NCBI GenBank assembly: GCA_963971225.1
Contig: OZ020269.1
Span: forward strand, 101,276,405-101,340,404
Direction of reading: 5' to 3'
Length of the DNA stretch: 64,000 nucleotides
Origin: Melieria omissa
Lineage: Eukaryota > Arthropoda > Insecta > Diptera > Ulidiidae
In this document: positions 1-64,000 of the stretch, one piece after another
Layout of the letters: every line of letters starts with the position of its first letter
How positions within the stretch are numbered: position 1 is the first letter of the stretch
The notes under the pieces: model-generated
Seen by the model: only the letters and a program-made list of their open reading frames with translations
What the model was told of the DNA's origin: nothing
The model's database searches: none
Translations under genes and position numbers: made by a program

Positions 1-1500
1 ATGAAAAGGACAAGGATTTTATGTACGTTTCGATATGTGTTTAGGTTAGACTGTCTGCGTTATTGACTGAACTATAGAAACTATGGTGCAAAGACTTAAC
101 AAATTGTTCAACAGTCCAATTGCCAAGTTGACCTCTGTCATTCAATTTTCACTGACCATGAGTTCCACTTTAAAGCGCTGAAATAAGCAACATAAAAGTT
201 TCTACTTTAACTTAGGCTACTTTAAAACTTGTCATGCCTTGTCTCTGTGAAAGTCGAAAGCCGGGTTTTCTTCTTCTCTCCATTCGAATGAAGAAAACAA
301 AGACAAAGAAAATTTGCAAAGTTTGCAACCACAAAAGTGCACGTCGTGCGCCGCTGCAGATAGACGAAGTCAGCGGCGAAAAGTAAACATTTTGCAGCAA
401 GCAACAATAACAACAACAACAACAATGCAGAAGATGACAAATAAAACAAAACCACAAATGAAATTATTTCACTCGGCGCTCTATCCATGGCCGCATTTTT
501 TTTTTTGCTGTTTTTTCCCCCCTTCTTGCCAACACGACGCAGTGACAATTTTGCTAGTTAAGGACGCTAAGGACTTGAAAGCGTATCGCGTGCGGTAACG
601 TCAGCGGCGGCTGGTGAAACCAAAACGCCAGCAGGCTGACAGGCGAGCGAGCAGCGACAAGTGGTCGGTCGCTGCCAGACACCAATGAGCGACATAAATG
701 GACACGCAGCAGACATGGAGGATGCAGCTGAATGGCAAGAAAAAAGAAGAAGAAGAGCAAGCACACAACAAGCATAAGTTGCAGCCGAAGTACAATGTAA
801 ACCATCAAGAGACCATCTAAAACCACTTGAGATTTTGAAATTTAACCCATCCACGCTCTTTTCTATTTTATTTATTTTTCTCTCAATTTTTTTCTTTTTT
901 TGTTATTTTGCTTTGCGATTTTTGTACATCTTCTGGTTTGCTCGTTTTATTTCATTTATTTTTTTTATATATTTTTTTTTGTTTTAGTTTGCAGTCAAGT
1001 TTCTGCTTGCTGGCAGCCAAAAAAAGGCGAATAAAAAAATTGAGTTTGTTGCAAGTTGAAAGTGTGGCTGGGCGCGTACGTTGTGCACGTCTGTGTGTGC
1101 GTGTGTGTGTGAGTGTCTGGACCACTACGGAGATGCTACTCTCTACACCAATTGCCGTTTGACTGGAGAAAAGTTAATACTTCTTATTTACACGCACACA
1201 CACACACACACACGCACATTGAGCCACACGCACACATAGACAAGTTGGCTGGGCGGCAGCTGCACCGCAGTCGACTGGACAGTGCCTGGGCGGTTCGTGC
1301 GTTTTCTTCGCTTATTGGTTAGTTTTAAGGACATTGGTGCCTCGTTTGCTGCAGCATTTTTGCGGTTACTTCTCTGTGTATCTTCGCTTTGCTTTGGTGC
1401 TGATGTTTTCTGCGTTAAACTTTTTGTTTGGCTTATTGGGGGGAAATGTTTTGAATATATATAATTTTTTGGATTTGGTAAACATTCTTTAAAGAATTTT
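1..1500. other. Non-coding AT-rich DNA with microsatellites
   Basis: No coding signal is seen. The stretch holds a short (CAA)n run near 406-426, poly-T tracts near 497 and 880-985, and a (CA)n run at about 1191-1217. The open frames here are low-complexity readings of these tracts. The composition is typical of fly intergenic or intronic DNA. Confidence 0.7.
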
Positions 1501-1665
1501 AAATAATATGAAATTAAAAAAAATTGTTCGAGTAATTAAAAAATAAAAAATATGCATTTGTATATTTTGTAAAATTTTTGTAAAACTCACCCAAGTAGCA
1601 CTTTGTGCCGTTTTGCTGTCGCCTCCTCGATTGGGTCTTCCCTGCGTGGGAGAAGATACTTGGCC

Positions 1666-2872
1666 CTAAAGCCAACCCGCATCGTCCAAATGGGACTTGA
1701 TGCATTTCAGTCTTGTCTCAGACAGATCAGCTAGAGAGCTAATCACACTGTTCCCCAAGGACTTTAGTCTTTTAAATGCTAAGGCAGGGCAACCGCAGAG
1801 GAAGTGTTCGGGTGTCTCACTCTCCTTGGTTTCCCTGCAGCATCTGCAAAAGGGGTTGTGGGGGATTCCCAATCTCGCCGCGTGTAGGCCAATTGGCCAG
1901 TGACCCGTGATCACGGCTGTTAGCCTAGAAACATTCCTACGTGAATTTAGCCAAATCTGTCGAGCCACTCTGCAGCTGGAAAGATTGCTCCACCTACTAT
2001 CCGCTTTCCTTAGGAAATAATCCTTGAACTGTCTTGGCCTTGCACTTAAAGGCGGGCCACCCTTTCGGGCTGTGAGTCCATGGCAGATCCCACCTTGGTC
2101 AGCTCGTTGACTGACTCGTTTCCGCAGATACCCGCGTGACCGGGTATTCAGCAGATGGTAAGATCCACCCGGCCGCTCACCAACCCTAGCAAGTCCTTAC
2201 AGTCTCTGACTAGTTTGGATTTGACTATGGCTGCTTGGTACCTACGTTTGTAAAAGAAGATGCGTAACGCTCCCATTCCCTTCTAGAGGGGAAGAGCGTC
2301 TTTGAACCGTCTGTGTACAGAGAGGTACCTACGTTTGTAAAAGAAGATTCGTAATGCTCCCATTCCCTTCTTAAGGGGAAGAGCGTGGAAAACCTAACAT
2401 CAAAGTCTGCACCTTTTTTGGTGTAGTCCGTGTCCCCTCTTAGGTCTATCGGAACCTTCGTGGAGGTGTTATTATGTATGTAAGGTCTTTCCGTCCATTG
2501 GAATGATTCTCTCAATCTAAATGAAGGGCAGGACCTCAAGGCCCCCGTAATCCCGACACATGCCGCCCTCTGCACTGCACTGAGTCTATTGATGTTGTGA
2601 TTCTTCTCTAGCGCCGACCGCCACACCAGTGCTCCGCACGTGAAAATTGGTCGAACCATCGCTGTGTAGGTCCAACGAACCATCTTCGTTTGTAGGCCCC
2701 ATTTTTTACCGAAGAGTCTGCTGCACAAGTAGTACGCTATCAGTGCTTTCTTGTCCCTCTCACGTATATTAGTTTTCCAGCTCAGTTTGGTTCCGAATAT
2801 GACTTCAAGATATTTAGCTTCTGAGGATAGAATAGAATAGAATTGATAAGGGGTATATTGCACTGAGACCAT
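1666..2872 (-). pseudogene. Decayed LINE (LOA/R1/I-like): reverse-transcriptase 3' part, RNase H and C-terminal zinc-knuckle region
   Basis: Read on the minus strand, this is the 3' half of a non-LTR retrotransposon ORF2. From 2872 downward the frame gives the end of the RT domain: a YLEVIFGTKLSW segment, equivalent to the usual YLGVxLDxxLxW, then a WTYTAMVRPIFTCGALVW thumb-like segment and a QRAACVGITGALRSCP segment. An RNase H follows, with YTDGSK near 2300-2322 and a PGHAGICGNESVNELT segment near 2100-2150. A C-terminal HFLCGCPAL cysteine/histidine region lies at about 1780-1830. Between YTDGSK and the QAAI segment the normal RNase H sequence is missing and a 63-bp duplication sits there. 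Stops occur at about 2150 and 2050, so the copy is dead. The endonuclease and RT palm are absent. Family membership is clear. The exact clade is inferred from the presence of RNase H. Confidence 0.85.
2237..2386. repeat. 63-bp direct duplication inside the minus-strand LINE
   Basis: Positions 2237-2299 and 2324-2386 are near-identical 63-bp copies with an 87-bp period. The duplication repeats a protein segment reading REWE.Y.SSFTNVGT on both sides of the RNase H YTDGSK motif. It is part of the decay of this LINE copy. Confidence 0.85.
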
Positions 2873-2883
2873 GATGATCTATT

Positions 2884-4670
2884 GTGCCCTCTACAATTGT
2901 TAGAGTGCATTCCCTAAACCTAATGAAACTTAGTAACTTGCGAAACTTAGAATTCTTGAGCGACACAGCTAGGCTGGTAAAAGTTATGAAAAAGGACCAA
3001 ACCGCGAAGCTGAGGTCGCTTAGGAAACCTGATGGCTCCTACACGGAGAGGAAAAGTGAGACACTCAGTCTACTGATGGAGTCTCACTTTCCAGGAAATC
3101 AAGTCACTGTTGCTCAGCAACATTTGTCCTTTGACAGAATTATTGCTAGGGCCATTCGATTTGCCATCAAGTCCTTTGACAGCTTCAAATCGCCGGGTTC
3201 TGATAGCATTTATCCTATCGTTTTGAGGGAAGGTATAGAGTCAGTAGTTATGGCTCTGAAGAAAATCTTCACTGCATGCCTCGAACTGGCCTATATACCA
3301 CGCCCTTGGAGGATAGTGAGGGTCGCGTTCATTCCGAAGATCGGAAAGGACGACTACACAAGCTCCAAGAACTTTAGACCTATTAGCATGACTTCTTTTA
3401 TGCTAAAAAGTCTCGAACGGCTAGTGGAGTTACGGATATGTAAGGAGTCGCTTAAGATACATCCTCTGTCTCCATTTCAGCATGCCTACCAAAGTGGGAA
3501 GTCCTGCGAGTCGGCTCTGCAAAATCTGGTCGTCAGGATTGAGCGAGCCATTGACAGGAAGGACTACGCGGTGGTAATCTTTGTAGATATAGAGGGTGCT
3601 TTTGACAATGCAAATTTTGACAGTATATGCAACGCTGCTAGCCGACACGGCGTAGACAAGGCTTTGGTAAATTGGATACGTTCAATGCTAGTCCAAGGAA
3701 TCATGACGATGCGGGCAGAGGACGATCTGCTGGGGTCATCCGGTGAAAATAGGGGCTGCCCTCAAGGTGGGGTGCTGTCTCCTTTGCTCTGGTGCATGGT
3801 GATTGATCCCCTGCTCGTCACTCTAAATGACTCTGGAGTCTACGCGCAAGCATACGCGGACGATGTGGCCTGTCTTGTAACCGGCCCTTCCCTAATGCAC
3901 ATCTGCAGAAAGTGCATAGAACTCTAGATATGATTGACGTCTGGTGTAAAGCGAACGGGCTATCTGCTAATCCCGCCAAAACTGGTATGGTTCTCTTTAC
4001 CAGGAGGAGGAAGCTTGATAGAGTCATTCTGCCCACACTCAAGGGGGTCACTATTCAACTATCCAAAGAGGTGAAATATCTGGGAGTTATCCTAGATGAT
4101 AAACTCCTTTGAAAATCTCACGTAGAACTAAAGACATTGAAAGCACTGTCGGCTTTCTGGTAATACAGAGGTGTGTTTGGGAAAACGTGGGGTCTTTACC
4201 GTAGCAAGATCCTCTGGATCTAAAAAGCTATGATAAGACCCATCATCTCTTACGCATGAGCAGACTCTCTCTTGCAGGTGTCAAGAGAACCTTGTCCAGA
4301 CTGCAGCGTGCTTATGTATGCCATATGTTATACGGGATCCTTCCCAACTACTTCTGGCCCATCGCTAAATGCCCTGGTGAACCTTCCTCCACTTGATGTT
4401 TTCATCCAAGGGGAGGCCCTAAAGGCCATCCGAAGACTAAAACAGAGTGGCCAGTGGTATGGCGCGTGTCCGGCACTGGACAATTGTGCTGGCACCGATA
4501 TCGACCTCACAGTCATGTCCATGCCCCTCGACTCCATGCCTTCAAATTTCATACTAAAAAAGCTGTACATAGTGTTGCTGCCTAAGGCTCACTCTTGGTG
4601 TCCCCCTGTTTGCATATCGTGTGACGCTGGAGTTGCCCAGTTCAGCCTGGATCTGTCTGCTACTTAGCAG
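2884..4670 (+). pseudogene. Decayed LINE (LOA/R1/I-like): reverse-transcriptase domain and start of RNase H
   Basis: A 347-codon open frame (2884-3927) encodes an RT fingers-palm region. Visible motifs are SPGSDSIYP, PKIGKDDYTSSKNFRPIS, the first catalytic aspartate in FVDIEGAFDN (about 3579-3610), GCPQGGVLSPLLW, and the catalytic YADDV box (about 3853-3867). A frameshift near 3925 moves the reading to a second frame (3912-4112: WCKANGLSANPAKTGMVLFTRR, then YLGVILDDKLL). That frame ends in a stop, and homology resumes at about 4272-4667 with PPLDVFIQGEALKAIRRLKQSGQW. There is no endonuclease domain, so it is 5'-truncated, and RNase H is lost after its first strand. It overlaps in domain content with the neighbouring minus-strand LINE but differs in sequence, so the two are different elements placed head to head. 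Confidence 0.88.
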
Positions 4671-5975
4671 AGTCGAGATCCACTAACAGATGTAACTCTC
4701 GACTTTTGGGTCTAGCTGGGAGTTAACTATGGCTTCCTTATAAATAAAGAAAATTTCATATTTGGCTTAAAAAAATATTTTTTTTATCGAAAAGAATTCC
4801 ATCAGTTTTCTTCTATATTTTTAACAAAACTCATATTTAAAATTCATTTCTTCCACCAAAAAAACATTCTTTTAAATACACGCAGATGAAATGCGCCCGA
4901 AAGCATGCTCGGTAAATTTTCAAACTTGCGCTTAATATTTCGCGTCACACGCTGCCGCACAGCTTAAGGCGGCTTTGGTACGCTTTTTCGGGCGCTTTGT
5001 TGCCTTATCTTCTTCAATGCGTATTCTGCTGCTGCTTATGGAGTTAACGCCTAACAGTATCTTCTCTACGCGTCGCGGCGTTCGCACTGTCCTTGTACAC
5101 ACACACTCACTCACACATAAACGCGTAGATACTGTGGGTTTATTTAAGTATTGCGAGCACGTAGTCAGCACCACTTGGCTTAAATACGCACTCACAGATA
5201 CACACATACACACACACACGAACAGTTGGACATGAACACAGATAAATGCACACACACACAATGGCATAAGCGGACACACGCCCACCAGCGCTCGGAGATA
5301 AAGTGTGATATAAAAATTGTGTATGGCATACACAATGAAAAGCCAACAACAACATTCAGCCAACCAATGAAAAAAAAGCAAGAAAGAAATTCCCTAAATT
5401 CCTTTTATTTATTTGCTGAGTACGTTTTTGTCCTCACTAATCAGTTTTTCTACATTCTGTTCGTCCCATCACGCGTCGCGCTGCCATATCGCTCAAATAA
5501 TGCCGACTGGCTGTTTCGCTCATTCTCGTTCATGATTCGCTGCGGTGCTCAGTTGAAAGCTAATCATATTAAGATTTGCTCTAGAAAAAAGAAAACAAAA
5601 TTTTAAGCGTATTTTTGAAATTTGCTCTCACGCTTGCAATAAGTCGAAGGATTTTTCAATTTAAAGTCATCCTAAATGTATGCTATGAATTAAGATTTTG
5701 ATGACATACGATTATTTGTGTAGGTACGTGGAAAACGTTTTCTAGGGCATACTTTTAGGTGCTAGTAGCGAAGGTCACTGCTAACAGTTTTTTGCAGAGG
5801 AAAGTCCTTGAAGGTTTCAATAGTAAAATGAAGACTATTTCCACTTGCAACTTTTGGCGTCACACATTCCTAATTTATTTCAGTGTCGCTCGGAACCTTC
5901 AAAAGATCTTTCGCAAAATTAGTTTCGCGTATGCAAAGCGAAAGTTGCAGCTTTCTTCTTGTGTTCACAAAGCAA
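4671..5975. other. Non-coding DNA with (CA)n microsatellites and motif copies
   Basis: No gene is recognised. Interrupted (CA)n tracts lie at about 5096-5120 and 5195-5260, and the ORFs across them are low-complexity. Copies of the dispersed word occur at 4894-4907 (GCCCGAAAGCATGC), 5671-5683 (CCTAAATGTATGC) and 5747-5759 (minus orientation). Confidence 0.6.
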
Positions 5976-6850
5976 AGAATCAAAATTGTCCCATGCAGCT
6001 GCAGCCAAAGTTATTAAAAAGTCCAAGAGATTTTTTGAAAAGTGGGTGGGGTAATACAAAGTGTTGCAAAACTGTTGATGACTTTTTGAATGAGGGTAAA
6101 GGAAAGTGATGTTCAAAGACCAGAAAAATGTGATGCAATGGTTTCAATATCTTTCTGCGTGAAACCAAAATCAAAGTTGTTTAAATTTTGTTTGCCTTAA
6201 AATGATCATAAGACGTTTGTTCGAAATAAAATTACTGTATGGTCTTACGATCTTGAAAAATTCTTATTCAAGGACGCCTGACCCAAGCGAGAAAGAATAA
6301 AGACCCCAATTGATTGGGGTTGACTTTTTCGGATGAAGCTACTTTCAGGGTCAAGTTTGGGTGAAACATACCTGATTAGAATGAACTATTGATTTCATTT
6401 CAACCCCCTGGAAAAGTGAACGTCTGGGTGTGCTTTTTAGAAAGCAGATTTGTCTGCTTAGAACTTTTCATGAAATATTTTGATTTGCTTAGAATGCTCC
6501 GAAATTTATAAACCTTATAAAGTCGGTCTAGATGTTTGGACCCAATTCCCAATATTGGATTTGGAAAAAAGGACAAATCGGAGCCGCTTCTGCCTCAACT
6601 CGAAGGAGGAATAGGAATTTTAACTCTTTTAACTATTAACTCTCCCAATCCTCGGACGCAAACCTCATCAAACACATCTTAGACATTGTAAAGAAAGCCT
6701 GTTCACAACTTGAAGCAGCTTTCAAGAGTAATTTTAAAGATATGTTCTTCCCACATTGAAAGTCTAATGAAAATTACGCTGAAAGCCCCATTGATAATAA
6801 GCCTCGGGATTCGGAGATAGCAGACACTGACAAAGACTGTACTGCTTTTT
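5976..6850 (+). pseudogene. Wreck of a Tc1-like DNA transposon (IS630-Tc1-mariner superfamily)
   Basis: Discontinuous plus-strand frames with many stops resemble a Tc1-type transposase. Around 5990-6090 a helix-turn-helix-like segment reads AAAKVIKKSKRFFEKWVG.YK, followed by a second-helix region. Around 6325-6440 there is FSDEATFRVKF, equivalent to the first catalytic aspartate segment, then a GKVNVWVCF segment. Around 6640-6720 SQSSDANLIKHILDIVKKA resembles the usual Tc1 SPDLNPIEHLWDIxK end of the DDE domain. No open frame survives and I could not identify terminal inverted repeats. Assignment rests on these aligned fragments in the correct order. The exact family is unknown. Confidence 0.55.
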
Positions 6851-7228
6851 AATTAATAACGCCATTGCATTCTACTTTTATATTAAATTAGCAAAAATTG
6901 CCATAAATATCTTCAGTAGTTTCGAAAAATCTTTGGACACTTTCTTCTGCAACAGACTGTACATAAAAATATATGAATTCTAATATTAAGATCATGCAGC
7001 TCGCTCTGCGCAACTGCGAGCCACCTAGTAAAGGCAACACAACACGACAACGCTAAACGGGCATTGGTCAGTAACATCAGCATTGCATACTTTTAGGGTA
7101 GATGGTATTTTTGAGGGAATTATCACAGAATCGGTTCGAGGCAATCTTGGAATGTTTGAGAACAAGTTGAGCTTCGGGCAAACAAGTAGAAAAGGCAACC
7201 GGATATTAGCACAGCCGCAACCGGAGCG

Positions 7229-7375
7229 CCTATGAAAAAGCTCCCAACTCCCGTTCGGAATCGGCATAAAACTGTAGGTCCCTTCCAACCCTGTAGAAAT
7301 TCGCACGCACAAAACGGATGGTTGCGGGTAGCTAGGCCTTAGTCTCGTAATCAGGCTGTCATGACAGTCAAGAAG
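7229..7375 (-). repeat. Dispersed ~150-bp repeat, copy 1 (minus orientation)
   Basis: The reverse complement matches 40198-40355 closely over about 150 bp. Shared blocks include GATTACGAGACTAAG, CTACCCGCAACCATCC, GTGCGTGCGAATTT and GATGCCGATTCCGAACGG-type text. The two copies are 33 kb apart in opposite orientations. The family was not identified, and it could be the 3' end of a LINE or a SINE-like unit. Minus-strand similarity may extend somewhat further (towards 7025). Confidence 0.75.
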
Positions 7376-8189
7376 AGAAGCAACCGGAGTAGTGAACTGC
7401 TTTAAAGAATTTCAGTGTTTTATTTTGTCACAATTCAGCGATACGAACTATGCCTGATTTGACCAACAAATAATATTTTATAAATTATTTATTTTATTTA
7501 CAACAATATTATGGAACTATTCAACTACTTAGTTTAAAAACTTTGGTAGTTCTAACCACAAAATTGGGTTATAATATTTCATTGTTCACAGAACTGTTTA
7601 AATCAATAATGTCGACTCAATGTAACATTATCAGATTTGAAATCAATGAGTAAAGAGGTTTGCATTATTCGGGTATAGTTTATTATATTCTCATTGATTC
7701 TATCAGCTTTACCAATAGAGAGACATCCCATCCAAAACAAGATCGAGTGTTGAATTTTAAAAGGCAACATCGGAGAAACCATTCATAAAGTTTAAAATCA
7801 CTCACCTAAAATTTCATTTAAACTTTCCAAAAAAATATATGAATTCTTATTTGCTAGAAACCGAAAATAGAGCAACTAAATTCACGAAAAGTTAGATTTA
7901 TCAAAAACAAAAAATTCAGTATATACAAAAACAACAATCACCATAATGGTGAAGAAGAAATATGTCACCGAAGCTGATGAAAAAGCGCTTAGAGTGTTTG
8001 AAAGTGTGTGTGTGTGTGTGTGCGAGAGTGTTTACTCGTGCGTTGCCGTTATAAGGGAGAAGGGGGCACTGTAGAGCATTTTGAAGGCTCCATAGTTTGA
8101 GAAAATTTGACAATCTTCTTTTTTATTATAACAAAATGTTTTCCAGACAAGGTGCAGTAAAAAGAAATTAAAAAAAATGCTTTAACTAA
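7376..8189. other. AT-rich non-coding DNA
   Basis: No gene or recognisable element. A short (TG)n run lies at about 8006-8021. The rest is unremarkable AT-rich sequence. Confidence 0.6.
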
Positions 8190-8785
8190 AAGTGGCTTCA
8201 GTAATCTATATCTCGCGTTATATAAATTCAGTTGAGTAATGCTAGGTGGCATTAGAAAATTATATTTTGTGCTAAAGAAACTTTTCAGACAATTTTGAGA
8301 TTGCTTGGCTCTAAAATTTGTGTGAGCGTCCGTCAAATAAAATATGCGCAAAAGATTACTTCAGTAATCTATATCTTGCGTTATATAAGTGCAGTTGAGT
8401 AATGCTAGGTGGCATTAGAAAGATAAGATTTTGTACTAAAGAAACTTTTCAGACAATTTTTAAAACTGCTTGGCTCAAATTTGTTTGAGCGCGCGTCAAA
8501 TATGCGCAAAAGATGACTTCAGTAATCTATATCTCGCGTTATATAAGTGCAGTTGAGTAATGCTAGGTGGCATTAGAAAGATACGATTTTGTACTAAAGG
8601 ATCTTTTCAGACAATTTTTAAAACTGCTTGGCTCAAATTTGTTTGAGCGCGCGTCAAAGATGCGCACAAGATGACTTCAGTAAGATTTTGCATAAGAAAG
8701 ATAAGATTTTGTACTAAAGAAACTTTTCAGACAATTTTTATAACTGATTGGCTCAAATTTGTTTAAGCGCGCGTCACAGGTGGAC
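8190..8785. repeat. Tandem repeat, ~160-bp unit, four copies
   Basis: The phrase TTCAGTAATCTATATCT begins at 8197, 8360 and 8518, and a shortened copy begins at 8676, giving periods of 163, 158 and 158 bp. Each unit also contains GTTGAGTAATGCTAGGTGGC and a GAGCGCGCGTCAAA block. The last copy has lost about 60 bp internally. No coding content is seen. Confidence 0.9.
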
Positions 8786-9009
8786 ATTAATAAAGATAAA
8801 TGACGCCATATTTATTTATACCTTTCAGTTTTTCTTCAATAAAGGTGAAAAACGTAAGACAAGTGACTGAAAATGTGACCAGTGGTTTTGAGTCTCATAC
8901 TATAACATCCGATCAGGAACAATTATGGTTTCATAGATTCTGTTTCAATAAATTTGAAACTGTCGCAAACGAAATCAAAATCAATCAAATCAAATCAAAA
9001 ACATATCAC

Positions 9010-9480
9010 TTACAAGAACCAAGATTGATCAAGCCAGGATTGACTGTCTGAAAAGTTTTCTTATAGGTTTGGTGAGATTGGCTAGGATTCGTCTATTACT
9101 TTTCTAAGTCCTTAATTCAAATCTGCATTGTTAAGATTTGGACTGTCTGAAGCGGCCAGCTTTGGTCAACAGGCAAGGAATTTTTTTCCCATCAGCTCAA
9201 CGTCAAACCACACACATCGACAGTGACTCACCAGAAGCTCTGGGAGCTTGGTTGTTAGATTCTTATCCATTCACCTTATAGTTCAGATCTAACACCAAGT
9301 GATTATCATCTGTTGCTGTCTATGGTGAATGAGTTTGGTGGGTAAAAAATTTGCTCAAACAATGTTTGTGAGAATCAACTGTGCCAGTTTTTTGCCAATA
9401 GGCGCGAGGATTTCTATGATAGAGAACAAACCAAGTTATGGAACAAAACAGTGTATATTTAAACTAAATCAGGTCATTCT
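9010..9480 (+). pseudogene. Wreck of a mariner transposase (DD34D, cecropia/mellifera-like), C-terminal half
   Basis: Plus-strand fragments in the right order match a mariner transposase. A KPGLTV.KVFL.VW.DW segment lies at about 9028-9095. An N.KPHTSTVTHQKLWELG segment, equivalent to the HQDNARPH region, lies at about 9195-9255. YSSDLTPSDYHLL is at about 9280-9320. A C-terminal CENQLCQFFANRREDFYD segment runs to about 9425. Stops and frameshifts interrupt it throughout. Part of the open frame at 8800-9050 may belong to it, but the N-terminal half is not recognisable. The sequence differs from the two mariners near 27-29 kb, so this is a third mariner lineage. It is dead. Confidence 0.7.
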
Positions 9481-11070
9481 ATGTTAAATAAAACCTTAAA
9501 TTTTATACAAACATAATGGAATCTTTTTAGTACACTTATTATTAAATCATACGCAGACCTTAAGTTGAAAAGTATGTTTCTAAAAATGTTTTATTTGTAA
9601 CTTCATAATAAAAAAAGCAACAACTTTTGCCCTTCACACATATAAACGTATAGAGTCGTTATACAGTCGGTTTATTTACTCAAAAATGATATTAATATTT
9701 TATGTACAAGTTGCCACAGTTGATCCACTGTCCCCCCTAACACTGTGTGTGTGTGTGGCAGTGTTCGTTGTTGCCGTGACGCTAAATCAAAAGCAAAGCC
9801 ATCAACAAAAATCACACGAGATGGCGAAAAAAATGGAAGAAGAAGCAGAAGCGAAGCGCGCGTCTGTTGTCGACACGCAACTGGCAGGCAGCAGACGCCC
9901 AAAAATATGTGAGCACTTTTTGTTAACTTATTGTTGGTTTTTAGCAGGCGACGATAAGCATAAACTCGCATGCGAGCGAATAAAAGCATCAAAGACACAA
10001 AAACAACAAAAAATATAAATTTACAGCAACGTCAAAGCAACACAAATGTGTCACAGATGTTGCTCTGCCTTTTTCGCGCCAACGCCTGCGACCCAAGTGA
10101 TGTGTGATGCGCAACACAGCCGCCCGTCAGACAGACAGACACAAGCCAAATGTGTTGTTGGTGCAAATGGTGTGTAGAGCAGTGCCTTGTGGGTTAGTCG
10201 ATTGCTGCTTCTTCTCGTTCAAGTTCTGACTGGAAAATGCTGTCGCAGCAAATAAAAAACAAAAAATATTTAATATAAAATATAAAAAAAAACAAATTTC
10301 GCTCAGTTCGCGCAGTTGGTGACATTTTATATGAATTTAATAAAATGTTCAGCGAATTTTGTTGTTTTTGTTTTGCTTCCAGTTCATTTCTTGTTCCCAC
10401 GATAATTACCATTTAAAATGGTCCCAAATAGCGTTTAAGCTCCCCAACTTATGCTACAATTTATGCGGATTTCATTTCAGCTGCTTGCAACACAGCTGCC
10501 ACAATAAATATTACATTTATTTTTATCCACTTGCGTATGTTTGTATGTATCGCACGCAGGTGTGTGCTTGTATGTGTAAATTGCTACTTACATTGTATTA
10601 ATAGAATGTACAGTAATATCCAGAGGCGTCGATCGAATGTCGGTCTCATGACTTCATAACTTCCCAGTTGTGTTTTTATTTTAATCGATCCTTTTAAGCC
10701 TTTTGGTTATTGGCGTCGTGCTGGCTGTGAGTGTGTGGACTTGAGTGCAATTTAATGCTTTTTGTTTTATGTGATTTTTATATTTTATAAATTTGGCACA
10801 TATTCTTTTGTTGTTGTTATTGTTGTATTTAATTATAGCGTTCGAATAGCAACAGCAGAGATGAGCTGAAGAAACTGCAAGTAGAAAAGAAAAAATTTAT
10901 ACATTTTAGTTGTGTTTTTGGAGGAGTATACATTTTTAATTATTTAAAAATGTTGTATTAAAAAAATTAAAAACAATTTATGTACGGATTGAATAATTTT
11001 TTAAAATTTTTAATTAACTTTGCTTTGTAGAAAACTCAAAATTGATAACCTCACAATCTCGTTTGTATGG
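9481..11070. other. Non-coding DNA, no gene recognised
   Basis: Mixed sequence with short CAA-rich and TG-rich tracts (for example about 9746-9756). The open frames at 9672-10018 and 10194-10601 have no recognisable domains and biased composition. AT content rises from about 10,900. Confidence 0.6.
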
Positions 11071-11073
11071 GAG

Positions 11074-11090
11074 GCGCCCTCTGGTGGCGC
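11074..11090 (+). promoter_or_regulatory. Candidate CTCF-type insulator site
   Basis: GCGCCCTCTGGTGGCGC is an isolated GC-rich word in AT-rich DNA and resembles CTCF recognition sequence, whose core contains an AGRTGGCGC or AGRKGGCR block. It lies about 300 bp before the 11.4-12.3 kb tandem array. A second CTCF-like word closes that array. Binding is inferred from sequence only. Confidence 0.35.
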
Positions 11091-11379
11091 ATTTTGGAAC
11101 TTTAATTAATTTTGTATTTCTTGCACTTAAAAATTTTGTCGATAACTAAAAAATCATTAAAATCGGTTTAGTAGTCTCCGAGATGCAATGTTTCGAAATT
11201 TGTAAAAAATTTGTAAACTTTAAAACGAGATTGCTCGAAACAGCAATTTTCGACTTAGGCAGTTATTGCTTTTGACTACAGATTTATGAACTCAACTAAG
11301 TTGATATTAATTTAAGTGAAATTTACATGAATGATTCCAAGGATTCTATAAAGGATTCCAGGATTAATTGAAATATATT

Positions 11380-12270
11380 ATCCAGTAAGCAGGAGATCCG
11401 ACTCTGGCTTCGACTGGCTGGACATATCCTGCAGTAAACAGACACTTTGACTCGCACATATTCACCAGCAAACAGGAGATGAAGCGCAGGCTTTGACTCG
11501 GACATATTTTACTGGAAACAGCACATAAGATTCGGACTTTGACTTGCACAAATTCTCCAGGAAACAGCAAATATGACTCGGACTTTGACTCGGACAAATT
11601 CTTCAGTAAAGAGGAGATGAGACTCAGACTTTGACTCGGATGTATTCTTGAGTAAATAGGAGATAAGACTAACTTTTACGCGGACATATACGCAAGTAAA
11701 TTGGAAGAAAGACTCTAAGTTTGACTGATATATTCTCCAGCAAACTGGAAGTAAGACTCTAAGTTTGACTCGGACATATCCTCTAGTAAACAAAGACTTC
11801 GACTCGGACATATTCGTCGGTAAACAAGATATAAGACTCTGACTTTGACTCTGATCTATTCTTCTGTAAACATGAGATAAGACTCTGACTTTTACTTAGA
11901 CATATTCACCAGTAAACAGGCGATAAGACTCAGACTATGACTCGGACGTATTTACCAGTAAAAAGGAGATAAGACTCAGACTTTGACTCGCACATATTTT
12001 CTAGTAAACAGAGACTTAGACTCGGACATATTCGCCAGTAAACAGAAGATAAGACTCAGACTTTGACTCCGATATATTCTTCAGTAAACATGGGATAAGA
12101 CTCTGACTTTTACTCGGATATTTTCGCCAGTAAACATGATATAAGACTTTGACTTTTACTCGGACATCTTTTCTAGTAAACAGAGACTTCGACTCGGACA
12201 TATTCATCGGTAAAAAATATATAAGACTCTGACTTTGACTCCGATATATTCTTCAGTAAACATGAGATAA
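11380..12270. repeat. Tandem array, about 45-60-bp unit, ~18-20 copies
   Basis: The recurring phrase GACTTTGACTCGGACATATT, with TTC..CAGTAAACAGGAGATAAGACTC, repeats about every 45-60 bp with substitutions and small indels. The minus-strand ORFs (for example 11509-11811) are translations of the repeat (repeated RVKV, SESKS and LLFTGE words) and not evidence of a gene. The array starts gradually and ends sharply at a perfect GC-rich palindrome. Confidence 0.88.
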
Positions 12271-12302
12271 GATGTGCGGCGCCATCTAGGGCGCCGCACA
12301 TC
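12271..12302. repeat. Perfect GC-rich inverted repeat (13-nt arms, 6-nt loop) ending the array
   Basis: GATGTGCGGCGCC (12271-12283) and its exact reverse complement (12290-12302) flank the loop ATCTAG. On the minus strand the centre reads CTAGATGGCGCC, which fits the Drosophila CTCF core. The sequence stands out in AT-rich surroundings. Confidence 0.9.
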
Positions 12303-12883
12303 GATTGTTATCTTGGGTATTGTTCCGAAGAAACAGAAGAAACAACCCTTCATCTGAAGACCTTATTCAAGGTTCGTTTCAGACCAGCAAACTATAAATA
12401 ATCCTTGGCTTCCCATTTTTACAAGTCTTACTAATCTTCAAATTGTAACAATTAGGGAGAAAGCGATTTTCATATTGGAATCCTTGTGTTTGCCAGCGCC
12501 ATAACAGATGGAGTTACGCAATTTCAATATTTAAATTGCAACGAACCAAACCTTTGTCCTTAAGTAGACATATTTTTCAGGGAAAGACTGCCACTCCAAC
12601 TTAGATAGGAGAATAGAAAGATAGTCTAAAGCGGCAGATAGTTTTAAACCAAAGCATACAAAGGCCAATGAAACTTATTATGGTGCCGTGGGGTGTTTTT
12701 CTTTCCTTGACTTGAACAAACTAGTAATGAATCTTAGCCCAATATAAGTTAGTGATAAGTTAAAGCAAAATATTGAATAAACCTTTTTTTTATAAAGAGC
12801 ACACTTAGACAAATGAATCTCACTGTGGTACCACGGGATTCTCTCTCCTTCTCTTAGGACTCGAATAAATTATATTTATATAT
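12303..12883. other. Unique non-coding DNA
   Basis: No gene or repeat family is recognised. Two loosely similar segments, near 12660-12720 and 12810-12880 (TGGTGCCGTGGGG and TGGTACCACGGGA followed by CTCTC-rich text), may be a degenerate duplication. Confidence 0.5.
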
Positions 12884-12933
12884 TGTAACGATGAGACACC
12901 CTGTCGCTGTGCTATGTATGAATGTTTTTACGG

Positions 12934-12947
12934 GCATACTTTTAGGC
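12934..12947 (-). other. Exact copy of the dispersed 14-mer
   Basis: GCATACTTTTAGGC in the context TTACGG-motif-AAACAC. It lies inside the LTR-like segment at 12.9-13.2 kb. Confidence 0.9.
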
Positions 12948-13067
12948 AAACACTTTAGAGTACGGCCAGCTTGCTATAATTTCGATTTGACAAGGATGGC
13001 TCGCGATGGTAATGGGATGTGCGAGAACGATCGAGCGATAGTCCAATTGAAATGTTACGAAAATTAG

Positions 13068-13188
13068 TTCTTTAGGCTTTCGTCTCTCTGGATTGTAAAT
13101 TTGCGAATAAAGTGATTGCTGTTTTTGGTTTGAGTAATTGAAGTGTTTTTATTTTTCAATCACAATCCAGAGACGAAAGCCTTAAGAA
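13068..13188. repeat. Inverted repeat, 27-29-nt arms, 65-nt loop
   Basis: Arm 13068-13096 and arm 13162-13188 are reverse complements apart from one mismatch and a 2-nt indel. The shared text is TTCTT.AGGCTTTCGTCTCT and CTGGATTGT. A transcript would fold into a stable hairpin. Confidence 0.85.
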
Positions 13189-13190
13189 CA

Positions 13191-15239
13191 AATTTGGTAA
13201 CATTATTGTGAAGTAATTATTTAAATCAAAGACAAATATTTAAATGGGTAGGAGTGGCTGCTCTTAATAGGATCTCTCTAAGTTTTTGAAGGCCCATCAT
13301 ATCACAATCAAACGAGCTTTAGTATCGTTGAACTAGTTTGAACCCTTAAGGATGCTTAGGAGACCTTGTGAATAGTCCTAGTGCCTGGATCCCCCAAATT
13401 GTCATAGAAGAACGTTGCCAAGAAGACTCTTTCTTCTTGTAGATAATGCAGAACAAGTGTATAGAAGGTGCGGTAAATTTTCTTCTTCGTTCATCAGCTT
13501 TGGCTGAAGTCATTGAGAAGCAAACACAACCAACCTTTTTGCATTGGGCAAGAGTTCTAATCATGGTTCTTATTTGGTAATATTTGTGCAATGTAAATTT
13601 AACTGCTTAACTAATCTTTATGTATTTTAGGAAATTTTTAATTATTTCATTTGTTTTTTTTATTATTATGTTTTTTAATTTTTATTTTTTTTATTATATT
13701 TTTTTAAATTAATTTCTTTTATTTTTATTTTTTGTAATTTTTTTTTTTACAAGTAAATTTTTTTACGTTTTACTTCCCATTACTTTCAGTTTATTGACGA
13801 CAAGCCAAAACTTATTTTAGACTTTCGGCTAGAATTCTAATAATCCTTAATTAGAAATGAGGATTTTCTTAAAACGTTTGAGATGAGAGTTCCATGTAAA
13901 CTTTACTGGAAATTACGATTTTCTTAAAAGGTGTGTGTGTGCGATCGAATTCTGAGTCCCCAATTAACACTTTCGAGTAGTACGTAGTAACAAACGACTA
14001 ATGCCAAATTGAACGAGTTCCCATAAACATGTAAAATTTGGCTTTCTTATTTAAGCGCAAAACATTGATAAAGTCATAATATGACAGCGCAATTATTTGC
14101 ATAAAAACAAAATCCCTTTGTATTTGCTAGCCAGGACGAAACAAGCGAAAGGTGGCCAAACAAATGAGCATCAGAGAGAATGACTGCGAAACAACAGAAT
14201 ATGCTGACAAGTGAAAGGCAAACAGACAGGGGATTATTTGGCAAACGCACACAAACTTACACAAACATAAACACACACACACAAACACATAGTCATCATC
14301 TGCACGCTGGCTACTCTGAATAAGCAGCAACAGAATTTGGAAAAAGAATCAGTGGACTAGCAAATTGACAGACAAATGAGCAGTCAAATGCTTAAACACA
14401 AACACAACCACATACACACACACACACACAGAAACAGTACTGCCAACTGGTAAATAAGTGATTATTAGGAATTTACATTTAGTTACTGACAACAACACGT
14501 GATTAATTAGTATAGCAAACGAATCAAATCGAATCGAAGCGAATCGAACAAACAATGCAGCCGTGTTGAGACGAAAGGGACGGGAGCGGACGAAAAAAAA
14601 AACATGGCAAATAGTGAAGCAGCAGCACGAAATCTGCTTCAATTGGCAATGTTGTTTGACAGACCAGTGACAAGCGATGGCCAAAGCTGTGCTCGGCTTG
14701 AACATTTATACGAGTATGTGTGTGTGTGTGTGTGTGTGTGTGAGAGTGTGTGACTGTATGTTGCAATGGAATGACAGCACATAGTACACAGGATAGTAGA
14801 CGACCATGGCAACCAGGACAATGACAACAACAACAAAAACAACAACAACGAACATAACAATAGTGGCAACAGAAGAGCAACTAGCCTCGTCCTCGGCTCA
14901 CATGTTCGACCATGCAGATTATGTGTTGTATAAGAGTTGCGCTTTGGGCTCTGGCCCCAGAGCTGGCGCAGTCGCCGGCCGTCTGTCATAACGCTGGCTG
15001 TCATTATGCAGCATGTGACAAACTATTTGCGGGGCTATTGATATCCCAATATGGCGTACAGTGTTGGCATGCGACGTGGTTGACTGTGTATGTGTGTGTG
15101 TTTGAGTGTGGTTGAGTAGTTGGCGTTGCCACAGTGCGGCAACTGTGGGGAATGCTTTGAAGTGTAGTTGTGGGGCGAATTCAATGTTGGTCGAGTAGCA
15201 AGTTGACGTTTTTTTATAGCTACATGGAAAATTATGTAA
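13191..15239. other. Non-coding DNA with microsatellites
   Basis: No gene is recognised. A very AT-rich stretch lies at 13,620-13,770. (CA)n runs lie at about 14270-14290 and 14410-14430, and a (TG)n run at about 14716-14742. GC-richer text at 14,880-15,000 has no domain-like translation. Confidence 0.6.
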
Positions 15240-16450
15240 ACAAGTCTAAAACGTTATGTAGATAATAGAAATCAATGTGTAGATAATTGTAATTCAAGCA
15301 AAAATCTAAAAATTGATGCATAACTGCATTGAGTTGTAAGGAAGAAAATAGTTTTTGCGCAATGTAGAAAATTTTTAAGTGTAAACAATTGGAAAAATGT
15401 AAAAAATATGAACAAATTTGGTTTTTGAATTGCAAGTGTTTTTATATTTGAATTCAAATCTCATGTCGACAATGACAAACAATAAAACTGAAATTCGACC
15501 ACAAAGATGCTGACAATTTTATATGTGAAAATGTACAAAAATTGAAATTTTTATTTTTGAATTCACACATCATGTAGACAATGAAAAACGGTGCAAAAAT
15601 ATGGAAATCGAAATTAAAGTATAGAAATGCAGAACATTTTAAATACGTGTGAAAGTATACAAAAAATTAGTTTTTAAATTTCGATTGTTTTTAAATGTAA
15701 ATGCAAATTTCATGTAGACAACACCAACAAACATTTAGACAATGAAAAATTAATGCAACAATACAAAAAATGGAAAGAAATATAATTAGAATAAAAAATT
15801 AAGAAAGTTTTAAATGTGAAACTACAAAAAATTTAATTTTAAAATTTTAAGTTTTTCTATACTTAAATGAAAGTCTCATGTAGACAACACCAACAAACAT
15901 GTAGACAATGAAGAATTGATGCAAAATTATAGAAATCGAAATTTAAGCAAGAAATGCAGACAATTTTATTGCAAAACTGTGAAAATGCAAACAAATTAAC
16001 CTAAGAACTTTTTAAAATTTAAATATTTAAAAAAAAATTTTAAAAATTAAAAAATTTTAATTGAAATTTTTAAATAAAAATCTCATGTAAACAACACCAA
16101 CAAATATGCAGAAAGTCAAAAAATGTGAAACAATAAAGAAATAAAAATTAAAGAAGCAAAATGCCGAAAACTAAAAATGTAAAAATTTTAAAAATATATT
16201 TTTAATTTTCTTTTTTTATTTTTCATATTTATTTTTTAATTTTTAATTTTTATTTTTGCTAGTTTTTAATACAAATCGCTAGTAGTACACCAACAACAAC
16301 AATAAAGAAATGTGCAGAAATTTAAAATTTAAAACTTGTAAAAAAGAATTTCAACTCAAACCAAACTAAGGAAAATCTATCAAATTAAAAAAAAATTAAA
16401 TTTATAAAAATTATTTAAAACACAAAGTAAAAAATTTAAATCGTTTCCTT
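15240..16450. repeat. Degenerate tandem array, ~110-200-bp units
   Basis: The phrase CTCATGTAGACAA(CACCAACAAACATGTAGACAA)TG recurs near 15462, 15569, 15708, 15877 and 16081. Each copy is followed by AT-rich text with GAAATGCAGAA.ATTTTAAAT. The units have drifted and vary in length. Nothing coding is seen. Confidence 0.7.
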
Positions 16451-17630
16451 AGATATCAGCCAGCCAAGATCTAAATTCTTGCTAACATATGACGGCGAAC
16501 TATAATAACGTAAAAGCAACATTAATCGAGCAATGGAGCACACAACACGGATGAAATGTCAGTTGGCGAAAGCCGTCGAATTGAAATGTGATATTTGGCA
16601 AATTTTGCAGCTACATTTGTTTTTGTTGTTGTTGTTGTTGTTGCTAGTGGTATACTGCCCATTGTGGCAGCTGAAACAATGTACACAATTACATGCTGTA
16701 CACATAGGCACACAGCCACACAAATTGACACACAACACACACATATACATATGTTCAAACACACACACATACATACACAGACAAGCAGAAAGCCACTCAA
16801 CGGCACGTTTGTATATTAAGTGCCGTGGCCATTAACTGCAGGTGTTGTCTGCAACGTGCTAAACATACATGTACACATACACCACACACACAGACATACA
16901 CACACACATACATAGCTCGCTGCATACCTTATATTGGCTTATGACTCCAACTATATGCACAACTCTGTACTCGTACGTCCAGCATTTGTATGTGTGTGTG
17001 TATGTGGCACGTGAGGTTTCCGCATTATTTTGGCACTTAAAAAAAAAGCAACAATAACAAGAAAATTGTGCAAACGTGTATATTCACGAGCGCGCTCTCA
17101 CAATTTATGGCAAATCTGCAGCAATTTTAGTTATTCGCCCATTTTATGCCTCCGATCTGACTATAACCTTGCACTGACACGCCCCTCGCAAAACCCCTCT
17201 ACCGTCGCGCCGCACTGTCCATCTGTCACTACACTGTTAGCTTAACACAATTTATCACAAGTGATGTATAAGCATTGCAGATTTATGCTGCAAGCACGCT
17301 GTGTAAACGAGTCTGATTGCACGCTCGTTTCTATGTTTGTGTGTGATTGTCTATGCGATTGTGCGATATGTGCGAGAGAGTGTGTGTGTGAGTATTTGGC
17401 ATAAATTCAAGCACAATTTGTGATATGGTAGAATATATATGAGCGAGTGTTGTGTGAGATTAATAAGATGGGGGTTTGAAATTTGGGTCACAACGTGAAG
17501 CGATTTTCATATTTAGATTTCTAAAAATTTAGAAAAAGGTGTAAGATATCTGTTGAAAACTAAGCTAGAATAAAGAACTATTGAAACTGAGTTGTTCTAG
17601 ATTGGATTTTTTTTCTTTATTTAATTTTTT
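16451..17630. other. Non-coding DNA with dense CA/TG microsatellites
   Basis: Interrupted (CA)n tracts lie at about 16690-16790 and 16870-16915, and (TG)n at 16990-17005 and 17377-17390. A (GTT)n run lies near 16619-16645. The ORFs over these tracts are low-complexity. Confidence 0.65.
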
Positions 17631-17814
17631 TTTATTTTATTTCATTTTATTTTATTTTATTTTATTTTATTTTATTTTATTTTATTTTATTTTATTTAAT
17701 TTTTTTTTTATTTTATTTTATTTTGTTTTATTTTATTTTATTTTATTTTATTTTATTTTATTTTATTTTATTTTATTTTATTTTATTTTATTTTGTTATA
17801 TTTTATTTTAATTT
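17631..17814. repeat. (ATTTT)n pentanucleotide microsatellite
   Basis: About 35 units of ATTTT, with an occasional G for A or a T-run interruption. The plus-strand ORF over it (repeated FILFY) is an artefact. The same unit on the same strand recurs at 49.5-49.8 kb. Confidence 0.95.
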
Positions 17815-17839
17815 TTTTAAGACTAATTTTAAGTTATTT

Positions 17840-20455
17840 AAGTTATATAAAAGTTGTATAAGAGTAATATAAGCATACACGATTTATATAATTGTCATAT
17901 AGCTGTCATATCTATACTTAAAAGTTGTATAAAATTGAAACAATAGTTATAAAAGATTATAAGAGTAATTGAACTCTGATATAAGAGTTATAAAACAGTA
18001 TAAGAGATTATGTAATAAACACATAAAAGTGACACATTTATAATTAACACTTAAAAGTTGTATAAGAGTCATACAACAGTCATATTAAACTGTAGGAGCT
18101 TTGAAAATTGTCATGAAAGGGTATAATATCAGAGAAGAGTATAGTATAAGACAATTTATAATGAACACATAAAAGCAATACACTTTAAGTAAACACTTAA
18201 AGGTTGTATAAGAGTCAAACAGCAGTCATATAAAAATATAAGTGTCATTAAACACTCATATAAGAATTGTACTATAGTATAAGAGAATCTATATGTAATA
18301 AACACTTTAAAGTGGAACTTTTAAAAATAATATTTCAATTTGTATAAGAGTTATACCGCAGTTATATAAGGAGTGCAAAGGCCATAAAAATGTCATTTGA
18401 GAGTTGTAGTATAATATAAGAGAATTTATAATATGCACACAAAAGGTGAACACTTAAAATCAACAGTTAAAAGTTGTATACGATTCATACAGCACCATTT
18501 ACTCATTTTATATGACTGCTGTATGAATGAAAAGTGTATATAAGAGTTATGAAACTATCATATAATAGTTATACTACAGTCCAAGAGAATCTATAATGGG
18601 ATTTTTATAAAGTAAAATGTTAAATAATAACACCTAAAACTTGTATAAGATTTATACAGCAGTTATATTAGGGTATAAGAGTCATAAAATTGTCATATGA
18701 GAGTTAAAACTTTAGTATAAGAGAATTTATAATGAACACATAAAAGTGGAAAATAAAAAAAACGAGTTATTCAAGAGTCATATATGCATGTTAGAGTCAG
18801 AAAAAATTCAAATAACATTGATATAAGAGTATAAGAAATATACAAAATTCATATAACCGTCATTAGATAGTATAAAAGTTGTATGTTGTAAGATATGTGT
18901 TATATGGTGTTGCATAACTATGATATAAGAGTCAAATAAGAGTATATGATTTTTATTATTGACGTATTAGTCAAGTCAAATATCAGTATAAGAGAAGACA
19001 AGTTTCAGTGTAAGAGAAAAGTTCATTATTTTTTAGAACATATGGAAATTTTGTACCGTATAAGAGTGTCAAGACTTAAAGATCCTTATTTTATAATCGA
19101 GAGGAGAATTCATAATTTTTTGCAAAATTATTCTCTCATACTGGTATAGGAGTGATAGAACCTGTAGATCCAAATTATGTAAACGAGAAAATAATTAATT
19201 ATTTTATGAAAATTTAGAAATTTAATATTAGTTAAGTGAAGTCACCGTATAAGAGAAGTCAATTCTCAATATAAGAGAATAGTTCATTATTTTGTGCCTG
19301 GAAGTTTTATACCGTATAAGATCATCAGGATCTCTAGTTTTTTATCATATAATCGAAAAAAAAATTCTTTATTTTGTGCAAAAATATTCTCTTATACTGG
19401 CAAGTCTCAGTATAAGGGAAGAGTTCACTATGTTATGCAAAAATGGAAATTTTATATTAATTTACTGACAAGTCTCAGTATAAGAGACAAGTCTCAGTAT
19501 AAGAGACTCATTATTTTTTGCAAATATGGTGGTGTTATACCGTATAAGAGTAACAGGACCTGTAGATCCGAATTATATAATTGAGGAAGGAGTTAATTAT
19601 TTTATGTAAATATGGACATATTATATTAATATACTGTCAAGTCTTAGTATAAGAGAAGAGAAGTCTCAGTATAAGAGAAGAGTTCATAATTTTTGTTTTT
19701 GGAAATTAATTTGTGCCTGGAAAATGTATACCTTATAAGATCGTAAGGATCTCTAGATTTTTATCATATAATCGATAGAATAATTCATAATTTTGGGCAA
19801 AATCATTCTCTTATACTGGCAAGTCTCAGTATAAGGGAAAAGTTCACTATTTTATGCAAATATGGACATTTTATATTAATATACTGTCAAGTCTCAGTAC
19901 AAGAGAAGACAAGTCTCAGTATAAAATGTGCAAAAATGGAATTTTTATATTCATATACTGTCAAATCTGCGTATAAGAGAACATAATTCGCAGTATAAGA
20001 GTTGTTTATTTTGAGTAAATATGAAAAATGTACGCCTTTTAAGAGTGTCAGGACCTGTAGATTCTAATTATATAATCGAGAGAGGAATTCATAATTTTGT
20101 GCAAAAATATTCCTTATACTGACGAGTGTCAGTATAAGAAAACACAATTCTCAATATAAGAGTTTATTAATTTGTATAATTATAAAACTTTTAATAAAAA
20201 TTAAAAAAAAATAATTTTGTATAATTATATACCTTATAAAAGTGACAGGACCTGTAGGTTCTAATTACATAATCGACAGAAGATTTCATTATTTTGTGCA
20301 AAACCAATCTCTTATACTAACAAGTCCCGATATAAAACAAGGGTTCATTATTTGGTTCAAAAATTGAATTATTGTATCGTATAAGAGAGCCAGTATCTGT
20401 AGATCCCAAACACATATAAAATGCAAAAGTGACTTGTAACAGTATAAGAGAACAT
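17840..20455. repeat. Degenerate array built on TATAAGAG words
   Basis: The word (A/C)(A/G)GTATAAGAG(A/T) recurs dozens of times. The first part (17.84-18.9 kb) has units of roughly 100-170 bp with AACACTTAAAAGTTGTATAAG and GTCATATAA blocks. The second part (19.0-20.4 kb) has longer units with CCTGTAGATCC, ATTATATAATCGA and CAAGTCTCAGTATAAGAG. The two parts look like successive variants of one expanding sequence. No coding content is seen. Confidence 0.8.
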
Positions 20456-21799
20456 TTTGCAATTTGAAAATTACTCAAATTTAATTACAGACATTGTGTT
20501 ATTAGATAACTGGGGTAAGCTGCTTATGGCTGCGGTAGCTAATATGTCTTCCATGTAATCAGCTTCTTCCTTTCTCCGAATCCTCACTCTACTACCTCCA
20601 ACCTATATATTTTCAATTATGCAATTTTCTCCTTATTTCTTAGCTCATTCAAGCAACCATACACACGCACACGCACACACAGCCAAACTCAACCGCATGA
20701 GGACGGAAGCTTTGCCCCACTTACCCATTATCACTCAAGGTAAAACTACGTCAACAAAATGCTTAATACCGATTTTTTTCCCCTTCCACTCCAAATGTAA
20801 ACCTTTTTGCGGCTACACTTAATCTCTAACGTTATCTTTCAACAACATTGACTGCGACACACCGTCAACCGAACGCCGTACACACACAAAAGTCACAATT
20901 TCTACTCTTACAAGCAGTTGGCAATATTCCATTTAGGTTACCTGCCAGCGCGTACAAACAAACAAACAACCGAACCCTGCCAGCCGCTCACCACATAAAT
21001 ATGTTGGCCTACACTTTATTTATATCACCCACACATACACACACACCGACCCATTTGCACTCGCTGGTTTGTGGTCGACGCGCGGCAGAGTGCGCCCAAT
21101 GCGAGCAAATGGCAAAAGAAAATTGGCTTAAGCTTAACCCAGTTTTGAAGGCAATGCGAAGTCAGACAATGTGCAAGTGAATTGAATTTAATTCAATTCT
21201 ACAAGCAGCATTACGAACTGTTGCAGCCGTTGGCTTTTGTTGGCTTTACACCAAAGTGCAAAGTAGCGTTTTAGGTGTAAAAGAAAAATTGCAGAATTGA
21301 AAAATAAACCGAATTGCCTAAAACGTCCATGTCTGTCTTTGAGTGCAGCAAATTATTGAGTAATAATAAAGCCGCTAAATAACATTTAAAGCGCACAATT
21401 TATGCAACGCCTAAAAGCGCGCAGCATAAAGCAGATAAAAACCATAATCACTGCAATTTTTCAACATTTATTTGGCGCTTTGGCAATTTTATGCTCCATT
21501 TGTCAGCAGCTTTGCGCACAATTTTGTAAACACTTATCAATGCCAGCGGAAATGTACATATATATATATGTATGTACATAGATATGTAAAATGAATGTGC
21601 GGTTTACCCATTATGGCAGCTGGCTTTGTGTTTGTGCCTATTTTGCGTATCTAGTTGGCGCATTCGCACGCAATTTGTTGCAAACAATTTGTGATGCTGC
21701 AGCTTTGCTGCAAATTGTGGCGCAGTAGCGCTTTTCATTTGAATTTGTTAATTAATAAAACATAGTATACTTGAAGGCTGATTGTCAGGCACACGTAGG
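20456..21799. other. Non-coding DNA, no gene recognised
   Basis: Relatively ordinary composition. Short CA tracts lie at 20660-20680 and 21030-21050, and an AT palindrome of the form ATATATATATGTATGTAC lies near 21557-21580. A weak variant of the dispersed motif (GCCTAAAAGCGCGC) lies at 21409-21422. Confidence 0.6.
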
Positions 21800-21975
21800 T
21801 GAATAGCTGATTGGAATAGAATAGAATTGGAATGGAATTGGAATAGTTGATTGGAATCAAATAGAATTGGAATAGAATTGAATAGAATAGAATAGCTTAT
21901 TGGAATAGAATAGAATTGGAATATAATATAATTAGAATGAAATGGAATTGGAATAGCCGATTGAAATTGTGAGAT
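21800..21975. repeat. Degenerate short tandem repeat (GGAATAGAATT)n
   Basis: About a dozen variants of TTGGAATAGAATAGAATTGG are arranged in tandem with small changes. No coding content is seen. Confidence 0.8.
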
Positions 21976-24900
21976 TCGTTAGGAATGGAATTGGTTCAAC
22001 GACCCTCAGAGACCGAACCGCATATTATACAAAAACTTGTTTAACTTATTGAAGGCTGATTGTCATAAATCCTTTAGTGAACATATCTTGACCAAGGAAA
22101 GTTATTTATGGGTCCTTTCAAGCAACATAGGATAGCCCATGTCCTCACTTATTGAGGTCAAAAAGAAAAGTCTTTGGCAAAATATTCCTACTGTCTTTCA
22201 GGCTTCTGATGTTCTGATCTAATGTAAAGAACACATGGGATTCCAAGAACACCTCATACTTGGCAGTAATGAATGCATGGGGAGCGCTCTACACAACCCA
22301 GTAATGAACTTTCACATACGGAAATGTCTCTCCTAGGGGGCAACGATTTGACAGCCCTCTAAACTAAGGAATACCAACGGTAAACCTATCATCCGCCATG
22401 CGTTCTGACAAAACTTCAATTGATTCACATAATCAATACAAAGCATTAGGCTTGTTGAAGCTCTACGCTCTCAAATGGAATTAACAAGGACAAACTCTAG
22501 CAAATCAATGTACTTCTTTCATATTTCAGAAACAATATTTCACTGATATTTCAGCTATTTCAATGAGCTTTGAAACTCAACAGTTGCTGAACTAATCTGT
22601 ATGGACTTGAATGTATTTCATCACTTTCGCTCAGTTGAGGAAAATAGATGATTTCCCACCTCTTGTCACTGTTTATGTAGCCAGACGCCACAGTTCAGTG
22701 TTTAAAAATCTGATAAATCGCAAATAAACACATACAAATGATAACAGCAAAAAGATGCATTAAAAATTAAGCACTCGAATGCTGAAACTAGTGCACGTTG
22801 TCGCATTTCACGTGTGCGGTCACGTTCCATTGAAAATTTACTACAATTTCAGGGTTTTCATCGGATTGCACGGAATAGTTGGTGTGAAAACAGCTGCACG
22901 GATTGTTTACAAACGTAAGCATATCAACACTCACACTAACATAAACACACACATATACAAGAAAAACAAAAGCATGTGTGAGTTGAGAGAGAAACCCCCT
23001 ATGGCTGTGTGTGTGTCTGCAGTTTAATTAGTTTTTCTATTTATTTTGATACTAACGTTGCAGTTTCTTTATTTTTCTTCACATCCAGCTATTGCACTCT
23101 CTCTTTCTCTATCCCTCTTTATTGTTTTTGTTTTTTTAATTTTTATTTTTTCTTTGCAATTTGTTTTCATTGGTTGTTATTGTGGCTGTTTCATGCATTT
23201 GTTTTTGCAACGTGCTGCAAGCAAATACAATTTAAATTCTGCCCGTTTTGATTTAGTATTTTTTTTTCAATTTCTCTCTTTTCTATGCTATACGCAACCA
23301 TTCAATGTGTGTGTGTGTGTGTATGGGTTTGTTTGTGCAAAATTTCAATTTAATTCTGACATTTTTTTCGCCCCCTTTTCTCTCTCATATTAGATGATGT
23401 GATTGGATTTGATTTTTTGTGTTGCGCACAAAAGTAGGCTATGCATGCAGGCGCTTTTCAACAACATTGTTATGTTGTGTATTTGTTTAAATATAATGCA
23501 ATTTTAATTGCACACTTTTAGGCTGTTGTGTGTGGGGTTTGGTGCGTTTTCCATACCATTATCATTGAATGAATCCAGTTTGTTTTGTGTCACATGAATG
23601 AAAAGCAATTTTTTGCCTGTTGCATAGTTTTCCAACATAATGGAAAACGATTTGTTACGCTGCTGAATAAATTCGCATTTATTTTGAATATGAGAGAAAA
23701 TGTGTTTGTGTGGGTTTTGCGTTGGTGTTTTTACATAGTATCCTATAGTTTTCAATGAATTTGAATGACAGTTGTGTTAAAGACTCAGGCTGATGTTTCA
23801 GCAGCTATTCAGGTTGAATGAATTTGTGTTTGAACAATTGCGGAGTTTTAATATTGATTTTTTTTTATATTAAACTGAACTGTCGTTTGTCAATAACTCT
23901 TTTAATATCTTCAGTTCAAAGCTGAGTGTTTATTTTTGTTATTCTTATCTGCAATTTTTTTGAAATTTTTAGTTTTGATATTTTCTTATTGTGTGGCAAA
24001 ATGTCATGTAGGCGGTTCGATAATCTCTTTTGGCTAAGCATGTAACAAATCGTGAACACCGCTAATATACCTCTTACGTACGAGAAGGTCAAATGCAACT
24101 TGAATGTCTCATCAAAACTGTATCGAATTGTCTGTTTGACTTAGCTTATATGATTTATTACGTTTCACGCACATCCACCTGGATTTTTATTTTTCTATTT
24201 AATTATTTACCTATTTTGCCATTCAATTCAACCTTTGCCATTATTTATTGTGTCCCACACACCGTTCATCATTCATGCAATAATGTATACATCAGCAATA
24301 CGTCAATGCAATCGTCAACATCACGTGCCTTATTTTAGCTCTTATTTTTACAGTAGTGTTGTTATTGTTGTTGTTTGTAGTTGTTGTGGTATTGCTAACA
24401 ACTGCAATCGACACTTTTTCACTCTTAACGTCAGCAACATTTGCTTCACGTTCGTTGCATGTAACACAACACAATTTTTTTTTCAACGCCCAAATGTATG
24501 CTACAACCAAATAGTTGAAACTCAATTCGAAAAGTAAATAATAAAAATAATAAAAAAAATAAAATAAAATAAAATAAAATAAAAATCAAACTAAAAATGA
24601 AAATACGCACAACATAAAAAGCAACCATCACAACCAATTTAAATTGAACTATGTGAAGTGTCACAAAAATTGCAACCCTTTTTCATATGAAAAATGGTAA
24701 AATTGTGTTGTTGCAAGCGTCTGCTGAAGGCGTTAATGGTCAGTTGCAGGTAGCTGTTGCACTGTTGTGTGGCGCGTCCAAGAGTTGCTCCACTTGGCCG
24801 AAGCGAATGCACGACACGGCAATTGTTTGTGACACATTGCCGCACGCTTCCGACTTTTCATGGCCCACATAAATATGAAACACACATCTGCATGCATGCA

Positions 24901-25400
24901 TGTTTGCATATGTGTGTGCGAGTGTGTGTGTGTGTGTGTCTGTGTGTGTTTCTGCAAACGTGTCGTTGACGATGATTGATGGTCCTTGGCATATTTGTTT
25001 ACCTCGTTGGTTATGTGCACAGACGTGTGTATGTGTGTCTGTGTGTGTGTTTGCTCGTTGGCATAAAAAGTGTGTCACATACGCAGGTTTTGTATTTCTT
25101 TAAATTCAGGTTGAAAATAATTTTTTGTAATTTTATAATATTTTTAAATCTTATTTTTGCAAACATCAAATGCTTTCACTGCATTCATTTCGCTTAACTC
25201 ATTCCGTCATGAACGTAAACCCGTTCTGTATGAATTGTATGGGCTGTAGTCCAATATATTGGACATTGTGACTGAAAGGGTTAAACAAATATTCTATTTG
25301 TTGTCATATTTTTTTAATAATAAATGTTTATAAATTGTTTCTTAGAAATAATCCCTGAGCTGTTCGAATGAGCGTTGTTAAAAAAAAATTCATTAAAAAA
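21976..25400. other. Non-coding DNA, no gene recognised
   Basis: Contains a (TG)n tract at 23307-23322, an (AAAAT)n run at 24556-24583 and TG tracts at 24910-24950 and 25025-25050. A one-mismatch copy of the dispersed 14-mer lies at 23510-23523 (GCACACTTTTAGGC). No reading frame shows a domain. Confidence 0.6.
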
Positions 25401-26830
25401 AACAAAAATATTAAAAATTTTGTATTTTTTTTAACGCAGGCTGATACAAATTTTTTGTAATTTTTTAGCATTTGATAATCATATTTTGTTTTATTTTAAT
25501 TGTTTATGAATTGTTTTTTAGAACTAATTTTTGACCTGTTTAAATGAAGGTTGGTTCATTAATAAAAAAACAAAAATTATAAAAATTTTAAATATATCAA
25601 ATTGAAAAAATTCCTTAGCTTAAACTTTGATTGCAGAAATATTCAAAATAAGAAAATTAATTTTTTTAATATGAAAAACATAAAATAATGCGAAAAAAAA
25701 AATTTTTAAAGAAATAAATTATTATTTGTAGTATTTTTTTATTTATTTTTTTTATTTTATTTTTTAATTTAATTTTTTTTAAATATTTATGTACATGTTT
25801 TATTATTGTATTTTTTCATTTAATTTTATTTTTATTTATTATAAATAATAGGAAATATAAAAAAAAAATTAAAAAAAAATTATTATTTGTAGTATTTTTT
25901 TTTTTATTTTTTTATATTTTATTTTTTATATTAATTATTTTAGTATTTTTTTAAATATTTTTGTACATATGTTATTATATAATTTTTTAATTTAATTTTA
26001 TTTTGATTTATTATTAAATAACACGAAATTAAAAAAAAAATTTTAAAGAAAAAAATTAAATAATACGAAACATAACAAAAAAATTTGTAAAAGAAAAAAA
26101 TTATTATTTGTAGTATATTTTATATATTTTTTTATATTTTATTTTTTATATTAATTTTTTTTTAAATATTTATGTACATATTTTATTACTTTATTTTTTC
26201 ATTTAATTTTATTTTTATTTATTATTAAATAATAGGAAATATAAAAAAAATTAAAAAAAAAAAATTATTATTTGTAGTATTTTTTTATATTTTTTTATAT
26301 TTTATTTTTTATATTAATTATTTTAGTATTTTTTTAAATATTTTTGTACATATGTTATTATATAATTTTTTAATTTAATTTTATTTTGATTTATTATTAA
26401 ATAACACGAAATTAAAAAAAAATTTTAAAGAAAAAAATTAAATAATACGAAACATAACAAAAAAATTTGTAAAAGAAAAAAATTATTATTTGTAGTATAT
26501 TTTATATATTTTTTTATATTTTATTTTTTATATTAATTTTTTTTTAAATATTTATGTACATATTTTATTACTTTATTTTTTCATTTAATTTTATTTTTAT
26601 TTATTATTAAATAATAGGAAATATAAAAAAAATTAAAAAAAAAAAATTATTTGTAGTATTTTTTTATATTTTTTTATATTTTTTTATATTTTATTTTTTA
26701 TATTAATTATTTTAGTATTTTTTTAAATATTTTTGTACATATTTTACTATTTAATTTTATATTTATTTATTATTATTTATTTTGTTTTAAAAAATAAGGT
26801 TTCTTATTTTTTATATTTTTTTAACGGCAG
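25400..26830. repeat. Very AT-rich higher-order repeat, ~384-bp period
   Basis: The landmark TTATTTGTAGTAT occurs near 25720, 25880, 26104, 26268, 26486 and 26650. Alternate landmarks are about 384 bp apart, and the text between 25,880-26,260 and 26,265-26,640 is almost identical. Each unit carries GTACATAT.TTATTA and an ATACGAAACATAACA block. Near-identity of the two copies points to recent duplication. Confidence 0.85.
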
Positions 26831-27068
26831 AAAAACTCTCAGAAACAACATAGCATTTGCAAAAATTATTTAAAAAAATATAATAATAAACACATCGGCT
26901 GATAAGTTCCCGGTCTGACCCATTGTAAGTGGTACAAAACGAGAAATAATATTTTTTATTTTAAGTAGTAACCTTCAAAAGGTACTTGTAAAAATTTCAT
27001 TAAGATGTGAAGGTTGGTTCAAAAGTAACAATTGTTTTAGTAAAACAACTTTACTCCTGTTCAGAACA

Positions 27069-27494
27069 ATGGAAAAAAAGAATTTCGTGTTTTCATAAAA
27101 CATTGCTTTTTGATGGGGAAAAACACCATTGAAACAAAATCCTGGCTCGACAAGTGTTAGCCGGACTCTGCACTCGGTAAATCGACCATTATTGATTAGT
27201 TTGCTCAATTTAAACGTGGTCGTACGAACACCAATTGAGGTGGTTACACTGGAAAACGATGAAAAAGTACACAAAATTGTTTTTGAAAACCGTAAATTGA
27301 AATTGCAGGAGATAGCTCATACTATCAAGATATCAATGAAGTGTGCCGATTTTATTTTGCATTACATTTGTCTATGAGAAAGCTGTTTTTGAATGGGTGC
27401 CGCACACACAAGACAATGCTCCGTGCCACAAGTCTCTCGCTACGATGGCAAAATTGCACGACCTAAACTTCGAATTACTTTTGAACCCACTCTA
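27069..27494 (+). pseudogene. Transposase remnant of the old mariner, 5' part
   Basis: Starts with ATGGAAAAAAAGAATTTCG and reads like the N-terminal helix-turn-helix of irritans-subfamily mariner transposase (KNTIE, SWLDK, STI, FAQFKRGRT). It has several in-frame stops. The middle of the protein, including the first catalytic aspartate, is deleted. The reading then jumps to the ..QDNAPCHKSLATMAKLHDL region, which ends at the inserted mariner inside the YSPDLAP codons. Confidence 0.8.
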
Positions 27495-27521
27495 ACACTT
27501 CGTTCAATAATGTGTGTGACT
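27495..27521 (+). repeat. Mariner terminal inverted repeat (transposase 3' side)
   Basis: A 27-bp terminal repeat, an exact reverse complement of 28760-28786. It is preceded by the TA target duplication. Confidence 0.95.
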
Positions 27522-27558
27522 AACTAATTAAAACACATTTTTTTGCCAAAATTCGTTT

Positions 27559-28608
27559 TTATTCATCAACATAGTCCCCTTTTAGGGAGATACAATCATT
27601 CCAACGCTTTTCCAATCTTTCGATACCGCCTTTGTAGAACGATTTTTCTTTGCCTTCAAAATAGGCGTTAGTTTCGGCGATTACTTCATCATTTGAGCCA
27701 AATCTCTTACCACGGAGCATCTTTTTGAGGTCTGCGAAGAGCCAGTAGTCGCTGGGGGCCAGATCTGGAGAATACGGGGGATGAGGAAGCAATTCGAAGC
27801 CCAATTCATGCATTTTTGCCATCGTTTTCATCGACTTGTGACACGGTGCATTGTCTTGGTGAAACAACACTTTTTTCTTCTTCATATGGGGCCGCTTAAT
27901 CGCGATTTCTTCTTTCAAACGTTCCAACAACGCTATATAATAGTCGCTATTGATTGTTTTCCCTTTCTCAAGATAGTCGATGAATATTATTCCGTGCACA
28001 TCCCAAAATACTGACGCCATAACCTTGCCAGCCGATGTTTGTGCCTTTGGACGCTTTGGGCGGCTTTCACCGGTTGCATGCCACTCAGCAGACTGCCGAT
28101 TTGAGTCTGGAGTGAAATGGTGGATCCATGTTTCATCCATTGTGATGTACCGACGCAAAAACTCCGACTTGTTGTGCGTAAACATGTCCAAACAGCTCTT
28201 TGAATCATCGATTCGTTGTTGTTTTTGCTCCGGTGTGAGCAAACGCGGCACCCATTTCGAAAACACCTTTTTCATAACCAAATGTTCGTGTATTATGGTG
28301 TGTACACTGCCTGCTGATATCTTTAGAATGTCAGCAATCTCCCCCACTTTCACTTTACGGTCGGACATAATGATTTTCAGTGTTTTTTCAACGTTTTCCG
28401 GAATAACAGCGTCATTTGGCCGTCCAGTAGATGGAATGTCATCGGTGTCTGTACGACCACGTTTGAATTCGGCATACCAATAACAAATGGTTCTTTTTGA
28501 TGGAGCAGAGTCCGAATAATGTTTTTCAAGCCATTCCTGGCATTGAACAGTATTTTTTTTCATTAAAAAACAATGATAAATCAGCACACGGAATTGCTTT
28601 GAATTCAT
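27559..28608 (-). CDS. Mariner transposase, irritans subfamily, intact (349 aa)
   Basis: Catalyses cut-and-paste transposition of the element into TA sites. It binds the terminal repeats through two N-terminal helix-turn-helix motifs (about residues 1-110) and cuts with a DDE/D-type catalytic core. The catalytic triad is visible as D158 (ITMDETW), D252 (FHQDNAPCH) and D287 (APSDYWLF). The last two are separated by 34 residues, the DD34D mark of mariner. The YSPDLAP signature is at 279-285. The linker WVPHEL motif is present as WVPRLL (119-124). Length matches the usual 345-350 aa, and sequence words shared with horn-fly/Himar-type transposases place it in the irritans subfamily. The frame has no stop or shift. 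The start at 28608 is the first ATG after the terminal repeat and gives the standard N-terminus (KQFRVLIYHCFL). It is probably able to encode a functional enzyme, but activity is not shown by sequence. Confidence 0.96.
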   Translation of the reverse strand: MNSKQFRVLIYHCFLMKKNTVQCQEWLEKHYSDSAPSKRTICYWYAEFKRGRTDTDDIPSTGRPNDAVIPENVEKTLKIIMSDRKVKVGEIADILKISAGSVHTIIHEHLVMKKVFSKWVPRLLTPEQKQQRIDDSKSCLDMFTHNKSEFLRRYITMDETWIHHFTPDSNRQSAEWHATGESRPKRPKAQTSAGKVMASVFWDVHGIIFIDYLEKGKTINSDYYIALLERLKEEIAIKRPHMKKKKVLFHQDNAPCHKSMKTMAKMHELGFELLPHPPYSPDLAPSDYWLFADLKKMLRGKRFGSNDEVIAETNAYFEGKEKSFYKGGIERLEKRWNDCISLKGDYVDE

Positions 28609-28759
28609 TTTTTTTGAAAACTCAAAAGTAGTGTCACTTAAAGCACTGTAACTTGTAAACTAATGGTCGGATTGACATATAATTTTGACAGTAAGCCTAA
28701 AAAGGTTCACAATTTCGAAAAAAATATTGATTTAGTATTAGTGCCGCCATCTATGTGTC

Positions 28760-28786
28760 AGTCACACACATTATTGAACGAAGTGT
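28760..28786 (-). repeat. Mariner terminal inverted repeat (transposase 5' side)
   Basis: Exact 27-bp partner of 27495-27521, followed by the TA target duplication at 28787-28788. The adjoining GCCGCCATCTATGTG text (28743-28757) lies just inside the repeat. Confidence 0.95.
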
Positions 28787-28788
28787 TA

Positions 28789-28999
28789 TTCTCCAGACTT
28801 GGCTCCCAGTGATCTTTATCTGTTCGAAGACTTAAAAACAATGCTCGCAGGAAAGAAATTTGGCTCGAATGTGGAGGTGATCGGTCAAAAAAATACCTAT
28901 TTATAGGCCAAAGATAAGTCATTTTACAAGAAATGTGTCGAAATGTTAGAGAAGTGCTGGAATGAATGTTTCGCTCTTGAAGGAAACCATGTCGATAAA
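28789..28999 (+). pseudogene. Transposase remnant of the old mariner, 3' part
   Basis: Continues the host mariner after the insertion: SPDLAPSDLYLFEDLKTMLAGKKFGSNVEVIGQ, then a stop, then YKKCVEMLEKCWNECFALEGNHVDK and the normal terminator. The third catalytic aspartate is still present in this dead copy. Confidence 0.85.
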
Positions 29000-29066
29000 T
29001 AAAATTGAATTTCTCCAAAAAAGTATTGTTTTCTGCCTTAGACCGCAGACTTATCAGTCGATGTGT

Positions 29067-30895
29067 TAAAATGCAGGATTGGCTGGAAATTTTAGTGTTA
29101 AACTGAGAACAACCTCAAAATTTCCTATGCTAAGTTGGTTATCGTTGAGAACTTAAGATGAGAATTGAAGCTTAAGTTTGACTTTAAGTGACACTATGTG
29201 GATTGGAGAGCTGAACTTATAAGTCTGTACCAAATATTCAGATCTCGGCAGGCAATTTAGTAGCAGAGACTTCGCTCTGTAGGGAAGAGATATGCTTTGA
29301 ACAACCCTTGAATGCTTTTAGTGATGAAAATTTCTTTAAACTGTTCCACTTTTTGTCTCTTTCTTCTCTTCCTTTCTGCCCACTCACCTCTCCTTTTTAG
29401 GGTTCAAAATCTCAAAATTCCCAAAAATATTCCTGCTTTTGTTCCACACACTCAACATTTTATGCTCGTTTTTTGTGTTTTTGCTTCCTGCTCTTCCTGT
29501 CTGCCCACTCACTGGCGCCCAACTTTCAACACTTGTTGCCTTCAACGCTGTCAAGTGCCAGTTTAGGCGTCACTTGCACCATTTTAATGGCATATTAAAC
29601 TTTAGTACTACTACCTGCCGCCACCACCATCCCCTCTGCCCCTAGCAAAACCACATCTCACCGCACGTCATGGCGCACATGTGCTACTTTGCCCTCTGAC
29701 TGGAGCCTCGGTGGCTTCGTAATTATGCAATTAACAAGGCGTGTGTGTACCACTTAATTAAATAATTTCATACTTGCGCGCAAAAACAAAAACAACAAAA
29801 CCAAAAACGCTCGCACACCTAAATATTTATGTATAATATTAAGAAATATGATACATAAATGCGTTCACCTGTCTGAGCGGCGTGTGTGTGATGTGCGTGT
29901 GCGTGTGCGTTGTGTAGTTGTATTGGTGTGCGTGCCGTGGCCAATGTTATAAAAAATTATGACATTTAAATGTAACACGCAGCACAGCAACAACAACAAC
30001 AACCAACTAGCGGCAGCATAATAAGGCGGCCAGCAACAGGCAACGCACACACCACACACTCCAAGCACTCACACACACATAGGCCATTCACACACACACA
30101 CACACATCTGCGCTCACGCACAGCCATACAAACAAAACAAGAGCAGAGCGTTGAAGGCAAATTGCGGCTGACAGGTAACTTCCGCAACGGCTGCCGTCAC
30201 AACAGTTGATTGCTGCTGTTGCTGTTGGTTGTTTTGTAGTTGTTGTTGTTGTTGCTTGTTTGCAAATTGCGCGCGCTCACTCGTGCCACAAGCTAAAATG
30301 ACGAATTATTCATAATTTAGCAAAAATAAAATGGCCCACACACTTTTGTTTCTTTGCAGACACCATCCCCTGTGATTCTTTAAGTGTGTATGTGTGTGTT
30401 TATGTGTGCGTTATAATAGCAACAACAGCAACAACAATCATAATAATGGGTACAAATAACATGGCATGCACGTTGCGGTATTTAACTGAAATGGCTTTCA
30501 AAGCTAATTGTAGCTGCGTTGTTGGTGTCGGTGTGGTTGCGTCGAATGTGAGCGACGACGATATGAAAGGTGCAAACAATGGGCGGCTTGACACTTTTTT
30601 TGTTTTTTATGTTTATAGCTTGGCGTGTTAATTAAGTGACATTTAACGTGCAAATACAAAAAAAAACACCCAAACGACAGTCATAACACTGTGCAACAGA
30701 GCGTTTAATACATGAAAAGTAGGCAGAAGGCATATTTTTCAAAATACTTTGACTAACAATTTTCGAATATTAGAAGAAGCTAAGATAAAATAATTGAAAA
30801 AATGCTTTCTTATATTTTCCACCTCTTTGAGTTAAATTGTGGTTTGACTCAATAAAATCGATCCGACTTTTCGACATTCGACTTTTTCTTTTATG
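29067..30895. other. Non-coding DNA, no gene recognised
   Basis: Contains CA/TG tracts at 29880-29930, 30060-30110 and 30388-30410, (CAA)n at 29985-30003 and (GTT)n at 30235-30260. The ORFs here are low-complexity readings of these tracts. Confidence 0.6.
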
Positions 30896-31757
30896 CTCAA
30901 CTTTAAGCCCGTCCGATTAGTCGGCCAAACAAGTGGATTCCGCCAATAATCGGCTTCGTATGCCTTGGCTTATAAGCACCTTTGGCCAACAATCGGCCTC
31001 GACTTATAAGCAGCTTTGGCCAACAATCGGCCTCGACTCATAAGTACCTTTGGCCAATAATCGGCCTCGGCTCATAAGCACAATCGGCCAATAATCGGCC
31101 TCGGTTAATAATCGGCTTCGGCCAATATTCGGCCTCAGCTAATAAGCAGATTCGGCTTCAGCTATTAATCGGCTTCGGCTAGAAATTTCTTTCTGCCAAA
31201 AATCGATTCCGTTTTAAAATAGACTTCGCGCACCATGACGTCTAAAAGTATGCAATGTACAGCAAAATCAACCCTTAACAAAAATTTTTTGCCCGATTTC
31301 GACCGATTAATCGGCCAAAACACGTACATTTAACTAATTTAGCTTCTGCAAATAACCGCCTCGGCTAAAAACCGGCTTCGGTTAATAATCGGCTTCGGAC
31401 AAAAATCGACTTTGTCTTAAAACCGGCTTCGGCTAAAATTAAAGTAAAAATTTTCACTATGTAATAAATCCCAAAAGTACAATGACACCAAAAAATTTTT
31501 TGCACGATTTCGACCGATTAATCGGCTAAAAACCACTGATTCGGCTAATTTGGTTTCGGCCAAAAATCGACTTTGGGTTAAAATCGGCTTTGGCCCAAAA
31601 AAGTGGACTCGGCCAATAAGCGGCCTCGGAACATAATCAGATTTGGCCAGTAATAGGCCTTCGGTAATAATCGGTTTCGGCCAATAATCAACTGCCGCCA
31701 AAAAAGAGGCCAAAAGCCAAATTGTTCACCAGTAATAGTTCTCAAAAGTTCCATGAC

Positions 31758-31771
31758 GCCTAAAAGTATGC
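31758..31771 (+). other. Exact copy of the dispersed 14-mer
   Basis: GCCTAAAAGTATGC inside the AATCGGC array, in the context CCATGAC-motif-AATATAC. Confidence 0.9.
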
Positions 31772-32131
31772 AATATACGGCAAAACACAATACTGAACAA
31801 TTCTTGTTGCCTGATTTCGACCGCTAAATCGGCCAAAACACGGACATTCAACTAATTCGGCTTCAGCCAAAAATCGACTTCGGCTAATTTGGCTTCAACC
31901 AAAAATCTACTTCGGCTAATTTTGCTTCAGCCAAAAGTCAACTTCGGGTAATTTGACTTCAGACAATAATCGACTAAGGCCGAAGGCCGAATTGTTCGCT
32001 ATGTGGTGGTTTCCGAAAGTATCATGATGCCCAAACGTATGCAAGCACGACATAAAACAACACTGAAGCAAATTTCTCCGCCCAATTTCAAAAGTCTAAT
32101 CGGCCAAAAAACGTTCTCAAAAGTCCTTGAC

Positions 32132-32145
32132 GCCTAAAAGTATGC
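32132..32145 (+). other. Exact copy of the dispersed 14-mer
   Basis: GCCTAAAAGTATGC inside the AATCGGC array, in the context CCTTGAC-motif-AGTATTAG. Confidence 0.9.
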
Positions 32146-32263
32146 AGTATTAGGCAAATAACAGCACTGAACAAACTTTTTTGCCCGATTTCGACCACTT
32201 AATCGGCCAAAACATACACATCAGCTAATTCGGCTTCGGCCAATAATCGGCGTCGGGCAATTA

Positions 32264-33242
32264 TTGGCGGCTATTTCCAAGCTCTCCTCGGTTTCTAAAT
32301 TATTTGAATGTATAATTAAATCTAAACTGCTTTTCAATATTAACCACTTATTAAGCGAGCATCAGCACGGTTTTGTGTCAGGTAGATCTACAGTCTCTAA
32401 TCTTGCAGTTTTTTCGGATGACTGCTATGCTGCGCTTCAGAAGGGTATTCAGGTTGATGCGATCTACACAGATTTTTCAAAAGCTTTCGATAGAATTTCC
32501 CACAACATTTTGTTAGCTAAACTTGCGCGTTTGGGTTTCCATTCCATTTTCCTTAAGTGGATCACTTCGTACTTGAGTCATAGGCGTAGTTCTGTGCTAT
32601 TAGAAGGGGTTAGCTCCAATTCATTTGAGCCAACTTCTGGTGTTCCGCAGGGGAGCATTCTAGGCCCACTGTTTTTTATTTTGTTTATTAATGACATTGG
32701 GACTTGTTTCTCGTCTGCAAAGTATTTGTTGTATGCAGATGATTTAAAAATCTATTCGGATATTAATTGTTCTAATGATTCGCGGGTTCTGCAAGCTGAG
32801 CTAGATAATTTGTTTTTATGGTGCTCAAGAAACAGACTTTTCCTTAACGTTAAAAAGTGTCATCATATTACTTTTTCAAGATTGTCTAATCCTATACACA
32901 CGTCTTACAACATTGCTGGAACTGCGCTTGAGTCTCGAAATGAAGTTAAGGACTTAGGAGTGTACTTTGACTCAAAGCTTACTTTTGTCCCTCATATTAA
33001 CTACACTATCTCTAAATCATTTTCCATGCTTGCTTTTGTGCGCCGTAATAGCTCGGCTTTCTCAAACCCATTTACTTTCAAAACTCTTTACTCTGCTTTT
33101 GTGCGATCAAATTTGGAGTACGCTACTTTTATTTGGAGGCCTTATCATCTAATTCATATAAATCGTCTTGAGTCGGTTCAGAAGGTGTTTATTCGCCATG
33201 CTCTTCGTTCGCTAAATTTTGCCGAACCTTTACCTTCATATA
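32264..33242 (+). pseudogene. LINE reverse transcriptase, 5'-truncated, first part
   Basis: Encodes fingers and palm of a non-LTR reverse transcriptase. EHQHGFVSGRSTVSNL is near residues 33-48 of the open frame. The first catalytic aspartate is in YTDFSKAFDRISH, followed by TSGVPQGSILGPLFFILFINDI and the catalytic box LLYADDLKIYSD. Then come the thumb segments LFLNVKKCHHITFSR, VKDLGVYFDSKL and VRSNLEYATFIWRPY. These words fit the jockey/CR1-type lineage. The copy has no endonuclease and is interrupted after an LPSY segment at the TA (33241-33242) used by the inserted element. The open frame continues artificially into the transposon to 33427. Non-functional. Confidence 0.92.
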
Positions 33243-33273
33243 AAGGGTTTTTCAATAAGAGCGCTACAAAAGT
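33243..33273 (+). repeat. Terminal inverted repeat of the DD41D element (3' side of the gene)
   Basis: 31 bp, 28 of 31 matching the reverse complement of 34515-34545, preceded by TA. Confidence 0.92.
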
Positions 33274-33347
33274 TTTTTTAAATAAAACAAAAACGGTTTT
33301 GGATATCAATGAAATTCTTTATTCCTGTGAAAGTACATTCGATGCCA

Positions 33348-34433
33348 TTATGTATGGAACTCGATTTCTCTTGCATGGCCACCACGGGCACGCTTGCAGA
33401 AGTCCAGACGCTGAACCCAATTTTTGACGGTTTTTAAGCATAAATCGGCCGATACTGCCGCAATTTCACGTTCGATATTCGTACGAAGTTCATCAATCGT
33501 CGCTGGCTTGTTGGCATAGACCTTAGACTTGACGTAGCCCCACAGGAAATAGTCCAACGGCGTCAAATCGCACGACCGAGGCGGCCAATTGACTGGACCA
33601 TGTCGTGAGATAACACGTTCACCAAACTTGGTTTTCAATAAATCGATTGTGCGATGCGCTGTGTGGCTTGTGGCGCCGTCCTGTTGAAACCACATATTGT
33701 CCAAGTCCATATCATCCAATTCGGGCCAAAAATATTCGGTTATCATTGAACGGTAGCGATTCCCAGTCACAGTAACGTGCCGGTCTTGATCATCACGAAA
33801 GAAGTACGGCCCAATGACGCCCCCGGCCCATAAAACGCACCAAACCGTAATTTTTTCGGGATGCAATGGTGACTCATGGAGTACGTGTGGATTGCTGCCT
33901 GACCAATAACGCATATTCTGTTTGTTGACAAATCCATTGAGCCAAAAATGGGCCTCATCGCTAAAGATGATTTTACGGTGAAAATCTGGATCATTTTCAA
34001 ATTGTTGTTGAGCCCAATTTACGAATGTGCGTCGCTTCAAATGGTCCAACGGCTTCAGTTCTTGCGTCAATTTGATCTTGTAAGGATGTAGGCCAAGATC
34101 TTTTCGCAAAATTCGCCACAACGACGTCACAGAAATGCCCAACGCTTGAGAGCGACGTGTGAGAGACACATTTGGGCTTTCTTGAACTGAAGCCTCAGCG
34201 GCAGCAATATTCTCGACACTACGGGCACTTCTTTGTCTCACTGGCACGGGAACATTTTGTACTGTGCCTGTGGATTGAAATTTTTCCACTAGACGCTCAA
34301 TTGTTGATCTGGCAGGACAATTATGACGACCATAAATTGGACGTAGCGCTCTTAAAGTTGAGGCCACTGACTCCGAATTTCGGTAGTAAATTTTAATAAT
34401 TTCGACTCGTTGTTGGACCGTATATCTTTCCAT
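33348..34433 (-). CDS. DD41D (rosa-type) transposase, intact (361 aa)
   Basis: Cut-and-paste transposase of the IS630-Tc1-mariner superfamily. The N-terminal part (about 1-115) has two helix-turn-helix-like regions: VEIIKIYYRNSESVASTLRAL...STIERLVEKF, then SVTSLWRILRKDLGL. The catalytic core shows D159 in IIFSDEAHFWLNG, D252 in WFQQDGATSHTA and D294 in LTPLDYFLWGYVK. The last two are 41 residues apart, so this is DD41D and not the DD34D of classical mariners. The PPRSCDLTPLDYFLWG signature is complete. I chose the ATG at 34433 (MERYTVQQ) because homology begins there. An in-frame ATG at 34469 would add 12 residues. No stops or frameshifts are present. It is expressed towards the LINE 5' side, opposite to the LINE. 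Likely competent or recently competent, an inference from intactness only. Confidence 0.94.
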   Translation of the reverse strand: MERYTVQQRVEIIKIYYRNSESVASTLRALRPIYGRHNCPARSTIERLVEKFQSTGTVQNVPVPVRQRSARSVENIAAAEASVQESPNVSLTRRSQALGISVTSLWRILRKDLGLHPYKIKLTQELKPLDHLKRRTFVNWAQQQFENDPDFHRKIIFSDEAHFWLNGFVNKQNMRYWSGSNPHVLHESPLHPEKITVWCVLWAGGVIGPYFFRDDQDRHVTVTGNRYRSMITEYFWPELDDMDLDNMWFQQDGATSHTAHRTIDLLKTKFGERVISRHGPVNWPPRSCDLTPLDYFLWGYVKSKVYANKPATIDELRTNIEREIAAVSADLCLKTVKNWVQRLDFCKRARGGHAREIEFHT

Positions 34434-34514
34434 GATGAAATGGCAAACCTTACTGAAGAGAAATGTCAAAAGAGCGGAAAAAAATATGGCGTCGTTTGCT
34501 GTCCCTATCGGTCT

Positions 34515-34545
34515 ACTTTTGTAGCGCTCCTTTTGAAAAACCCGT
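34515..34545 (-). repeat. Terminal inverted repeat of the DD41D element (5' side of the gene)
   Basis: 31-bp partner of 33243-33273, followed by the TA duplication at 34546-34547. Confidence 0.92.
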
Positions 34546-34873
34546 TACTTCTCGGTGTCTGTTACTTAACCTTATGTCATTGCGCAATAGAAGGACTTTC
34601 TTGTCCATTTCTTTTATTTTTGATGTTATTAATGGGAGGGTGGATTGCCCCGCCCTTCTTAGTAAAGTTAACTTCTACGTTCCGGGCAGAATTCTTCGCC
34701 GCTCCGTTTTGTTTAATGTGGGTTTCAGCAAAACTCTGTTTGGCTCGAATGCTCCTATTAATAGAGTGTTGGCTGAGTTTAACCTCATTCTTAATTCTTT
34801 AGACTTAGATATCTCGTCTACCAGGAATATTTTTCGCAATGCCTTGAAAGGCTACTTAGCTCTTAATCCGTAG
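34546..34873 (+). pseudogene. LINE ORF2, C-terminal part after the insertion
   Basis: Continues the interrupted LINE: SRCLLLNLMSLRNRRTFLSISFIFDVINGRVDCPALLSKVNFYVP and on to RNIFRNALKGYLALNP and a stop. This is the usual C-terminal region of RNase H-less LINE ORF2 proteins. The open frame that starts at 34463 includes antisense transposon sequence before 34546 and should not be read as one protein. Confidence 0.85.
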
Positions 34874-34975
34874 TGTTAAGTCTTTAATGTACATTACATG
34901 TCACTCCTATGGTCTGTAAGGTTTTTTCCGTAGACTTAAATAAATAAATAAATAAATAAAAAAATAAATAAAGTA

Positions 34976-35220
34976 TTTGAAGGCCGATACCCAAAATTTT
35001 CACCATGTGATAATTTCCAAAAGTACCATGACGCCTAAAAGTATGCAATGTACAACAAAAAACAAAACTGAAAAATTATTTTGTTGCTGTACTTTGCATA
35101 CTTTGAGGACTTAAAGTTTATGTAATTTAACTTCGGCATCGGATTTGGTCTTAGCCAAAGGTCTATCTTGTAGCCGATTAATAGGCTTCAGCCAAAATGT
35201 CACCTTCGGTTGGGTTCTAG
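34976..35220. repeat. AATCGGC satellite-like array, right remnant
   Basis: After the LINE tail the array text resumes: GGCCGATACCCAAAATTTTCACCATGTG, ACGCCTAAAAGTATGCAATG, ACAACAAAAAACAAAACTGAA. It then fades into CGGCATCGG and AGCCGATTAATAGGCTTC text. This shows the array was continuous before the LINE inserted. Confidence 0.8.
35033..35046 (+). other. Exact copy of the dispersed 14-mer
   Basis: GCCTAAAAGTATGC in the right remnant of the AATCGGC array, in the context CCATGAC-motif-AATGTAC. A partial minus-orientation copy (GCATACTTTGAGG) lies 51 bp further on at 35097-35109. Confidence 0.9.
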
Positions 35221-38200
35221 TTTAAATATTGAAATTGTTTCATATTTGAAACCAAAGAATTACATTTGTTACACAGTGTAAATGCAGAAGCAGCAAAGCG
35301 TGTTCGTGCTTAACCAATTTTGTTTTGCTGTTTGTGGTGTAAATAATAACTGTGGCTCAATGCGACAAACAGGATATCCACAAACTATGACTAGAGACAT
35401 GCAACAGCGCTGCCTAAAATCACCCAGAAAACTAACTATTTATAATCTGCTAAAAACAAGCAGAGAAATCATATCAATGCTATGAAGATTATTTGATCAC
35501 AAAATCATCAGTAATCACATTCGAACCAACCAACTCGCATTGATTCGCCATGAACTCATCAGTATTTGAAAACTTCGCTTAACACAAAAGTTCTCATTGT
35601 TGTCATTTGCCGCCAAAACATTTACCACAAAAATTTGTTGTTGTTGTTATTGTTGTCCCTACAGCCATACCAATTGCAATTTTATGCTAAACACACGGAG
35701 CGCCGCCAAGCTCAACCACTGTTGAGCCGTCAAGTGGCCACACAGCACGCAACCAGTGCTTCGTGCGGCCAAATTAAAAATCATGTTACACCGTTTGTGT
35801 GCTGCCGTGTTTAGCCGGTTTTTTGTGGTTTGGCAAGAACGGTGCTGCAGCTAACTGTTGCGGACACATGACGTGTCTGGGTTGCGTTTACCTGAATTTA
35901 TGATGACGCTAATTTTATGCGATTATTTTGCACGTGATATGAGTCGGCGGGTGGGGGGTTGGCTGAGTGACCGAGTGTTGTTTGGGTGGATGAGCGAGAG
36001 AAGAACAATGATGGGTGTGTGAATGCGGAAAGTTGGGTCATTCTAAATGTTGTTGTAATTCATTTAAACATGCCAGGTGAAAGTAGGTAGTTGTTTGATT
36101 TGTTTTGATTTGGTTGATATTGGATCGAATTTAACTAATCCGTTACTGTCTATTTGGTAGTTTAAGGTCCGCAAAATGGTGCTTATAGAGGAGGCCACAT
36201 CTGAGAGCGCATAGGAGATATTGCATTGACTTTTTGAAAAACACACTTTGTTGTCGGAGACACACTTAGCCTCGAGAAAGATTAAATGAAGCTGACTTTT
36301 GTATGGTTGAGAAGGTCAGGTCGGAATAAGTAGATAGGGAGCGATAGGAACTTACCAAGGATTTTGATTTTGTTTTTTTTTCATTTTGTGATTTTTTGAA
36401 ATTCGTTATATACAATTTTTATTTAAGAACAAACCATGCAAGATGTCACCGCATCCTTTGCAGCATCTGAAAGGTAGGTCTATCGAATAAGAAACCGACA
36501 GCAAATGAGCCCAAGTCAAGTAATACTTGACTTGTGTGCTCTCTATTCGTTGAGACTAAGACATTTAGGGTTTCACGAAATACAATTTTGTTGATTGTAC
36601 TAATTGATAAAAATTGCCTGGTCATTACCAACACCAATGATATCGTTTTAGGGTCCAGGAACGTAAAGAGGTTTATGGTTATGGGTAGGAATGAGGATTG
36701 AAATAAGAGAAGGAGAACTAAGATAATTAAATCGTAGCTCCAATTTCTTCCAAAGCTGATTTGAGCCAATCTCAAAACTGTATATAAAGCTAAAACCTGT
36801 AAGTTGAAGATGAAACTGATTGATTATGATTCTCTCTTCGATTGATTATAAAAAATTGTTTTAAAGCTAAGCTTAGAACTGACTTAGGAATGAGGGTTGA
36901 AGTAAGAGAAGGAGAACTAAGATAATTAAGTCTTAGCTTCAAGTTTTACTAAGGTTGAGATTTAAGCTTAAAGCTTAACTGAAGATGAAACTAATATTAA
37001 AAGCTGAAATAAAGAGTTGTCAATGAAAAGTGTGTGTGTGTCTAGATTTATAGACTAGAGACGACAACTGAGCCTTGAGCTGAACATAAAGTCAGAAGCT
37101 GAGATTGAAAATGAAACTTAAGTTAAGATTTAGGTAAATAGGCATTAGAATAGCTCAATTCCTCGCCGCAGAAAACGAATGTCGTATGTTCCATAGAACT
37201 TAATAGCACATACGACACTCGATTTTTCAGGCGACGCATTTTGATACCAAAAGAACATAGTGCAATATGCCAGAGTGCTCGGTTAAGCTTGTTTAATACG
37301 TGGATGAATCCCAACAGGTGACTAAAATTGGCTGATCTGAGGTCATCCAAGCATGGAAGCAAAAAGTAAATGAAATGTTTGGCTCAAGAATATTTTTTAA
37401 TTCAATTTCAAGCAAGTCGTAAGAGTAGATTCTATGATCGCAAGAATCTGTATTGGAAATTCTTTTATCAATAAATGATTCAGACAAAATCAGGTTTTGA
37501 ATTTAATCTATAGAAGGATTTAAAAGTTTAAGTTAGGCTTAAGTTGAGGACTGTGGTTAAGTTAAATCTTAGAAGTTTGATTAAAGAAGTTAGATCACTG
37601 TTAGAAATGAACATCAACAACTCAACAAGTTATATGTGTGAAGACTTATAAGAAAAAATTCATTCTTTCTTCTTTATTTTAAAATCTTAAGCAGTTAACA
37701 AATAATCCTAATAACTAATGTTTAAATTATTAATTGCTTCAGCTATCTTCAAATAAAAACAACAACATTTTGGTTATAAATCTTACCAAATGAATATTTA
37801 AATTGTAATTGATACAAGTGGAATTTAATTAAGTTCTTCGACTTGCAATGAACCTAATTGAAATTACTTCAAGTGACTTTAATTAATTAATTAAAATTAG
37901 GCCATTTAAACAAAACACGCACGTCTTTCGACATATGTTGAAAAGTACAATTAAACATTTTCACCTTATGGACTTAATTAAATTTACAGCGCTGCGTGTA
38001 TTTGCTGTTTCTAATTTACTTAATTGATGTGCGTTAAACCAATGCTAATTACATCAAAATCAACGTCAATTTATGAACAACATGCGGACATGCGAACACA
38101 TTTGTGTGCATATTATATAAGTACACACATAGACACATACATCCACACACACACACTCGCACTGGCAACAACTGTCAGCGCTATATTTGAATTATTTGTT

Positions 38201-40197
38201 TGCTGCGCATTTCACGCTTATCGCATTCTGCATTGTGCCAATAAATTTTACCATTCTTCTCGCTCTTTCATACTGAACATCTCTTCATCTCTTTCTTTCT
38301 CACTCTCGTTGGTGCTTGCAAAAAGTCAATGTTCGCTTTAATTAGACAAAAATTGCATTTTAGTTAGCTGGCAGCGGTTGCATTGTGCATTTTCCGTTTT
38401 AATCTTCACTTTTTTCGCGCAGAATTCGACTGCAAGCTGCGGCAAATCTGGTCGTAGTGTTGCAAAAGTGGCGCGTATGCAACATAAATTAATGTGAATT
38501 TATGCTCTGAACAATTTAAATGCACAGTTTGAATGCACAAATGCGCGAGCGCCTAAATGTATGCCATGGATGTGTGGTGGTGGTGGTGAAGTTGCTGTAG
38601 TATGTGTGTGTGTGTGTGCGCGAGTAATTGAAATGGCGAAAATGCAAATTTAGAATTTACTACAATTTTTTTTAGAACAATTAGATTATAGAGCCCAACA
38701 GCCTAAAAGCATGCAATAGCGCATCTTAACTCACTTATAAAGCCAACAGTTTTCTGTTGCACATTTTTTTAAACACTATGTGTAAATTTTTTGAAAATCT
38801 AAACATTTTTCATTAATATTTTTAATTGAATTTTACCCAATAAAAATTCTGCAAAAAATCTCCACACTTCACTAGTTTGATTTGTATACTTTTTCAGCAG
38901 TCAGCTGCCAAGTTTCGTATACAACATTTAGTTTGGTTGTCGTTGTCGGTTTGACCTAAATTTGTGCGAACTGCTGGTGACAGCAACAGCAATCCAATAA
39001 CAACAACAACAACAATAGCAATGACAAAAACATCACCAACATAAACCACATTTAAACGCAGCGTAATGGCATTTGCCGACTTGCCGGCGCTGTCAGCAAC
39101 AGACAGACAACTCTGCTGCCGCAACTCATGCAAATGCATGCACAACAGCCTCAAAACAACAACAACAACAACATGTACTAGTGCCAAACAACGGTCAGCG
39201 GCAGCTCGTCGCGAAATTGTGGTGAAAATGGTTGTGCAATTGTAATTGTAAAGTGCCGCACAATGCACCTCAGGCGGCGAGCCGCTATGCTTTTGGAGGC
39301 GCGTGCAGGGCAACGCGTTTAAATGCATTCGGCGCATAAACACAGTGCAAATTTACAATTGCATAACTTGAGGCGTTGGCCAAGTGGTAACTGTTGCCAT
39401 TGCATGCAGTGTTTTTCAAATCTTTAGACATTAAGTATGTCTAAGTATGTTGAAATAATTGAATCGAAGAATATTAGATTCTAAATTCCTGAGACATGAG
39501 AGTAGTTTGAATAGAGTGGAAGATGCTTCAGAAAATCTTTGGCCGTGTTTTGTTTTGGCTGCGACTATCGAATAAGAATGAAGAGTGAGCTCTATGATCC
39601 GTTGAAAGGATCAAGTTGAGGAGATCCTATCATCTTTCTTGAGAAAGCACTTCTTTAAACACAGCTGGTCTCGGTCTGATCAACTGGAGAAGTAAGTTTG
39701 AATATTAAAAAGACTCAGTGTTCTTTCAACACAAAAATGCGCCGATTCACACTTGAATGAAAGTTTTGGCCAAATTGATTAAATTTATGTACAAATTGTT
39801 CTCGTTTTCAAAGAATTCTTCAGACTTGGCAGCTACTTTCAATTTCAAAATATAATAAACTGGCTTGGTTCCAGGAGATTTTCATAGTATAAGAGATCAT
39901 CGAATAAAGAAATTGAAAGAAAAACTGATGCGTGATCACATGATGGCAACACAGGTTTATCTGTGCATCAAATTTGGTCAACCTTAAACTTTCGTCTTTC
40001 TATAGAGCTTCTCTGACTTAACAAGAACCAGATCAAAACTATGTTTAATTTGCATTCAGGTTTTGGGTGGTTTTTAAGGTCTTCTGTTGCCACTGTATGG
40101 ACGAGGAGAAAGAAGAAAACCAACTTCATCTCTATAATTGGTTGTCCTGACTGACTGACTGATTACTCATCGCTCAGCCCTAAACCACTGAAGCTTC
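35221..40197. other. Non-coding DNA, no gene recognised
   Basis: A long stretch with no domain-bearing frame. Notable items are (GTT)n at 35636-35655, a loose duplication of GAAGTAAGAGAAGGAGAACTAAGATAATTAA text (about 36690-36735 and 36896-36940), CA tracts near 38110-38160, TG near 38604-38620 and (CAA)n at 39000-39015 and 39150-39170. Motif copies lie at 38551-38564 (GCCTAAATGTATGC) and 38701-38714 (GCCTAAAAGCATGC). Confidence 0.6.
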
Positions 40198-40355
40198 TTC
40201 TTCTTCTTCTTGACTGGCACGACAGCCCGATTACGAGACTAAGGTCCAGCTACCCGCAACCATCCCTGTTGTGCGTGCGAATTTTTCAAGGTTGGAAGGG
40301 ACCTAAAGTTTGATGCCGATTCCGAACGGCGAGTTGGGAGCTTTTTCATAGGCAA
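40198..40355 (+). repeat. Dispersed ~150-bp repeat, copy 2 (plus orientation)
   Basis: Matches the reverse complement of 7229-7375 at high identity across GATTACGAGACTAAG, CTACCCGCAACCATCC, GTGCGTGCGAATTT, GGTTGGAAGGGACCTA and GAGTTGGGAGCTTTTTCATAGG. It is preceded by a short (CTT)n run. Family unknown. Confidence 0.8.
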
Positions 40356-40439
40356 TTTTTTTACTTTCAGAGGTTTGCCATTTTCTGCTGAGAGGACAAG
40401 TTTTTCTTATGTTTTCGACATTCGACAAGTATTTCTTAT

Positions 40440-41645
40440 GTTTCGAAAATCATATTTTAACGGGGTCAACAATTGGGTTAAGGTTCAAAAACGGGAAGTC
40501 TACGAAGAAACCATGAACTGATGGGCCTGTTGCCTTCAAAGTTGGTGAAAATACTTGAAATAAAAATTAACTTGACACGTGTTTCTCATTGTTTTGAAAA
40601 TCAAAACTGTGAACTATGTGAACTGTGTGAACTAAGGGTTAAAAGATTGTATAAAGAAACATGATTTTTTACACCTATTGACTTCAAACTTGGTGAAATT
40701 ACTTCAAATGTGAAATAACTCGATACGTGTTTTTCATTTTTTTGAAAATCAAAACTTAAAGAAGTGAACCAGTTGGTTCAAGTGGGTTAAGATTTTGTAT
40801 AGATAAACAAGATTTTTTAGACTTTTTGACTTCAAACTTTATTAAAGAATTTCGAATGAGAAATAATTTGACAAGTATTTTAAATTTTTTCGAAAATCCA
40901 AACCTAACTGGGTCAAGCATAGGTTAAAATTTTGTATGGAGAAACAAGATTTTATGGGCTTTTCGACTTCGAAATGGTGAAATTACTTTTGGAGAGAAAT
41001 AATTTGACACATTTTTTTATTTTTTGGAAAATCAAAATCTGAAGGGGTTAACGATGGGTTAAGATTTTGTAAGAAGAAACTGTAAAAAAAATATGAATTA
41101 ATGGATCTATTGACTTCAAACTTTGTGAAAGTACTTCAAATGTGAAAAATTCTACACGATTTTTTTTTTTTTTAAATCGAACTCTGACGGGGTCAACGAT
41201 GGGTTAAAAGTTTGTATGGAGAAACAAGATTTTATGGGCCTTTTGACTTAAAACTTTGTAAAGAACTTAAAATAAGAAATAATTTGAGACTTTATTTTTT
41301 TGAAAATCAAAATATGCCGGGGACAACGGCGGGTTAAGAGTTTGTATGAAGAAACTGTAAAAAAGCATGAATTAATTGATATATTGACTTCAAACTCTGT
41401 AAAGGAACTTCAAATGTGAAATATTCCACACGTGTTTTTTTTTTAAATCGAATTTTTACGGGGTCAGCAACGGGTTAAGAGTTTGTATGAGAAAACATGA
41501 TTTAATGCGTTAATTGACTTCAAATATGGTAAAATCACTTCAAATGAGAAAAATTAGATAATTTTTTTTCATAAAAGTCTGGCGGGATCAACAAAGGGTT
41601 AAGAAAAACTTGATTTATTGGCCCCATCGAGCTTAAGTTTTAAGT
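40440..41645. repeat. Tandem array, ~140-bp unit, about nine copies
   Basis: The phrase GGGGTCAACGATGGGTTAAGA.TTTGTATG(G/A)AGAAAC recurs near 40463, 40630, 40780, 40912, 41044, 41188, 41318, 41459 and 41585. TTGACTTCAAACTTTGTGAAA.TACTTCAAAT and AATAATTTGACAC lie between. The array starts about 85 bp after the dispersed repeat at 40.2 kb, so that repeat may have seeded it or been carried with it. Confidence 0.85.
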
Positions 41646-43925
41646 CTTTAACCTTCTATACACTTGTAACTACTGCTTTATCCAGAAGTTTTGTCTTATT
41701 CCTCGATAATTTAGTAGATTCGTCTTCTAGGGGATCTATCTACTTGTATTTGTAGGCTTTCAATTAGTGAACGAACTCATACTCGCATTTGGTAGCACAA
41801 TGGGCCTTCATAGACTAAGTGCTTTCGCTGCTTCGTGTCAGCCACTCCTACCTACATAACTTTCAACACTTTGACACAAAGGTATCAAAACTTTGAAGCA
41901 TTGTTCATATATCGAAATAAAAGAAAACAACAACAACAACATTATATAAATCATTTCATTCACCATTTTGTGCAACATTTTACCACAAAAGTGCGTTCTG
42001 ATTTTTATTGATGGTTTTTAGCATTTTGCTGAATTAACAATAAAATGAATAATGAAGTGTTTGAATGAAAAATTATGCTGCATGCTGCCCCGTAAATGTT
42101 CGCAAATTGTTACTAAGTATTTCTTAAAGCAATAACAAAAGATAACTTGCCACAAAATTGTGCCGCAAGCGCCTATTTCCGTTGTCGTCCCCCTCCTACA
42201 GATTCGACATTATGTGCGACACATTTTGCGATAATAAAAGTTAATGGCACACGTTCCTGTCTAACGTGCAGATATCATAACAAATGCGAGTACGCACACA
42301 TGTTTGTGATAAATGGCGAATAATTGATTGATGCTGCGTTCTAGCTTTGCGTTTTCCCATTACCCCACCCCCCTCACCCTCACAGCTTTCGCACATAACA
42401 TACACTCATACACACACACACACACAGTCACATTGTTTGGCACACAATCGTCAATCGTTTGAAATCGTTGTTGTTGTTGTTGTTCTTTCGTTTGCACACA
42501 GACAATGGAATTTTGCTCGTATGCGTTAAATTTTGCTTATCGGCGAAATAAAGTTTATCTATAATGCCGTCACATATTTTCTATATGATTTTTTGGCAAT
42601 TTTTCTGTGTTCGTTTTGTATGAAAGTTTGCACAGCTGTCGCTGCAATTTTGCGCTCCGCTTTCGCTTCATTTCCGCGCCATGCCGTCATTTCAACGCCA
42701 CAGTGCGCACAAAGCAAAAACGCATGCGAGATTCCTAATTCAGTTGCATGAAATAAGCGCCCGAATGCCGGCGAACCAGCGACAGAGCGCAGACATTTTC
42801 GAATTTGCGCATAAACGACAGAAAATAAAATATTGAAAATTGTGTCTTGAAGCGGCAATGCGGAGAGAGAGGAGACGATGTGCTGTTGCTGGGAGGATTT
42901 TTGTTGTCACATCTCGGCGAGCACAATGCACCCGACGAAGTAGGGCGCCAAGTTGGCTGGAAGCGCAAAAAAACGGCGAATGCGCTGGCAAAGGGATGTG
43001 ACAGAAGGTAGAAGGGAGACAAGTGGCGGTGGCGGCAAAGGAAGGCGCCGTTTCGACTGGCTTGCGAAATTGTGCATCTGTGCTTCCAGAATGCATTCGC
43101 AATGAGGACAATATTTTTTTTTCGAGCTACGCTGGAATTTTCGCCTGCAGCATTAGAGCGCAATTTCAATATCAGTCGAGAGAAAAACCCCAACCTTCAA
43201 TGAATAATTGATGAGAAAATCCGCGCCGAAAAATAAAAACGAATTGCCATGCAACGCCAGCAACGAGTCGCAGATAAAGGCGAAGCGCAAAAAACTAGAT
43301 ACATGGCAAGGAAGAAGAAGAATTGGTAGGAAGCCGATTTGAAGAGTTGACAGCAATTTCGGTAATGCAAATGGATGGGAGCAAATGCCGAAAAAGTGAG
43401 GTTAAGCTAAAATTATTGAACTAAAGAGTTTCATTTAATTGGGCTTCAATATCTTAGGAAGAGATAAAGATGGAATTTTTAGTTGAACTGAAAATATTTT
43501 AGAATTAAAATTAAAGCGGTTTTAGTTGATATCAAAATAATTGTAAACCAAATAAAATTATAATAAAAATCGATTTGAGTTCAAGTCGAATTCAAATTGA
43601 TTTCGCTTCCAACTTTCATATAAATTTAAACTGATTTTAATATTAATTATGACTAACATTTGAATGTTGAGTAATTCAAAAATGTAGTTCTAATTAAATT
43701 GCTTTACTGACTAACAAATCAATTTTTTTTGTATTTGAAAGTTCAAATTAAATTTGGATTAAATTCAAATTGAGATTTTTTTGGTCATTTTGGCTACTTA
43801 CTTGAATTAATTCATTAATTTTATCAGATTTAAGTTAAGGTTTATATGTATTTCAGAAACTCAAAATTTAAGTATCTTATTTTAATTGTCAATTTGCATT
43901 TAATTAATTAATTTTAATATAGCTT
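41646..43925. other. Non-coding DNA; GC-richer segment at 42.6-43.3 kb
   Basis: Contains (CA)n at about 42409-42426 and (GTT)n at 42466-42483. The segment 42,620-43,340 is richer in G and C with several overlapping open frames, the longest 152 codons on the minus strand (42735-43193). None shows a recognisable domain. A host exon or regulatory region is possible but unsupported. From 43,380 the DNA becomes very AT-rich. Confidence 0.5.
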
Positions 43926-43929
43926 CAAA

Positions 43930-46042
43930 TTAATTTAATTTTAATTTAATTTTAATTTAATTTTAATTTAATTTTAATTTAATTTTAATTTAATTTTAAT
44001 TTAATTTTAATTTAATTTTAATTTAATTTTAATTTAATTTTAATTTAATTTTAATTTAATTTTAATTTAATTTTAATTTAATTTTAATTTAATTTTAATT
44101 TAATTTTAATTTAATTTTAATTTAATTTTAATTTAATTTTAATTTAATTTTAATTTAATTTTAATTTAATTTTAATTTTAATTTAATTTTAATTTTAATT
44201 TAATTTTAATTTAATTTTAATTTAATTTTAATTTAATTTTAATTTAATTTTAATTTAATTTTAATTTAATTTTAATTTAATTTTAATTTAATTTTAATTT
44301 AATTTTAATTTAATTTTAATTTAATTTTAATTTTAATTTAATTTTAATTTAATTTTAATTAAATTTTAATTTAATTTTAATTTAATTTTAATTTAATTTT
44401 AATTTAATTTTAATTTAATTTTAGTTTAATTTTAATTTAATTTTAATTTAATTTTAATTTAATTTTAATTTAATTTTAATTTAATTTTAATTTAATTTTA
44501 ATTTAATTTTTATTTAATTTTAATTTAATTTAATTTAATTTTAATTTTAATTTAATTTTAATTTAATTTTAATTTAATTTTAATTTAATTTTAATTTAAT
44601 TTTAATTTAATTTTAATTTAATTTTAATTTAATTTTAATTTAATTTTAATTTAATTTTAATTTAATTTTAATTTAATTTTAATTTAATTTTAATTTAATT
44701 TTAATTTAATTTTAATTTAATTTTGATTTAATTTTAATTTAATTTTAATTTAATTTTAATTTAATTTTAATTTAATTTTAATTTAATTTTAATTTAATTT
44801 TAATTTAATTTTAATTTAATTTTAATTTAATTTTAATTTAATTTTAATTTAATTTTAATTTAATTTTAATTTAATTTTAATTTAATGTTAATTTAATTTT
44901 AATTTAATTTTAATTTAATTTTAATTTAATTTTAATTTAATTTTAATTTAATTTTAATTTAATTTTAATTTAATTTTAATTTAATTTTAATTTAATTTTA
45001 ATTTAATTTTAATTTAATTTTAATTTAATTTGAATTTAATTTTAATTTAATTTTAATTTAATTTTAATTTAATTTTAATTTAATTTTAATTTAATTTTAA
45101 TTTAATTTTAATTTAATTTTAATTTAATTTTAATTTAATTTTAATTTAATTTTAATTTAATTTTAATTTAATTTTAATTTAATTTTAATTTAATTTTAAT
45201 TTAATTTTAATTTAATTTTAATTTAATTTTAATTTAATTTTAATTTAATTTTAATTAAATTTTAATTTAATTTTAATTTAATTTTAATTTAATTTTAATT
45301 TAATTTTAATTTAATTTTAATTTTAATTTTAATTTAATTTTAATTTAATTTTAATTTAATTTTAATTTAATTTTAATTTAATTTTAATTTAATTTAATTT
45401 TAATTTAATTTTAATTTAATTTTAATTTAATTTTAATTTAATTTTAATTTAATTTTAATTTAATTTTAATTTAATTTTAATTTAATTTTAATTTAATTTT
45501 AATTTAATTTTAATTTAATTTTAATTTAATTTTAATTTAATTTTAATTTAATTTTAATTTAATTTTAATTTAATTTTAATTTAATTTTAATTTAATTTTA
45601 ATTTAATTTTAATTTAATTTTAATTTAATTTTAATTTAATTTTAATTTAATTTTAATTTAATTTTAATTTAATTTTAATTTAATTTTAATTTAATTTTAA
45701 TTTAATTTTAATTTAATTTTAATTTAATTTTAATTTAATTTTAATTTAATTTTAATTTAATTTTAATTTAATTTTAATTTAATTTTAATTTAATTTTAAT
45801 TTAATTTTAATTTAATTTTAATTTAATTTTAATTTAATTTTAATTTAATTTTAATTTAATTTTAATTTAATTTTAATTTAATTTTAATTTTAGTTTTAAT
45901 TTTCATTTTAATTTAATTTTAATTTTAATTTTAATTTTAATTTTAATGTTAATTTTAATTTTAATTTAGTTGTAATTTAATTTAATTTTAACCTTATTTT
46001 AATTTCATTTTAGTTTAATTGTAATTTAATTTAATTTTAATT
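43930..46042. repeat. 2.1-kb pure A/T array of an 11-bp unit, AATTTAATTTT
   Basis: About 180 head-to-tail copies of AATTTAATTTT run from 43930 to about 45888 with very few changes: occasional units of 6 or 5 bp more or less and rare single G substitutions near 44424, 44725, 44887 and 45031. The array then degrades to 46042. There are no cytosines over almost 2 kb. High homogeneity indicates recent expansion. Confidence 0.97.
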
Positions 46043-49000
46043 CCTCAAAATTTTCACTTGAAATTTCATCATTGAAATATATTTTTTCGATTTTATAAAA
46101 TACGATAATTGATTCATTAATCACGCACATTATATTCTCTACAATGAATCTTACATTCGAGTGAATTCTGACAACTTGATTGCATTATTCCAAACCCCAA
46201 CTAAACCTCTTTATCAATCAATTTCTGACGTTATTAAATTTCCACAATTTCTTCAAACACTCATTGCAACTTCTTAGGTGCTTGAGTACACTTTAGCCTA
46301 TGATCCCTTCAACTTTAACCCACTGCTGGCTTACATTTTCTTGTACTAAACAGGTTCCACCACCACGCAACAACATTCACAACATCGTCTCTGGTATCTG
46401 CGAAGAACCAAACTACACCTTCTTTGTGGGATATTCGAGCTGGTCAGACAAATATTTTGGGGGGAAAAAACCAAATCATATTGTGCGTTATAATGAGATT
46501 TCTTTTATCTTTATTTCCTCTGCTTTTATGTTTGGACCCCTCATGCTTTCACAAACCAGATGACAGCTTGTACGGTTGTGAGTGTGTGTGTTTATTTTTT
46601 GTACAAATAATCCCATTTTAAGGGTCAATGACGCGTGCGGTTTGTAGTCAACCTCAGCCTTTCCTTTCTGCATGTGTGTTGGCTGCCTGGTTAGTGGCTG
46701 ACCAAAAATCCAATTGTTACAAATGCGCGGTACAACAAATCTCATAGAAAATAAGTAAAAAGTTTTTGGAAAAATCTCTTGCATACTTGGAGGCGCACGC
46801 CAAAAAATGGGCCTTAAGTTAAGCAACTTTTCATGGAACTGTTGGGATGAAAATGTTGTCTACCTTTTTGTTGCCTTTGAGCTGTTTCTGTTGCCTTTTT
46901 TGTGGCATAATTTTAGGCAGCGGATTTAGTTTAAAGTCATCAGTCAGCGGTTGGGACTCGAGATGATGGATCATAGGCTCTGCTTTGTGGCAATAAAATT
47001 GTGTTCACTAGTCAAGCAATGCAGTTCACTGAAAAATAAAATCTTAAGGGTCTACTTTTAGGCTGCATTCCACACTTTATTTAAGTCATTTAGGTAAAAT
47101 TTGTTTAAAGTTCTAATGAGAGTCTTAAAAAATATTCTTTGTTATATAAATTAAGACCTGAAAACCATTATATAAGAAACAAGTTAACACTGTTGAGTTT
47201 AAGCGTCCCTTTTGACTGCATACTTTTAGGCCACATTTCAAGTTTCATCTTCAAATGCCGATTATTGTCAGCCACTGTTATTATTGTGCATTTGGTTTTT
47301 GTTGTTGTCACTTCCACCTTCTTTCACTTTAACGCTGTTATTAGTTTTCATCCAACACACTCACACATACACACACATACACACTTGGACATTTGTAATT
47401 GAATTTTGTGTTTGGTTTGCATGGTTCGTTGTTGGGTTTTTTTCTTTGTGTTATGCTCCGAACGTTCCACCATAACAATAGCAGCGACAACAGCAACAAC
47501 AACAAAAACAACAACATGTAATAGTAGACGCTGCCCTACATACTCCAACCACCGTTCGGACAGCACTTAGTGCTTGTGGATCGTCGTTGGCTTGTTAGAA
47601 TTCTTGGTCAGCTTGGCTTGGCTTGGCTGCCGTGGCCAGTGGTTGGGCAGGCATTGCCCGTAAAAGGGGTTAATACCAGATAATTGTATGGCCAATATTA
47701 TTTTCCCTCTCATGTCATTGCCATTATTATAGTGAGAACTGTTGTTAACGTTGGCTATGTGTTTTTTAGTTGTTGTTGTTGTTGTGTGCGACCTGGCACG
47801 TTTCAATTTTCTTGAAATTCTATCAGCTTGCTCAGTAGCGTCACAAGAATACATTCGCAGAGGCTGAACTTGAACAACAACATAACGTAGAAAGAGCAGC
47901 GCTTTCTCCTAAGAAACGCCTTGAAGTTGGTGCGCACCTGGTCACCTGGGCATACACTTCATTTCACTTCACACCAACCAACAGCGCACCGCCACACACG
48001 TAAATCCCTCGGTTTATTGCCGACAGTCAGTGAAAACCATGTACTGAAAAGTCTTAGCATACTTTTAGGGTTTCACAAATGCAGCTTACGTGGCCTTTCG
48101 ACGCCTTGGTATCAAGCGAACTTTTGCACTCAAATACTCGGCACACGGAAATATTGAAACAATTGTCCAATGCCTAAAATGTCTTGCTTGCTTTAATGGC
48201 TCCTAAAGTTATGCTTTAAAAAACTTTAAAAATGCAATTTCGCCAAATTGCGCCAGGTAGCGCCCTTGACTGCATGGCGTAACGCACAAATGCTAATGCA
48301 ACAACAACAATAACAACAACAACACGCAACACATCGTATGTGCTTACACAAGTAGGTCGCCTAAAAAGCTGCCAACATTCTTTTGCAGCAATATTTGCGT
48401 TCTGCTGCAACGCTTTCACCTCAGCAATTTGCGAGTGCAATGGTGATTGTTGGCTGGTTTTGGTTTGGTTTTTTCCACTTTCATACTTCGCTGAGTGCAA
48501 CTTGTTGTTAATGTTGTTGTTACTGCACGTTTCACTGTTGCAGTTTGCTGTGTGTGGAAATTGTTGTTATTGTATTTTTGTATTGTATTTGTTATTGTCA
48601 TCATCATCATCATCATCAGCACTGCAGTGGCATAAAAATCCAACCAAATCGAAACACAATTGCAATAAAAATTTCGCTTTGGTGCTGCACCTTGTCGCGC
48701 CTAAAAGGCTGCAATGGCAAAAGTGCATTGGTTCAGTATAGGGGAGTGAAAAGCAGTTGCAGAACAGCGATAAGGTTATTGCATGAAAACTGAAATGAAA
48801 GGAAGAGATCAAGGTGAGCGCTTGCATGTGGCCTCGCTGTTTTCAATATAGAACGAAATAGTAAACAGCAAGTTCCATGAAACAATAACAACAACTTCCG
48901 TGAAACAATAACTATAACAACAACAATATACACACACACAGATATAAGAGCTAACAATTTGCGCTTTGGCAATGGCAGACAAACGCAGAGAACTCATCGC

Positions 49001-49535
49001 AGTCGCGCACAACGTTGGCTGCGTACAAAAAAACGTACAAGGACATGCTCGATGCACAGGTACAGGAAATATATACACAAGTGAAACACGCTTGAAATAA
49101 AATTGCAAGAATTGCAAAAGTGAAGAGCTGAAGTGAGCAAAAAACTAAAAAAAATTATTGTATACAAAACGAGTCAAAGGCGAAAGCAAGTGGAAACGGT
49201 AAAGGAAAACGCATACTAAAGTGGTGAAAGGATGTGTAAAATTATAAAATTGGCTGCTTAAAACATGCGCCACTACAACAACCACTTTAACAAATTTAAA
49301 AATATATTTGTTGAATCTTTAAAAGTTGTCGGTTAAAACATACTTTTTATGATTTTTTACGCAATTTTTTCAATTATCTACACGGTTTCAGTTTATATTT
49401 TCATTCGATATCTCATTGTAAAAAATTTCGAGACAGCTTTTGGTTCCATATTTTATATTGAATTCTGGCTTTATTTAATTTCTTTAATTTTTTTTAATTA
49501 TTTTATTTTTTTTAATTTTATTTTTCTTTTATTCT
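46043..49535. other. Non-coding DNA with several copies of the dispersed motif
   Basis: No gene is recognised. CA tracts lie at 47358-47385, CAA at 47487-47515 and 48300-48325, and (CAT)n at 48598-48618. Dispersed-motif copies or variants lie at 46905-46918, 47050-47063, 47218-47231, 48057-48069 and 48699-48712. Confidence 0.6.
47218..47231 (-). other. Exact copy of the dispersed 14-mer
   Basis: GCATACTTTTAGGC, the reverse complement of the consensus, in otherwise unique DNA and in the context GACT-motif-CACATTTC. A two-mismatch copy lies 168 bp upstream (47050-47063). Confidence 0.9.
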
Positions 49536-49539
49536 TTAA

Positions 49540-49785
49540 TTTTATTTTATTTTAATGTATTTTATTTTATTTTATTATATTTTATTTTATTTTATTTTAT
49601 TTTATTTTATCTTAGTTTATTTTATTTTATTTTATTTTATTTTATTTTATTTTATTTTATTTTATTTTATTTTATTTTATTTTATTTTATTTTATTTTAT
49701 TTTATTTTATTTTATTTTATTTTATTTTATTTTATTTTATTTTATTTTATTTTATTTTATTTTATTTTATTTTATTTTATTTTAT
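49540..49785. repeat. (ATTTT)n pentanucleotide microsatellite, second array
   Basis: About 48 units of TTTTA, nearly pure from 49605 to 49785. Same unit and same strand as the array at 17.6 kb. The ORF over it is an artefact. Confidence 0.95.
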
Positions 49786-50863
49786 TGTTTTATCTTCATT
49801 TGAAGCTAGAATTATACAACACTTTCAATTCCACCCTGAAAGTATACTTTCATTTCTGGTGCGCTTGAGATATGCAGAAAGCTCTCACTATGTGTTGCAC
49901 CATATCACAGCATGCTTTTAGGGGTGCTTATTCAAAAAATTTAATAAGTAAAAAACTAGCACATTGTATACGAACGTGGTTGAAAATATTTCCAAATGTA
50001 GGTAAACAACGCACATGTTCACATTATGCAAAGTTCCAAGCTCTTTAAGTTCACTTTTCCCCACTTTGTGCCGCGCTCTGAGTATTGAAATACAAACAAG
50101 TGTACCACCAGACAAGCATTGTTCAGGCCATATCAGCTCGCCACACCTCACCGCCTCAGGCTTTCAATTCTCAACTTTGTAGACCGCCAACTGTTTACCT
50201 GCACTGGCTGCCTTTCTTGCAGCTGCCATTTGTTCTCACTCGCTTTCATCTTTTGCTTTCGGCAACAATTGTTTGTTCACTGTAAACCTTATTCAACTTT
50301 CACACCATTTCTATGTTTTTTTTTTTAATACAACATTTCAGTATTCATTTCAAGATATTTATACAGATGCTACAAATATTTATGGTCAGCACTAACATAT
50401 TGCTAACGTAGTAAAGTTGATTTGTTGTATGAAGTTGAATGAATTTTTTATTTGTGTTTTCTTTTTCGGAAAATTGTTGAAAGTAAAATGCGTTGATGTG
50501 GGTTGTAAAAGGGATATGAAATTTGTGTGTATGTGGACACTTAAGGGTGATAACTTTGAATTAGAAGTGATTGGGGTTCTCTGCATTGCTTCATAGATAG
50601 AAATGCTTGAAGAAGCGTGGAAGTCAAACATTAAAACAAATAAGAGAGACGAAAAGGATACAAAGTCGTTGTTATTAAACTGTTGTCCTTCCTTTAGATG
50701 TTAAACAGGTCTTTAACATCTAAAAACAGGTCTTTAACATCTAAAAAGGATATCTCTAGGTTTCTTAGGAACGCTTGTCCTAATGAACGCTGGGTAGTGA
50801 CAGAGAAGTTGTCAGAGGTGGTCTGTTTCATTTGGATAGCGATAGAAGTAGAAGAGTATTTTA
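49786..50863. other. Non-coding DNA
   Basis: No gene is recognised. A two-mismatch motif copy lies at 49910-49922 (GCATGCTTTTAGG). A short direct duplication lies at about 50706-50748 (ACAGGTCTTTAACATCTAAA twice). Confidence 0.55.
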
Positions 50864-50940
50864 CCAGCACGAGCTAGGACTCGAACCTAGGGCCTCTGGT
50901 ATGAGAAGCCTTTGCGCAATCCGCTGGACTATTAAGACCC
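50864..50940 (-). pseudogene. tRNA-derived sequence (SINE head or tRNA pseudogene)
   Basis: On the minus strand the sequence has an internal Pol III A box, TAGTCCAGCGG (50921-50931), and a perfect B box, GGTTCGAGTCC (50877-50887), at normal tRNA spacing. The T arm pairs perfectly (CTAGG and CCTAG around TTCGAGT). The anticodon-arm region can pair (GGCTTCT with AGAGGCC) but leaves a 6-nt loop, CATACC. The putative acceptor start GGGTCTT has no matching 3' strand, so it cannot fold as a working tRNA. A tRNA-derived SINE head or a decayed tRNA gene fits best. Confidence 0.6.
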
Positions 50941-51640
50941 GGAGTTATTTTTCTATGGTATGTTTGTTTCTATGTAAAACTATCCAACAGCTTAATCCTT
51001 CCTCATATTTAAATAAATTTTAAATATTCAATAATAAATTGAAAACTGTGAGCCTCTGCAATATAAAAACCAATAAAAAAAACTTGAAATGTTTTCCTTC
51101 TACCATATAAATACTACGTGCAAGTATATACAACAAAGTAGTAAATACAACTAAGAATACACTCGCACACACACAAACACGCACACATAAACTGGTCACA
51201 TATGTGGTTGTGTACAATTCAGAGAATTTATTTTGCTCCTTTTACTTCATCCCCGATCTCAATTTGTCTAGGGTCAGTTACGAAAATTCTAGCTTCTGCT
51301 TGCCTCCCTTATTTCGTCTCTGTGAGGAAAGTAGGAAATATTTGCTTTTATTGTTGTTTTATTTTTTTTTGGTGTTGCCATCCGTTGTTATTATTGTTGT
51401 TGTTTTTGTTGTCAGCGTGAGTGGATAATAAATCGTTGCAAATATAAAAGCTGAAATATTTGTGCTAAGGGAGAAAGGGGGGAAATGTAATAAAATAGTC
51501 AAAGCCACCAGTAGGAAAATGGATCGATATGAGAATTTTTAAGGACATGAAGAAAAGAAAGAAAAATGCCATAAGTGTATAGAGTCGAGTGGACATGGAA
51601 TAGAAAAGGTAGACAAATTAACTGATGAAGCAAACAGACA
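50941..51640. other. Non-coding DNA
   Basis: No gene is recognised. A (CA)n tract lies at 51163-51185 and a (GTT)n-like tract at 51380-51415. Confidence 0.55.
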
Positions 51641-52500
51641 AGTGGTATAAAGCAGAAGGCTGAGAAGTGGGTGAAGAAGTGATGAAGTATTGAAATGATG
51701 AGAGATGTTGAAGCGATTGTAAAGTAGATGAAATATGTTGACAAAAATTTAGTGAAAAGTTGAAGAAATTTGAGACATTTTGTAATGAATGATAGGAAGC
51801 GATAAAGTATTGGAATGATGAGAGATTCTAAAGTTATTGTAAAATAGTTGGGGGAAGTTGAAGTAGTTGGAAAAGTTGAAGACTTTCTGCAAGGAATGAA
51901 AAAAGTAATGAAGTATTGCAGTTTTTAAATGATGAAAGATTCTAAAGTTAAAGAGTTTGTGTGAAAAGTTGAAGATCTGAAGTGAAGGATAACGAAGTAT
52001 TGAAACTTTGAAATAAAATAGATGAAAAAAGTTGAAACAGTGAAAAGTTGAAAATTTTTTATAATGAATGAAATGAAGTGATGAAATCATGAAATGATGG
52101 ATGATTCTGAAGTAACTGCAAAACCTTCTGTAATCAACGAATAGAATTGTGTTAAAAAAATAAATTAAAATAGAATTGTATTAGAATCAAGTATTAAAAT
52201 GATGAAAGATTCTCAAGCGATTCTGAAATAGATGATTTGTGTGAAAAGTGGAAATTTTGAAATAAAATAGATGGAAAAAGTTTAAAATTTTCTTTAATTA
52301 ATGAAATAAAGTGATGAAATAATGAAATTATGAATGATTCTGAAGTGATTGTAAAATAGATGGAAGAAGTTGAAAAATAAATGGAATGGCATTGTTCAAG
52401 TACTAAAATGATGAAAGATTGAATGTGATGACGGTTGATTAATTGATGATTGATTGATTGATTGGTTGATTGATTGATTGATTGATTGATTGATTAACTA

Positions 52501-52585
<85 letters not shown>

Positions 52586-53470
52586 AAACTTTCTTTCTTA
52601 TGGAAAAAAGGAATGAAGTATTCTAAAATAGATGGGAAAATGTTAAAGAATTTGAGTGAAACAAAAAGGTAATGAAGTTTCGAAATTCTGATAGAATCTT
52701 AATCGATTCTAAAATAAATGGGAAAAAGTTGAAGAATTGGAGTAAAAAGAGAAATCTTCTATAATGAAATAAAGGAGGAGATGAGGTACTGAAATGATTC
52801 TGAATCGATTGCAAAATATATGGAAGAACTTGAAAAAGTTGGAAAAGTAGAAGTACTTAGTTGAAAAAGTCAGACGACTTTCAGTCAGTAGACTTTCTCT
52901 AATGAATGAAAAGAAGTGATGAAGTATTGAAGTTTTGAAATTGTGAAAGATTCTGAAGGGATTATAAAATAGATGGAAGAAGTTGAAAAAGTTGCAAAAG
53001 TAAAAGTACTTAGTTGAAAAAGCTGAAGACTTTCTGTAATGAATGAAAAGAAGTGATGAAGTATTGAAGTTTTGAACTGATGAAAAATTCTGAAAGAATA
53101 AGTTGCGTGAAAAGTTGAACATCTTTAATAATGAACGAAAGGAAGTTATGAAGTACTAAAATGATAAACGAAAAAAACGATAAAGCGAATGAATGAAACA
53201 TTGAAAATTTTTTTAATAAATGAAAGGACGCTTTGACCTGTTGGAATGATTGCTAAAAAATTATGATGGAAGATTCCGAAGCATTTGTAAATAAAAAAAG
53301 GAAGTAGTCAAAGAAGTTTAGAGAACAGTTGAGGAAGTTAAAGATGTTATTTGAAATGATGAAAGATTCTTAAGTGATTGTTAGTCCGATTGGGAGGAGT
53401 GAAAGAGGTTGAAGAAGAATTTCATACCATTCCATAATGAATGAAAGGAACATACAATGAAATATCACCC
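51640..53470. repeat. Purine-rich degenerate tandem array, ~110-150-bp units
   Basis: The phrases ATGATGAAAGATTCTGAAGTGATTGTAAAATAGATGGAAGAAGTTGAA and TTTCTGTAATGAATGAAA.GAAGTGATGAAGTATTGAA recur more than ten times with drift (ATGATGAAAGATTCT-type words near 51812, 51931, 52200, 52940, 53358 and others). The plus strand is strongly enriched in A and G. The minus-strand ORFs are translations of the repeat (HHF, FIHYR, NFFHLF words). A (GATT)n microsatellite is embedded. Confidence 0.85.
52436..52584. repeat. (ATTG)n tetranucleotide microsatellite
   Basis: About 35 units of ATTG/GATT with few interruptions, embedded in the purine-rich array. Confidence 0.95.
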
Positions 53471-54900
53471 CCACACGTTGAGTTGTGAAATATTATTATA
53501 TATACAACTAATCTGATCTCAAAAGTTAAAAAGAAAACTTCTTAAAAATTTACTATAAATCAAGTTTTTTTTTATTCTCATTTATTTCACTATTAAAGCA
53601 AATATTGAGCCACAAAGTTCACCATTACCTTGAATTATTTTCATCAAAACAAAGCATTTAGCAAGCAATATCACCTCTCCACTTTCAGCCATCACTCACT
53701 GGCTTCCCACAATATATGTACACACCTGCTCTCGCCTTCAATATATCGTTCAACAATCGCTCATTGACAACAACGTGTAATGTCGCAGCTTAGTAACCGA
53801 AAATGTCTGCGTTCAAATGTGTTTTTCGTTGTGCGTTCAAGTCGCTGTCATTGCGCGCCTAAATGTATGCTGTGAAAAATACAAATCACTACACAAATGG
53901 CGCATATTATCACCTTAACAAATTTATTATCAACACACACACAAACACACACCAGTGCGACACGGCGGCCAGTGTCTGTTCGCACACTTCTCCCCCAACA
54001 CTTCACTGTTGTTTCCACCAAAATGCCGCTCACCCAACACAATTGCTCGCCGACCCATTATACACACTACCGGCGGCCAACTCAATTTCGGTCACGAGAA
54101 ATGAAATGCCCATAAAAGACAACGTCGCGCTGGGCGTTGATGTGAATGGTCGCTGGGGGGAGGGGAGGGGAGGCGTTACCTAGGCGCAAAGATGCCACTT
54201 AGGGCTTCTCCGCAACTTGCAAAGTCGTGGCCACAGCCCGAAACGTTAGCTGTATTTACCGCGTTGGACGTGGCCAGGCGGGCGGCACATTTATTCATTT
54301 ATTCCTCCTCAATGCCCTCGAAACGAGTCAGCAATAATTCGAACGAAGCGCAACGAAACGAAATTCCCGAGAAGCGAGCATTTTCTGTATGCGGCCGCTG
54401 GCCGGTTTTTGGGCACTTGATGAGCTACTTTTATACTGTTTTTTTCTGTATGCTTTTATGTGGCACGTACATTTTTTTTCTTTCATCCCCCTTAATTCTT
54501 GTCAGAATTCGCTTGGTTTTCAAGTTAAAGTCTGCTCGGTGTCGCTTTAAGTGAACGCAGAAAGTGTGCGAAATCTCGAGAGTATAATTTATTGTTATCA
54601 TTTGTTGGGCTAAAAAGCAAAATAACAAAAACACAAGAACAAAGCAACAATAGCATAGAAAAACGAAAAACGAAGACGCAAATAGAGACGAAGGAACCAG
54701 CAGAAATGAGAGAAGCCCAAAAATGAAAACAAATTATTGCTGAAAATAGCGCAAGAAAAGACGAAAAGGAAAAGACGCTGAAGTAGGCAGCCACTGCGAA
54801 AAAAACGCTAATGCCAACGGCGCATTTCAGCATTTCACGACGTACGACTGTGCGACAGCACGTCTGTACGCCAGGGCGTAAATAGTAAATTGTATTTAGA
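53471..54900. other. Non-coding DNA, GC-richer towards the right
   Basis: Contains a motif copy at 53857-53870 (GCCTAAATGTATGC) and a CA tract at 53935-53953. A GC-rich part at 53,960-54,420 has a 120-codon frame (54192-54554) with no recognisable domain. No gene is called. Confidence 0.5.
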
Positions 54901-54907
54901 TAACTAA

Positions 54908-55111
54908 AGTCATTTATTTTGCGTCACGGAGGTCACACTCGTAGATTGTGCCGGCCGCATTCCGGCCGCACAAATGTCCAGCATGGCCCATTGGCTGCAC
55001 ACCAAGTTGCAGCGCACCATCGTTTTCGACTCGCCTCCAGGACTTTTTTCCGGGTTGCTTTCATTTCGGCTGACGGCGCCAGTAAATGAGAGCATTTTAG
55101 TTTGGGGGCGT
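54908..55111 (+). other. Candidate coding exon or conserved GC-rich segment (unknown)
   Basis: A 68-codon frame open on the plus strand reads TEVTLVDCAGRIPAAQMSSM, then AHWLHTKLQRTIVFDSPPG and so on. Third codon positions are strongly G/C, unlike the surrounding DNA. Possible splice signals are AG before position 54928 or 54940 and a GTAAAT donor near 55081. The minus strand also holds a 61-codon ATG-to-stop frame over the same segment (54910-55095) with good codon composition, so the strand is uncertain. I do not recognise the protein. It may be a host exon, a retrocopy fragment or only a GC-rich island. Confidence 0.2.
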
Positions 55112-55480
55112 TAGTTGACCTGAATTTTGTATGTCATTCGTATGCTCACTTAATAGGGGACATTATTTCTAAGGGTTTATCATTAGGCGAACACGCCGTG
55201 AATAGAGAAATTAAAAGGCGCTCGCTTTAGGGGAAAAAGGAATGCAAAAAAAAATTGCAAAAATGAAAAAACGACCAGAAGTGAGGCTCAATTACTATCT
55301 GGACACAAGATGAGGAAAACAAGGAACGGTTTTTTGCTTATTTAAGCTTAAAGACTAAACATTTTTATATAAATTCGGGGATGTTGTTTGTATTTTGTGT
55401 CATGCGAGTTAAGTGTATTTTTTTTCTTAAATTTGATTAACTTTAATCTTAACAATCTTCAGAAGGGTCAGTAGAATGTT
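55112..55480. other. Non-coding DNA
   Basis: Nothing recognised. Confidence 0.5.
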
Positions 55481-57560
55481 TAGATGAGATTAAATTGTTT
55501 TATAATGAAAATATATGCATATTGCATGAGATATTTTACATATTTTGTAATGAATACAAAAGTTGCATACGACTTCAGAAGTCTAAGAAACACTAGAAGA
55601 GTTATAATTTAAGTATTGTTCCCTCAAAGTTTAAAAACATTCAAAGTATCAATAGTTTTGCATGTAATAAAAATTTTCTCGCATGCGATTTTTGTAATTA
55701 AATGAAAAAGTTGCATATTGCATCAGAAATTAAATACTCACTAATAACGCTTTGATTTAAGTTCACAGACCTAAAAAGTATCAACAATTGTGCGTGCAAT
55801 AAAAATTTCTCGCATGCGTTTTTTGTAGTTTAATAAAAAAGTTGCATATAACGTTGGGAATCTAAGAATCGCTAATCATGTTTTGATTTAAGTTCACAAA
55901 CCTAAAAATATCAACAATTGTGCATGTAATAAAAATTTTCTCGCATGCGTTTTTGTAATTGAATACAAAAGTTGCATATGACGTTGGAAACCTAAGAATC
56001 GCTAATAATGTTTTGATTTAAGTTCACTTTAGGTTCAAAAGCCTTAAGGATATCAAGAATTGTGCATGTAATAAAAATTTTCTCTGCGATTTTTATAATT
56101 GAATACAAAAGTTTCATATGATTTCAAAAATCAACAAGAATAATAGTAACTTCTAATAGTAACTTCAGTTTTTGTTTCACTTTAAGTTCATAAACCTCCT
56201 AAAATAAATAAAGTTGCATGTGATAAAAATTTTCTTACATGCGATATTTCCCTATTAATTTTTCTTACGCGTTTAAATGGTTTTGTACAAACAATTTAAA
56301 ACTAAACCATCTCAGACTAACAGAATATAACATCAAATGCTGTACCGAGATATTGTCTAAAATAGTTTCCATCGAAATAAAAAACTGTAATCGAATGCAA
56401 TATTTTTTATGGCATGCAATTTTTTCTATTTTTTTCTATTTATATTTTTTACTATTTTTCTGCATTTTTTTCGTATGTAACGCTTTTTATTGCATAGAGC
56501 TATTTTATTGCATGCTTTATTTTGCATTGGATGTATTTTCGCTATTGGAATCAAACATTTCAATAACCTTTTGATTTTACAGCAGTTTCACATTTTCTAT
56601 CGCATGGAATTTCACATCTATTACTTTTCTCACAATAACTGAATATGCAAAATTAAAAATTGTCTAATCCATGAAATATTTGGCATACCACGTAATTATA
56701 ATTTTTGCCTTTGTTTCATTACCTATAATTTTTTAGGCATACGAGCTTTCGTGCAATATTTTGCACGCAATATATGTCTTTTAATGAAATATTTCTTATT
56801 TGAAACAAAATTTGTATGACTGGTAACAGAGCATGTGATATTTTCTTTCGTATTACTCTTTATATCATGCAATTTTTTAGTTATAATTTTTTTTGTTCCT
56901 TACATGATTTTGAGTTTTTTATCAGTAGGCACTTTTTTCATTAGAAACATTTTTTCACAGACGCAATATCTAAGAACTCATGGGAGCAATGTAAAAAAAT
57001 AATTTCTCGCATGCAATTTTTTGAGCTAACCTTTTAAAACTAAACTACTTAATTAAACTCCTTGTCTGCGTTTGTTTTCAATATGCAATGCAATTTGTCG
57101 CATGCAATATGTAGTTTTTATTTGACTTTTGTTTGTTCCTTACATCATTTTGAATTCATTACCAATTTTACCACTTTTTGCATTTAACATCTTTTTTTTA
57201 TAGACACATCACATTTTTTATAGCAACATCATAATTTATCGCATGCAACTTTTGTTTCGAAAAATTTACATTTACAAATTAAACTACTAACTCTTACTAA
57301 GACTCTGTTTTTGCACTTTTCAAACACTATCCAATTTGTCGCAAGCCACTTTCGTTTATTCCTTTAATTTTAAATTATTTACCATATTTAGAGCACTTCT
57401 TGCATTAGAAATAATGTTTTTCTTAGACGTAATATCTTAGATTTCATGCGAGCAATGCAACTTTTTTTTTAGTTTTCTTTTAAAAATAAAACTATATATT
57501 TGCTTTTACCCAGACACTTTCTTTACACTTTTCAAACATAATGCAATTTGTCGCATGCCA
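55480..57560. repeat. Degenerate array with TCGCATGC words, ~125-140-bp units
   Basis: The first part (55.5-56.25 kb) has about five units of the form AAAGTTGCATATGACGTTGG, CTAATAATGTTTTGATTTAAGTTCAC, ATCAACAATTGTGCATGTAATAAAAATTTTCTCGCATGCGATTTTTGTAATTGAATA. The second part (56.4-57.56 kb) is more diverged but keeps TCGCATGCAATTTTT words, TTGTTCCTTACATGATTTTGA and CATTAGAAACATTTTT.AGACGCAATATCT. The palindromic core GCATGC is the best-kept piece. Confidence 0.75.
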
Positions 57561-58480
57561 CATTATTGGTACCTACACTCTGTGCATTATTGTTTCCCCG
57601 CAATCTCTACTAATAAATTTTCATTTTGCTCGCGTGTCATTATCCATGGCTTTTTACATATCACTACACATTAGCATCAAGTGATGGTAAAAAAGATTGG
57701 ATTATTTATGGCTGACACTTTGGCTATTCCCAACAAGTATGGCAGCAAAAAGCGATAAATATGGACACATACGGACAGGACAGATGTATGTTGGCAATTC
57801 GAATGAGAATTGCCAGAGACCGTAACATGCGAGAGGAAAATCCAATTTTTTATGAACATAATAAATGCGTTCAATCATCATCAATGCCCGACTACACGAG
57901 TACACTACATCGGTTGTAGTAGAAAAGGAAACTAAACAAAAACAAAAATACAGGAAAAAGATGCTGGAAACTCCATGAGAAAAGACAAGAAAAAAAAACA
58001 CAAAAAATGTGCAAATGTAATAAACAATTCCCGATTACTTATAGCCATTGAATATCTACATTTATATGGCGAAAGGAAAAAGACGAAGTCGAAGTCGAGT
58101 TGGGCGGCCGAAACAAATAAATATCAGTTGGAGAAAGACGAAAAATGCTTGTACGCCAAATGAGCAGAGACATAAAGTTAACTAGCAGTAGACGAAAATA
58201 AAATGCGAATGGCACTTAAATCGAATGATTGGGCTGGGCATTTGCATTGCTGGCCAGCATCGAGTGTACGCGTAATGGCTGAGAGGCAGTGAAGTAGAAT
58301 GGCGGAACAACTTCCTTTTGGATGTCGTTAAAAGAAATGAGATGAAGAAGAAATGCGAAAACAAAGCAGAATTGTGGAAGATTGAACAACAGGGTTGTTT
58401 TGCATAATTAAATGGCAGCCTAAAGGTATGCCATGAAAAAAATTTCACAAATATTTGGTTAGAGTGGCTACCTTAAAGGC
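57561..58480. other. Non-coding DNA
   Basis: No gene is recognised. A one-mismatch copy of the dispersed motif lies at 58418-58431 (GCCTAAAGGTATGC), at the edge of the next array. Confidence 0.55.
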
Positions 58481-61285
58481 TTTTATTTCTAGTATACTTT
58501 TGGGATAATTTTTTCTAGTCATTTTGAAACTTCAATAGGGAGGTTTTTTTGCCCTGAAATTGGTCTTTGTGGATAGGTTTTGGAATGATTTCAATGTGCA
58601 AAATGTACTACAGATAGACATAGACAAATTTCCGGAAATTTTTGAAACTTTAATGTAAATATTTTGATACTTTAAAGCGTTGACTTCTATTGATTTTTGA
58701 AGTCATTTTGCTGAATAAAAAGTAAATACTACAAGTTTATTTTTCGGCAAATATTTAGATGTACAAATGGAACAAAATTTCAGATCATTTGGAAGACTTC
58801 AATAGGAATATTTTTGTAACCCAAAATTTTTAAATTGAAGCATAATTTTTAGGTAATTTTGTTAGATAAGAGTACTGTAATGTTTAGGTATCTTCAAGGG
58901 ATTAAATGGGACAAACTTGTTGACCATTTGGGAGACTTCAATAGGAATATTTTTGGACCCAAAAGTCTTTCACTTGAAGTATAATTTTGAGAGAAATTTG
59001 CTGCATAAAAAGTACTATAATGTATTTGTATTATCAATGGAACAAATTGGACAAACTGTCTGTAAGTTTGAAGACTTAAATAAAGATGTTTTCGTACTTT
59101 AAAAAGTTGTTGGGATCATTCGATTTCAATAGAGATATTTTCATACCTTAAAGTCTTTCATTGGCGTAAAGTTTTTGAATGATTTCGCTGGATAAATCGA
59201 ACAAAGTTTTTGGAGTTAATTCAGTAGAGTTCCATCGAGATTTTTTCGTACCTTTTAGTTAAATTTACTTTTGGAGTCATTTTGCTGGATAAAAAGTCCT
59301 ACAAGTTTGTTTATCGACAAATATATAAATGAAACAAACTTTCAGACTTCAATAGAAATATTTTCGTACCCTAAAATCTTAAGTTTTAAGCATATTTTTG
59401 AGGACATTTTTCTGGATATAAAGTACTAAAATGTTGATGTATCGTCAATGGTACAAATTCGACAAATTTTCTGGTCATTTGGGAGACTTCAATAGAGATG
59501 TTTTCGTTCTCTAAAGTCTTTCACTCGAAGTGTATTTTTGAGATAAATTTGTAAAAAGTACTATAATGTTGATCTATTGCTAATGGAACCAATTGGACCA
59601 ATTTTCTGGTAATTTGGGAGACTTCAATAGAGATGTTTTCGTACCTTATAGGTTTTTGGGTCCTTTCAACATTTAAATTTAAATATTTTTTTCGATATTT
59701 TCATTCCTTACGGTCTTTCATTTGTAACATAATTTTGAGATAATTTTGTTGGATATAAAGTACTGTTGATGTATCGCTAATGGTACAGATTGGATAAATT
59801 TTGTGGCCATTTGGAAGGGAGATATCTTCAAGGGAGTTATTTTCGTACCTTAAAATCTTTGATTGTGATAAGGTTTTAGTGTGATTTCGCTGGACAAAAA
59901 GAAAGAAGTTCATCATCAATAAGGTTCTTTAGAGATATTTTTATACCTTACGGTCTTTCATTTGAAGTATATTTTTGAGATAATTTTAGTTTAGTTTAGC
60001 TTATGTCAGGCAATGGACTATAATTTTGCGGGATAAATAATATTATTATATATATTATTGTCAATAGAACAAATTAGGCCAATTTTTTTGGGATATTTGG
60101 AAGACTTCAATAAAGATATTTTTTTACCCTAAAGTTTTATGGTTGGGGATGTTTTGGATGTTTTAGCTGTGTAAACTTACTGAAGCTGAAGAAATCAGAA
60201 AATTATCCGGCCAAAGTCTTTCATTTGTAGTATACTTTTAGGGTAATTTTCTAGATACAAATGTCAATGTATAACATGTTTATGAATTAGTACGATTCGG
60301 GAACAATTTTTTGGAATTTTTTTAATTTCAATAAAAATATTTTTGTAATTTTTTGTTTAATGTGGCAGAATTTGGGAATGAAATTGCTGCATAAAACGTT
60401 AAAAGCAGTTTGGGAGCATTTTAAAAAAATTAGAAACAAATTTGGAAAAAAAAATTATTTGTAGTATACTTTTAGGATAAAAATATCTAAAAGCAATCAA
60501 ATTTTCTTGCAAAAAGCATTTTGGGACCATTTCTAAAATTTTCTACTGATATTTTCGTACATCAATGTTTTCCATTTGTAGTATACTTTTAGGATCAAAA
60601 ATACTAAAAGTAACTAAATAATCCGGTAAAAATTATTTTGGGACCATTTTGACAACTTTAGTAGTGACGTTTTTCTACCTTAATGTCTTTAATGTGTAGT
60701 ATTCTTTTAGGATGGAAAGTATTAAGATTAAGCAAACTTTCTTGTAAAAAGCACTTGTAAAACTGTAATAGTGATATTTTTGTACCTTAATGTCTGAAAT
60801 TTTTAGTATACTTTTAGGATACAAAAAGCTTTGGAAGCAAGCAAATTTTCTGGTAAAAATCATTTTGGGACCATTTGCAAAACTTTAGTAGTGATATTTT
60901 GTGCCTTAAAGTCCTTTATTTGTAATATACTTTTAGAATAAAAAACTTTTAGAGAAAGACTATTTTATGGTAAAAATCATTTTGGGACCATTCGTAAAAT
61001 TGTGTAATGATATTTCTGTACCTTAAGGTCTTTCATTTGTAGTATACTTTTAGGATAAAAAGTACTAGAATGAAACAAAATTTTCATATGCAAAACATTA
61101 ATAGTAATATTTTGTACCTTAATGTCTTTCATTTGCAGTATACTTTTAGGATTAAAAGATACTAGAAGTAATGAAATTTTCTTGTAAAAAGTTTTTCGGT
61201 GCCTTTTGTAAAACTTCAATAGTGATATTTTCGTACCTTAATGTGTTTCATTTGTAGTATACTTTTGGGATAAAATAAATAACTA
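58480..61285. repeat. Degenerate tandem array, ~115-135-bp units, containing a TATACTTTTAGG box
   Basis: Units contain ACTTCAATAG.GATATTTTCGTACCTTAA.GTCTTTCATTTG.AGTATACTTTTAGGATAAAAAGTACTA. In the left part the box has drifted to AAGTATAATTTTGAGA. From about 60.2 kb it is well kept as GTATACTTTTAGGA, near 60233, 60466, 60578, 60810, 61042, 61138 and 61257 (drifted copies near 60701 and 60926). The box differs by two or three bases from the minus-orientation dispersed 14-mer. Minus-strand ORFs are repeat translations (YPKSILQMKDIKVQ). Confidence 0.85.
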
Positions 61286-62580
61286 GAACCAAGGAAATTC
61301 TCTGGTTATTTTGAAGCCTACACAATAGACACTTTCATAACATATATTTAGGCGTTGTTAGGAGTTCATGCAAGCGCTCACATGCTCTTTTCGTCTTAAT
61401 ATGCAAATATTAACTGATATTTATTAAAATCTGTGCTTTCAGATGCTAAGAAAAGCTCATTATCCCATACCTCGAATTGATCTCTGGCTATCAATACACA
61501 AGATGGTGCAAATTTTCCAGAAAAAACCTACAACACATTAAGCTGATAACATAAAAGCATCAAATATATTCTTTTCTTCTTCTCGACCTGCTTGTCGACA
61601 AGCAACAACAGAAAAAAAACCAAATTTACTTTTCGTTATATCTTCGACTTTCAGCGTCACGAAAATACGACACTATCGCCAGCTAGTCGAGTCGCATAAA
61701 CACGTTTCATCAGTTAAAGCCAATGGCGACGTGAAAAATATGCAAATTTTATGCTATTCACTTCGTGTCGCTGTTGTTGTGGCCGCCTCGTTCTCGTTGT
61801 CGTTTCTCCTACGCCTTTCACATTGTCGATTTCTTGCATTTTCGCTTCACTTCGGTCTTTGGTTCGTTATTGAAAAGGCAAACGCGCCAAATACCCTGTG
61901 ACAGCAATTGTGACATTTTGCCTGGTATTCGATTTCGATTTAGATTTCAGTTCATTGTTTAAGTTTCTAATCTTTGTGGCAGCTGCTTGACTGGCTCGTT
62001 TCCAATCGCTTCATTTTCAATGCTCTCTCGCTCTGCCCGTTCGTAGGCCACTACCCATCACCGCTTCGCCGCACTATTGGCTTCTTAAGGTTTCAGTGCA
62101 AAACTTGTCGATATTCTGCATAGCTGCTTTTGTTGATTTTTGTTTGTTATTTTCTTTTGTTGTTGTTGTTGTTAATGTTGTTGTTCTTAGCCAATTTTAC
62201 CATTTTACAATCGCGCAGCGCCATAAAAACCTTTTCCATTTCATTTGATTTGCATTTGTTTAGTGGCAGCTGGCTGTATGCGGACTTTTGCTATTGTTGT
62301 TGTTGTAGTTTGTGTTTATTGGCAAAATAGACTTGGTAGTTGTATGTGTGTGTGTGTGTGTAGATGCTGTGGGGCGCACTGGCTTTGTTTACAGTGACGC
62401 AAATGTCTCTTTTTGCGTTGCTGCTGCAATTCGTTTATTTGTCGTTGCTGCTGCTGCGTGAGCTTGTATAATTTTTGAATATTGTTTCCACGAATTTACA
62501 TTCACAACGTGAACAATTTCGAGTAGACGAGCTTAAAAATAAAGTTTGCTATGAATTATGATGAATTTGGCAAATTTAAA
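61286..62580. other. Non-coding DNA, no gene recognised
   Basis: Contains (GTT)n near 62158-62185, a (TG)n tract at 62345-62361 and pyrimidine-rich text at 61.76-61.87 kb. No coding domain is seen. Confidence 0.55.
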
Positions 62581-62684
62581 ATTTACTTAAATCTAAAATT
62601 GAGCAGAATACTCACAAAATGGCATAAAAGTATGCATTCAAATTTACTAAAATACATTGGTGTTTGAAGAGCATGCATGTAATG

Positions 62685-62698
62685 GCCTAAAAGTATGC
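62685..62698 (+). other. Exact copy of the dispersed 14-mer
   Basis: GCCTAAAAGTATGC in the context GTAATG-motif-ACCAAC, the second unit of the local tandem array. Confidence 0.9.
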
Positions 62699-62754
62699 AC
62701 CAACTTTGACTGAAATATACTTAAATCTAAAATAAGCAAAGTACTCTCGTGATG

Positions 62755-62768
62755 GCCTAAAAGTATGC
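62755..62768 (+). other. Exact copy of the dispersed 14-mer
   Basis: GCCTAAAAGTATGC in the context GTGATG-motif-ACCAAA, the third unit of the local tandem array. Confidence 0.9.
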
Positions 62769-62835
62769 ACCAAAAATCAACAGACATATATTTAAATCTA
62801 AAATTAGCACGTAATAGCCTTTAAGTATGCTCTAA

Positions 62836-63488
62836 ATTTTACCGAAATATATTAAATACATCAATAAATAGAATTGATCTGGCTACCCACGTAATACCAT
62901 TGAACAATACTAATGGTTCTTACGCCTAAAAGCATATTACATTGAACATTTAATAGTGTGGAAACAGAACAAAACAAGAACAAGAACACAATATAACGAG
63001 AACAAAACAACAATAATAATGTCGCATGTGCTCAAGTGTTTTCGCTTTAAAGTATGCAATAATTTAACGTCTTAGAATCATATGAAGCATTTCGCCTGAA
63101 AGTATGCACTTTAAAACTATTTCGCAACAAATTTTGTCTAATTAAACACAATATATTAAAAACATAGTTTTTATTTAAAATTAATAAATAGTTTAAATAA
63201 ATTAAATAATTTTTTGTACCCAGCATACTTTTAGGCGCAAAAATTATGTATACAAAATTAAAAAAATGATTTTTTTAATTTATTATTAAACAATAATTAT
63301 TATATTATAATTATTATTTAAATAAATCTATTAATATAATAAAATTTTTTTGAATGAAAATTTTTTGCTTTAATCTTTTATTAAAAAATAATTATTTTAT
63401 TTAAATAATTAATCAAATTAATTTATATAATGACATTTTTTAAATAATAAATTTTTCTAATTTTGTATGCATAACTTTTGCGCCTAAA
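62836..63488. other. AT-rich non-coding DNA with motif copies
   Basis: Motif copies and variants at 62924 (GCCTAAAAGCATAT), 63044 (GCTTTAAAGTATGC), 63094 (GCCTGAAAGTATGC) and 63223 (exact, minus). The DNA between them is A/T-rich with short runs of AAATAATTATTT type. No gene is seen. Confidence 0.6.
63223..63236 (-). other. Exact copy of the dispersed 14-mer
   Basis: GCATACTTTTAGGC in the context ACCCA-motif-GCAAAA. Confidence 0.9.
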
Positions 63489-63778
63489 GTAGTAAGTAGT
63501 AAGTAGTAAGTAGTAAGTAGTAAGTAGTAAGTAGTAAGTAGTAAGTAGTAAGTAGTAAGTAGTAAGTAGTAAGTAGTAAGTAGTAAGTAGTAAGTAGTAA
63601 GTAGTAAGTAGTAAGTAGTAAGTAGTAAGTAGTAAGTAGTAAGTAGTAAGTAGTAAGTAGTAAGTAGTAAGTAGTAAGTAGTAAGTAGTAAGTAGTAAGT
63701 AGTAAGTAGTAAGTAGTAAGTAGTAAGTAGTAAGTAGTAAGTAGTAAGTAGTAAGTAGTAACTAGTAAGTAAGTAAGT
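63489..63778. repeat. (AGTAGTA)n heptanucleotide array, about 40 copies
   Basis: A nearly perfect 7-bp repeat (GTAGTAA in register) runs from 63489 to about 63764, then breaks into (AAGT)n text. It begins directly inside a GCGCCTAAAGTA word that looks like the start of the dispersed 14-mer. The long minus-strand ORF over it (repeated TTYYLLL) is an artefact of a 21-bp triple unit. Confidence 0.97.
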
Positions 63779-64000
63779 CAAAAAGTAAGTAAGTAGGTAA
63801 GTAGGTAAGCAACTAATCCATTTTTTTCCTACAAATTTTCCATTTGCTCTACAACTACTTATAGAAAATGCACCTAAAAGTATGCAACCATAACTGAAAT
63901 TAATATAAATTAAACTATCTAACCAGTTTTGATTTTCTAATTTTGCAAAGTGACCATTCTAAAAATTTATATTAACTATTGCGCCTAAAAAATACTACAG
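63779..64000. other. Non-coding DNA with motif copies, to window end
   Basis: After degenerate AAGTAAGTAGGT text there is a one-mismatch motif copy at 63872-63885 (ACCTAAAAGTATGC) and a partial copy at 63986 (GCGCCTAAAAAATAC) just before the window ends. Confidence 0.6.

Follow-up and report, generated by a model that had tools for sequence, protein, structure and literature searches.

Suppressor of Hairy-wing, Su(Hw), is a 12-zinc-finger architectural (insulator) protein, known from insects, that divides chromosomes into regulatory domains; in Drosophila it has a ChIP-derived consensus reported as TGT(TA)GC(AC)TACTTTT(GAC)GG... (PMC2374998). In D. melanogaster, 2,281 matches are given at the ln P < −15 level, about 60 endogenous sites are bound per 3 Mb, and fragments with the motif nearly always held a single match (40 of 41; PMC2374998). 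The gypsy insulator carries 12 Su(Hw) sites in about 340–350 bp (PMC2374998, PMC7168160), and the 1A-2 insulator, between yellow and achaete, carries two putative sites 49 bp apart, the simultaneous binding of which is doubted (PMC2374998).

We analysed a 64-kb stretch of the genome of the fly Melieria omissa (the window), through which a first-pass annotation had found a 14-bp word scattered on both strands. Every one of its 8 exact and 13 one-mismatch copies is present at the listed coordinate and strand; its 8 two-mismatch copies exist as well, but two were misplaced by 1 bp (actual positions 5670 and 35096) and the list lacked 8 others (24488, 46781, 60230, 60464, 60581, 60806, 61042 and 61138). 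Cumulative counts in the window at 0, 1, 2 and 3 mismatches are thus 8, 21, 37 and 53; at up to 3 mismatches, 100 dinucleotide shuffles average 7.4 and never exceed 15. Permuting the letters of the word 1000 times gave means of 0.001, 0.015, 0.34 and 4.35 and maxima of 1, 2, 5 and 21, and 100 shuffles in 200-bp blocks gave maxima of 0, 1, 2 and 12; these controls, together with the permuted matrices described below, rule out a compositional artefact. In a harder control, 118 window-derived words with 6 G/C had 99th percentiles of 1.8, 4.8, 13 and 46 and maxima of 2, 14, 31 and 60. None attained 8, 21 and 37 at 0, 1 and 2 mismatches, and the maximum of 60 at 3 mismatches means that a repeat-derived word can reach that count by itself. 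Within the array bounds that we set (31.2–35.1, 60.2–61.3 and 62.6–62.8 kb) lie 16 of the 37 copies with up to two mismatches, and the other 21 lie outside the three arrays, so that the word is not a single, larger repeat family, as the annotation had said.

Read on the opposite strand, the word becomes GCATACTTTTAGGC, the core of the Su(Hw) site in Drosophila, and in this form it matches the consensus above (PMC2374998). Using a reference matrix built from 15 ChIP-bound D. melanogaster Su(Hw) sites only, we found 34 window sites of at least 14 bits; 60 shuffles averaged 1.0 and did not go beyond 4, and none of 200 column-permuted matrices attained 34. By matrix P-values, 34 sites pass ln P < −12, where 0.79 would be expected, and 13 pass ln P < −15, where the expectation is 0.04. 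The count matrices of the window and of D. melanogaster correlate in the same register (r = 0.88), whereas 5000 permuted nulls peak at 0.64. String searches agree: the core GC(A/C)TACTTTT(G/A/C)GG, tested as WGCMTACTTTTVGGS with up to one mismatch, has 22 matches against 0.11 expected, the Su(Hw) core string has 12 against 0.01 in shuffles, and the gypsy 12-mer consensus YRYTGCATAYYY is found 7 times (versus 0.8), with 6 of the 7 on copies of the word. Control strings for CTCF, BEAF/DREF, M1BP, GAF and Zelda did not exceed the maxima of 200 shuffles of the window, which argues against a general richness in architectural-protein sites; the CTCF strings, at 13, equal the shuffle maximum and are twice the shuffle mean, so Su(Hw) may not be alone. 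Judged from the sequence, the word is very probably the recognition site of Su(Hw), which suits both the DNA-binding-protein site and the chromatin or pairing element that the annotation had offered. Since this known motif had gone unrecognised there, most of the implied novelty is gone, and what stays notable is how unusually crowded the Su(Hw)-type sites are. The single predicted sites and close groups are as follows (strands here and below in Su(Hw) orientation).

4892..4911, minus strand: Su(Hw)-like site CGAGCATGCTTTCGGGCGCA (17.6 bits, ln P −14.5)
7082..7101, plus strand: Su(Hw)-like site ATTGCATACTTTTAGGGTAG (16.0 bits), with a 47-bp self-BLAST partner at 35.0 kb; fits the gypsy 12-mer consensus
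12931..12950, plus strand: Su(Hw)-like site with an exact core (14.6 bits)
24485..24504, minus strand: strong predicted site GTAGCATACATTTGGGCGTT (24.4 bits, ln P −19.3)
38548..38567, minus strand: predicted site ATGGCATACATTTAGGCGCT (21.5 bits)
38698..38717, minus strand: predicted site ATTGCATGCTTTTAGGCTGT (19.5 bits)
46778..47234, plus strand: four same-strand sites at 46778, 46902, 47047 and 47215 (11.9, 19.1, 15.7 and 14.6 bits), with 46902, 47047 and 47215 passing ln P −12 as well
48054..48073, plus strand: predicted site TTAGCATACTTTTAGGGTTT (20.3 bits)
53854..53873, minus strand: predicted site ACAGCATACATTTAGGCGCG (15.6 bits)
63041..63110, minus strand: two sites, at 63041 and 63091 (15.3 and 18.9 bits)
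63220..63239, plus strand: predicted site CCAGCATACTTTTAGGCGCA (20.4 bits), its downstream half inside a 49-nt inverted repeat with 63440–63488
63869..63888, minus strand: top-scoring predicted site GTTGCATACTTTTAGGTGCA (26.4 bits, ln P −21.1)

Among 20 sites outside the arrays, shared sequence stops about 10 bp upstream and at the downstream end of the 14-mer, and pairwise identity is at background from −60 to −10 and from +14 to +60, including the bases directly downstream (+14 to +18). Sharing of this extent is a protein-sized footprint rather than a mobile unit. Over the 10 bases upstream, sites resemble one another (z 6.7), and −9 to −5 is T-rich, as the AT-rich upstream module of Su(Hw) predicts (PMC5825117). 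Furthermore, the agreement with the D. melanogaster matrix extends to the three bases on either side of the 14-mer (mean −0.33 versus −3.87, sd 0.79; 0 of 5000 draws), each flank alone beats random (upstream P < 0.0002, downstream P < 0.0008), and the flank-only columns correlate with those of D. melanogaster at 0.63 (P = 0.007). The annotation was right that the flanks agree weakly, and the flank letters it noted fit outer positions of the Su(Hw) site. It had also suggested the insertion core of a tiny mobile unit. That the word is the core of a MITE or similar element, with the Su(Hw) likeness secondary, might be argued from the 16 array copies, from the 49-nt inverted repeat overlapping one site and from four divergent pairs 74–84 bp apart, which resemble short terminal inverted repeats. 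However, none of the 21 outside-array sites has exact 3–5 nt direct repeats at the edges of the footprint or of the 14-mer. Self-BLAST, with low complexity masked (it missed the inverted repeat at 63220), takes in 19 of these 21 sites (46781 and 48699 are absent), and 18 of the 19 have no partner covering the site, 7082 being the exception. We rejected this candidate, unsupported and extremely improbable, on the background flank identity, the absent direct repeats and the agreement of the outer positions with a protein matrix from another species.

The divergent pairs, with distances between 14-mer centres, are these.

5667..5763, one site on each strand: 5667(−) and 5744(+) (15.5 and 21.5 bits), centres 77 bp apart
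23423..23526, one site on each strand: 23423(−) ATAGCCTACTTTTGTGCGCA, a GCCTAC variant found in some D. melanogaster sites, and 23507(+) (24.0 and 16.6 bits), centres 84 bp apart
49834..49926, one site on each strand: 49834(−), weak with 3 mismatches, and 49907(+), centres 76 bp apart
58415..58505, one site on each strand: 58415(−) and weak 58492(+) (16.0 and 11.0 bits), centres 74 bp apart; the latter resembles the 60 kb repeat unit (38-bp self-BLAST match of 58475–58512 to 60.2 kb)

Neighbours within 100 bp outside the arrays comprise 4 divergent, 0 convergent and 3 same-strand cases. Divergent neighbours number 4 against 0.72 expected (P = 0.005), or 3 against 0.69 (P = 0.03) without the pair resembling the 60 kb repeat. 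As the 74–84 bp spacing was spotted post hoc and the site list is permissive, these numbers are no more than suggestive.

Repeats carry further sites, with 4 to 6 in each array at the thresholds used.

31237..32148, minus strand: satellite-like repeats (TCGGCCAATAATCGGC units) with sites at 31237, 31755, 32026 and 32129 (17.1, 23.5, 14.0 and 22.2 bits) and self-BLAST partners
35030..35049, minus strand: further copy of the 31.2–32.2 kb TCGGCCAATAATCGGC-unit repeat (23.5 bits), with self-BLAST partners there
60227..61273, plus strand: tandem array of 117-bp units with weaker GTATAC-type sites, at ln P < −12 for 60227, 60461, 60578, 61039, 61135 and 61254, and others weaker still
62622..62830, minus strand: local tandem repeat with four word copies 62–70 bp apart, of which 62682 and 62752 pass ln P −12

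The copy at 35030 stands past transposon-type ORFs relative to the 31.2–32.2 kb repeats, and the ORF nearest the 31–35 kb repeats carries an RVT_1 domain. Pfam, run on 10 of the 31 ORFs, gave matches for four: two RVT_1, one mariner transposase and one DUF4817. No host gene was recognised among these 10 or, by eye, among composition-filtered ORFs of 65–119 aa, and structured RNA was set aside, with no Rfam match at gathering score anywhere in the window. The mariner ORF has 3227 matches, and the best 120 are headed by one in Drosophila palustris, at 87% over 73% of the query, ahead of another at 95% over 91%; mariners transfer between species. Neither of the two reverse-transcriptase ORFs has a named fly match among the 120 matches listed per ORF.

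The sites also depart from the D. melanogaster motif. Of the 21 outside-array sites, 18 have A at position 14, against 2 of the 15 D. melanogaster sites (Fisher P = 2e-5), the position 6 C variant (GCCTAC) is rarer (2 of 22–24 in column-blind scans versus 5 of 15 in the reference set), the 24 window sites left after deduplication have a median score of 16.3 versus 20.5 leave-one-out for the reference, and sites of the 60–61 kb array read GTATAC rather than GCATAC. The preference at position 14 could mean that in this lineage the word is bound, through an inherited or convergent motif, by a different zinc-finger protein; this could be a paralogue of Su(Hw) or an unrelated factor. Papers disagree, moreover, on the reach of Su(Hw) orthologues: PMC2374998 describes the sites as poorly conserved in mosquito, bee and beetle and found no clear orthologues in Apis or Anopheles, in conflict with PMC5094011, in which Su(Hw) dates back to the insect ancestor. 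Another binder is nonetheless very improbable given the high agreement over the 20-bp register (r 0.88), which includes positions not used in choosing the sites.

If the word is recognised by Su(Hw), separate finger groups would read the central GCATACTTTT, the G/C downstream side and the AT-rich upstream side; finger assignment, partners and insulator activity are taken from the Drosophila literature, and the assignment of letters to modules is our reading. The Su(Hw) of this genome would presumably bind these predicted sites and, by analogy, clusters of them may insulate. The sites may have built up in two ways, as single copies in DNA that looks noncoding and within local tandem arrays that carry them along. 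They could instead be of Su(Hw) type yet inert here, decayed satellite or transposon passengers without an insulating role. With 16 of 37 copies in arrays, and with transposons able to carry Su(Hw) arrays, as gypsy does with its 12 sites (PMC7168160), we hold this possible but rather unlikely: 21 of the 37 copies lie outside arrays with the outer positions kept, and 53–63% of D. melanogaster matches better than e^-15 are ChIP-enriched (PMC2374998).

With this reading, an anonymous repeated word can be named as a regulatory site, one that the sequence by itself makes recognisable even where the genome is unannotated. At ln P < −15, 13 sites in 64 kb compare with about 1.2 from the 2,281 of D. 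melanogaster, the matrices differing; we found no paper on Su(Hw) site density outside Drosophila among titles and abstract openings, where the phrase 'su hw' itself was unmatched. Tentatively, and with the odds against it, such sites might have proliferated genome-wide to about 10 times the Drosophila density, by satellite and transposon carriage and by birth outside repeats, with a shift to A at position 14 and divergent pairs about 75–85 bp apart as two-site insulator units. Were the density genome-wide, it would be a natural proliferation of insulator sites, allowing tests of how boundary strength relates to site number and of carriage by satellites and transposons; were it local, a strongly insulated region may lie here.

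Compared with the endogenous D. melanogaster sites (PMC2374998), the window shares the 20-bp motif, its register and many single sites, but its 34 predicted sites in 64 kb are often clustered and mostly have A at position 14. The blocks at 31–35, 60–61 and 62.6–62.8 kb resemble the gypsy insulator in holding several Su(Hw)-type sites per repeated block; unlike in gypsy-type insulators, where the sites are packed tightly in the 5' UTR of an LTR element, their spacing is wider (62–70 bp in one array, mostly about 100–120 bp or more in another), and no gypsy-type element was recognised around them in an unsystematic look. The predicted pairs 74–84 bp apart are, irrespective of orientation, comparable to the close site pair of 1A-2.

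The enrichment of the scattered 14-mer GCCTAAAAGTATGC in the window is real and not compositional. All 8 exact and 13 one-mismatch copies reported in the first-pass annotation were recovered in a recount on both strands, in which the cumulative counts at 0, 1, 2 and 3 mismatches are 8, 21, 37 and 53. At up to 3 mismatches, 100 dinucleotide shuffles gave a mean of 7.4 and at most 15 matches against the 53 observed, and 100 shuffles within 200-bp blocks gave maxima of 0, 1, 2 and 12 over the same series. Words with the letters of GCCTAAAAGTATGC in permuted order (1000 words) yielded means of 0.001, 0.015, 0.34 and 4.35, and 118 words of 6 G/C taken from the window's own sequence reached maxima of 2, 14, 31 and 60; words from local repeats can equal GCCTAAAAGTATGC at 3 mismatches, and none of the 118 does so at 0, 1 or 2. 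Two other 14-mers, CAAGTCTCAGTATA and AGTCTCAGTATAAG, each have five copies in the window, and the CTCF-type string AGRKGGCR has 13 (shuffle mean 6.2), as many as the richest of 200 shuffles.

The opposite strand of the word reads GCATACTTTTAGGC, which resembles the site of Su(Hw) (Suppressor of Hairy-wing, a 12-zinc-finger insulator protein). A literature search with GCATACTTTTAGGC and its variants led to the ChIP-derived consensus TGT(TA)GC(AC)TACTTTT(GAC)GG(CG)..., as printed in Adryan et al., 2007 (PMC2374998). A 20-column D. melanogaster matrix was built, independently of the window, on Table 1 of that paper, using 15 of its 20 rows and omitting three starred rows, one that lacked a hit and one duplicate. 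This matrix finds 34 matches at ≥14 bits, against a mean of 1.0 and a maximum of 4 in 60 dinucleotide shuffles and a maximum of 6 for 200 column-permuted matrices. With P values exact on an independent-base background, 34 sites have ln P < −12 and 13 have ln P < −15 (0.79 and 0.04 expected). Furthermore, the published degenerate Su(Hw) core with up to 1 mismatch occurs 22 times (0.11 expected), and the consensus YRYTGCATAYYY of the gypsy retrotransposon occurs 7 times (0.8 expected). Judged by these motif matches, the scattered word is very probably a Su(Hw) recognition site, at which the protein may bind and insulate. Another protein with the same motif could possibly bind the word, a reading that requires agreement over 20 positions. 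Of the readings offered in the first-pass annotation, the motif match favors a protein-binding site or chromatin element, and the core of a mobile unit is unlikely, given background identity in the flanks of 20 sites and no exact direct repeat of 3-5 nt at the two edge positions examined in 21 sites. Our confidence in the Su(Hw) explanation is slightly lowered because reports on orthologues conflict: Su(Hw) is described as present in the insect ancestor (PMC5094011), whereas PMC2374998 reports that neither Apis nor Anopheles has a clear orthologue. A known motif thus accounts for the finding, which is real and amounts to a dense set of new predicted sites of known type.

A count matrix from 24 window sites picked solely by likeness to the word (one for each of three repeat arrays, whose limits we set at 31.2-35.1, 60.2-61.3 and 62.6-62.8 kb, and 21 outside them) aligns to its D. 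melanogaster counterpart in the register expected, with a correlation of r = 0.88; 5000 column permutations reach at most 0.64. The three bases on each side of the 14-mer had no role in site choice; on the D. melanogaster matrix they score −0.33, compared with −3.87 (sd 0.79) for randomly placed positions, and none of 5000 draws scores as high. The upstream flank alone gives 0.01 against −1.93 (0 of 5000 draws) and the downstream flank alone −0.34 against −1.94 (P = 0.0008), and the flank-only columns of the two matrices correlate at 0.63 (P = 0.007). Pairwise identity was compared for the sites outside arrays, 20 of 21 after exclusion of the site closest to the window end. It is raised in the 14-mer (z 37) and in the 10 bases upstream (z 6.7), which are T-rich; at all other positions within 60 bp, the four bases immediately downstream among them, it stays at background. 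This profile fits the Su(Hw) site of three modules and roughly 26 nt described in PMC5825117, with the clearest agreement in the upstream and central modules.

Copies of the word with up to 2 mismatches lie outside the arrays in 21 of 37 cases and inside them in 16, and the 34 matrix sites at ln P < −12 divide into 21 and 13.

Repeats carrying the word or Su(Hw)-like sites
About 31.0-32.3 kb, with a remnant at 35.0 kb: TCGGCCAATAATCGGC-type repeats, five sites at ln P < −12
60.2-61.3 kb: tandem array of 117-bp units, weaker GTATAC-type sites
62.6-62.8 kb: four copies of the word, 62-70 bp apart

Fragments related to the 117-bp-unit array also lie at 58.5 and 59.9 kb, and two sites counted as outside arrays have partial partners, a 47-bp one at 35.0 kb for the site at 7082 and an inverted repeat for that at 63220. 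That the sites are non-functional passengers is plausible for the arrays and less so for the other sites. Within 63440-63809, the region of the 63220 site recurs in inverted orientation (arms of 49 nt with 86% complementarity) and passes directly at GCGCCTAAAGTAGTAAGTAGT into a 45-copy satellite of 7 bp (AAGTAGT), which gives the impression that the satellite arose from a site of Su(Hw) type. At 32270-34544, an apparently 5′-truncated reverse-transcriptase ORF is overlapped by an ORF on the reverse strand that has a DUF4817 helix-turn-helix domain, and the two seem to interrupt TCGGCCAATAAT repeats. Elsewhere in the window, an 11-bp TTAATTTAATT unit is repeated 193 times over 2.1 kb (43930-46042, 96% matches), and AAGTCTCAGTATAAG-type units recur at 19467-19998. 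An uninterrupted ORF of 366 aa at 27559-28659 (−) contains mariner transposase domains and is possibly a recent insertion; its top match listed is from Drosophila palustris (87% over 73% of the query), and its second match listed reaches 95% over 91%.

Outside the arrays, Su(Hw)-like sites are closer together than random placement predicts: in a permissive list of 47 sites, neighbors are separated by 20-250 bp in 15 cases, where 7.7 would be expected (P = 0.002). Neighbors within 100 bp in this list are divergent in four cases, same-strand in three and convergent in none, and one convergent pair lies 144 bp apart. The divergent pairs (0.72 expected, P = 0.005) are spaced 74-84 bp between centers.

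Positions of the divergent pairs
5667-5763
23423-23526
49834-49926
58415-58505

Without the pair that holds a 60 kb-type site, the count is 3 against 0.69 (P = 0.03), and divergent pairing at this spacing is only suggestive of a real pattern.

With the motif recognized, the interest lies in the density, the clustering, the carriage by arrays and the shift at position 14 of the 20-bp site. Of the 21 window sites outside arrays, 18 carry A at position 14, as against 2 of 15 in D. melanogaster (Fisher P = 2e-5), and a scan blind to this position still returns A in 18 sites and G in 3 at ≥14 bits. Fewer window sites have C at position 6 (2 of 22 in a column-blind scan at 14 bits, against 5 of 15), and they score lower on the matrix, with a median of 16.3 compared with 20.5 (leave-one-out) for the D. 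melanogaster set. These differences agree with a somewhat altered preference in this lineage, or with the smallness of the 15-site reference set.

The D. melanogaster genome is about 120 Mb in size. The 2,281 sites predicted there at ln P < −15, taken over that length, and the about 60 bound sites per 3 Mb correspond to ∼1.2-1.3 per 64 kb, both counts as stated in PMC2374998; a later ChIP-chip map of six factors, with between 2,500 and 6,600 sites per factor (PMC2797089), could raise the bound density to at most about 3.5 per 64 kb. Since 53-63% of D. melanogaster matches better than e^−15 are given as ChIP-enriched (PMC2374998), binding at a good share of the 13 best window sites would be expected, provided that the protein acts in the same way here. 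Approximate because the matrices differ (42 sites for the D. melanogaster count against 15 here), the comparison puts the predicted-site density of the window, with 10 of those 13 sites outside arrays, at roughly tenfold that of D. melanogaster.
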